From positions 1 through 33,643 of the forward strand of contig PEAG01000038.1 in NCBI GenBank assembly GCA_002753505.1: a stretch of DNA of 33,643 bases, in the 5' to 3' direction. The translations under genes and the position numbers were made by a program. Shown here piece after piece: positions 1 to 33,643 of this stretch. The DNA comes from Magnetococcales bacterium HCHbin5 (GTDB lineage: Bacteria; Pseudomonadota; Magnetococcia; Magnetococcales; Magnetaquicoccaceae). The notes below the pieces were generated by a model. That model was not told the origin of the DNA. It saw only the letters and a list, made by a program, of their open reading frames with translations, and ran no database searches. How positions within the stretch are numbered: position 1 is the stretch's first letter; every line of letters begins with the position of its first letter.

Positions 1-48
1 GCGCGCTGCGCCCATTTGCTGCGCAAATGGGCTTCTGGGAAAGCGCGC
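1..48. repeat. Repeat module B: cruciform hairpin, left window edge
   Basis: An outer stem GCGCGCT (1-7) pairs with AGCGCGC (41-47). Inside it lies a perfect 10-bp stem, GCCCATTTGC (10-19) with GCAAATGGGC (23-32), closed by a 3-nt loop (TGC; GCA on the other strand). The same architecture with different stem bases recurs at 25077-25126, 25332-25390 and 33592-33642. The window begins inside this copy, so its true left end is not visible. It contains no coding sequence. Confidence 0.85.
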
Positions 49-56
49 CCATTACA

Positions 57-231
57 TGCAGGGGCTTTGCCCCTGCACCCCACCGGGGACCGTGACGGTC
101 CCCGGACCCCTGCAATAGTTTTAAAAGATTAAGAAAAGCATGGGTATCGTCATCATGTTGGCGCATATGGGGCTTTGCCCCTGCACCCCACCGGGGAGCG
201 TCACGCTCCCCGGACCCCTGCAACTGTTTTA
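57..231. repeat. Two copies of repeat module A, 108-bp period
   Basis: Copy 1 spans about 57-124 and copy 2 about 169-231. Each holds a hairpin around a GGGGC-TTT-GCCCC core, complete in copy 1 (57-77), and then a second hairpin. In copy 1 the second stem is CCGGGGACCG/CGGTCCCCGG (83-92 with 96-105, loop TGA). In copy 2 it is CCGGGGAGCG/CGCTCCCCGG (loop TCA), so one C-G pair has become G-C on both arms. Both end with ACCCCTGCAA and a GTTTTA tail. A 45-nt AT-richer linker separates them. The second copy ends about 28 nt before the gene at 260, so it could lie in that gene's leader. Confidence 0.85.
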
Positions 232-259
232 GAAACAAACAGCAGCGGAAGGATCCCTG

Positions 260-931
260 ATGCACAAAAAATTGATCGGCCTGTCGCTACTGCTGGCAGC
301 CATCCTGTCGGCACTGCACTACCGGGCCGCCATCGACCCTGCCCAACTGGCCGCCTGGATGGGAGAGCAGGAACAACTGGGCATGCTCTGGTTTGTCGGC
401 CTGTACGCCCTCTCCACACTGCTTTTTCTGCCCGGTTCACTGCTGACTCTGGCGGGGGGAGCCCTGTTTGGTCCCTGGCTGGGAGGTGGGTTGAGCCTGC
501 TGGGTGCCACCCTGGGTGCCGGTTGCGCTTTCCTGATCGCCCGCCACCTCGCCGCCACATGGGTGCAACAACGGGCCGCCGGCATCGGGCAACGGCTGCT
601 GGATGGGGTGGAGACGGAGGGGTGGCGTTTTGTCGCCTTCGTGCGACTGGTGCCCCTCTTTCCCTTCAACCTGCTCAATTATGCCCTGGGCCTCACCCGC
701 ATCCGCTTTGACCACTACCTGCTGACCTCCCTGCTCTGCATGGCCCCCGGCGGCTTTGCCTATGCCTGGCTGGGCCACGCCGGTCGGGAAGCCGCCAGCG
801 GCAGCACCCAGGCTGTGCAGGCGGGCCTGTGGGCTGTGGGGCTGTTGGCAGTGGTCATGATCATACCCCGCTGGATCAAACGGGCCCGAGCGGACAACAG
901 ATGGGTCAAGCAGAGTGCTGGTCCGGATTGA
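260..931 (+). CDS. TVP38/TMEM64 family (SNARE-associated/DedA-like) membrane protein
   Basis: A 223-residue polytopic inner-membrane protein of the TVP38/TMEM64 family, whose members are thought to act as lipid scramblases or transporters; the substrate is not known here. Visible family traits are an N-terminal membrane segment (about 5-22), the re-entrant-like stretch LFLPGSLLTLAGGALFGPWLGGG cut short as 'LFLPGSLLTLAGGALFG' near residues 54-70, and the second signature FVRLVPLFPFNLLNYALG around 128-145. A hydrophobic C-terminal helix (about 187-202) is followed by a basic tail. The ATG at 260 is preceded by GGAAGGAT at good spacing. The gene stands alone after the repeats and runs 26 bp into the 3' end of the convergent regulator gene. 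Family assignment is firm; function is not. Confidence 0.9.
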   Translation: MHKKLIGLSLLLAAILSALHYRAAIDPAQLAAWMGEQEQLGMLWFVGLYALSTLLFLPGSLLTLAGGALFGPWLGGGLSLLGATLGAGCAFLIARHLAATWVQQRAAGIGQRLLDGVETEGWRFVAFVRLVPLFPFNLLNYALGLTRIRFDHYLLTSLLCMAPGGFAYAWLGHAGREAASGSTQAVQAGLWAVGLLAVVMIIPRWIKRARADNRWVKQSAGPD

Positions 932-2267
932 ACAGCCAATAGGCATTGCGACCGCTCCGTTTGGCGATATACATGGCATGATCGGCGTTGCGGAGCAACT
1001 CCTCCCGATCCGTCCCATCGGCGGGATAAAAGGTGATCCCAATGCTGCCGGATATGCTGACCTCCTGACCGGAGAGCAAAAACGGGGTCGCCAACTGTTT
1101 CAACACATTTTCGGCCACCCGAACGGTACTGGGAACATCAGCCACATCAAACAAAACCATCGTAAACTCATCCCCACCCAGTCGTGCCACGGTATCGCTT
1201 TTTCGTACACAGGATTTCATGCGGCGCGCGGCCTGTTGCAGCAGATCATCCCCCGCCTCGTGGCCCAGATTGTCATTGACCCACTTGAAACGATCCAGAT
1301 CGATGAACAACAGAGCCAATAATTTTTGTTGCCGGCCCGCCACCGCCAGATTTTCATCCAAACGTGTCAAAAACAGGTTGCGGTTGGGCAGGTCGGTCAA
1401 CAGATCAAAATGGGCCTGATAACGGATACGCTCTTCCGCCTGTTTGCGCTCGGTAATATCACGAATCACGGCGGCATAATGCACCGTCCCATCCGTTTGC
1501 CAGGTGGCGAGAGAGATTTCCATGGGAAATTGTTCGCCATTTTTTCGTACCCCCACCATCTCCAGTATTTTATCGGTCAGAACCCCCTGGGATACCCCTT
1601 CCGGGGCAAGGATGTGCCGGCGGGGGCGCAGGCGAAAAAACATGCGGGCGTATTGAGACAGGTACTCTTTTGGAACCAGCAGGCTGATGGGGCGGTCAAA
1701 CACTTCAAACTCTTTATAACCAAAAACGTTTTCCGCCCCCCGGTTCCAGAAGTGGATCATGCCATCCGGGCAGAAGGAGACAATCGCCTCGGATATGGAC
1801 TGGGTGACCATCCGAAAACGGTGTTCGCTTTCGATCAGGGCCTGTTGGGCAAGTCGGTGTTTGAGACGTTGCAAATAACCCTCCCCGTGGTAACGCAGGC
1901 GGGCCAGCATCTCCACCGCATCCGGCAATTTAACCAGATAGTCGTTGGCTCCATCCCGAAACGCCTGGGCCTTGCACTCTGCGTCGGACTGGGATGACAA
2001 CAGGATGATGGGAATATGGGCAAAGCGTTGCAGGCTCCGAAACTGTTTGAGCAGAGTCAGACCGTCCAGTTCAGGCATGATAAAATCCAACAAGATCACG
2101 GTCGGATCCTCTTTCTCCGCCAACTGGATCGCGGCACAGGGGTCGGTACAGCTGTACAGCAGCATGTCCGGCTCCTGGGAAATCATCCGTTTCAGCAAAT
2201 GGCCGGTGAGAGGCTGGTCATCCACCAACAGGATTCGGATCGTTTTGGAGGGGGACTGGGATTCCAT
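906..2267 (-). CDS. Response regulator with PAS and GGDEF domains (probable diguanylate cyclase)
   Basis: A 453-residue cytoplasmic protein predicted to make cyclic di-GMP on phosphorylation. The receiver domain (about 9-125) has the acid pair D16-D17, phospho-acceptor D61 in LLDFIMP and K113. A PAS domain follows (about 147-275, with the PAC-like end AAVIRDITERKQ). The GGDEF domain (about 283-450) carries an intact RLGGDEF active site (GGDEF 364-368) and, five residues upstream, an RxxD inhibitory site (R355-D358), so the enzyme is probably active and product-inhibited. No EAL domain and no membrane helix are seen. A TTG at 2327 would add 20 residues, but the ATG at 2267 starts just before the receiver fold and is preferred. 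No partner kinase is adjacent. Confidence 0.92.
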   Translation of the reverse strand: MESQSPSKTIRILLVDDQPLTGHLLKRMISQEPDMLLYSCTDPCAAIQLAEKEDPTVILLDFIMPELDGLTLLKQFRSLQRFAHIPIILLSSQSDAECKAQAFRDGANDYLVKLPDAVEMLARLRYHGEGYLQRLKHRLAQQALIESEHRFRMVTQSISEAIVSFCPDGMIHFWNRGAENVFGYKEFEVFDRPISLLVPKEYLSQYARMFFRLRPRRHILAPEGVSQGVLTDKILEMVGVRKNGEQFPMEISLATWQTDGTVHYAAVIRDITERKQAEERIRYQAHFDLLTDLPNRNLFLTRLDENLAVAGRQQKLLALLFIDLDRFKWVNDNLGHEAGDDLLQQAARRMKSCVRKSDTVARLGGDEFTMVLFDVADVPSTVRVAENVLKQLATPFLLSGQEVSISGSIGITFYPADGTDREELLRNADHAMYIAKRSGRNAYWLFNPDQHSA

Positions 2268-2425
2268 GGCAGACTCTATTAATCCGATTGGCCTCTGTTG
2301 GGTGTGTTCAGTGGAGATGCCGGGCAAAACGGGCTCTGAAAAAAGCCGACACAGGCCCAGGTTGATGATGCCAGAAACAACAGAAACAGGTCAAGTCATT
2401 CCGCGTCGGGACTTTTTTCCTGTTC

Positions 2426-2456
2426 CTGCTGTTCCAAATATCATCTGGAACAGCAG
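2426..2456 (-). terminator. Strong stem-loop after tcdA
   Basis: An 11-bp perfect stem, CTGCTGTTCCA (2426-2436) with TGGAACAGCAG (2446-2456), and a 9-nt loop. It starts 13 nt past the tcdA stop. No clear U-run follows on the minus strand, so it may be a transcript-end or processing hairpin rather than a classical intrinsic terminator. Confidence 0.5.
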
Positions 2457-2468
2457 ATCATGAGCATG

Positions 2469-3209
2469 TCAGCGCATAGGGGACAGCACGCCACGAATCA
2501 CCACCCCCGCCAGGGTCATGCCGAAAAGGGCGGGGAGATAACTGATGGTACCGTTGACCACCCGACCGCGCCCCTGGGCCATCTCCTCCAATGGCGCATG
2601 TGGCAGCGGCTCCTCTGTGGACCAGACGGCGATCACCCCCAGACCGCAACCCCGTCGGCGCAGTCGGCCCCGCACCGCCCGTGCCAGGGGACAGAGCCGG
2701 GTCTCCATCACATCACTCACCACGATGCGGCTGGGATCCAACCGTCCCCCTGCCCCCATGCTGCTGGCAACCGGCCAACCCCGGGCACGGGCCTCCAGTA
2801 TCAGGGCCACTTTGCAATTGAGGGAGTCAATGGCATCCAGCACCCAATCAGGTGCAGTACGATCCAACAGGGCGGGGATGCTCTCCGGGGTGATAAACTG
2901 GTCAACCCACTCCAACTGGCAGTGGGGATTGATGGCCGCCAGGCGGGCAGCCATGACCGCCCCCTTTTTTTGACCCAGACTCTCCCCGGTGGCAGGCAAT
3001 TGCCGGTTAAGGTTGGAGGGGGCCACCCGGTCGTCGTCAACCAATGTGATGCGGCCAATGCCGGCCCGCCCCAACGCTTCGGCAGCAAAACTGCCCACAC
3101 CGCCCACCCCAGCCACTAAAACATGGGCCTGTTGCAACCGTCGGATCCCCGCCTCCCCCACCAGTATCCGGGTCCGTTCATACAATCCATCCTGCCCTGC
3201 TGCCGGCAT
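2469..3209 (-). CDS. tcdA: tRNA threonylcarbamoyladenosine dehydratase TcdA (CsdL/YgdL-type E1-like enzyme)
   Basis: A 246-residue member of the ThiF/MoeB/HesA superfamily. TcdA uses ATP to cyclise N6-threonylcarbamoyladenosine at position 37 of ANN-decoding tRNAs. The nucleotide-binding loop GVGGVG is at 34-39, followed by VDDDRVAPSNLNRQ, the typical E1-like acidic/Asn-Arg motif, and DAIDSLNCK. Length is a little below that of the E. coli protein (268). The start is chosen as ATG 3209 because it overlaps the TGA of the upstream hydrolase (TGATG); a GTG at 3212 is one codon earlier. The two genes form a two-gene operon by translational coupling. A sulfur-carrier adenylyltransferase such as MoeB or ThiF is less likely because the TcdA-like middle region is present. 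Confidence 0.88.
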   Translation of the reverse strand: MPAAGQDGLYERTRILVGEAGIRRLQQAHVLVAGVGGVGSFAAEALGRAGIGRITLVDDDRVAPSNLNRQLPATGESLGQKKGAVMAARLAAINPHCQLEWVDQFITPESIPALLDRTAPDWVLDAIDSLNCKVALILEARARGWPVASSMGAGGRLDPSRIVVSDVMETRLCPLARAVRGRLRRRGCGLGVIAVWSTEEPLPHAPLEEMAQGRGRVVNGTISYLPALFGMTLAGVVIRGVLSPMR

Positions 3210-3976
3210 CACTCTGCCCTCCGCAAATCGGCCAAACCCAATGTCGCCCGGGCGTTATGGGTGGTCGTTTCCACGATACGCGCCTGAGATACCTGCCGCA
3301 ACGCCGCCAACGCCTGCACCACCAGCGGCAGATGACAGGGTTCATTGCGCTCCCCACGGTGGCCGACCGGCGGCAGATCGGGGGCATCACTCTCCAGTAC
3401 CAAAGCCTCTTCCGGCACCTCGCGCGCCATCTGGCGAATCCGCACCGCCGCCTCGTGGGTCACAACCCCTCCCATGCCCAGGCGAAATCCCATCGCCAGA
3501 TAGCGATGGGCCTGCTGCACACTGCCATTGAACGCATGAACGATGCCACCACAGGAAAAGGCGGTCCGCTGCAACAAGGCCAACACCGGCTCATGGCATT
3601 TTCGCACATGGAGCAAAACGGGCAATCGGGCCTCACGGGCCAGATCGAGCTGTGCTGCAAACAATTTTTGCTGCCTCTCCTGGTTGGGCGCAGTGGCATC
3701 CAGGCCAATCTCCCCCAACGCAACAGGCTGAATGCGCGCCACCCACTGCGCCAACTGACCGATTCCATCGTCGGGATGATCGTGGATAAAAAGGGGATGC
3801 AGCCCCAAAGCAACGTGAAGCTCCGGCGTGCGCAACGCCACCAGAGCGGGAAAGTGGGCCAATGAAAGGGCGGGGACCACCCACTGCACCACGCCCGCCT
3901 GGCGACTGCGTTCCATGACAGCCGCCCGATCCTCGTCAAAAACGGCCAGATCCAGATGACAATGGGTATCGATCAC
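3209..3976 (-). CDS. tatD: TatD family metal-dependent hydrolase (DNase)
   Basis: A 255-residue TIM-barrel hydrolase of the TatD family, which includes Mg-dependent 3'-5' exonucleases involved in DNA repair and quality control. Metal-ligand motifs are visible in order: DTHCHLD (H5, H7), GEIGLD (E89), LLHVRK (H123), IVHAFNG (H147) and ESDAPDL (D197). Length fits the family. The only start in frame is GTG 3976, because a TGA lies just upstream; GGTGA sits close before it. It is the first gene of a pair with tcdA. The family contains several paralogues (TatD, YcfH, YjjV) that cannot be separated by eye, so the symbol is at family level. Confidence 0.88.
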   Translation of the reverse strand: MIDTHCHLDLAVFDEDRAAVMERSRQAGVVQWVVPALSLAHFPALVALRTPELHVALGLHPLFIHDHPDDGIGQLAQWVARIQPVALGEIGLDATAPNQERQQKLFAAQLDLAREARLPVLLHVRKCHEPVLALLQRTAFSCGGIVHAFNGSVQQAHRYLAMGFRLGMGGVVTHEAAVRIRQMAREVPEEALVLESDAPDLPPVGHRGERNEPCHLPLVVQALAALRQVSQARIVETTTHNARATLGLADLRRAE

Positions 3977-4137
3977 TGCTCACCATCCATGCCAGAATAT
4001 TCTCCTGCCAATAGGCAGCTGGGGGAAAAATTGTTAAATTAAGGGGGCGCACTGGATGCAACAGTGTGATAGCATGTGACAAGCCCTGGGTCGGAAAGCC
4101 ATTTACCAATCATATTTATACAGGAAACTTGACAGTT
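3977..4137. other. Divergent intergenic region between tatD and the TIGR03032-type gene
   Basis: Promoters for both directions should lie in these 161 bp. An AT-rich stretch at about 4101-4121 could hold a -10 element for the rightward gene, but no convincing -35 box is seen. AGGAAA at 4122-4127 serves as its ribosome-binding site. Confidence 0.4.
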
Positions 4138-5214
4138 ATGGAACAAACCGCCACCACGCCAACGCCCCCTTCCCTGGAAATGACCACCTCCCGCCAGATG
4201 CTCTCCTGGATGGCGGAACAGAACCTCTCCATTGCGTTGACCACCTATCAAATCGGCAAACTGTTTTTTCTGGGCCTGAAACCCAGTCAGGAGCTCTCCG
4301 TTTTTGAGCGTACCTTCAACCGTTGCATGGGTCTGTGTGCCACCGGCAACGGCCTTTTCATGAGTACACTGTACCAGATTTGGCGATTTGAAAATATTTT
4401 TGAGGCGGGACAGCAACAGGATGGCTTTGACCGCCTCTATCTGCCCCAGGTAGGCTATACCACGGGAGATCTGGATATTCATGACATGGCCGTGGATGGA
4501 GAGGGCCGCCTGCTGTTTATCAACACTCTCTTTGGCTGTCTGGCCACCCTGAGCGAAACCCACAGCTTCAAACCCCTCTGGCACCCCCCCTTTCTCAGCA
4601 AACTGGCGGCCGAAGACCGCTGTCACATGAACGGTCTGGCCATGAAAGAGGGACGCGCCACCTATGTCACCGCCGTCAGCGAGTCGGATGTGGCCGATGG
4701 TTGGCGGGAACATCGGGCGAATGGGGGCATTGTGATCGATATTGCCCGCAATGAGATTGTCCTGCGTGGACTCTCCATGCCCCACTCTCCCCGTTGGCAT
4801 AACGGCAAGCTCTGGCTGTTAAACTCCGGTACCGGGGAGTTTGGCTACGCGGACCTGGAGGCCGGACGTTTTGAACCGGTCTGTTTTTGTCCCGGTTATC
4901 TGCGTGGCTTGAGCCTGCATGGAGACTTTGCACTGGTCGGACTCTCCAAACCCCGCCACAACAAAACCTTTACCGGCCTGCCCCTGGACGATCGACTGCG
5001 CAACCACAAGGCAGAGCCCCGTTGCGGTATCCATGTCATCGACCTGCGAACAGGCGATGCCCCGCACTGGCTGCGGTTTGAAGGCATTGTGGACGAACTG
5101 TATGACGTCGTGGTCTTGCCCCGGGTGCGGCGTCCCATGGCCCTGGGATTCAAAACCGATGAGATCCGTCGGGTGCTGAGCGTCGAAGCCTGGACGGGCA
5201 ACCAGCCCCTCTAG
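4138..5214 (+). CDS. TIGR03032 family protein (function unknown)
   Basis: A 358-residue soluble protein that I recognise as TIGR03032-like from conserved blocks such as ATGNGLFMSTLYQIWRFEN (about 65-83), DIHDMAVD (about 115-122), CHMNGLAM, the SMPHSPRWHNGKLWLLNSGTG segment (cited in part: SMPHSPRWHNGKLWLLNSG) and FCPGYLRGLSLHGDFALVG. The repeated short strands with Gly and Trp suggest a beta-propeller-like fold; that part is inference. No signal peptide or membrane helix is present. The ATG at 4138 has AGGAAA 11 nt upstream and is preferred over the GTG at 4066, whose extra residues do not resemble the family. It lies 120 bp before, and on the same strand as, a sugar-nucleotide activating enzyme, which suggests a link to surface glycan synthesis. 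That link is unproven. Confidence 0.75.
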   Translation: MEQTATTPTPPSLEMTTSRQMLSWMAEQNLSIALTTYQIGKLFFLGLKPSQELSVFERTFNRCMGLCATGNGLFMSTLYQIWRFENIFEAGQQQDGFDRLYLPQVGYTTGDLDIHDMAVDGEGRLLFINTLFGCLATLSETHSFKPLWHPPFLSKLAAEDRCHMNGLAMKEGRATYVTAVSESDVADGWREHRANGGIVIDIARNEIVLRGLSMPHSPRWHNGKLWLLNSGTGEFGYADLEAGRFEPVCFCPGYLRGLSLHGDFALVGLSKPRHNKTFTGLPLDDRLRNHKAEPRCGIHVIDLRTGDAPHWLRFEGIVDELYDVVVLPRVRRPMALGFKTDEIRRVLSVEAWTGNQPL

Positions 5215-5255
5215 TCTTCAACCCTCCTGATCGGACAGCCAACCTGTCACAGGCC

Positions 5256-5278
5256 CCAGGGGAGTGCCTCTCCCCTGG
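5256..5278 (+). terminator. Candidate terminator or attenuator hairpin
   Basis: An 8-bp stem CCAGGGGA/TCCCCTGG with a 7-nt loop lies 41 nt after the TIGR03032-type gene and 56 nt before the next gene. A pyrimidine-rich TCTCTTCTCTC follows instead of a clean U-run, so termination may be partial. Confidence 0.45.
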
Positions 5279-5334
5279 AGGATCTCTTCTCTCACCGCAA
5301 ACCTGTTTTCTGCATCAGCCAGGGAGTATCCAGT

Positions 5335-6393
5335 ATGAACAGACAAAAAGATTGGCGATCCGTCTTGATCCACCAGGAAGCCACCATTCTGGAGACCATT
5401 CAGGTTCTGGACAGGGGAGGTCTGCGGATTGCCCTGGTTGTGGATGAGGCATACCACCTGCTGGGTGTGGTCACAGATGGCAATGTGCGCCGCGGTCTGC
5501 TGAATCAGATTGGTCTCCAGGAACCGGTCAGCAAAATCATGACCGCCCATCCGATTACGGTGCAGGCCACCGACTCCCGGGAACATGTGTTGTCGCTGAT
5601 GAAAGCCAGCCAGATTGAACACATTCCGGTGCTGGATGACCAGGGTATCCTGATCGGCCTGGAGGTATTACAGGCGTTGACCCAACCGACAGCCAAGGAG
5701 AACCCGGTTGTCCTGATGGCGGGGGGACTGGGCAGTCGCCTGGGGGTTTTGACCGAAAATTGCCCCAAGCCACTGCTTCAGGTTGGTCCCAAACCTATCC
5801 TGGAGGTTATCCTTGAAAGCTTTCTGGAACATGGGTTTAACCGTTTTTATTTTTCTGTCAACTATAAAAAACATATGATCCAGGAGTATTTTGGTGACGG
5901 TTCGGCCTGGGGTGCCGAGATCCGCTACCTGGAAGAGACGGAGCGGATGGGAACAGCCGGCTCCCTCTCCCTGCTGCCGGAACCGCCGCAGTTGCCTTTT
6001 TTTGTGATGAACGGCGACCTGCTGACCCGCATCAACTTTCAACACATCCTGAACTTTCATGCCAAGCACCAGGCCCAGGCCACCCTCTGTGTGCGTCGAG
6101 TGGAGCAGACCATTCCCTTTGGGGTAGTGGAGATGGCGCAGCACCGGCTGCTCAAGATAGAGGAAAAACCGACCCAACACTATTTTGTCAATGCGGGTAT
6201 CTATCTCCTGGACCCCGTTTTACTGTCACTGATACCAGCCCAGCAACCGCTGGATATGCCGGATCTGTTTCGACAGGCGATCGAGCAGGGTTATGCAACC
6301 GCCGCCTTTCCCTTTTTGGATTATTGGATAGATATTGGTCAGATGGGAGATTATGACCGCGCCCAACGGGAGTATACCCAAATATACAAATAG
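5335..6393 (+). CDS. CBS-domain nucleotidyltransferase (PtmE/LegF-like sugar-1-phosphate nucleotidylyltransferase)
   Basis: A 352-residue cytoplasmic enzyme with two CBS motifs (about 12-60 and 66-115) fused to an NTP-transferase domain (about 124-350). The nucleotide-binding signature LMAGGLGSRL is at 127-136, the KP pair at 145-146, and a metal-binding NGDLLT motif follows near residue 225. This architecture is that of PtmE-type enzymes, described in Campylobacter as making GDP-glucosamine for legionaminic acid; related enzymes activate mannose or heptose. The exact sugar cannot be read from the sequence. CBS domains normally sense adenine nucleotides. GGGAG is placed 8 nt before ATG 5335. 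No other nonulosonate gene is in the window, so the pathway context is missing. Confidence 0.85.
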   Translation: MNRQKDWRSVLIHQEATILETIQVLDRGGLRIALVVDEAYHLLGVVTDGNVRRGLLNQIGLQEPVSKIMTAHPITVQATDSREHVLSLMKASQIEHIPVLDDQGILIGLEVLQALTQPTAKENPVVLMAGGLGSRLGVLTENCPKPLLQVGPKPILEVILESFLEHGFNRFYFSVNYKKHMIQEYFGDGSAWGAEIRYLEETERMGTAGSLSLLPEPPQLPFFVMNGDLLTRINFQHILNFHAKHQAQATLCVRRVEQTIPFGVVEMAQHRLLKIEEKPTQHYFVNAGIYLLDPVLLSLIPAQQPLDMPDLFRQAIEQGYATAAFPFLDYWIDIGQMGDYDRAQREYTQIYK

Positions 6394-6438
6394 CTGTCTT
6401 GCGATCGCACGCCTGCCATTGTTTGACAATGCGCCGGA

Positions 6439-7077
6439 TCACACAAAAGGGTGTAGAGCCAGGGCAACCAGGGCCAACCCTGCGCCACGCCGCAAGTAGG
6501 GGGAAAAAGCGGGCAGCAGGCTCTGTAAGGCCTCACCTGTCCGGCCCAACAGGGCGGCAGCCAGCAGCACGGGAGCCAATGCGGTGGTCGTGCCAAACAG
6601 TGCCCCATGCAGCAACCCCATCATGGTACTACCGGTCAGGGAACAGGCGGTCAACACGCCGACCAGGGTGGGACAGGGCACCAGACTGATGGCCATGCCA
6701 AGCAGCAAGGGTGGCCAGTGTGCCGCCCGGTTGCCAGGGCAGCCGCGATGAGAGGTGGCTACACCCCCCCGCCTGCCCACCAAGAGCAGCGACAGACCGG
6801 CCAGCATGCTGATCCCCGCCAGGATGAGACGCCCATACAGGGCGGTGGTATGGGCCAACAGCAGATGGCCCAGGGCCGCCGCCACTCCGCCCAGCAGGGC
6901 ATAGGCCATCACCCGTCCCAACAGGAACAACCCGGCCGGTTGCCAGGGGCGCGCCGGGGTCTGTCCCAAAATCCAGGCCCCGAAATAGGGCAAACAGACC
7001 GCCGAACAGGCGGTAAATCCCATGGTCAGACCAAGCAGAGCGGTGGTTGACAGAGAGAGCGGCACCGCTTCAACCAT
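6439..7077 (-). CDS. CcdA/TauE-like six-helix membrane protein with paired cysteines
   Basis: A 212-residue integral membrane protein with about six helices. It resembles the sulfite exporter TauE/SafE and DsbD-transmembrane (CcdA, UreH-like) superfamily. Two cysteine-bearing segments occupy equivalent places in the two halves: FTACSAVCLP (C24, C28) in the first helix and SLVPCPT (C135) in the fourth, as in thiol-electron carriers of the CcdA type. C113 and C145 are additional. Expected role: moving reducing equivalents, or a ligand, across the inner membrane. ATG 7077 overlaps the upstream ferredoxin gene by 8 nt, fixing it as the last gene of the four-gene operon. Longer in-frame starts read through the ferredoxin gene and are rejected. 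Family is fairly sure; substrate is not. Confidence 0.8.
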   Translation of the reverse strand: MVEAVPLSLSTTALLGLTMGFTACSAVCLPYFGAWILGQTPARPWQPAGLFLLGRVMAYALLGGVAAALGHLLLAHTTALYGRLILAGISMLAGLSLLLVGRRGGVATSHRGCPGNRAAHWPPLLLGMAISLVPCPTLVGVLTACSLTGSTMMGLLHGALFGTTTALAPVLLAAALLGRTGEALQSLLPAFSPYLRRGAGLALVALALHPFV

Positions 7078-8110
7078 GGGATACCCCCTCTGCGCTCGGC
7101 TTGCGAGTGCGCAGGGAACCGTTGGCCAATTCAACCCGACTGCGGGCGCGAAAAATTTCCGGGCGTGAACGGTAGAGGCTGACAGGACCAAATTTAAGAT
7201 GCAACACCTGATCCTGGGGACAAAACTCCACGCAACGGCCACACAGGGTGCAATCATCGTGAAAAATGTTTTTGTCCTGCGGCAGGGCAATTTCGGCAAT
7301 CTCCATGGGACAGGCCGCGTGACAACTGCGGCAACGTCCACAGTGGGGGTGAGGATTTTTGGTCAGGCGTAACGGTGCCATCCGTTTAAAAATGGCATTG
7401 AATGCCAACATGGGGCAAATTCTGCAAAAGGGCTGTCGAACCACAACAGCGGCGGTCACCATGAATCCAAAGAGCAAATTGCCCAGCAAACCCAGCACAA
7501 TATCGCCGCTGTCACCCACAGCCAGGGCGATCTGCTCGCCGTTGCCGGTCAGGAGAGTGGTCAAAATTCGCGATGGACAGACCCGGCACCACGCCTCGCC
7601 AGCCGCCCCCGGCAACCAACCCAATCCGGCTGCCAGCGGCAGCAAAAAGACAAAAAACAGCAACAAAAACCATTTGATGGACCTGACACCCGACAGCCAG
7701 CCCGGCGGCAGGTTGTGCGCGACCATCCCCAATCGGCGGCCGATGGTGTACAACAGCTCCTGCACACTGCCCAGTGGACAGACCCAGCCACAGAATGCCT
7801 TGTTCAGCACCACAAAAAAGCTCAAAAAGGCCAGCAGGGTCCACAACAGGGGGGCAAACAGTGCCCAGTCGGCGGTTCCCGTTCGAGCCATGGTCTCGCC
7901 AACCTGGTGGGATGAGAGGTGCTGAAAAGGGCGCAAGGCGCACCAGGCCCCGTTCTGCTGGTCATAGGTGCAGGAAAGCGCAGGCAGCGCGGTTGAAATT
8001 TTATCGGCAGCATAAGGACCGATCACAAGGCCCCCATAGACGGTGACCATAAAGAGGATGATTTGCACCCCGCTGCGCAACCGACTCAATGAAATGGCTC
8101 TCCCACTCAT
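7070..8110 (-). CDS. NapH/CcoG-like membrane polyferredoxin
   Basis: A 346-residue membrane protein with several hydrophobic segments and cysteine motifs typical of quinol- or NAD-linked polyferredoxins. Two ferredoxin-type 4Fe-4S motifs lie near the C-terminus (C257, C260, C263, C267 and C287, C290, C293, C297). Three CxxxCP or CxxCP clusters occur between helices: CGWVCPLG (C107, C111), WCRVCP (C175, C178) and FCRICP (C229, C232). C47 and C57 lie in a predicted non-membrane loop. Family members pass electrons from the cytoplasm or quinol pool to periplasmic reactions (NapH, NosR-like, FtrD-like). The start is ATG 8110, which overlaps the previous stop as ATGA. It is third in an operon with a TonB receptor, so a role in reductive release of an imported metal is plausible but inferred. 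Confidence 0.87.
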   Translation of the reverse strand: MSGRAISLSRLRSGVQIILFMVTVYGGLVIGPYAADKISTALPALSCTYDQQNGAWCALRPFQHLSSHQVGETMARTGTADWALFAPLLWTLLAFLSFFVVLNKAFCGWVCPLGSVQELLYTIGRRLGMVAHNLPPGWLSGVRSIKWFLLLFFVFLLPLAAGLGWLPGAAGEAWCRVCPSRILTTLLTGNGEQIALAVGDSGDIVLGLLGNLLFGFMVTAAVVVRQPFCRICPMLAFNAIFKRMAPLRLTKNPHPHCGRCRSCHAACPMEIAEIALPQDKNIFHDDCTLCGRCVEFCPQDQVLHLKFGPVSLYRSRPEIFRARSRVELANGSLRTRKPSAEGVSHG

Positions 8111-8949
8111 GCCCGTTCTCCTTTGCGCGACCGCCATAACGAGGCTCCACCCACCATTCCCACCCCGGTCACCAGCCACCCCCAAGCCGGATTTCGGTTG
8201 TAGAACGGGTCGGGACCATACTCATACTGAAAAACGGTTGTAAACCGTTTGGACTCCGCTGGCCACGTCACAGCCAGTTGAAAGGGTTGCAGCGGTGGAC
8301 GATGACGGGGTTGTGGTCCGGTTTGTTGGCTTGGCGACAGCGGAAAGGGCGGCAATTGCACCCGAAGAATCCCCTGCGCATCGGTGGCCAACCGCTCTTC
8401 CGGTTGTCCGGGCGCATAAAGGGTGACGACTTGGTTGGGCAGCGGATGCTGACCAAAACGGACCAGAAAGTGGCCCGTCTCCCCCGCCCGGTACCGGGAA
8501 AACTCCCGTGGCAACGGTTGGGGAATGATCTCCAACCGGGACTTGGGGGAGACAAGCATGGCCGCGGGCGACGGCCCGGCCATGGCAAAATAGTGGGCCG
8601 TCGTCCAGGTATACTCCTGTTGCGGGCCACTGCTTTGGGCCATGATCCAGTGATAGTTGCCCACACCATCAGCCCGGAGGGTGGTCCCCTCCGGGTTGAC
8701 GGGAACCACCCGGGCCAGAGCGGTTGGATCATGGCCAACGGTGGGGGGAAAGTCCGTCAGGGTCTCGAACCCCTGCGGAATCGCCACCAACCGCAGCTCG
8801 GTGCGGCCCTTGACCTCCTTGCGCAACACGGGATAAGGCGTCCAGTCGGGCGACGGCCCCCGCTCCCCCGCCATGCCCGGGGCGGCGATGGCGAGGGTTC
8901 CGAGGCAGATAAACACAGCCCACTTGGCACGCATGCCGGGCCTTACCAT
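8107..8949 (-). CDS. DUF4198-like periplasmic protein with C-terminal membrane anchor
   Basis: A 280-residue exported protein. A signal sequence (about 8-27, ending AAPGMAG) is followed by a periplasmic part with beta-rich motifs similar to DUF4198 / NikM-like proteins. These include WTTAHYFAMAG, RLEIIPQPLP, the RAGETGHFLVRFGQHPLPNQ block and ATDAQGILRVQLP, which is the usual 'DADG' strand pair. A single hydrophobic helix (about 256-272, WGWLVTGVGMVGGASLW) and a short RSRKGER tail anchor it. DUF4198 proteins accompany metal transporters and TonB receptors and are thought to bind metals. ATG 8949 overlaps the receptor stop by 7 nt; ATG 8934 has TAAGG at better spacing and is an equally good start. 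Product naming is moderately sure. Confidence 0.75.
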   Translation of the reverse strand: MVRPGMRAKWAVFICLGTLAIAAPGMAGERGPSPDWTPYPVLRKEVKGRTELRLVAIPQGFETLTDFPPTVGHDPTALARVVPVNPEGTTLRADGVGNYHWIMAQSSGPQQEYTWTTAHYFAMAGPSPAAMLVSPKSRLEIIPQPLPREFSRYRAGETGHFLVRFGQHPLPNQVVTLYAPGQPEERLATDAQGILRVQLPPFPLSPSQQTGPQPRHRPPLQPFQLAVTWPAESKRFTTVFQYEYGPDPFYNRNPAWGWLVTGVGMVGGASLWRSRKGERA

Positions 8950-11096
8950 TTGGCCTGTAATCCGACAAAGGCCATGCGCGGCATGCCGGGAGCATAGAGC
9001 TCATTGCCGCCATAACTGAGTTGGCCGGTCTCCGCATACCGCTTGTCCAACAGATTGGTGACGCTGCCAAACAGATCCAACTCCTTGGTGATGGGATAGC
9101 TTCCCCGCAGATTGAAAAGATCGTGGCCACTATATTTTTTGGTATTGGCCGGATCCAGCCAATAACTGCCCAGTGTCACCCACTCCAGTGTCAGCTGACC
9201 TTTTTGGCCCTGATCGGGGGCATAGCGGAGACTGGTGTTGCCGACCACGCGGGGGGCCTTATCCATCTCTTTGCCGTCATATACCACCGTGGCAGATTCG
9301 CGCCACTGCTCAAAGGTATGCTTGGCATAGGAGAGGGCTGTGCGCAGACGCCAATCCTCTGCTATTGCCGCACCTACCCCCACTTCGATCCCTTTGTGAG
9401 AGGTTTCACCCGCATTCGTGACTCTGCGCACCCCGTCTGCCGGGTCCAGATAGCTGACCACATCGTCGCTTTTTTGCATATAGTAGAGGGAGAGCTCATA
9501 GTCGATCCCGCCGCCACTTTTCCCCCGCACCCCCACCTCGTAGCTGTCCACCTTGACCGGTTTAAGGCTCAGGGCAGCACGGGCAGCGGCCTGAGCCAGG
9601 TCGTCGCTGCTGCTGGCGGAGGGTCGGAACAACTGTCCCTCCGAAGGGGCCCGGAAGGCATGATTATAGGCGACAAAACCGCTCAGATTGTCGGTAATGG
9701 CATAGGTCGCCCCCAGCTTGGGACTCAGGTGGGCAAAATCAACGCTGGTATCCTCCGCATGGCCATACACCTTGGTCCCAATGGTGGTATCCACGGCAAT
9801 GGGTACGGCAGCCATCTTGTTGTCATACGCATACCGGATGGTATCGTAGCGCAGTCCGGCGGTGACACGCAGCCGCTCGTTGGGAGAAAACTCCCCATGC
9901 AGATAGGGTGAAATGCCGCGATAGGTCACATCATACTCATAAATTCTGGGACCATTGCTATAACTGCTGTAGACGATGGAGTCCCCGGAGGTGCCGGGAG
10001 AGACGGTGGTGATAATGCTCTGTTCTTCGCGTCCGCCGGGGCTGTGGTCCACATCCAGACCGAGAATAATGCGGGTACGCCAGGGCTGAAAATCCCGCCG
10101 ATATTTGAGCATCAACCCGTAGGAGTCGTTGAAGGTGTCATAGATGGTCTGGTCATAGCTCATCGACCAACTGGGCATAATGTCCATGTTGTCATGCCGA
10201 AAATAGGGGGCGATCGAAATCAGGCTGTCACCGCTCTCCTGTTCGTAGGCACTGGAAAGACGGAAGGCCTGGACTTTACGAAACGTGATCGGCGAATAGT
10301 TGCGTGTGGGATTGTTGTGCAGATCATCTTTGGTCACGTTGGCCGACCCGGAGCTCTCCTGATCAATGTTGGAATAGGTCGCCGTCGTTTTCAGGAAGGC
10401 GTTGTCGCCAATGGCCTGGTCCCAGCGCAGGGTGCCGCTTTGGCGGTCAAAGGCGGTCTTGTCAATCCAGCCGTCGGTATGGGTCAGGTTCAGGTCACCA
10501 CGGATGGCATGGTTGCCAATGCCGTTGCCACCGGTCAACAGGAGCCGTTTCCAGCCATAGGAGCCCACCTCTCCACTGGCCTCCACCTCTGGGGTAGTGG
10601 GCGGTTTGCGCGTCTGAACATTGATCACGCCGCCGATGGCATCCGAACCATAGAGAGAGGTTCCCGGACCCTTGTTGACCTCAATACCGCCAGACATGGG
10701 CAGATTGACCTCATAAAGGGCATTGTGGTTAAAAAAACCTGTGGAACGGGTGGGAATGCCATCCTCCAGATAGAGATAGACCGGATTGGTGGTCAAGGGC
10801 TGGCGAATCATGGTCATATGCCCTTCGCCCCCCGCCTTGTTGATCCAGACACCAGGCACCTGTCCCAGAATATCACCAGGGTGGGTGGGATGCTGCGCCT
10901 GGATCTCCTGTTCCTTGATCACATCCACGGTGGCGGGCGTTTCCGAGAGACGCGCCCCTTCACGGGTGCCCGTGACGGTCACTTCGGGCAGAGTCTGGGC
11001 AGCATCCTGATTGGCCGAGGCCGTTGGGATACTCAGGAGACAGGCCAAACTCAGAAGCAGAGGGCGTCCAATACGATCAATAGCTGTGGGTGGCAT
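8943..11096 (-). CDS. TonB-dependent outer-membrane receptor
   Basis: A 717-residue outer-membrane receptor. After a signal peptide (about 1-28) comes a TonB-box-like LPEVTVTGTR (36-45), then the plug domain (about 50-160) with DILGQVPGVWI, YLEDGIPTRS and GPGTSLYGSDAIGGVINVQT. The 22-strand barrel fills the rest and ends in an aromatic residue (GLQAKW). Length is usual for ferric-siderophore, haem or cobalamin receptors; the substrate cannot be read off. TTGGAG lies 8 nt before ATG 11096. It heads an operon with the DUF4198-like, polyferredoxin and CcdA-like genes, all overlapping, so the four are almost certainly co-translated. No energiser genes (TonB/ExbBD) or inner-membrane ABC permease are in the window. 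Confidence 0.93.
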   Translation of the reverse strand: MPPTAIDRIGRPLLLSLACLLSIPTASANQDAAQTLPEVTVTGTREGARLSETPATVDVIKEQEIQAQHPTHPGDILGQVPGVWINKAGGEGHMTMIRQPLTTNPVYLYLEDGIPTRSTGFFNHNALYEVNLPMSGGIEVNKGPGTSLYGSDAIGGVINVQTRKPPTTPEVEASGEVGSYGWKRLLLTGGNGIGNHAIRGDLNLTHTDGWIDKTAFDRQSGTLRWDQAIGDNAFLKTTATYSNIDQESSGSANVTKDDLHNNPTRNYSPITFRKVQAFRLSSAYEQESGDSLISIAPYFRHDNMDIMPSWSMSYDQTIYDTFNDSYGLMLKYRRDFQPWRTRIILGLDVDHSPGGREEQSIITTVSPGTSGDSIVYSSYSNGPRIYEYDVTYRGISPYLHGEFSPNERLRVTAGLRYDTIRYAYDNKMAAVPIAVDTTIGTKVYGHAEDTSVDFAHLSPKLGATYAITDNLSGFVAYNHAFRAPSEGQLFRPSASSSDDLAQAAARAALSLKPVKVDSYEVGVRGKSGGGIDYELSLYYMQKSDDVVSYLDPADGVRRVTNAGETSHKGIEVGVGAAIAEDWRLRTALSYAKHTFEQWRESATVVYDGKEMDKAPRVVGNTSLRYAPDQGQKGQLTLEWVTLGSYWLDPANTKKYSGHDLFNLRGSYPITKELDLFGSVTNLLDKRYAETGQLSYGGNELYAPGMPRMAFVGLQAKW

Positions 11097-11435
11097 GTAG
11101 AAACTCCAAGATAAATGAGTGTTGTTGAGCGGACGAACTCAGCAAGAGTGGGTCCAATTGTTAATATCTTGGAATTGTTATGTTTTGTATTGATGCTGGT
11201 GTGGCAAATGACCGATAAAGTGCTGCAAATCACACAGTAGTGCCCCAGCCCCGATTGTTCGATTTCGTTTACGTCCGTCTCGACCCCCCAAAATTGTGAG
11301 TTTTGGGAATGGTCTCACCGTTCAGAAGAAATGGGTATCCTGGGGAGAAATGAATGCTTACGCTGAATGTTGGCACCGGATATTATCCGTGCCATCCTGG
11401 ATGGTCGGCAACCGGAGTCGCTCCCCTGGCCGACC
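11097..11435. other. Intergenic region: receptor-operon leader and 3' end of the DUF2442 gene
   Basis: These 339 bp contain the leftward promoter region of the receptor operon. Two direct copies of AATTGTTA, 17 bp apart (11156-11163 and 11173-11180), stand out as a possible operator. TTGCCA on the minus strand near 11200 is a weak -35 candidate. I see no cobalamin-riboswitch core and no clear Fur box here. The hairpin at 11372-11393 belongs to the other operon. No credible ORF is present. Confidence 0.4.
11372..11393 (-). terminator. Hairpin downstream of the DUF4160/DUF2442 pair
   Basis: GGCA-C-CGGAT pairs with ATCCG-TGCC around a 3-nt loop, with one bulge. It lies about 45 nt past the DUF2442 stop. 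No U-run follows on the minus strand, so it is only a possible transcript end. Confidence 0.35.
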
Positions 11436-11738
11436 TCATGGAGCCGTTGCCAATGTTGTGGAGTGAACAAAGGGTGCGGTTGGGGTTTCCAACAGATCGT
11501 TAACAGGAACACTCTCCAGATAGAGGGTATCCCAACTGAAATCCTGCTCATGTGGCCAGGTGACATAGCCTGATACAGCCCGCACGCGGTGAAAATAGGC
11601 GGGATTGCGCAACTCTCGAAAAATGCCCTTGTCCAAGTAGGGTGTGACATCGAAACGCCTGCGTTCTCCGTTGGCAAAGGTCAGCACCAGAGAGCTGGTC
11701 TCCTCTGACTCCACGGCAACGACCTTTGGATTGCTCAT
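11436..11738 (-). CDS. DUF2442 domain protein
   Basis: A 100-residue protein matching DUF2442 across almost its length: LVLTFANGERRRFDVTPYLD (about 18-36), GIFRELRNPAYFHRVRAV (38-55) and VTWPHEQDFSWDTLYLES (59-76). DUF2442 proteins are small, often sit next to a DUF4160 gene, and have been proposed as antitoxin-like or DNA-binding partners; no activity is proven. ATG 11738 follows the DUF4160 stop by 7 nt with GAGG in between, so the two are translationally coupled. The Pro/Thr-rich tail after residue 84 is not part of the domain. Confidence 0.88.
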   Translation of the reverse strand: MSNPKVVAVESEETSSLVLTFANGERRRFDVTPYLDKGIFRELRNPAYFHRVRAVSGYVTWPHEQDFSWDTLYLESVPVNDLLETPTAPFVHSTTLATAP

Positions 11739-11745
11739 GTTTGCC

Positions 11746-12016
11746 TCACTTCAACGGATCAATGGGAAACAGTGGATGCCCTTCCATGGCCAGTTTCCAG
11801 TCGGCCATCAAATCATCACGATGGAGTTCGATCCATGCCTGGACAAGGCGAGTCTTCGCTCTGGGCAGCTCGCCTGCCAAAATTTCCCCATCCTCGATTC
11901 CGAACACAGCGTCCATATCGCCATACTCCGCGTGGAGATGGGGAACATGATGCTGTTTGGCATCAAAAAAAAAATATGCGGATAATCAACCCGTAGAACA
12001 TCGAAACAACCGGCAT
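11746..12016 (-). pseudogene. DUF4160 gene with a +1 frameshift in a 10-base homopolymer
   Basis: From ATG 12016 (AGGAAGAG just upstream) the frame reads a typical DUF4160 start: MPVVSMFYGLIIRI. It then meets a run of ten T (11965-11974 on the plus strand as A). In the read frame the product loses the family sequence after the run. If one T is removed, it continues as FFFDAKQHHVPHLHAEYG and runs to a TGA at 11746, giving an 89-residue protein with GEILAGELP and WIELHRDDLMADWKLA, the normal DUF4160 C-terminus. All else is intact, so this is a recent mutation, a phase-variable tract, a slippage site or a sequencing error. It is paired with DUF2442 downstream. Confidence 0.85.
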
Positions 12017-12279
12017 ATATTCTCTTCCTGCACGAACCCAACAGGAGTGGCTCCAGAGCTGCCCACGCCATTTTTCTCGAATTTTGTAACCGGACCGGCT
12101 GTGACGAGGGAGAGCAGACTACCGGGTCAGTGTATCTCTTTGCTGGGTGGAATGCCACCAGATTCGCCCTTATGCAAAAATGGGCTTTGGGAACACACGC
12201 ATTGCAGCAGGGGTTCCTGTACCCGAATGGGGACCGTGACGGTCCCCAAAACCATCAACAAAACAAAAAATCGGGCTGC
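12017..12279. other. Intergenic region between rlmD and the DUF4160 gene
   Basis: These 263 bp hold a decayed repeat copy (12165-12256) and presumably the leftward promoter of the DUF4160/DUF2442 pair, for which I see no clear boxes. Confidence 0.5.
12165..12256. repeat. Decayed copy of the intergenic repeat (modules A and B)
   Basis: GGGGACCGTGACGGTCCCC (12229-12247) is a perfect copy of the second module-A hairpin. The first hairpin is eroded to CAGGGGTTCCTGTA. The adjacent module B has lost part of one arm (GCCCTTATGCA against AAAAATGGGC). It lies 24 nt past the rlmD stop, so the surviving hairpin may end rlmD transcripts. Confidence 0.7.
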
Positions 12280-13584
12280 TCAACCGGGACGGACAAAAAG
12301 GGCAACCAACTCCAGATGAAATGTCTGGGGAAACAGATCGATAGGTTGCAACCGCTCCAGCCGGAAACCGGACCGCACCAGCAGCGAGGCATCACGGGCA
12401 AAGGTGGCCGGATTGCAGGAGACATACACCAACCGTTTGATCGACGTGCCGATCAACCATTTGACTACAGCCAAGGCCCCCTCCCTGGGTGGGTCCAACA
12501 AGACCAGATCCGCCGCCGGCTCGGCCGCCAGCCGGGCAATCTGCCGCTCCTGAAACAGGTCCAGGGCACGAAAACAGACCCCCGACAATTGAGCCTCCCG
12601 GGCATTGGCCTCCCCCCGCTGCAAGGCAGGCGCGTACCCCTCCACCCCCACCACCCGGGCAAACCGCTGCGCCAACGGCAAGGTAAAATTGCCGATCCCG
12701 CAAAACAGATCCCAGGCCACCTCCCCAGCCCCACCCTGCCGCAAAGCCTCCTGCACCAACAGACGGTTGCCCTCCCGATGGGCCTGGATAAAATCGCCCG
12801 GATGAAAAGACAACCGCTGCGACTCAAGCCGGTAAAAAAGTTCCGCCCCATTGACTACAGCCTGCAACCCTGATTTGCGACCCCGCTGCAACCAAAGCTG
12901 CGCAATCCCCTGCTGGCGGGCAAACTGCTGCAACCGCTCCCGATCGGGCTGGCCGGGGGATACCAACAGGTGAAAAATCAACCCCACCCCCTCCTCACCC
13001 ACCACCGCATCCACCTGGGGCAACTGTTGACACACCGCAAGAGAGGTGATCAACGCACGCAAGGGCGCAATCAATGCGCTTAAACGACGATCCAACACCG
13101 GACAGTGATCCGGCAGATCGGCAATATGGTGCGAAGCCGCCTGAAAAAATCCCACCAAAAGCCGGGAACCCACCCACCGCACCTTGAAACTGGCCCGACA
13201 GCGATAGCCATCCTCCCACCCTTCCACCCCCCAGGCAGGCAGCACCTCCCCATCCCGCAGATTGGGAAAACGACCCAGGGTCTCCCGCACAAACTCTCCC
13301 TTGATCCGTTGCTGGCAAGCGGGCGTCAAATGGCGCAACTGACACCCCCCACACACCGTATAACGCTCACAGGCCGGCTCCGTCCGCTCGGCTCCCGCCG
13401 CCAATATTTCCACACAGCGACCAAACAGGCAGTTGGAGTGCCTTTTGGTCACCTCCGCTACAATACGGTCACCAGGAGCCGTAAACGGCACAAACAGGGC
13501 ACTCCCTTCATGAAAGCCCAACCCTGCCCCCCCCGGCACCACCTTGTCAATCTGAACGATCACCCGCTCTGCCGTAGCCGCCAT
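12280..13584 (-). CDS. rlmD: 23S rRNA (uracil-1939-C5)-methyltransferase RlmD (RumA)
   Basis: A 434-residue TrmA/RumA-family enzyme that methylates C5 of U1939 in 23S rRNA using S-adenosylmethionine. An N-terminal TRAM-like domain (about 5-60) is followed by four iron-sulfur cysteines, C72, C78, C81 (CERYTVCGGC) and C161 (DHCPVL). The methyltransferase motifs are DLFCGIGNFTLPLA (292-305), LLDPPREG and YVSCNPATFARD with nucleophile C390. ATG 13584 is preferred over ATG 13599 because AAGGAG (13590-13595) sits 5 nt before it. An RlmC or TrmA assignment is less likely given length and TRAM domain. A Fur-box-like site lies in its upstream region. Confidence 0.88.
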   Translation of the reverse strand: MAATAERVIVQIDKVVPGGAGLGFHEGSALFVPFTAPGDRIVAEVTKRHSNCLFGRCVEILAAGAERTEPACERYTVCGGCQLRHLTPACQQRIKGEFVRETLGRFPNLRDGEVLPAWGVEGWEDGYRCRASFKVRWVGSRLLVGFFQAASHHIADLPDHCPVLDRRLSALIAPLRALITSLAVCQQLPQVDAVVGEEGVGLIFHLLVSPGQPDRERLQQFARQQGIAQLWLQRGRKSGLQAVVNGAELFYRLESQRLSFHPGDFIQAHREGNRLLVQEALRQGGAGEVAWDLFCGIGNFTLPLAQRFARVVGVEGYAPALQRGEANAREAQLSGVCFRALDLFQERQIARLAAEPAADLVLLDPPREGALAVVKWLIGTSIKRLVYVSCNPATFARDASLLVRSGFRLERLQPIDLFPQTFHLELVALFVRPG

Positions 13585-13589
13585 GTGGA

Positions 13590-13595
13590 CTCCTT
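13590..13595 (-). promoter_or_regulatory. Ribosome-binding site deciding the rlmD start
   Basis: AAGGAG on the minus strand, 5 nt before ATG 13584. The alternative ATG 13599 lies upstream of this site and has no comparable sequence. Confidence 0.8.
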
Positions 13596-13625
13596 GCATG
13601 TTTTACAGCGATAAATAGCGCAAAA

Positions 13626-13644
13626 AATAATTATTATCATTTTT
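13626..13644 (-). promoter_or_regulatory. Fur-box-like sequence upstream of rlmD
   Basis: The minus strand reads AAAAATGATAATAATTATT, which matches 15 of 19 positions of the classical GATAATGATAATCATTATC Fur consensus by direct alignment. It lies 42-60 nt before the rlmD start in an AT-rich patch of an otherwise GC-rich region. An ordinary AT-rich promoter could look similar. Confidence 0.4.
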
Positions 13645-13691
13645 TTGTCGGCACCGCCCCCGGCGGGCAGAGAGCCCTGAGCAACAGCCGG

Positions 13692-14276
13692 TTAATGGAT
13701 CATGCCCCGGCCAGGGTCGACCAGATAGAGCGGGTCGACCCCCATCAGGCGCATGGCAGACGCCCAGCGATCCGATACCGGCAGGTCAAACAGAATGGTA
13801 CGATCCAGCCCACTGACCAGCCAGACATTATCCCGCAACTCCTCCTCCAGCTGACCACTGGTCCAACCGGAATAACCCAGGGCAAACAGAAAGCGGCTTG
13901 GCCCTGTTGATTGCACCATGTGGCGCAATATTTCGGGATTGGTCCCCAGATAGAGACGGTCGGCAACGCGCAGGTGGCCCGGATAGTTCAAATTGGTCTC
14001 ATAGAGCATAAAACCGCGATCCAACGCCACCGGCCCCCCTTGATAGACAATCGGCTGCTCCGGCCGCTCCCACTCCAACCCCAGCGGTGTCAACACCTCG
14101 GACATCTCCGCCATATGGGGCTGGTTGATCACCAACCCCAGGGCACCGGACTTGTTGTGGGTACAGACAAACAAAACCGCCTTCTCGAAGTTGGCATCCT
14201 GCAAGCCGGGCATGGCAACCAACAGCTTGCCCGCCAATCCCCGTCCGGTCGGTAAGGTGTCACGCACTATGCTCAT
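13692..14276 (-). CDS. yqgE: YqgE/AlgH family protein (UPF0301)
   Basis: A 194-residue cytoplasmic protein of the UPF0301 (YqgE/AlgH) family. Family blocks are LAGKLLVAMPGLQDANFEK (14-32), the SGALGLVINQP motif (43-53), VYQGGPVALDRGF, FALGYSGWTSGQLEEEL and the C-terminal DRWASAMRLMGVDP. The biochemical role is not settled; in Pseudomonas AlgH has been linked to alginate regulation. ATG 14276 overlaps the mpl stop as ATGA, so it is translated with mpl. It is the last gene of the run that starts at infA. Confidence 0.92.
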   Translation of the reverse strand: MSIVRDTLPTGRGLAGKLLVAMPGLQDANFEKAVLFVCTHNKSGALGLVINQPHMAEMSEVLTPLGLEWERPEQPIVYQGGPVALDRGFMLYETNLNYPGHLRVADRLYLGTNPEILRHMVQSTGPSRFLFALGYSGWTSGQLEEELRDNVWLVSGLDRTILFDLPVSDRWASAMRLMGVDPLYLVDPGRGMIH

Positions 14277-15676
14277 ATTGGGGTGAGTTCCTGCTTCAAC
14301 TTTTGGTGAATGTCATCAAAGCCGCCATTGCTCATGATCACCATATGATCGCCCGGCCGGGCCTCCCGACCCAGGAGTTGCACCGCCTCATCGGCATTGG
14401 CGACAACGGTCGCCTTGGCTGACTGCTCCGGCGGTTGGTCATCATTCAATTGGGCCACCACCGCCTCCACATCCAGCAACGCATCGCTGGTCAGGCCGCG
14501 CGCCTGGGGTCGGGCCAGAATGACCCGATCCGCGTCGGCAAACGCCGGTGCCAACCGATCCTGATGCACCCGGGTGCGCATGGTGTTGGAGCGGGGTTCC
14601 ACGATGACCCAGAGCCGGGCGGGACCAATCGCCGCCCGCAGCCCGGCCAAAGTGGTGGCAATGGCGGTGGGATGGTGGGCAAAATCGTCATAAACCGCGA
14701 TCTGGTTGACCTCAAAACGCCGCTGCAACCGGCGCGCCACCCCCTGAAACCCCTCCAGCCCCGCCTTCACCTGCTCCGGGGCCATCCCGTTGACCAGGGC
14801 CGCGGTGGCCGCTGCCAGACCGTTGGCCACATTATGCTGCCCCAGCAGCGACCACGTCACCGAAAAGAGCCAAACACCCTCCCGGTACAGCCCCCAGCGA
14901 CGGCCGTCCGGGCTCTCCAGTTTGGCCATGAAGGGCTGCCGGGTGGTGATGCCATAGCGCACCACCTGGCCAAAAGAGAGACTCAACAGTGCCTCCACCT
15001 CGGGGTCATCCCCATTGGCGATCACATGACCGGAAGCGGGCACCGAGCGCAACAACAGCCGGAACTGCCGCCGGATCGACTCCAGATCCGGATAAATATC
15101 CGCATGATCAAACTCAAGGTTGTTGATCAACAGTGTCCTGGGACGATAGTGCAAAAATTTGGGCCGCTTGTCAAAAAAGGCGGTATCATACTCGTCCCCC
15201 TCCACAATCACCCAGGGCCCGGTCGGCAACCGGGCACCGCGGCCAAAATCCAATGGCATGCCGCCGATCAAAAACCCGGGCTGCCAACCAGCCTCCTCCC
15301 AGATGCGCGCCAGCAGGCTGGTGGTGGTGGTTTTGCCATGGGTACCGGTCGCCACCACCGGGTGCCGCCCCTCCAGCACCTGTTCAAACAGCCACTGCGC
15401 CCCGGAACGGTAGGGAATGCCCTGATCCAGTACCGCCTCCAGCTCTGGATTGCCCCGGGAGATGGTGTTGCCCACCAGCACCAGATCCGGCCGAGGTTCC
15501 AGATTGGCCGGTGAAAACCCCTCCTGCATGGGGATCGCCAACGATGCCAGCAGGGTACTCATGGGAGGATAGATGCCACTGTCCGAGCCCGTCACCTGCA
15601 GCCCCAACTCTTTGGCCATAATCGCCAAGCCAGCCATCGCTGTGCCACAAATTCCGATAATATGCAGGTGCGTCAT
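14273..15676 (-). CDS. mpl: UDP-N-acetylmuramate:L-Ala-gamma-D-Glu-meso-DAP ligase Mpl
   Basis: A 467-residue Mur-ligase. Mpl joins recycled murein tripeptide to UDP-MurNAc with ATP, bypassing MurC, MurD and MurE. The N-terminal Rossmann motif is HIIGICGTAMAGLA (5-18), the ATP loop is TGTHGKTTT (110-118), and the Mpl-type EGDEYDTAFFDKRPKF region and NNLEFDHADIY follow. The C-terminal domain has DDFAHHPTAI and EPRSNTMRTRVHQ. MurC is excluded by the DEYDTAFFDKR block and the ICGTAM start. It lies 42 bp after ampD, giving a compact murein-recycling pair in one operon. Confidence 0.95.
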   Translation of the reverse strand: MTHLHIIGICGTAMAGLAIMAKELGLQVTGSDSGIYPPMSTLLASLAIPMQEGFSPANLEPRPDLVLVGNTISRGNPELEAVLDQGIPYRSGAQWLFEQVLEGRHPVVATGTHGKTTTTSLLARIWEEAGWQPGFLIGGMPLDFGRGARLPTGPWVIVEGDEYDTAFFDKRPKFLHYRPRTLLINNLEFDHADIYPDLESIRRQFRLLLRSVPASGHVIANGDDPEVEALLSLSFGQVVRYGITTRQPFMAKLESPDGRRWGLYREGVWLFSVTWSLLGQHNVANGLAAATAALVNGMAPEQVKAGLEGFQGVARRLQRRFEVNQIAVYDDFAHHPTAIATTLAGLRAAIGPARLWVIVEPRSNTMRTRVHQDRLAPAFADADRVILARPQARGLTSDALLDVEAVVAQLNDDQPPEQSAKATVVANADEAVQLLGREARPGDHMVIMSNGGFDDIHQKLKQELTPI

Positions 15677-15718
15677 GGTCTATTGTTTCCATTCATCAAG
15701 TCAGGGAAGCCGATACCG

Positions 15719-16315
15719 CTACAACCACACCAATGGCCACCGTCTGGCCGGTCTGGCACGATCCAACCACCACCACAGGGTATCCCATTCAAAAAAAGGG
15801 CCTGGATCCCATTTGCGACCCGGGGCGATATGCTCGTGACCGACAACCTGCTGCCGCCCGATGGCACCCCACCCCTGCTGCACCAACCCCCTGTGTACCG
15901 TTTTGATCAGGGTGGCCAGTCTGCGGTATTGAACCGGCTCGAACAGGGTGTAGGCGTCCCCTTCCAACTCCACCCCGACGGAAAAATCGTTGCAGCGCAC
16001 CCGCCCTTGCCAAAAGCTCTCCCCGGCATGCCAGGCTCGCCTGGCTATCGGCACATACTGGGTGATCCGCCCCTGCCGGTCGATCAAAAAATGGGCCGAG
16101 ACCCGCAATCCGGCCACATCCTCATAAAAAGGCGGCGGCTCCGGCCCCCAGTCCCGCTGATCCAGTTGTCCCAGAAAAAGCTCGTCCACCTCTGTACCCC
16201 CGAAGCAACCCGGAGGCAGACTGATGGCATGCACCACCAGCAGATCGATCGGCATCCCAGCCGGACGCTGATCACAAAACGGGGACGGCAGCAGACGAAA
16301 CGAGGCCGGCCGCAT
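15719..16315 (-). CDS. ampD: 1,6-anhydro-N-acetylmuramyl-L-alanine amidase AmpD
   Basis: A 198-residue cytoplasmic zinc amidase that removes stem peptides from anhydro-muropeptides during murein recycling and, in many species, keeps AmpR-controlled beta-lactamase off. Zinc and catalytic residues correspond to H29 (LLVVHAISLP), H160, K168 and D170 (GHEHIAPGRKWDPGP), in the same order as in E. coli AmpD. No signal peptide is seen, consistent with a cytoplasmic enzyme. ATG 16315 is preferred over TTG 16321, 6 nt upstream; neither has a strong ribosome-binding site. It is 9 nt from the nifU-like gene and just ahead of mpl. Confidence 0.92.
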   Translation of the reverse strand: MRPASFRLLPSPFCDQRPAGMPIDLLVVHAISLPPGCFGGTEVDELFLGQLDQRDWGPEPPPFYEDVAGLRVSAHFLIDRQGRITQYVPIARRAWHAGESFWQGRVRCNDFSVGVELEGDAYTLFEPVQYRRLATLIKTVHRGLVQQGWGAIGRQQVVGHEHIAPGRKWDPGPFFEWDTLWWWLDRARPARRWPLVWL

Positions 16316-16324
16316 GCGCAAACG

Positions 16325-16561
16325 CTAGAACGCAAACTGGGGTACGTTTTCCACCGCCACGACCTCCGGGATACGCTCCTTCATCGCACGTTCGATCCCG
16401 TTCTTGAGGGTCATGGTGGCCCCGGGGCAGGAGCCACAAGCCCCCCGCAACCGCACCTGCACCACATTGCCCGGGGTTACATCCACCAACTCCACATCAC
16501 CACCATCCCGCTGCAAGAAAGGCCGGATCTCATCCAACACCTTCTGAACCCGATCACGCAT
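16325..16561 (-). CDS. NifU C-terminal-domain iron-sulfur scaffold protein
   Basis: A 78-residue stand-alone NifU C-terminal domain (NFU type), a carrier for 4Fe-4S clusters. The cluster-binding pair is C42 and C45 in [34 protein letters not shown] (13-28) is the other family signature. ATG 16561 is chosen because AAGGAG (16570-16575) lies 8 nt upstream; a GTG at 16570 overlaps that site. RlmD, RimO, and the polyferredoxin in the window are possible clients, which is inference. It lies between the TolC-like gene and ampD. Confidence 0.92.
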
Positions 16562-16618
16562 GCTATGCACTCCTTGTTGACATGAATTTTTGATATACTG
16601 CCATTATGAAACGGCGGA

Positions 16619-17893
16619 TCACTGGATGACAAGCTCTTCCAGCGTCAATCGCCCCACAGACCACAACATTTGAAACTGCGCCAACACCAACCCATAGCGA
16701 TTTTTGGCCAGTTCCGTCTGATTGGAAAAGAGTTCATGCTCCGCATCCAACAGATCCAGCGAGGTGCGTTGACCCACCTGATACTCCCGCGCCACCCCAT
16801 CCCGTGCCATCCGGGAGGCCGCCACCGTACTTTCAAAAGAGGTGGTCAACGCCTGACTGCTCTTCAGCTCCAGAAAAGCCTGCTCTATCTCCCGGTAGGC
16901 TTGACGCCGCAAGCGGTCCAGTTGGGCCAACTGGCCATCCCGTTTGGCCTGGGCCTCGGCGGTTTTGGACTGGGTCATGCCACCGGAAAAAATGGGCAGC
17001 TCCATCTTCATTCCCACCTTGAACTGCTCCAACTCCTCCACGTCGCCCCGCTGCCAGGTATGGTTGACACTGGAGGTCAGAGCCACCGTTGGCCAGTGGC
17101 CGGCCCGCTCCTGCGCGATGGCTGACTCCGCCACCACCAACCGCTTGCTGGCCGCCCGCATATCGGCCCGCTGCTCCAGTTGGGACAACCAGCTTTCCAA
17201 CGGCTTGTCCCCGATGGCCTGCCGAAAGGGCGGCAGAGCCAACGTCTCGGCAGCCGGCATGCCAACCACCTCAAAAAATTGCGCCCTGGCAACCGCGACA
17301 TTGTTTGCAGCCCGACTCTGATCCGCCTGGGCCGACGCCAGGCGCGCCTCGGCCTGACTGACATCGGTACGGGTGATCTCCCCCACCCGATGACGGGACT
17401 GGGTAGCGGTCAGATGGCGTTGCATCACCTGCAAATTGTTGCCAGCCAATTGGGCAATCTCCCGCGCCTGCAGCAGACCCACCACCGCCTTGGCCACTTT
17501 CAGGAAAACCCCCTGTACCGCACTCTCCAGCTCATCCCCATAGGCCCCAATAAAGGGCGCGGTCTGGTCAAAGGCGATCAGGGCCGAACGGTTATAGACC
17601 ATCTGGGTCAGGGTGACCCCGGTGGCCAGCGAACTCTCCGTACTGCTCCCCCCCCGCCAACGGCTATGGTTCTGGTTGGGGGTGACGTTCAGGGCCAGGT
17701 TGGGCAGCAGCACCGCCCGACTCTGGGGCAACCGCTCCTGGGCCGCCAGCCAATTGGCCTCTGCCGCCTTGATTTCAGGATTGTGCGCCAAAGCCTGGGT
17801 AATGGCCTGCACAAACGGCTCCACCCCGGCCGCCACAGCCACGGAGGCCAACAACCAACAGACACTGATCAGGGCAATCCATTTCCGGCTCAT
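16619..17893 (-). CDS. TolC family outer-membrane efflux protein
   Basis: A 424-residue exported protein of the TolC family, the trimeric outer-membrane channel of type I secretion and RND efflux. A signal peptide (about 1-22, ending ASVAVAAG) is followed by the first repeat with ALAHNPEIKAAEANWLAAQE (about 33-52). The helical hairpins contain RHRVGEITRTDVSQAEARLA (about 168-187) and, in the second half, EYQVGQRTSLDLLDAEHELF, the two matching TolC signature sites. ATG 17893 is chosen because it directly precedes the basic/hydrophobic signal sequence and lies 25 nt after parE. No inner-membrane efflux partner is nearby. It may serve an unlinked exporter. Confidence 0.92.
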   Translation of the reverse strand: MSRKWIALISVCWLLASVAVAAGVEPFVQAITQALAHNPEIKAAEANWLAAQERLPQSRAVLLPNLALNVTPNQNHSRWRGGSSTESSLATGVTLTQMVYNRSALIAFDQTAPFIGAYGDELESAVQGVFLKVAKAVVGLLQAREIAQLAGNNLQVMQRHLTATQSRHRVGEITRTDVSQAEARLASAQADQSRAANNVAVARAQFFEVVGMPAAETLALPPFRQAIGDKPLESWLSQLEQRADMRAASKRLVVAESAIAQERAGHWPTVALTSSVNHTWQRGDVEELEQFKVGMKMELPIFSGGMTQSKTAEAQAKRDGQLAQLDRLRRQAYREIEQAFLELKSSQALTTSFESTVAASRMARDGVAREYQVGQRTSLDLLDAEHELFSNQTELAKNRYGLVLAQFQMLWSVGRLTLEELVIQ

Positions 17894-17918
17894 GGCGCAA
17901 GTCTCAATAAAATTGTAC

Positions 17919-19883
17919 TCAGATATCCAGATGATTCTGGGCAAAAGGGGCCTTCTCCTGGATGAAGGCATACCGCTGGGCCGGCTGTTTGCCCATCAAA
18001 CGGTCAAAGGAGTCATCCGTTTGTTGGGCATCATCGACAAAAACCCGCAACAACCGGCGGGTGGCCGGATTCATGGTGGTATCCCGCAATTGATGGGGGT
18101 CCATCTCCCCCAACCCCTTGAAGCGAGAGATCTCGATCTTGGCCTGGCTCCGTTTTTTGCGAATTTTTTCCACCATACGCTCCTTTTCCGCCTCATCCAG
18201 GGCGTAGGCACTCTCACTCCCCACTGTCACCCGATACAACGGGGGTTGGGCCAAAAACAGATGATGGTGACGAATCAGTTCCGGCATGAACCGATAAAAA
18301 AATGTCAACAACAGACTGGCAATATGGGCACCATCCACATCGGCGTCGGTCATGATGATCACCCGTCCGTAACGCAGTTTGCGCAGGTCAAACTCCGCCC
18401 CGCAGCCGGTTCCGATGGCGGTGACCAGATTTTGCACCTCCACATTTTTTTCAAATTTTTCCAGGTTGGCCTGTTCCACATTCAATATTTTGCCCCGCAG
18501 CGGCAAAATGGCCTGGTTGTGACGGTTGCGGGCCTGCTTGGCGGAACCACCCGCCGAGTCCCCCTCGACGATAAACAGTTCGGTCGATTTGCCATCGGTC
18601 AGGATGCAGTCGGTCAGTTTGCCCGGCAGGGTAAGGCGACTGGTGGCGGTCTTGCGGTTGATGGGTCCGACCACCTTTTTGCGGTTGATCCGTTGCTGGG
18701 CCCGCTCCACCACCGATACCAACAGGGCGGTAGCCTGTTCAGGATGGCCATACAACCAGTGGTCCAGGTGATCTTTCAGCACCCCCTCCAGTCGGCGGGA
18801 GAGCCCGGGGTTGCTGAGCTTTTCCTTGGTCTGACCAAAAAATTGCGGATTGCTGACAAAAATGGACAACACGGCAAACAGGCCATCCAGCATATCCTCG
18901 ATGGCCAACACGACCCCTTTGGGCAGCAGATGTTTGGCATCCGCATACTCCCGCAGGGCCCGCACCACCGCCGCCCGCAGGCCCGTCTCATGCACGCCGC
19001 CCAGAGGGGTGGGGATGGTGTTGCAGTAGGAAAAGATTCGACAGCTCTCCCCCAGGGTCCAGGTCATGGACCACTCCATGCGGAAAAAATCGTCGCTGCT
19101 TTCGTCCGTCACCCGACCGGAAAAGAGGGCAGGCACCACCCGCTCCTCGTTGGACACAGTGTTGCGGACAAAATCCTCCAGGCCGTTGGGAAAGTGGAAG
19201 GCCAACTCTTCGCCGCTCTGCTCCACCTTGACCCGAATGATCACCCCCCGGTTCAGGTAGGCTTTGGCCCGACACATCTCCACCACCTGCTCCACCTGAA
19301 AGGTGGGGTCGGGAAAAATTTCCGGGTCCGGCAGAAAGGTGACCTGGGTGCCATGGCGGCGGGAGCTCTCCTGCTGCTCCAGCGGCGAGGCGGGTTTGCC
19401 ACGGGAAAAAAATTGCCGCCACTTGTAGCCGTCCCGCTCCACCACCACTTCGGTCCAGAGGGAGAGGGCGTTGACTACCGAGGCCCCTACCCCGTTCAAG
19501 CCACCGGCTGTCGCATAGGCCTTGTCGTGAAATTTTCCCCCGGCATGGAGGGTGGTAAAGATTACCTCCAGGGCGGAACGGTCCGGGTAACGGGGCAGAG
19601 GATCCACCGGCACCCCCCGGCCATTGTCCCGCACCGAAATGGAGCCATCGGCAGCGATAACTAAAGTTATGCGGTCGGCATGGCCCGCCACCACCTCATC
19701 CATGGCGTTGTCCAGGAGTTCGGCCACCAAGTGGTGCAGCGCGCGCTCGTCCGTGCCGCCAATATACATGCCTGGTCGACGACGCACCCCCTCCAGCCCT
19801 TCCAGGACTTCGATGTGGGAAGCGTTGTAGAGCGTTGCTGGCTTACTTGTGGCGATAAGAGATGCGTCCTTTGGAAAGGTCAT
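17919..19883 (-). CDS. parE: DNA topoisomerase IV subunit B ParE
   Basis: A 654-residue type IIA topoisomerase ATPase subunit, decatenating replicated chromosomes with ParC. It has the GHKL ATPase fold at the N-terminus ([35 protein letters not shown]), then the transducer, then the Toprim domain with [25 protein letters not shown] and [17 protein letters not shown] follows. The short C-terminus without the GyrB insertion favours ParE over GyrB. ATG 19883 makes a 41-nt overlap with infA and has no clear ribosome-binding site; no later start gives a normal N-terminus, so coupling to infA translation is likely. parC is not in the window. Confidence 0.93.
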
Positions 19884-20061
19884 AGGGGGTCAGTTGTACG
19901 GTTACTTTATCACCCGGCAAGATCCGAATATAATGCTTGCGCATTCGGCCTGAGATATGGCAGAGCAGCTTGTGCTTGTTTTCCAGCTCCACCTGAAACA
20001 TGGCATTGGGCAGGTTTTCGAGAACCGTCCCCTCCATTTCGATCACATCTTCCTTACTCAC
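19843..20061 (-). CDS. infA: Translation initiation factor IF-1
   Basis: A 72-residue S1-fold protein that binds the 30S A-site during initiation. The sequence reads [39 protein letters not shown] and [14 protein letters not shown], which is canonical IF-1. GTG 20061 is chosen over ATG 20076 because GGAGG (20070-20074) lies 8 nt before the GTG and the resulting length equals that of E. coli IF-1. A good promoter is located upstream (20178-20205). It heads a run through parE, a tolC-like gene, nifU-like, ampD, mpl and yqgE. Confidence 0.95.
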
Positions 20062-20069
20062 AGATTTAT

Positions 20070-20074
20070 CCTCC
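20070..20074 (-). promoter_or_regulatory. Ribosome-binding site deciding the infA start
   Basis: GGAGG on the minus strand, 8 nt before GTG 20061. It overlaps the codon of the upstream in-frame ATG (20076), so that ATG is unlikely to be used. Confidence 0.8.
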
Positions 20075-20177
20075 ATCCCACTTGCATACAGTCGCAGGCA
20101 CCATCGCGCCGCGTCCAACGCCAAGAATCAACCATCGGCTTTTGCAGACATGGCTTTTTCAGACGTGAAAGTGGAAC

Positions 20178-20205
20178 AGGATAGTACAATTTTTGCCAAA
20201 GTCAA
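20178..20205 (-). promoter_or_regulatory. Sigma-70-type promoter for infA operon
   Basis: Minus strand: TTGACT (20205-20200), a 16-nt spacer, and TATCCT (20183-20178). It lies about 115 nt upstream of infA and is the clearest housekeeping promoter in this stretch. Confidence 0.55.
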
Positions 20206-20215
20206 CAACTTCACT

Positions 20216-20258
20216 GGCCCCGGCTCCGGATCACTCCCGGGCTCTTCCCGGCGGGGCC
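20216..20258 (-). terminator. GC-rich hairpin after the LolA-like gene
   Basis: GGCCCCG pairs with CGGGGCC across a 29-nt loop that itself contains a CCGGG/CCCGG hairpin. It lies between the LolA-like gene and the infA promoter. No U-run follows, so it is a possible rather than a proven terminator. Confidence 0.4.
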
Positions 20259-20265
20259 TGACCTG

Positions 20266-21066
20266 CTATTTGAACAGGGTGCCCACCTTTGGCAGAAAAG
20301 CCTTGCTAAAGGCCTCCGCCGGAAAGGTGCGCGCTTTTATCGAGCCCAGTTGCCAGGTTGCGGCATACAATTTATTCATTTCACTGGCGGTCTGCATCTC
20401 GGCCGGCCGGGGAAAACCAAAACTGTCGCCGGTTTTGCTGAAAGTGATCGTCTTGATCAACTGGTTGTTCGCACCGTACTGCATCACCGTTTTGGGCAGC
20501 AGCAGCTTGCGGTCCACCCGCATGACCAGTTTGGTATAAGGCCCCCCACTCCGCCGGGGCAGCAAAGAGAGCAGATAGGAATCCTCACTCTCCTCCAGCA
20601 GGGTGGCCTTGTAGTCGACGCTGTAATCGGTCAACAGCAAATCCGCATTGTTGAACACCCCACCCACCAGGGATTGGGTCAAGGAGCTCTGCCGCAACGC
20701 CAACTCGCCCGGAACGTGCATCCACACCTCATCCTCCAACCGCAAAAGGGCACGACCCGCCAGTTCATCCGGAGTGAGAAGGATCAGTGCCGACCTTTTG
20801 CCATGTCCCCGCACCCCATAGAAGGAGACCTGACTGGTGCGACCGTTGGCCAACTGGTTGGTCACCTGGGCGAACAGCTCACAAGAGTCCGGTTGCAGTT
20901 TGCGATCCACCTGCAACAATATTTTTTCGGCATCGACAGCAGAGGGCTCAGCCGCCGCCGCCGGCTTGTCGGCCGCCAACGCCGCCTGCCAGGGCAGCAG
21001 AGCCAACAACACCCATAAAGAGAGGGCAACCGTCATCCAACGGACCCGCCACGTGGCATCAACCAT
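20266..21066 (-). CDS. LolA-like outer-membrane lipoprotein-sorting protein
   Basis: A 266-residue exported protein with a signal peptide (about 10-32, ending WQAALAADK) and a LolA-like half-barrel domain from about residue 45. Family stretches include DELAGRALLRLEDEVWMHVP (about 99-118), the NADLLLTDYSVDY block and GGPYTKLVMRVDRKLLLP. It belongs to the group annotated as 'outer membrane lipoprotein-sorting protein' and is distinct from the lolA gene at 30734. It may carry a different lipid or lipoprotein cargo, but this is inference. ATG 21066 and ATG 21036 are both possible. A promoter with TATACT lies 70 nt upstream. It is probably monocistronic. Confidence 0.8.
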   Translation of the reverse strand: MVDATWRVRWMTVALSLWVLLALLPWQAALAADKPAAAAEPSAVDAEKILLQVDRKLQPDSCELFAQVTNQLANGRTSQVSFYGVRGHGKRSALILLTPDELAGRALLRLEDEVWMHVPGELALRQSSLTQSLVGGVFNNADLLLTDYSVDYKATLLEESEDSYLLSLLPRRSGGPYTKLVMRVDRKLLLPKTVMQYGANNQLIKTITFSKTGDSFGFPRPAEMQTASEMNKLYAATWQLGSIKARTFPAEAFSKAFLPKVGTLFK

Positions 21067-21135
21067 CTTTGATCTGCACCATAGCCAACGGTGCCCCCTG
21101 AGTTTTTTCCGCGTTTATTGCCGACCGGCATCCCC

Positions 21136-21163
21136 AGTATAAATCCTTGCAGGAATTAAGCAA
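21136..21163 (-). promoter_or_regulatory. Sigma-70-type promoter for the LolA-like gene
   Basis: Minus strand: TTGCTT (21163-21158), a 16-nt spacer, TATACT (21141-21136). The -10 box is close to consensus. It lies 70 nt before the start codon. Confidence 0.6.
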
Positions 21164-21229
21164 AAAGCATGCCGACACATCAGGACTCCCGGCGCAACCA
21201 GCCGATGCGAGAGCCTCCCGTGTGCCATT

Positions 21230-23926
21230 CTAATGCGTCAAGCTTTTCAACACAATCTCAAAAACATCCTTGGAAAGATTTGGCGTCTGTTGGATTTGTT
21301 GCAACGCCAGCCGCATCTTTTCCCGCCGTACCGGTTCCAGTTTGCGCCAGCGGCTCAACGAGGCAACCAGACGGGCCGCCACCTGGGGATTGATGGGATC
21401 CAGTGTCAACACCTGTTTGGCAATATATTGATAGCCCTTGCCGGATGGTTGATGAAAGGCCACCGGATTGTCATGGCAAAAGGCCCCCAACAAGGCCCGC
21501 ACCCGGTTGGGATTTTTCAGGCTGAACAGGCGATGTTTTTGCAACTGCCGAACCAGGCGCAGGGTGGTTTCGGCGGGTATTCTGGCCTGGATGGCAAACC
21601 ATTTATCCATGACCAGGCTGTTTTTCTGCCACTGCCGGGCAAATTCGGACAACAGCGGTTCCGCCTCCGGGCTGCCGGAGTGGAGCAGAGCGGTCAGGGC
21701 GGCCAGTCGGTCGGTCATGTTGGTTGCCTTGCTGCACTGGCTTGCTGCCAGTTGCCAGAATTCGGCCCATCGCAAACAGACCAGATAGTCCAGGCACAGA
21801 TTTTTCAGGCTGCGTTTGCCTGCCAGCTCTGGATGATAGGGGAGTTTTGCGGCCGACCCATCCAGCGCGCTGTTGTGTTGATAGAGCCGGAAAAAATGCT
21901 CGTGCAGACGGGTGGCCAGGGTTTGGCGTACAAACAGGCGGGCGGTATAGAGAGCTTGTGGGTCCGCTTCGGGCATCTGTTCCAACAAAGCGGTCTCCGC
22001 CGGCAGGGTCAGAATCATGGCGATGGTGGCCGGTTCCAGATCCCGGGTCTGCAACACCTGGGCAAAGCTATCGACAAAAAAATCTTCCAGCAGCAATGGC
22101 CGCCCGGCCAGCAGATCCGCCGCCAACCGCAGCAACAGGTCGGTGGCCAGGGTTTGACCGGCACTCCAGCGGTTAAAGGGATCGGGATCATGGGCCCAGA
22201 GAAAGGCCAACTCCGCCGCCGACCAGTTGGCATGCAGCACAACCGGGGCCGAAAAATGGCGCAGCAGGGAGGCAATCGGTGGTTGGGCAATACCGGTGAA
22301 AACAAACTGTTCGGTCGTTTGGCGCAACTCCAGGACGCGGGAGGTCGCAGCCGGTTCGTCTGCAGCCTCTCCTTGCAATCGCAGCGGCAGTGGCTGCCCT
22401 GTCGGCTCCAGCAGCCCCACCGTCAGCGGAATATGAAAGGGCTGTTTGGTCGGTTGTCCCGGGGTGGGGGGGCAGCTTTGAGTCACCTGCAGGTGCAGGG
22501 TTTGCGTTGCCGGGTCATGGTGGCTGGTCACGCTCACCACCGGTGTCCCCGCCTGTTGATACCAGCGGCGAAACTGTCCCAAATCCCGCCCGGAAGCGGC
22601 CTCCATCGACTGCACGAAGGCTTCCACCGTCACCGCATGGCCATCATGGTGTGCAAAATAGTGGTCCATGCCCCGACGAAACCCCTCCTCTCCCAGCAGG
22701 GTATGCAGCATGCGCACCACTTCGGCCCCTTTGTTGTAGACGGTCAGGGTATAAAAATTATTGATTTCCATATAGGAGTCGGGTTGGACCGGGTGGGCGG
22801 TCGGACCGGCATCCTCGGCAAACTGGTGGGTCCGGATCAGTCGGGCGTCCTGCACCCGCTGGACCGCCGGCGAGATCATGTCGGCGGAAAAGAGCTGGTC
22901 CCGAAAGACGGTCAGCCCCTCTTTCAGGCTCAGTTGGAACCAATCCCGGCAGGTGATGCGGTTGCCGGTCCAGTTGTGAAAATATTCGTGGGCGATCACG
23001 CTTTCAATCTGCTGGAAATCGGTGTCGGTGGCACTGGCCTGATCGGCCAGCACATATTTGGCGTTAAAAATATTCAAGCCCTTGTTTTCCATCGCCCCCA
23101 TGTTGAAGGCGTTGACGGCGACAATCATGTAGGTATCCAGATCATATTGCCGCCCGAACCGCTCCTCGTCCCAGGCCATCGCCTTTTTCAGAGCGGCCAT
23201 GGCATGATCGCAGAGACCGCTGTTTTCCGCCTCCGTATAGATTTCCAGATCCACCGACCGCCCGGATCGGGTGACAAAGGTGTCCGACTGGCAAACCAGA
23301 TCGCCCGCCACCAGTGCAAACAGATAGGCCGGTTTGCGGTGGGGATCGACCCAGGTCACCCCATGTTTGCCGGTCGCTGTTTCAAACTGGATCGGGTTTT
23401 TATTGCGGTTGCCGTTGGAGAGCAGGACCGGAAACCGTTTGCGATCGGCGATCAGGGTGGTGGTAAACTGGGACATTACGTCGGGGCGATCCGGGTAATA
23501 GGTGATTTTGCGAAACCCCTCCGGTTCGCACTGGGTGCTGAGCAGGGGCCCCTGGGGGGTTGTCGAGGCATACAGGCCCTCCAGGGAGGTGTTGGTGGCC
23601 GGATGAATGCGGGTTTTAATCTCCAGGATGCACTGTTCCGGCGGCTCTGGAATCACCAGGCAGCTCTCTTCCAGTCGGTATCGTTTGGGAGAGAGGGGTA
23701 CGCCGTCGAGGGCAATGGCCAGCAGGGTCAGCTCCTGGCCATCCAGCACCAGCGGTGGCAGGGTCGCGGTGTGACAGGCCGGATTTCTCCGCAGTGCCAG
23801 CCGGGCGTGGACCACGGTCGCTTTGGGGTCCAGTTCAAAAATCAGTGCCACGCTGTCCACCAGAAAATCCGGCGGGGTATAGTTGGCCAGATATTTGGTT
23901 GTACTATTTTTTGTTTGTTCTTCCAT
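21230..23926 (-). CDS. pepN: Aminopeptidase N (M1 family)
   Basis: An 898-residue zinc metallopeptidase that removes N-terminal residues from peptides in the cytoplasm. The substrate-anchoring motif GAMEN is at 277-281, the zinc motif HEYFH at 313-317 with the second glutamate E336 in SLKEGLTVFRDQ. Length and the C-terminal helical domain match the E. coli-type PepN (about 870), not the shorter eukaryote-like M1 forms. ATG 23926 is chosen; a TTG at 23938 adds four residues. It overlaps the upstream rluB by 23 nt, so the two are co-transcribed. Confidence 0.95.
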   Translation of the reverse strand: MEEQTKNSTTKYLANYTPPDFLVDSVALIFELDPKATVVHARLALRRNPACHTATLPPLVLDGQELTLLAIALDGVPLSPKRYRLEESCLVIPEPPEQCILEIKTRIHPATNTSLEGLYASTTPQGPLLSTQCEPEGFRKITYYPDRPDVMSQFTTTLIADRKRFPVLLSNGNRNKNPIQFETATGKHGVTWVDPHRKPAYLFALVAGDLVCQSDTFVTRSGRSVDLEIYTEAENSGLCDHAMAALKKAMAWDEERFGRQYDLDTYMIVAVNAFNMGAMENKGLNIFNAKYVLADQASATDTDFQQIESVIAHEYFHNWTGNRITCRDWFQLSLKEGLTVFRDQLFSADMISPAVQRVQDARLIRTHQFAEDAGPTAHPVQPDSYMEINNFYTLTVYNKGAEVVRMLHTLLGEEGFRRGMDHYFAHHDGHAVTVEAFVQSMEAASGRDLGQFRRWYQQAGTPVVSVTSHHDPATQTLHLQVTQSCPPTPGQPTKQPFHIPLTVGLLEPTGQPLPLRLQGEAADEPAATSRVLELRQTTEQFVFTGIAQPPIASLLRHFSAPVVLHANWSAAELAFLWAHDPDPFNRWSAGQTLATDLLLRLAADLLAGRPLLLEDFFVDSFAQVLQTRDLEPATIAMILTLPAETALLEQMPEADPQALYTARLFVRQTLATRLHEHFFRLYQHNSALDGSAAKLPYHPELAGKRSLKNLCLDYLVCLRWAEFWQLAASQCSKATNMTDRLAALTALLHSGSPEAEPLLSEFARQWQKNSLVMDKWFAIQARIPAETTLRLVRQLQKHRLFSLKNPNRVRALLGAFCHDNPVAFHQPSGKGYQYIAKQVLTLDPINPQVAARLVASLSRWRKLEPVRREKMRLALQQIQQTPNLSKDVFEIVLKSLTH

Positions 23927-24818
23927 GATCGGTTCCAAATCTTTTGCTGCCAGGTTTGCGGGGTGTGCGACTGCCGGGGCGGCTGTTGTTGGGGGTTGTG
24001 CGGGGCCGGTAGGGCACGATCCGTTCCGCTGCCGGTTTGACGACCGGGATCACCTCGTGTTGCAGTTCGAGCAGGCGGGTTGCCTCTTTCAGGGGAGAGA
24101 GCAGGCGGCTGATCTCGGTCGCTTGCAGGGCGCGCCACTCCCCTCGCGGCAGTGGGCCCAGGGTGGCGTTGCCGTAGTGGGTTCGGATCAGGCGGGAGAC
24201 GGTCATCTCGACGGTTTCAAAGATGCGTCGCACCATGCGGTTGCGCCCTTCGGTCAGGGTGATGGTGAGCCAACTGTTGGCACCCGGGACGTGGTCCAGT
24301 TCCAGTTTGAGCGGGCCGGTCGGGCCATCGTCCAGCATCACGCCGCCCTGCAATTTGGCCAGCATGGGGGGGTCAATCCGGCCATGGACCCGGACCCGGT
24401 AGGTTCGGGGCACCTGGTTGCTGGGGTGCATCAGTTGGTGTGCCACGTTGCCGTTATTGGTGAACAGGATCAGCCCCTCCGACTGGTAGTCCAGTCGGCC
24501 GACGCTGATCAGGCGGGTATGTTCCTGGCCCAGCAGTTCAAAGACGCTGCGTCGTTTTTCCGGGTCTTTGCGGGTGCAGACGACGCCGGGGGGTTTGTTC
24601 AGCATCAGGACCACCAGGGATTCCCGGGGTGGCACCACGGCTCGACCGTCCACCATCACCTGATCTTTATGGCTGACTTTGGTGCCTGGCAGGGTGACCA
24701 CGGCTCCATTGACTGTCACCCGGCCGGCAGCAATCCACTGTTCCCCTTCGCGTCGGGAGCACAGTCCCGCTTCTGCCAGCCATTTTTGCAACCGTATCGG
24801 TTCCGTAGCCATTTCCAT
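23904..24818 (-). CDS. rluB: 23S rRNA pseudouridine synthase RluB (RsuA/RluB/E/F family)
   Basis: A 304-residue RNA-modifying enzyme; RluB makes pseudouridine 2605 in 23S rRNA. The S4 RNA-binding domain (about 8-60, RLQKWLAEAGLCSRREGE) precedes the catalytic domain with LNKPPGVVCT (73-82) and VGRLDYQSEGLILFTNNG, in which D110 is the nucleophile. The motif EGRNRMVRRIFE (about 206-217) is also typical. A basic, Pro/Arg-rich tail of some 45 residues follows, as in many RluB proteins, favouring RluB over RsuA or RluE. ATG 24818 and ATG 24812 are both possible starts. Its 3' end overlaps pepN by 23 nt. Confidence 0.87.
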   Translation of the reverse strand: MEMATEPIRLQKWLAEAGLCSRREGEQWIAAGRVTVNGAVVTLPGTKVSHKDQVMVDGRAVVPPRESLVVLMLNKPPGVVCTRKDPEKRRSVFELLGQEHTRLISVGRLDYQSEGLILFTNNGNVAHQLMHPSNQVPRTYRVRVHGRIDPPMLAKLQGGVMLDDGPTGPLKLELDHVPGANSWLTITLTEGRNRMVRRIFETVEMTVSRLIRTHYGNATLGPLPRGEWRALQATEISRLLSPLKEATRLLELQHEVIPVVKPAAERIVPYRPRTTPNNSRPGSRTPRKPGSKRFGTDHGRTNKK

Positions 24819-24895
24819 ATCCCGCCCAAAAAATAGAACAAAATTTGCCCCACATGCACGACAACACCCGTGCTCTCTTTTTCTTTTTTACTTTT

Positions 24896-24959
24896 AAAAC
24901 GATTGCAGGGGCCTGGGGAGCGTCACGGTCCCCAGTGGGGTGCAGGGGCAAAGCCCCAT
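24896..24959. repeat. Repeat module A with an uncompensated stem mismatch
   Basis: Same order as other copies, in the opposite orientation to 57-231. The second hairpin reads CTGGGGAGCG-TCA-CGGTCCCCAG, where one G faces G. Other copies have either C-G or G-C at this pair, so this one looks like a single-mutation intermediate. Confidence 0.8.
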
Positions 24960-25003
24960 AATGCACCAGGCATGATAATCACACCCATGCGTTCTCTAAT
25001 CCC

Positions 25004-25463
25004 TTAAAACGATTGCAGGGGCCTGGGGACCGTCACGGTCCCCAGTGGGGTGCAGGGGCAAAGCCCCTGCATGTAACGGGCGCGCTTTCACCGAAGCAAA
25101 TTTCCGCAGGAAATTTGCGCAGCGCGCCCAAAACGCCCCGCAGGGGCACTCCTGGAGGGCGGCAGCCCGACCGAGAGCGGGCAACATGTCGAACGGTTTG
25201 GAAAAAAACCATTCCTGGCCTTGTATCAAACAAAAGGCGAAACACCCGAAAGATTTGGTTTCTTATCCAAGCATTGTCAATGACATAATCGTGCGAGTCG
25301 GGCTGCCGCCCTCCCAAGGTCGCCCCTGCGGGGCGGTTTTGTGCGCGTTGCGCCAATTTTCTGCGAAAATTGGCTTTGGGAAAACGCGCAATTCATGCAG
25401 GGGCTCCGCCCCTGCACCCCGCTGGGGACCGTGACGGTCCCCAGACCCCTGCAATTGTTTTAG
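25004..25463. repeat. Inverted pair of full-length repeats (A-B-C modules) around a 125-bp core
   Basis: The left arm (25004-25171) and right arm (25297-25463) are imperfect reverse complements over about 165 bp. From the outer ends inward each has a TAAAAC-type tail, module A, module B (25077-25126 and 25332-25390) and module C, which contains GCCCC-GCA-GGGGC and GGGCGGCAGCCC hairpins. The core (25172-25296) is more AT-rich, unrelated to the repeat, and has no credible ORF. The layout is like a non-autonomous element with long terminal inverted repeats, or two copies inserted head to head. Confidence 0.8.
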
Positions 25464-25525
25464 AAATTATATAGTGCGGGGCTCGGTGACAATCCCCGGA
25501 GTCAGGCTATATGTCTGCACGGAAA

Positions 25526-26551
25526 TTATGAGCGGCCTGGCAGACCCAACTGCTCAACCACCCTCGCCATCACCTGATCCGCCCGCTGCCGGGCCTGCTC
25601 CGCCCCCCGCGCCAACACCCGACGCAACATTTCCCGATCTGCATTGAAGGCTTGAAACCGACTCTGAATGGGTGACAACAACGCATTGACCGCCTCAGCC
25701 GTCTCCAACTTCAACTTGCCATACTGGTTATGGTCAAAATGGGCCAACGCCTCGACCCGACTCTGACCGGTGGCCGCACACCAGATGTTCAGCAGATTGG
25801 CCACCCCAGGCTGCTCGGACTCCTCATACCGAATCACCCCCAGGGTATCGGTAACCGCCTTCTTGAATTTTTTGACCACAACCGCCGGCTCATCCAGCAA
25901 CATCACCTTGGCCAGATCGGACTCTGCGCTTTTGGACATTTTTTTGGTTGGATTTTGCAAATCTTTCACCCGCGCCACCCCATCGGTGCCAATCAACGGC
26001 TCCGGCACCTGAAAGGTGGGACCATACAAACCGTTAAAACGAATGGCAATATCCCGCGCCAACTCCAGATGCTGCTTCTGATCCTCCCCCACAGGCACCT
26101 TGTGGGTTTGGTAAAGCAGTATGTCGGCCGCCATCAAAATGGGATAGGTAAAAAGACCCGCATTAATATTATGCTTGTGTTGCTGGGATTTATCCTTGAA
26201 CTGGGTCATCCGCTCCAGCTCCCCCATCTGGGTAAAGGTGGCCAGCAGCCAGGCCAGCTCCGCATGGGCGGCGACATGGCTTTGCAAAAACAGGACGCTC
26301 CGCTCCGGGTCAATGCCACAGGCCAGATAGAGGGCGGTCAGCTCATAAATATTGTTGCGCAGTTGCTCCGGCTCCTGCCGCACGGTCAAGGCATGAAGAT
26401 CAACAACGCAAAAAAGGCAATCATACTGCTCCTGCATCTGCACCCAGGTCCGCATGGCACCCAGATAGTTGCCCAGTGTCAGTTGTCCGGTGGGTTGGGC
26501 CCCGCTGAATACGGTGGGCCGTGTGGTAAGATTCACAGTTTCATGCTCCAT
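25526..26551 (-). CDS. trpS: Tryptophanyl-tRNA synthetase
   Basis: A 341-residue class Ic aminoacyl-tRNA synthetase charging tRNA-Trp. The HIGH-type motif is TGQLTLGNY (21-29), followed by GEDQ (155-158) and KMSKS (204-208), all normal. The length is that of the bacterial enzyme. ATG 26551 is the first start after the stop of the upstream protease gene; a GTG at 26536 with GGAG 9 nt before it could be the real start, giving five residues less. The long upstream extension in this frame reads through the protease gene and is not real. Third gene of the lolD-like/protease/trpS operon. Confidence 0.95.
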   Translation of the reverse strand: MEHETVNLTTRPTVFSGAQPTGQLTLGNYLGAMRTWVQMQEQYDCLFCVVDLHALTVRQEPEQLRNNIYELTALYLACGIDPERSVLFLQSHVAAHAELAWLLATFTQMGELERMTQFKDKSQQHKHNINAGLFTYPILMAADILLYQTHKVPVGEDQKQHLELARDIAIRFNGLYGPTFQVPEPLIGTDGVARVKDLQNPTKKMSKSAESDLAKVMLLDEPAVVVKKFKKAVTDTLGVIRYEESEQPGVANLLNIWCAATGQSRVEALAHFDHNQYGKLKLETAEAVNALLSPIQSRFQAFNADREMLRRVLARGAEQARQRADQVMARVVEQLGLPGRS

Positions 26552-26573
26552 CCAGGCAATAATACAGCATCCA

Positions 26574-27240
26574 TTACAGGGGGACGGCCAGACCGATAAA
26601 AAAACGGACGGCCGCCGACATGATGGGGGCCAGCAGTTGACCCAGCAGGCCGGAAAAGGCGAGCAACAGCACGATGGCCAGGCCATACCGCTCCAACCCG
26701 GCCAGGCTTCGATCCAGCGGGTGGTGCAGCAGAGCCGTGGCCATCCGTCCACCATCCAGCGGAGGCAGGGGAAACAGATTGAACACCCCCAGGATCACAT
26801 TCATTTTGATGGCCGCCACCAGCATCTCCACCAGCAGCATGGGAGGATCTCCGCCGCTGCTGCTGATCAGCAGTCGCAGGGATCCCCCGGCCAGCAGAGC
26901 CAGCAAAAAATTGACCAACGGACCCGCAAAAGCGACCCAGAACAGGGCCAGACGCAACGCCATGCCGCTGCGGCGAAACTGGTTGGGATTGATGGGAACC
27001 GGCTTGGCACTGCCAAAGATGAAGGGTGTACCAACGGTCATCAAGGAGGTGGCCAGCATCAGGCCGGGCACCAGCAAGGTCATGATGGGATCGATATGGG
27101 GCAGAGGGTTGAGGGTCAACCGTCCCATGCGGGCCGGGGTGGTGTCGCCGTAGCGGGAGGCGGCAAAACCGTGGGCCCACTCATGCAGGGTGATGGCGAA
27201 CAGGACGCCGGGAGCCCAGACCAGAATGGTGTGCAGCATA

Positions 27241-27248
<8 letters not shown>
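26574..27248 (-). CDS. Site-2 protease family zinc metallopeptidase (M50)
   Basis: A 224-residue intramembrane protease-like protein with about five or six helices. The zinc motif HEWAH is at 22-26 and the third ligand D165 is in FPLPPLDGGR (159-168). There is no PDZ domain, which places it in the short S2P group seen next to trpS in many bacteria; the substrates of this group are mostly unknown. ATG 27248 overlaps the lolD-like stop by 8 nt; ATG 27272 and ATG 27239 are alternatives. The gap to trpS is 22 nt. Confidence 0.9.
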
Positions 27249-27930
<682 letters not shown>

Positions 27931-28227
27931 GGATAACGCCTCATAGGGCCCCAGGTTGCAGGCCATTGGGGTGCTGTTGTCTGGGTGGTCAACCAAAAGG
28001 GGCCATTTTGCGGAGTTGTGGACAGAAAAGCAAGCTCCAATCGGTCAGCCTAGACCATGGAGGGCAAGTAATCGCGTGCATTTTGCTGCCATAGCGGAGA
28101 GAACCACCCGCCCGTAACCGATTCTGAAGCCCAAGCCATGCCGCTCCAAAAACCCAGTGGCAATGTGGCACGGAATCGGCTACAGTGAAGGAAGGTTTAC
28201 AGACCTTCCCTGGAGGAAAAGTTTGCC
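27931..28227. other. Divergent intergenic region between the lolD-like and DUF1640-like genes
   Basis: This 297-bp stretch should carry promoters for both directions. Rightward, TGGCACG at 28166-28172 with GC ten bases after its GG resembles a sigma-54 -24/-12 site, although the -12 box is poor. A 7-bp hairpin (GGAAGGT/ACCTTCC, 28190-28209) ends just before the GGAGGAAA ribosome-binding site. No credible ORF. Confidence 0.4.
28166..28181 (+). promoter_or_regulatory. Weak sigma-54-like promoter candidate
   Basis: TGGCACG matches the -24 element fully and GG-N10-GC spacing is right, but the -12 element reads CGGCT instead of TTGCW. It is 47 nt before the DUF1640-like start. Confidence 0.25.
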
Positions 28228-28755
28228 ATGAGCGTTGCCGTCACCTTTGACACCCATAAGTTTATCAAACAGATGGTTGCAACCGGCTTTACGGAGGAAC
28301 AGGCCGAAATACAGGTGCGCCTGCTCTCCGAAATATTGGATACCCAGCTCTCCACCAAGGCGGACATGGCCAAGCTGGATGCCAACATGCTGGAACTGAA
28401 ACGTGATATCCGAGAGATTGATGCCAAAGTGGAGTTGACCAAGGCAGTCCTGCAAAAAGAGATCGAGGCGGTCAGATTGGGACTGCAAAAAGAGATCGAG
28501 GCGGTCAGGACAGGCATGCAAAAGGATCTCGAGTCTACAAGGCTTGAATTTCAGAGGGATATTGTCTCGGTCAAAAAGGATATCGAATCAGCCAAGCTGG
28601 ACACCATCAAATGGACCGCAGGCATGTTTGCCGCCCAAACGGCGTTGATTATCGGTGTCCTGTTTACCTTCACGATAAAGACAAGCACACCCAGCCTGCC
28701 ACCACCTCCCTATCAGCCATCCCAGGAGATGCGACTGCCATCCCCCACTCCTTGA
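28228..28755 (+). CDS. DUF1640/CCDC90-like coiled-coil protein with C-terminal membrane anchor
   Basis: A 175-residue protein. The N-terminal FDTHKFIKQMVATGFTEEQA (7-26) is the typical start of the DUF1640/CCDC90 family, whose mitochondrial relatives include MCUR1. A long charged coiled coil spans about 28-125, a single membrane helix about 131-150, and a Pro/Ser-rich tail ends the chain. Within the coil LQKEIEAVR occurs twice 11 residues apart (75-83, 86-94), with a weaker third copy (MQKDLEST). GGAGGAAA is placed well before ATG 28228. The bacterial function is unknown; relatives form oligomeric membrane-anchored stalks. Confidence 0.8.
   Translation: MSVAVTFDTHKFIKQMVATGFTEEQAEIQVRLLSEILDTQLSTKADMAKLDANMLELKRDIREIDAKVELTKAVLQKEIEAVRLGLQKEIEAVRTGMQKDLESTRLEFQRDIVSVKKDIESAKLDTIKWTAGMFAAQTALIIGVLFTFTIKTSTPSLPPPPYQPSQEMRLPSPTP
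28450..28530 (+). repeat. 33-bp tandem repeat inside the coiled-coil gene
   Basis: A 26-bp block that begins CTGCAAAAAGAGATC is identical at 28450-28475 and 28483-28508, one 33-bp period apart. A degenerate third copy starts near 28516. Each unit encodes 11 residues, so copy-number change would keep the frame and the coiled coil. Confidence 0.85.
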
Positions 28756-28836
28756 ACGGGAACAGAGTCGATGGAGAGAGAGGAAAGGCGCGGCCCGCCA
28801 GACACTCCGATCCAGTGAAACAATGGCAAGCGTGGA

Positions 28837-30198
28837 TCAAATCGTCGCCACCTGCCCCACCAGATCATATTCGTGACTCTCCGTGATGGTCACCGGCACA
28901 ATGGTACCCGGTCGGGGTTGGCCGGCGTTGATGTAGACCAGACCATCCACCTCCGGGGCCTGCCCCGCCGTGCGCCCCACCATCAAACCCTCATGCGCCT
29001 CCGAAACCCCATCCACCAAAACCGGCAACGTCCTGCCCAACTGCTGCTTCAACTTTTTGCGACTGATCCGCTGCTGCAACAACATCAGAGCCTGCTGACG
29101 TCGGCGCGCCTTCTTGGCAGAGACCTTGTCCGGCAACAGACAGGCCGCCGTCCCCTGCTCGTCCGAATAGGTAAAGACACCCACATGGTCAAACCAACCC
29201 TGCGCCACCAGCCGATACAAATGGCGAAACTCCTTCTTCGTCTCGCCCGGAAACCCGACGATAAAGGTGGTGCGCACAACCGCCTCCGGCAACTGCTGGC
29301 GAATCTGCTGCAACAACCGCACAATCCCCTCCGCCCGCTCGACCCGCTTCATCCGCGCCAAAACCGCTGAATGGCTGTGCTGCAAAGGGATATCCAAATA
29401 GGGCAACACCTTCTCCTCACTCCCCATCACCGCCAACAACTCAGGCGTGATCAGGGTGGGATAGAGATACAAAGCCCGAATCCAACGAATCCCCTCCAAC
29501 CGCGCCAAACGACGCAACAGGGCCGCCAACGAAAACCGCGGCTCCAGATCCCGCCCATACAAGGTGGTATCCTGGGAGACCAGATTGATCTCCACCACCC
29601 CCTGACGGCTGAGCTGGATCACCTCCGCCTCGATCTCCGCCGGCGTCCGGGAGCGGAAACGACCCCGCAACTGGGGAATAATGCAAAACGCACACGGATT
29701 GTTGCACCCCTCGGCAATCTTGACATAAGCCGTATGCGAGGGCGTGGTCAACACACGATCCCCCTCCTCGTCCGCCGCTGCCACCCCCGACGACAACGGC
29801 TCCACCTCCCACGCCGCCTCACCCGTGCGCTGATTGGCCTCGATCAGCGGAATCAGCCGCTCATACTGGGCCGAACCCACCAGGACATCGATCTCCGGCA
29901 ACTCCTGCGCCAACGCCGCCCCATACCGCTGGGAAAGACAGCCGGTAACCACCAACCGCTTGCCCGGATGACGGGCCTTGATCTCCCCCATCGCCGCAAT
30001 GGCCTCCCGGGACTCTGCCTCCGCATCCGCCTTGAAACCACAGGTGTTGACCACCAACAGATCCGCCGCCTCGGGATCAGCGGTCAGGCGATAACCCTGC
30101 TGCAAAAACCGCCCCAGCATCTTCTCGGTATCCACCAGGTTTTTGGGACACCCCAAAGAGATCACCCCCACCCGCTTGCCTGAACCCTCTTCCGCCAT
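28837..30198 (-). CDS. rimO: Ribosomal protein S12 methylthiotransferase RimO
   Basis: A 453-residue radical-SAM methylthiotransferase that modifies Asp89 of ribosomal protein S12. The N-terminal cluster cysteines are C17 (SLGCPKNLVD), C53 and C87; the radical-SAM cysteines are C165, C169, C172 (CNNPCAFCIIP). A TRAM domain closes the chain (VDGLVYIN, PGTIVPVTITESHEYDLVG). The SLGCPKN start and RimO-type LRGRFRSR mark it as RimO rather than MiaB. It starts 6 nt after yajQ and is the last gene of lolA-yajQ-rimO. Confidence 0.96.
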   Translation of the reverse strand: MAEEGSGKRVGVISLGCPKNLVDTEKMLGRFLQQGYRLTADPEAADLLVVNTCGFKADAEAESREAIAAMGEIKARHPGKRLVVTGCLSQRYGAALAQELPEIDVLVGSAQYERLIPLIEANQRTGEAAWEVEPLSSGVAAADEEGDRVLTTPSHTAYVKIAEGCNNPCAFCIIPQLRGRFRSRTPAEIEAEVIQLSRQGVVEINLVSQDTTLYGRDLEPRFSLAALLRRLARLEGIRWIRALYLYPTLITPELLAVMGSEEKVLPYLDIPLQHSHSAVLARMKRVERAEGIVRLLQQIRQQLPEAVVRTTFIVGFPGETKKEFRHLYRLVAQGWFDHVGVFTYSDEQGTAACLLPDKVSAKKARRRQQALMLLQQRISRKKLKQQLGRTLPVLVDGVSEAHEGLMVGRTAGQAPEVDGLVYINAGQPRPGTIVPVTITESHEYDLVGQVATI

Positions 30199-30204
30199 GG
30201 CCAG

Positions 30205-30693
30205 TTATTCCCGGAAATTGGTAAATTGCAACGGCATCTCCACCGTCGGATCCGCCTTGATCAAGGCGATGGCCTCCTGCAAATCATCCCGCTTTTTGCC
30301 CGTCACCCGCAACTCGCTCCCCTGAATGGCCGCCTGCACCTTGATCTTGGACTCCTTCAACAACTTGACCAGTTTGCGCGCCAAGTCGGCCTCAATGCCC
30401 TGCTGCACCGTCACCAACTGCCGCACCATCCCCCCCGAAGCCGGCTCCACGGTGCCAAAAGAGAGTACCCGAACATCCACCTTGCGGCGCACCATCTTCT
30501 CCTTCAACATCTCAACAACCTGCTCCAACTTGTACTCGTCATCGGCATGGATGGTAATCTCCGCCTCCTTGCGCACCACCTTGCTCTTGGATCCCTTGAA
30601 ATCATAGCGCGTGGTGATCTCCTTGCTCACTTGGTTGACAGCATTGTCCACCTCCTGGAGATCGGTTTCAGAAACAATATCAAAAGAGGGCAT
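30205..30693 (-). CDS. yajQ: YajQ family nucleotide-binding protein
   Basis: A 162-residue protein of the YajQ (UPF0234) family with two ferredoxin-like domains. Family motifs are MPSFDIVSE at the start, the ITTRYDFKGSKSKV block (about 25-38) and LVKLLKESKIKVQAAIQGSELRV (in part). In Xanthomonas and Pseudomonas, YajQ-family proteins bind cyclic di-GMP and act on transcription factors; other work links them to tRNA or nucleotide binding. ATG 30693 is supported by AAGGAG 8 nt upstream. It lies between lolA and rimO. A diguanylate cyclase is also in the window, but no direct link is shown. Confidence 0.93.
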   Translation of the reverse strand: MPSFDIVSETDLQEVDNAVNQVSKEITTRYDFKGSKSKVVRKEAEITIHADDEYKLEQVVEMLKEKMVRRKVDVRVLSFGTVEPASGGMVRQLVTVQQGIEADLARKLVKLLKESKIKVQAAIQGSELRVTGKKRDDLQEAIALIKADPTVEMPLQFTNFRE

Positions 30694-30733
30694 GGGCAAC
30701 TCCTTGGGCTTGAGAGTGGAACACAATTTTACA

Positions 30734-31426
30734 TCAAGGGGCGTCCGACGACTGGGACTGCTCTTCAATCACATCCACATGGGCAGGTATCTCAAATTGG
30801 AAGCGACCGCTCCCAATGGGCTGGTTGATGCGCATGTGTTCAAAAGTGAAATGGGATACGTGCCCCAGCGAGTCGCGGGTCGTCAACTTTAGCAGTTCAT
30901 CCCGATGGGGATCCAGAACCAACTCGATCTCTTTGATACTCCCCTCTTTTTTCGGCAACAGATGGACCACGGGCAGATGCAGCTGCGGATCTTCCGTCGT
31001 CCGCCAACTGAAAACGGTGTGCAAAGGCAGATCGGAGGATAACAGTACCGCCGGCGTATTATCCAGACGTTTGGCCTTGCCCACCGTCACCTGCGCCAGA
31101 TCCGGCTCGTAAAACCAGATGGTCTGACCATCCGATACGATGGTCTGCTGGTTCGGCGTCTGATAGTCCCACCGAAACCGACCCGGTTTGGCCGTGGAGA
31201 TGTGACCCCTGCTCTCGGCAGGCAGACCCGACTCCGGTTGCTCGATCCGTTGCACAAAATCGGCCTCCAGCGTCTTGACGGTCAACAAAAAGTTTTGTAA
31301 CCGTTTGACAGCATCCGGCAACGAAACCTGCTCTGCCGTCCAACCCCAAAGAGGCAGACAACACAACAGCCAAAACAATCCATGGCCCAGGTATGCGTGA
31401 TATTTAACAGGGGGGTGATATGGCAT
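30734..31426 (-). CDS. lolA: Outer-membrane lipoprotein carrier protein LolA
   Basis: A 230-residue periplasmic chaperone that takes lipoproteins from LolCDE to the outer membrane. A signal peptide (about 10-31) precedes the typical beginning VKTLEADFVQRIEQPE (about 50-65), then SRGHISTAKPGRFRWDYQTP, IVSDGQTIWFYEPDLAQVTV and a final strand with GSGRFQFEIP. The start is ATG 31426 with AGAAGAG upstream. It heads lolA-yajQ-rimO. A second LolA-like protein is encoded at 20266-21066 and a LolD-like ATPase at 27241, but the lol genes are dispersed here. Confidence 0.92.
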   Translation of the reverse strand: MPYHPPVKYHAYLGHGLFWLLCCLPLWGWTAEQVSLPDAVKRLQNFLLTVKTLEADFVQRIEQPESGLPAESRGHISTAKPGRFRWDYQTPNQQTIVSDGQTIWFYEPDLAQVTVGKAKRLDNTPAVLLSSDLPLHTVFSWRTTEDPQLHLPVVHLLPKKEGSIKEIELVLDPHRDELLKLTTRDSLGHVSHFTFEHMRINQPIGSGRFQFEIPAHVDVIEEQSQSSDAP

Positions 31427-31859
31427 GGCTCTTCTATCCCACTCGACAAATCAATCCGTTTCTCGCTGCTCTGTTCGCATCACCATCGTGAAAACAGCAC
31501 CCGGTGGGACAATGGGGGATTTTTCCAAAGGAGGCAAGGGAGATTTGTCGCCTCCCACGAAATGGCCCCCACCATGACCCCAAAAATCACCTTTTCACCA
31601 CAATCCTGCCCTGAAACAACCCGGGCCCGCCGCAACAAAACAGGGCATCAATCATACTATCTACATGTATTTTATATGATAAAAAATTTGTCAAGCAAAA
31701 AATACAATTCGGTACTTTGAAAAGGTTTTCGAGTGCCGGAAACTGTATTATGATAGGACGATGTGTTGTCACCATTGGCTAACTTGTGTCACCATTGGCT
31801 ATCTTGATCGGTGTGGTGTCGGCAAGGAATGCCTCTTTCTGCTGCCAAGGGAGAAGTGG
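31427..31859. other. Divergent intergenic region between lolA and the Hpt gene
   Basis: These 433 bp carry a GGAGGC/GCCTCC hairpin (31530-31555), a notably AT-rich stretch (about 31650-31755) that should hold promoters (TATGAT at 31749-31754 is a -10 candidate with a poor -35), and the 20-bp direct repeat. A short plus-strand ORF (31382-31720) shows no family features and no good ribosome-binding site, so it is not called. Confidence 0.5.
31767..31806 (+). repeat. Two adjacent 20-bp direct repeats upstream of the Hpt gene
   Basis: TGTCACCATTGGCTA(A/T)CTTG occurs at 31767-31786 and again at 31787-31806 with one mismatch and no gap. It lies 54 nt before the Hpt start, just downstream of the AT-rich putative promoter. 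This is a good place for an operator with cooperative binding, or a recent small duplication. Confidence 0.8.
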
Positions 31860-32171
31860 ATGGATGAGGATACCGAAAAACTAGTTATCCATGTAGATCC
31901 CGACCTGGAAGAGATTGTCCCGCCCTACCTGAGCAATCGCCAGAAGGACGTGAAGCTGATTGAGACCATGGTTGAACAGCAAGACTTTGAATCCATCAGG
32001 GTGTTGGGCCACCGCATGAAGGGATCGGGGGCAGGGTATGGGTTCGATTTTATCAGTCAGGTGGGACGCGAATTGGAGCAGGCAGCCAAGGAGGAACGCC
32101 CAACGGAAATTATCGCACAGATGGCTGCGTTGGCGGCCTATCTCGGGCGCATTGATGTCCGCTACACGTAA
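31860..32171 (+). CDS. Histidine phosphotransfer (Hpt) domain protein
   Basis: A 103-residue stand-alone Hpt domain. The phospho-accepting histidine is H51 in VLGHRMKGSGAGYGF, the classical HxxKGxxxxxG motif. Before it, DLEEIVPPYLSNRQKDVKL is the first helix typical of the group. It shuttles phosphate between a hybrid kinase and a response regulator. ATG 31860 follows GGGAG at 7-9 nt; the longer frame to 31761 translates the direct repeats and is not accepted. It is 39 nt before an OmpR-type regulator on the same strand. No kinase is in the window. Confidence 0.93.
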   Translation: MDEDTEKLVIHVDPDLEEIVPPYLSNRQKDVKLIETMVEQQDFESIRVLGHRMKGSGAGYGFDFISQVGRELEQAAKEERPTEIIAQMAALAAYLGRIDVRYT

Positions 32172-32210
32172 AGAAACGACCCATGCAACCACTATCTGCT
32201 GGAAGTTGTC

Positions 32211-32954
32211 ATGCCCGATCTTGATCATATTTTAATTGTCGATGACGATCCTGAAGTATGCAAACTGGTTACTCTTTTTTTCGGAAAAAACGGTTTTCGG
32301 GTCACAACCGTCGCCGATGGCAAAGGGATGACGCACCTCTTGAATCAGGATCCGGTCGATCTGATTGTCCTGGATCTGATGCTGCCGGATGAAGATGGCC
32401 TGGTTCTCTGCCGCAACCTGCGCGCCTCCTCCAATATCCCCGTCATCATTGTCAGTGCCAGGGGCGAGGATCTGGACCGCATCATCGGCCTGGAGATGGG
32501 GGCCGACGACTATCTGCCCAAGCCCTTTCATCCCCGGGAGTTGTTGGCGCGGGTGCGCAGCGTGCTGCGTCGAGCCCGCGCCTCTAACCAGTCGAACAGG
32601 GCCATCACAGCAGGAGAGGATGATTATGTCTACCATTTTGCCGGCTGGAGGCTGGATCTGCCCACCCGGCAACTCTACTCCCCCCAGGAGGAAAAGGTTT
32701 TCCTGAGCGGCAGTGAATTTGCCATGCTGCGTATTTTCCTTAGCTTTCCCAACCAGGTACTCTCCAGAGAGCAGTTGCTGGAACACTCCTACGGCAAGGA
32801 GAACGAACCCTACGATCGCACCATCGACATGCAGATCAGTCGCCTGCGCCGCCGTCTGCGCGAAGACCCCAAAACGCCTGAGCTGATCAAAACGGTCCGT
32901 GGCATGGGGTATGTTTTATCTGCCCGGGTGGAAAAAAGCGGAGTGGACTCGTGA
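32211..32954 (+). CDS. OmpR/PhoB-family response regulator
   Basis: A 247-residue DNA-binding response regulator. The receiver domain has D11-D12, phospho-acceptor D55 (VLDLMLPDEDG) and K104 (LPKPF). The winged-helix output domain (about 140-240) shows LSGSEFAMLRIFLSFPNQVLSREQLLEHSYG (in part) and RTIDMQISRLRRRLREDP, ending with TVRGMGYVL, all typical. GGAAG lies before ATG 32211. It overlaps the next regulator by 4 nt (GTGA) and follows the Hpt gene, so the three are one operon. Target genes are unknown. Confidence 0.95.
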   Translation: MPDLDHILIVDDDPEVCKLVTLFFGKNGFRVTTVADGKGMTHLLNQDPVDLIVLDLMLPDEDGLVLCRNLRASSNIPVIIVSARGEDLDRIIGLEMGADDYLPKPFHPRELLARVRSVLRRARASNQSNRAITAGEDDYVYHFAGWRLDLPTRQLYSPQEEKVFLSGSEFAMLRIFLSFPNQVLSREQLLEHSYGKENEPYDRTIDMQISRLRRRLREDPKTPELIKTVRGMGYVLSARVEKSGVDS

Positions 32955-33370
32955 CCAACATCCTGGTGATCGATGACGATTCAACCATTCGTTTTCTGCT
33001 CAAGGCCATTCTGGAACAGGCGGGTTACCATGTGCTCTGTGCCAGCGGCGGGGATGAGGGGCTGCAGCTTTTCCGTGCCCATACCATTGAGTTGGTCATC
33101 ACCGACATCTTGATGCCGGGAACCGATGGGTTGGCCGTCATTCGAGAGCTGCTCGCCTCCGATCCGGAGACCAAAATTATTGCCCTCTCTGGTGGCGGCA
33201 TGGTCTTGACGGCAGAGATCAGCCTGCATGTCGCCCGCAGAATGGGAGCCTTTGAATCGTTGGCAAAACCGTTTACACGGGACGAACTGCTGGCTATGGT
33301 CCATCGCATTCTCCAGGCGTCTGAACTCTCGACAGGTGAAGCCTTGCAGGATGCCCTGCCCCTTCCTTGA
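32951..33370 (+). CDS. Single-domain (CheY-like) response regulator
   Basis: A 139-residue receiver domain with no output domain. Key residues are D8-D9-D10, phospho-acceptor D52 (ITDILMPGTDG) and K106 (LAKPF); the GGGM after the switch Ser differs from classical CheY. The start is GTG 32951, which overlaps the previous stop. Likely roles are a phosphate sink or relay in a phosphorelay with the Hpt protein. The last 20 residues are outside the domain. Downstream only repeats are visible. Confidence 0.92.
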   Translation: MTNILVIDDDSTIRFLLKAILEQAGYHVLCASGGDEGLQLFRAHTIELVITDILMPGTDGLAVIRELLASDPETKIIALSGGGMVLTAEISLHVARRMGAFESLAKPFTRDELLAMVHRILQASELSTGEALQDALPLP

Positions 33371-33378
33371 GGCCCGGC

Positions 33379-33643
33379 GGCGTGCAGGGGCAAAGCCCCA
33401 TATACGCTAACGTGATTGCGATCTTCTTTTGAACGATTGCAGGGGTCCGGGGACCGTCACGGTCCCCGGCGGGGTGCAGGGGCAGAGCCCCATATGCGCT
33501 AACGTGGTTGCGATCTTCTTTTGAACGATTGCAGGGGTCTGGGGACCGTCACGGTCCCCAGTGGGGTGCAGGGGCAAAGCCCCTGCATGAACGGCGCGTT
33601 TTCCCAAAGCAAATTTTCGCAGAAAATTTGCGCAACGCGCCCA
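33379..33643. repeat. Tandem repeat array, 92-bp period, with a terminal module B
   Basis: GTGCAGGGGCA occurs at 33382, 33474 and 33566, exactly 92 bp apart. Each unit holds module A hairpins and a linker with CTAACGTG and GATCTTCTTTTGAACGATTG. After the last unit module B follows (inner stem GCAAATTTTC/GAAAATTTGC, loop GCA; outer GGCGCGTT/AACGCGCC) up to the window edge. It begins 9 nt after the last gene and could end its transcript. Confidence 0.85.

What the first reader, a model, noticed from the sequence alone, without database searches (positions are those of the whole stretch)
1..33643. Intergenic hairpin repeat family with compensatory base changes
Module B occurs in four clear copies. 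In one orientation the inner 10-bp stems are GCAAATTTTC/GAAAATTTGC (33.6 kb), GCAAATTTCC/GGAAATTTGC (25.09 kb), GCCAATTTTC/GAAAATTGGC (25.35 kb) and GCCCATTTGC/GCAAATGGGC (position 10, complement). Every change on one arm is matched on the other, while the loop GCA is constant. Outer stems do the same (GCGCGTT/AACGCGC against GCGCGCT/AGCGCGC). In module A one pair is C-G in most copies and G-C in the 169-231 copy. The copy at 24896-24959 has an uncompensated mismatch and that at 12165 is decayed. This covariation suggests selection on the folded form: a structured RNA, or single-strand DNA hairpins recognised by a transposase (REP/RAYT-like).
Basis: seen in the sequence. Interest (0 to 1): 0.72.

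Follow-up and report, generated by a model that had tools for sequence, protein, structure and literature searches.

The report
Mirrored hairpin repeats in Magnetococcales DNA
A bacterium that appears to belong to the Magnetococcales carries roughly 240 copies of a large palindromic repeat built of small hairpins whose paired bases, including one unusual contact outside the stems, change together in many members of its order, which suggests that the folded shape of the DNA itself is being kept.

Summary
Modules A and B are parts of one larger unit: (A)n-B-C-D, an AT-rich middle, then D'-C'-B'-(A')m. The window has one whole unit (24893-25462) and two cut by the contig ends. The genome has 482 D arms, so roughly 240 units. 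The nearest named relative is a Magnetococcales bacterium. A model of the five-hairpin half-unit matches 41 of 48 genomes of the order (some distant matches are A-only), with both-side changes in 43 of 45 pairs.

Stem covariation alone could come from template switching. A second signal is harder to explain so: in hairpin A2 the base before the leading G-tract matches the middle base of the triloop (T-A 132, C-G 45, other 4; 26 genomes), and tract lengths match at 176 of 201 sites. I read this as selection on a local, triplex-like fold.

In this genome no stem cell is G-T (0 of 2,767), so DNA fits better than RNA. RAYT is not supported.

Best reading: a non-autonomous family of structured intergenic DNA repeats, probably mobile; enzyme unknown.

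The parts
1..60 (+). Module B arm of a unit cut by the contig start: outer GCGCGC stem with one-sided bulge, inner hairpin GCCCATTTGC-TGC-GCAAATGGGC
61..125 (+). Module A: hairpins A2 (GCAGGGGC-TTT-GCCCCTGC) and A1 (GGGGACCGTGACGGTCCCC)
169..231 (+). Second module A of the same array, A1 allele GAGCGTCACGCTC (compensated)
12126..12254 (+). Decayed half-unit (B and A1 remnants)
   Evidence: 25.1 bits, E 5.8e-5
24893..24957 (-). Outer module A of the left arm, A1 with one uncompensated pair
25004..25067 (-). Inner module A of the left arm
25068..25130 (-). Module B of the left arm, inner hairpin GCAAATTTCC-GCA-GGAAATTTGC
25131..25171 (-). Hairpins C and D of the left arm
25172..25296 (.). AT-rich middle, 125 nt; no reading frame is open in all 31 copies compared
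25297..25339 (+). Hairpins D' and C' of the right arm
25340..25399 (+). Module B' of the right arm, inner hairpin GCCAATTTTC-TGC-GAAAATTGGC
   Evidence: read
25400..25462 (+). Module A' of the right arm
33373..33399 (-). Partial module A (A2)
33432..33491 (-). Module A
33524..33583 (-). Module A
33584..33643 (-). Module B of a unit cut by the contig end, inner hairpin GCAAATTTTC-GCA-GAAAATTTGC
   Evidence: read

Best explanation
A family of non-coding, intergenic, mosaic palindromic DNA elements, amplified to roughly 240 units in this genome and widespread in its order. Each half-unit is a string of five hairpins (D, C, B, A2, A1); two half-units face each other around a fast-changing middle. 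What is maintained is local folding within each arm, most likely in DNA that is single-stranded for a while (replication, transcription or a nicked intermediate). In A2 the leading G-tract appears to lie along the G-C stem as a third strand, with the base before it paired to the middle base of the triloop. Shown here: architecture, copy number, covariation in the order, matching within arms, presence or absence at one orthologous site. Inferred: spread as non-autonomous mobile DNA by an unidentified trans-acting enzyme; the triplex-like fold; DNA rather than RNA.
For: 482 D arms in 4.19 Mb, control pattern 0 and 0; the first 100 places listed are 46 minus/plus pairs 142-378 nt apart and 8 singles. 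R1 matches in 41 of 48 genomes and 14 of 17 genera. Covariation. 0 G-T cells, 8 mismatches. Arms differ by 0.053-0.056 per site, the middle by 0.199. Y-R rule 177 of 181, of which 58 of 60 in other genomes; 55 of 55 equal-tract copies from other genomes. Equal tract lengths at 176 of 201 sites. A2 middle base and its partner match within arms 59 of 59, while the two arms of a unit carry the same A2 type in only 13 of 30 units. TyrRS/pseudouridine-synthase gap: whole unit in G000, A-only in G004, none in G001, G002, G003. Two units 2.6 kb apart share 602 nt at 98.8% with different flanks.
Against: No target-site duplication in 26 of 30 units testable and no sharp outer end. No enzyme linked to the family. 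The two near-identical copies could be gene conversion, and the one orthologous site could be a loss in relatives whose TyrRS is only 70-80% identical. Copies share ancestry, so cell counts are not independent; only 8 of the 46 pairs vary among the 61 half-units. Distant matches (L153, L162, L163 as read) are A-only, and in L161 the two matches face the other way. In one search further pair types do not exceed shuffles (21 against 21.7). The triplex rests on one base contact and tract lengths; in many copies the linker can also pair with bases after the stem, which would compete.
Confidence: 0.5

Rival explanations
1. Mutational upkeep without function: template switching at quasipalindromes copies one stem strand onto the other, so stems stay perfect and change in compensated steps; units multiply by ectopic recombination.
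For: Few one-sided intermediates (17 one-sided cells against 354 both-sided; 0 G-T) are what templated correction would leave. PMC8794818 (abstract and start of introduction) reports such patterns for RNA genes.
Against: It does not predict the Y-R match between a base outside the inverted repeat and a loop base, equal tract lengths, or arms about 3.6 times less diverged than the middle.
Confidence: 0.2
2. REP/REPIN-like element moved by a RAYT (Y1 transposase).
For: Palindromic, intergenic, high copy; one 224-aa Y1 gene in the genome.
Against: 13 of 41 genomes with R1 matches have no Y1 hit and 5 of 7 without R1 have one. Of 13 Y1 loci of the genus, 2 have a clear R1 match some 800 bases from the gene and one (L135) a marginal one, E 0.055. 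No GTAG in 61 half-units; its reverse complement in 2, inside loops.
Confidence: 0.07
3. Structured RNA or 3'-end element: units act as bidirectional transcript ends or mRNA stabilisers.
For: Between genes by simple ORF calling: 9 convergent, 13 co-directional, 3 divergent of 25 placed. Very stable fold as RNA too (z -23.8).
Against: No G-U-type pair in this genome's stems, about 2% order-wide (my tally), against 8 of 93 pairs in four tRNAs (small control). Rfam finds nothing. No T-run directly after A1 in the units read.
Confidence: 0.15
4. Long palindrome acting as a whole (cruciform or 200-bp hairpin) rather than local hairpins.
For: The window's unit folds as one long hairpin (DNA z -24.6).
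Against: The two arms of a unit agree at variable sites at or below chance, while each arm is matched inside.
Confidence: 0.05

Closest known systems
REP / BIME / REPIN repeats with RAYT transposases (PMC3733652 passages; PMC2817692 passages; PMC3116915 listing only)
   Same: High-copy intergenic palindromes, compensated stem changes, arranged in inverted pairs and mosaics
   Different: No GTAG head and no terminal CGTC tag in the half-units tested; five hairpins per arm and units of several hundred bases against 20-40 bp REPs; no RAYT link found
Intrastrand triplex motif TM_ECO (PMC4666352: abstract, sections 15, 16, 17 and passages)
   Same: G/C-rich hairpin plus an extra G-tract able to act as third strand; high copy in some genomes; that paper shows triplex folding in vitro by CD and NMR
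   Different: Third strand is 5' of the hairpin here (order Pu-Pu-Py, there Py-Pu-Pu); tract 3-5 against 9; a capping base contact, which I did not meet in the sections read there
Modular intergenic repeats such as BOX or Correia elements, and MITEs (recalled, no paper read)
   Same: Modular, non-coding, repeated modules, probably moved in trans
   Different: No target-site duplication found here; sequence relation not tested
Template-switch hairpins (PMC8794818, abstract and start of introduction)
   Same: Perfect stems kept by compensated multi-base changes
   Different: Does not account for the contact outside the stem

Membership tests
REP/REPIN-RAYT | GTAG tetranucleotide at one end of the palindrome | tested here: not met
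   0 of 61 own and 0 of 4 sibling half-units hold GTAG; CTAC in 2 of 61 own, which by reading are loop variants. Sequence outside A1 was not part of this test.
REP/REPIN-RAYT | RAYT gene flanked by the repeat | tested here: not met
   No R1 match in L009; 2 clear and 1 marginal of 13 genus Y1 loci have one, on one side and at a distance; the 13 overlap in part
REP/REPIN-RAYT | Y1 gene in genomes with the repeat | tested here: not met
   13 of 41 show no Y1 hit; draft genomes, so single absences may be gaps
CGTC-tagged REPs | CGTC at the end of the hairpin | tested here: not met
   GACG in 61 of 61 but at the A1 centre; CGTC in 1 of 61 own and 1 of 4 sibling half-units, not at a hairpin end by position
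MITE | Target-site duplication | tested here: inconclusive
   26 units: mean longest shared flank word 6.27 against 6.25 in mispaired flanks; ends are not sharp, so the test is weak
MITE | Inverted arms, and the same site empty in relatives | tested here: met
   Inverted arms; one site empty in G001, G002, G003; one site only
Intrastrand DNA triplex motif | Three matching tracts in one strand | tested here: met
   Leading and stem G-tracts equal at 176 of 201 sites, lengths 3, 4 and 5
Intrastrand DNA triplex motif | Triplex forms | not testable with these tools
   Needs CD, NMR or probing
Known RNA family | Rfam match | tested here: not met
   No match at gathering score in the window

The most novel reading that the evidence does not exclude
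A new class of mobile or genome-architectural repeat in which natural selection acts on the tertiary structure of DNA: a hairpin whose leading G-tract forms a short intrastrand triplex, capped by a Watson-Crick pair to the triloop, present 690 times in this genome and kept by compensated change in many genomes of a bacterial order.
Probability: 0.3. Interest if true: 0.85.

Novelty: new variant of a known kind. Interest (0 to 1): 0.62.

Why it matters
Base covariation outside stems is standard evidence for RNA tertiary structure. Finding it in repeats that look DNA-level would give evolutionary evidence that a folded DNA form matters in living cells, which PMC4666352 could not show in vivo for its triplex motif (section 17 and a discussion passage). 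The family is also a large natural data set for separating template switching from selection, and its repeats may be why this draft genome is so broken.

Tried and rejected
Rfam scan of the window: nothing. RAYT link: tested by co-occurrence, by neighbourhood and by tag, not supported. Target-site duplication: none seen, weak test. A coding middle: no frame open in all 31 copies; the best is 18 of 31 on the reverse strand, so a short frame in part of the copies is not excluded. Arm-to-arm pairing as the kept feature: not supported. sort arms by position in the locus, not by arm type. Plasmids and phages by blastn with the 395-base core: no match. Viral contigs, two patterns: 0 and 1 match; that one (L189) has A-like hairpins near its edge. 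Paper searches: in the rows listed I saw no title on such repeats in Magnetococcales; 34, 38 and 80 named the group; open library only. The pattern fits the sibling spacing between A1 and A2, so its 3 hits here are no copy number. One search with the looser A2 pattern: 30 of 398 genomes, 22 in the order, 8 of 350 outside; the backwards control hit once each in G048 and G186. By reading, A2-A1-like pairs occur in L190 and L192, outside the order.

Full report
Setting. The window is contig C171 of a 4,188,618-base draft genome in 200 contigs. The nearest named record by its tyrosyl-tRNA synthetase is a Magnetococcales bacterium, isolate nWRX1bin3, at 69% identity; near records may have been withheld, so the order name is an inference. 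Ten window ORFs scanned are ordinary chromosomal genes.

What is there. Matching the modules against 20 fetched stretches shows that they belong to one unit: (A)n-B-C-D - middle - D'-C'-B'-(A')m. One search printed 31 such cores. In those read, the left and right arms are similar but not equal and the order is the same. In the window the whole unit spans 24893-25462; 1-231 and 33373-33643 belong to cut units.

Number. The D arm with up to one mismatch occurs 482 times (240 forward, 242 reverse) against 0 and 0 for the backwards pattern. The first 100 places listed are 46 pairs, always minus then plus, 142 to 378 nt apart, and 8 singles. So there are roughly 240 units; at about 570 bases each (the window's unit) this would be about 3% of the genome, an estimate. 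The A2 motif occurs 690 times.

Spread. A DNA search hits 7 of 7 genomes of the genus, some with few and weak matches. A covariance model of the half-unit (154 positions, 45 pairs, 21 sequences) hits 41 of 48 genomes of the order and 14 of 17 genera at E 0.01. The control is 70 loci of other bacteria, best E 0.83. In fetched loci of G002, G003, G004, G020, G026, G028, G030, G031, G034 and G036 two matches face each other as in the own unit; reading them shows quite different stem sequences. In L161 (G017) they face the other way. Some distant matches are A-only. A pattern for the A1-A2 pair was found in 18 of 398 phylum genomes, all 18 in this order; the looser A2 pattern in 30 of 398, 8 of them outside the order. 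Many order genomes have no exact hit to these patterns.

Covariation in stems. In the 21-sequence alignment 93.3% of cells pair (shuffled 84.0) and 92 cells change on both sides (shuffled 31.9); further pair types do not exceed shuffles (21 against 21.7), and helix A2 is only 74.7% paired because the siblings are shifted by one column. Over 44 distinct rows from the order it is 94.1% against 69.0, 354 cells against 85.7, and 43 of 45 pairs; that alignment was fitted to the structure. In 61 half-units of the own genome there are 2,759 Watson-Crick cells, 0 G-T and 8 mismatches; 8 pairs vary, 7 of them with two or more Watson-Crick types. Order-wide I count 27 G-U-type cells of about 1,458 paired. 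Four tRNAs give 8 G-U in 93 pairs, a small control.

A contact outside the stems. Written on the strand with G-tracts, A2 is Y-GGGG-TNNN-GGGGC-NRA-GCCCC. Y and the middle triloop base are T-A in 132, C-G in 45 and other in 4 of 181 sites in 26 genomes; in other genomes than this one 58 of 60. Among equal-tract sites it is 173 of 176. In the 55 equal-tract copies from other genomes the match is complete, with the highest normalised mutual information of the column pairs compared (raw 0.95 bits; two linker columns reach 0.97); in the 120 own copies the normalised ranking is filled by nearly constant columns and is not informative. Leading and stem tracts are equal at 176 of 201 sites: 158 with 4, 10 with 3, 8 with 5. 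The same motif pattern hits 3 times in 685,324 bases of other bacteria. In one search, whose pattern already demands Y and R and lists at most ten places a genome, 133 of 139 listed rows follow the rule by my count, 12 of 13 outside the order; the exceptions are in G279, G013, G025 (two), G006 and G033. A third G strand parallel to the C strand would put Y next to the loop, so I read a short intrastrand triplex with a capping pair. This is inference. The linker can also extend the Watson-Crick stem, which competes.

Selection or mutation. Arms differ by 0.053-0.056 per site, the middle by 0.199. Within an arm the A2 middle base and its partner match 59 of 59. Between the arms of a unit, sorted by position, agreement is: inner B 1 of 30 (expected 6.0), A2 13 of 30 (17.0), junction 12 of 29 (17.0), A1 16 and 21 of 29 (14.3 and 20.7). 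The low values follow in part from the two arms being different types. So local folds are kept, not arm-to-arm identity. Template switching (PMC8794818, abstract and start of introduction) could keep stems but would not make the Y-R match.

Mobility. The gap between TyrRS and the pseudouridine synthase holds a unit in G000, only A-type hairpins in G004, and no element in G001, G002, G003; G005 has another neighbour and in G006 the match ends with the contig. Two units in L026 share 602 nt at 98.8% with different flanks. No target-site duplication was seen. Of 25 units placed between ORFs, 9 are convergent, 13 co-directional, 3 divergent (simple ORF calling, two flagged as covered by a long ORF).

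RAYT. The genome has one Y1 hit, a 224-aa ORF with Pfam PF01797. No A1 pattern and no R1 match lies in its 3.3-kb locus. In the order 33 of 48 genomes have Y1; 13 of the 41 with R1 do not (G006, G007, G008, G009, G011, G012, G014, G015, G016, G021, G026, G033, G047), and 5 of the 7 without R1 do (G022, G024, G032, G037, G046). Draft gaps weaken single absences.

Verdict. Ordinary in kind (intergenic palindromic repeats), unusual in size, in depth across the order and in the contact outside the stems. Function and enzyme remain open.

Noticed in passing
window 1 and 33643: The contig begins and ends inside repeat units, so the repeats probably contribute to the fragmentation of this draft.
   Followed up: partly
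L015 2178-2536, L017 6322-6771, L025 3527-3787, L026 183-424: The middle of some units has short tandem expansions (AAAGCG-AATA type and others); middles range from 124 to 360 nt.
   Followed up: no
L130 225-1875: In G002 a Y1 gene and a half-unit lie about 800 bases apart, with two small ORFs between that look HicA/HicB-like (recalled, no family search).
   Followed up: partly
L189 1-440: A viral contig carries A2-A1-like hairpins at its edge, perhaps host DNA.
   Followed up: partly
L190, L192: A2-A1-like hairpin pairs in genomes of other orders.
   Followed up: partly
L155 1230-1700: One A1 copy has a GCAA tetraloop in place of the TNA centre (read).
   Followed up: no
window 28450-28515: Two direct 33-nt repeats at 85% identity.
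   Followed up: no

Follow-up and report, generated by a model that had tools for sequence, protein, structure and literature searches.

Architecture and distribution of a four-gene operon

The window analyzed here, a stretch of 33,643 nucleotides from a Magnetococcales genome, carries four overlapping genes on the minus strand, running from 11096 to 6439. The first gene (8943–11096) encodes a TonB-dependent receptor of 717 amino acids (PF00593, 2.4e-45; Plug, 5.5e-18). It is followed by a gene for a DUF4198-like periplasmic protein of 280 amino acids (8107–8949), which has a signal peptide and a predicted C-terminal membrane helix at residues 254–277, by one for a NapH-like membrane polyferredoxin of 346 amino acids (7070–8110; Fer4_5, Fer4_9 and Fer4_10), and by one for a six-helix DsbD_2 membrane protein of 212 amino acids (6439–7077; PF13386, "SafE-like," 6e-17). 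From the receptor end to the DsbD_2 end, the overlaps are 7, 4, and 8 nt, within the 4–8 nt given for these four genes in an earlier note on this DNA. The same note found no ABC or other classical permease in the set, which is uncertain, as the DsbD_2 protein could itself act as one.

A scan with the polyferredoxin only, using one genome per species, yielded 238 relatives, of which the best 80 were retained. Among these, all four genes are present in 61 of the 63 loci that have enough flanking sequence. Since these loci were found by the polyferredoxin alone, the association of the four genes is not a matter of chance. This neighborhood survey had been set beforehand as a refutation test, and the grouping survived it. 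Carriers are found among alpha-, beta-, and gammaproteobacteria and Magnetococcales, and include, besides the Magnetococcales, Magnetovibrio, Magnetospirillum, many Rhodocyclales, Sulfuricella, Gallionellaceae, Thiobacillus, and sulfur-oxidizing symbionts. The DUF4198-like protein occurs in 16 of 61 genomes, that of the window counted, almost always within the same four-gene set. Genes for TonB, ExbB, and ExbD lie near about 25–33 of the loci, mostly directly downstream of the operon, and a search of plasmids gave a single distant variant only. Searches of the open-licence literature brought up no paper on this set, in agreement with the earlier note, which knew of no characterized example. 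The operon is widespread and apparently undescribed.

A variable receptor and a divergent periplasmic protein

The receptor is the variable part of the operon. Two loci (L041 and L025) have receptors 52–54% identical to that of the window with polyferredoxins 51–54% identical, and two others (L026 and L037) have receptors only 21–22% identical, the identity of their polyferredoxins being likewise 51–54%. At a Sulfuricella locus (L071), both receptor types flank one trio of inner genes. It seems that a constant trio of inner genes is combined with exchangeable receptors, and this suggests that different complexes may be imported by different copies.

Two types of known copper receptor were considered for the window protein and rejected. 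Receptors of the OprC/NosA type (TIGR01778) likewise serve TonB-dependent copper import, and members adjoin several copies of the cassette; however, the window receptor reaches only 33.5 bits over part of this profile, far under the cut-off of 472, and its sequence lacks the CxxxM motif known from OprC (PMC7558416). The structure of CrtA (9rvq) ranks third among the matches to the receptor profile, but the similarity is weak, and the nearest solved structures, those of YncD/PqqU, score above it.

For the window's DUF4198-like protein, Pfam gives no direct match, although 10 of 15 family sequences match DUF4198 (PF10670; best 3.5e-5). A structural model (pLDDT 89) is rich in β-strands and ends in a C-terminal helix; its best match in the PDB is 9gcb, a Ni-bound DUF4198 protein of Ideonella sakaiensis (6.8e-7). 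Compared with DUF4198/NikK proteins, the window protein has an additional membrane anchor. A DUF4198 family search of the window's own genome gave no match because the protein is too divergent, and scanning genome contigs with the sequence of this one protein found nothing.

The I. sakaiensis protein binds Ni through the His at its N-terminus and one further His, and prefers nickel over copper (PMC12537917). Many relatives of the window protein have a His shortly after the signal peptide, mostly not at mature position 1, and some are His-rich. The window protein is without this near-N-terminal His and without two further His that are frequent among its relatives, having Phe at 150 and Arg at 215, and it retains H100. 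With these losses, metal binding by the window's own protein is doubtful.

The fold match raises the question of nickel (or cobalt) uptake, in which the DUF4198-like protein would bind Ni as in I. sakaiensis and deliver it to the DsbD_2 protein, which would serve as a UreH/HupE-like nickel permease. The nearest solved structure is Ni-bound, and in the I. sakaiensis study TonB receptors and NikR are encoded close to DUF4198 (PMC12537917). However, NikR-like sites show no excess upstream of the operons, and hydrogenase or urease genes were not noticed among the neighbors, where copper genes are many. Moreover, nickel needs no reduction, so that the polyferredoxin would be left unexplained. We regard nickel as very improbable. 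Cobalamin is without support, as an Rfam search of the window and six loci gave no riboswitch.

Cysteine and histidine residues of the polyferredoxin and the DsbD_2 protein

Sixteen Cys residues are invariant in the 80 polyferredoxin sequences (the best 80 of 238 relatives). They fall into six groups, rather than the approximately seven pairs or clusters of the earlier count: the pairs 47/57, 107/111, 175/178, and 229/232 and two four-Cys clusters. D50, Q63, H64, and H68 are likewise invariant. C107/C111, C229/C232, and the eight ferredoxin Cys also occur in NapH and YccM of E. coli, whereas C47, C57, H64, H68, C175, and C178 are absent from both. In a model of the protein (mean pLDDT 84), long helices span residues 8–30, 82–102, 138–163, and 201–223, and it is exactly these six additional Cys/His that are contained in the loops 31–81 and 164–200. 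Both loops are predicted to be periplasmic because the positively charged C-terminal ferredoxin domain is placed in the cytoplasm, and the loop charges across the family agree with this placing. The segment 45–50 is modeled at low confidence, and hence no geometry is claimed for the Cys/His site. A fold search with the model gave no significant match. A periplasmic Cys/His site fed by Fe–S clusters would be what a copper reductase needs.

The protein belongs to the same family as the NapH/NosR ferredoxin-type quinol dehydrogenases and has the broad NapH-like architecture: four long helices, two Cys-pair motifs, and two C-terminal [4Fe-4S] motifs. The best NCBIfam match is NapH (3.3e-19), but the scores are below both cut-offs (69.1 versus 234 bits for NF007013; 63.3 versus 213 for TIGR02163), and the protein is thus not a NapH equivalog. 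It was also compared with CcoG, a membrane Fe–S cupric reductase (PMC7558416) that similarly has two [4Fe-4S] clusters and is tied to copper and oxidase biogenesis. CcoG, however, has a C-terminal Ig-like domain, and its copper reduction is reported to be cytoplasmic, whereas the cassette protein ends about 50 residues past the second cluster, gives no Pfam match to a FixG_C/Ig-like domain at E up to 1, and has its additional Cys/His on the predicted periplasmic side. The missing domain excludes its assignment as CcoG.

The DsbD_2 protein passes the gathering score of PF13386 (62.6 versus 24.9 bits). All of the 52 sequences compared have C24, C28, and C135, the first two in predicted helix 1 and the third in predicted helix 4, the helices to which the earlier note had assigned the cysteines of this six-helix protein. 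CcdA-type proteins carry thiol electrons, and other members of the wider superfamily carry metal ions; the DsbD_2 protein may be a Cu(I) permease or a thiol-electron conduit. PF13386-like proteins also adjoin CopA and NosL genes at three loci (L056, L059, and L102).

In FtrABCD iron uptake, too, a polyferredoxin is found within a metal-uptake operon. The earlier note took this system as its comparison, but the cassette is without P19, cupredoxin or FTR1 permease, and in function it is nearer to cruR-crtA-crpH (PMC13038864, PMC12914433) and to CcoG (PMC7558416). The logic of a TonB receptor with a periplasmic reductase is best known for iron, and some Caulobacter DUF4198 genes are iron- and Fur-regulated (PMC3751524). 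The operon could accordingly be read as one for ferri-siderophore uptake, with the polyferredoxin serving, like heme PepSY proteins, to reduce periplasmic Fe(III). Against this, Fur-like sites show no excess upstream of the operons, and FeoB or siderophore genes were not noticed beside the operon, copper genes being there instead. Iron is in our judgment quite unlikely.

Copper genes around the operon and a possible route of reductive uptake

Neighboring genes were read by gene order and then confirmed by profile. Those confirmed are PCuAC, SCO1, NosL, NosD, DUF2946, TIGR01778 copper receptors, CopA-type ATPases, cytochrome oxidase subunit I (CoxA), and the copper storage protein Csp1. Of 89 loci, 35 have at least one copper marker no more than about 8 kb away (26 if sibling receptors are not counted), a descriptive figure since the markers were picked after the neighborhoods had been seen. 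The CxxxM motif is present in all 14 of the 14 sibling receptors beside the cassette.

DUF2946 corresponds to the copper-responsive leader CruR, as shown in Bordetella pertussis (PMC9426467), and such leaders precede several cassette copies. In 40 carrier genomes (137 Mb), 18 DUF2946 genes score above the cut-off. By their coordinates, 10 of these (in 7 genomes) are inside operon loci, which make up 0.48% of the sequence, where 0.09 would be expected (binomial P ~3e-19; 2e-13 when genomes are counted). DUF2946 was also chosen after being seen at operon loci, but this does not account for an excess of two orders of magnitude. The neighboring genes thus provide good support for copper as the metal, which the earlier note had left open. 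For the window operon itself, the link to copper comes from its relatives because no copper gene adjoins it, nor does a DUF2946 leader precede it, and copper would be its ligand by this kinship. Elsewhere in the genome of the window there are genes for an OprC-type receptor, NosZ, and cbb3 oxidase.

Several observations count against copper. The solved structures nearest to the receptor are those of PqqU/YncD, which imports PQQ; the DUF4198 protein of known structure has a preference for nickel over copper, and the window's own lacks several His residues; 54 of the 89 loci have no copper marker nearby, and the window has none adjoining; and the cassette tracks NosZ only loosely.

Several genomes have the cassette but not NosZ, and a role confined to NosZ is therefore rejected; ccoN is near-universal among the genomes compared and hence uninformative. 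FNR-like sites with at most one mismatch occur at 10 of 76 loci, compared with none in one shuffle, and none is in the window; they hint that some loci are under anaerobic control.

If copper is the metal, the polyferredoxin and the DsbD_2 protein could still serve cuproenzyme biogenesis rather than act on imported copper, by reducing the Cys residues of a CuA site or chaperone or by acting as electron donors for an enzyme, for instance NosZ. NosR/NapH-like proteins give electrons to respiratory enzymes (PMC8238504), NosL/NosD and SCO are among the neighbors, and DsbD-like proteins normally carry thiol electrons. We consider such a role unlikely, as the two proteins are almost always bound to a receptor and a DUF4198-like protein, the occurrence of the cassette without NosZ speaks against it, and the core set includes no thioredoxin-like protein.

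The closest parallel to reductive copper uptake is in B. pertussis, where chelated copper is taken in by CrtA and the heme PepSY protein CrpH has been proposed to be the periplasmic copper reductase (PMC12914433, PMC13038864). According to the CrtA paper, which mentions neither DUF4198 nor 4Fe-4S, more than 75% of crtA genes have a PepSY gene as their downstream neighbor. In both systems the gene for a TonB receptor precedes one for a membrane protein put forward as a periplasmic copper reductase, and the DUF2946 leader of the copper-regulated B. pertussis operon is ahead of some cassette copies as well. They differ in that cruR-crtA-crpH has a receptor of another type, a heme PepSY reductase in place of an Fe–S polyferredoxin, and no DUF4198-like or DsbD_2 gene. 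On the best reading of this analogy, the operon would work like CrtA-CrpH with different parts, the Fe–S protein replacing the heme PepSY reductase.

We therefore favor, as probable though far from certain, the view that the four genes constitute a copper-acquisition operon with reductive uptake. An outline of the process would be as follows: the receptor, powered by TonB-ExbBD, would import a copper complex, probably a Cu(II)-chelate, into the periplasm, where the membrane-anchored DUF4198-like protein would take up the complex or the ion. The polyferredoxin would move electrons from the cytoplasm or the quinol pool via its two [4Fe-4S] clusters to the periplasmic Cys/His site (C47, C57, H64, H68, C175, and C178), at which Cu(II) would be reduced to Cu(I) and thereby released from its ligand. 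Cu(I) could then be handed to cuproenzymes (cbb3 oxidase and N2O reductase) or pass onward via the DsbD_2 protein, which might alternatively be the thiol-electron conduit. The sequence of ligand import, periplasmic binding, and transmembrane electrons proposed in the earlier note fits this anatomy, while the reduction itself, like the direction of electron flow, is what we infer from it. A stronger form, that this is a widespread reductive copper importer in which outward Fe–S electrons reduce imported Cu(II) in the periplasm and the DsbD_2 protein is a Cu(I) permease, as the Fe–S counterpart of heme-based CrpH, is put forward only tentatively, as somewhat less likely than not.

Few bacterial routes of copper uptake are known, and both the reduction of Cu(II) and the crossing of the inner membrane have still to be explained. 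The operon is a compact and conserved candidate for Cu(II) reduction and entry, and it gives the PF13386 "SafE" family a function to test. Its carriers include denitrifier-type bacteria that are in culture (Parazoarcus, Azonexus, Dechloromonas, and Magnetospirillum), so that it is directly testable. As N2O reductase and cbb3 oxidase are limited by copper supply, the operon also bears on the release of nitrous oxide.

Surroundings of the operon in its own genome

In the window, a plus-strand gene for a DUF4915 protein (4066-5214; match 6e-141) adjoins a CBS-nucleotidyltransferase gene (5335-6393). Away from the window, the same genome (G000) encodes a complete OprC/NosA copper receptor (TIGR01778, 699 bits; contig C69, 42991-44904).

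Variation among related loci

In two loci, an additional small secreted Cys/His-rich protein is encoded between the receptor and the DUF4198-like gene (L029, 9285-9815; L030, 9453-9989). At two others, a window-type receptor (L071, 9798-11915; L051, 11472-13634) adjoins an operon whose first gene encodes the other receptor type. A further TonB receptor is grouped with thioredoxin-like and sialidase-like proteins next to the operon in L045 (12261-14041) and L097 (2769-4507), and this group is possibly a second copper module. A remote version of the operon lies on a Sulfurovum mangrovi plasmid (L116, 4770-13040), comprising a receptor in split form, a SafE-like protein and two 4Fe-4S proteins, one of which is 30% identical to the polyferredoxin; after the 4Fe-4S genes come those for a member of the 2-hydroxyacyl-CoA dehydratase family and for the activase of that protein.

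SafE-like genes outside the operon

In L056 (11823-13742) and L102 (1862-2467 and 12272-12973), a further SafE-like gene (PF13386) is accompanied by genes of NosL type and one for a copper P-type ATPase. This association suggests a broader tie of the PF13386 family to copper.
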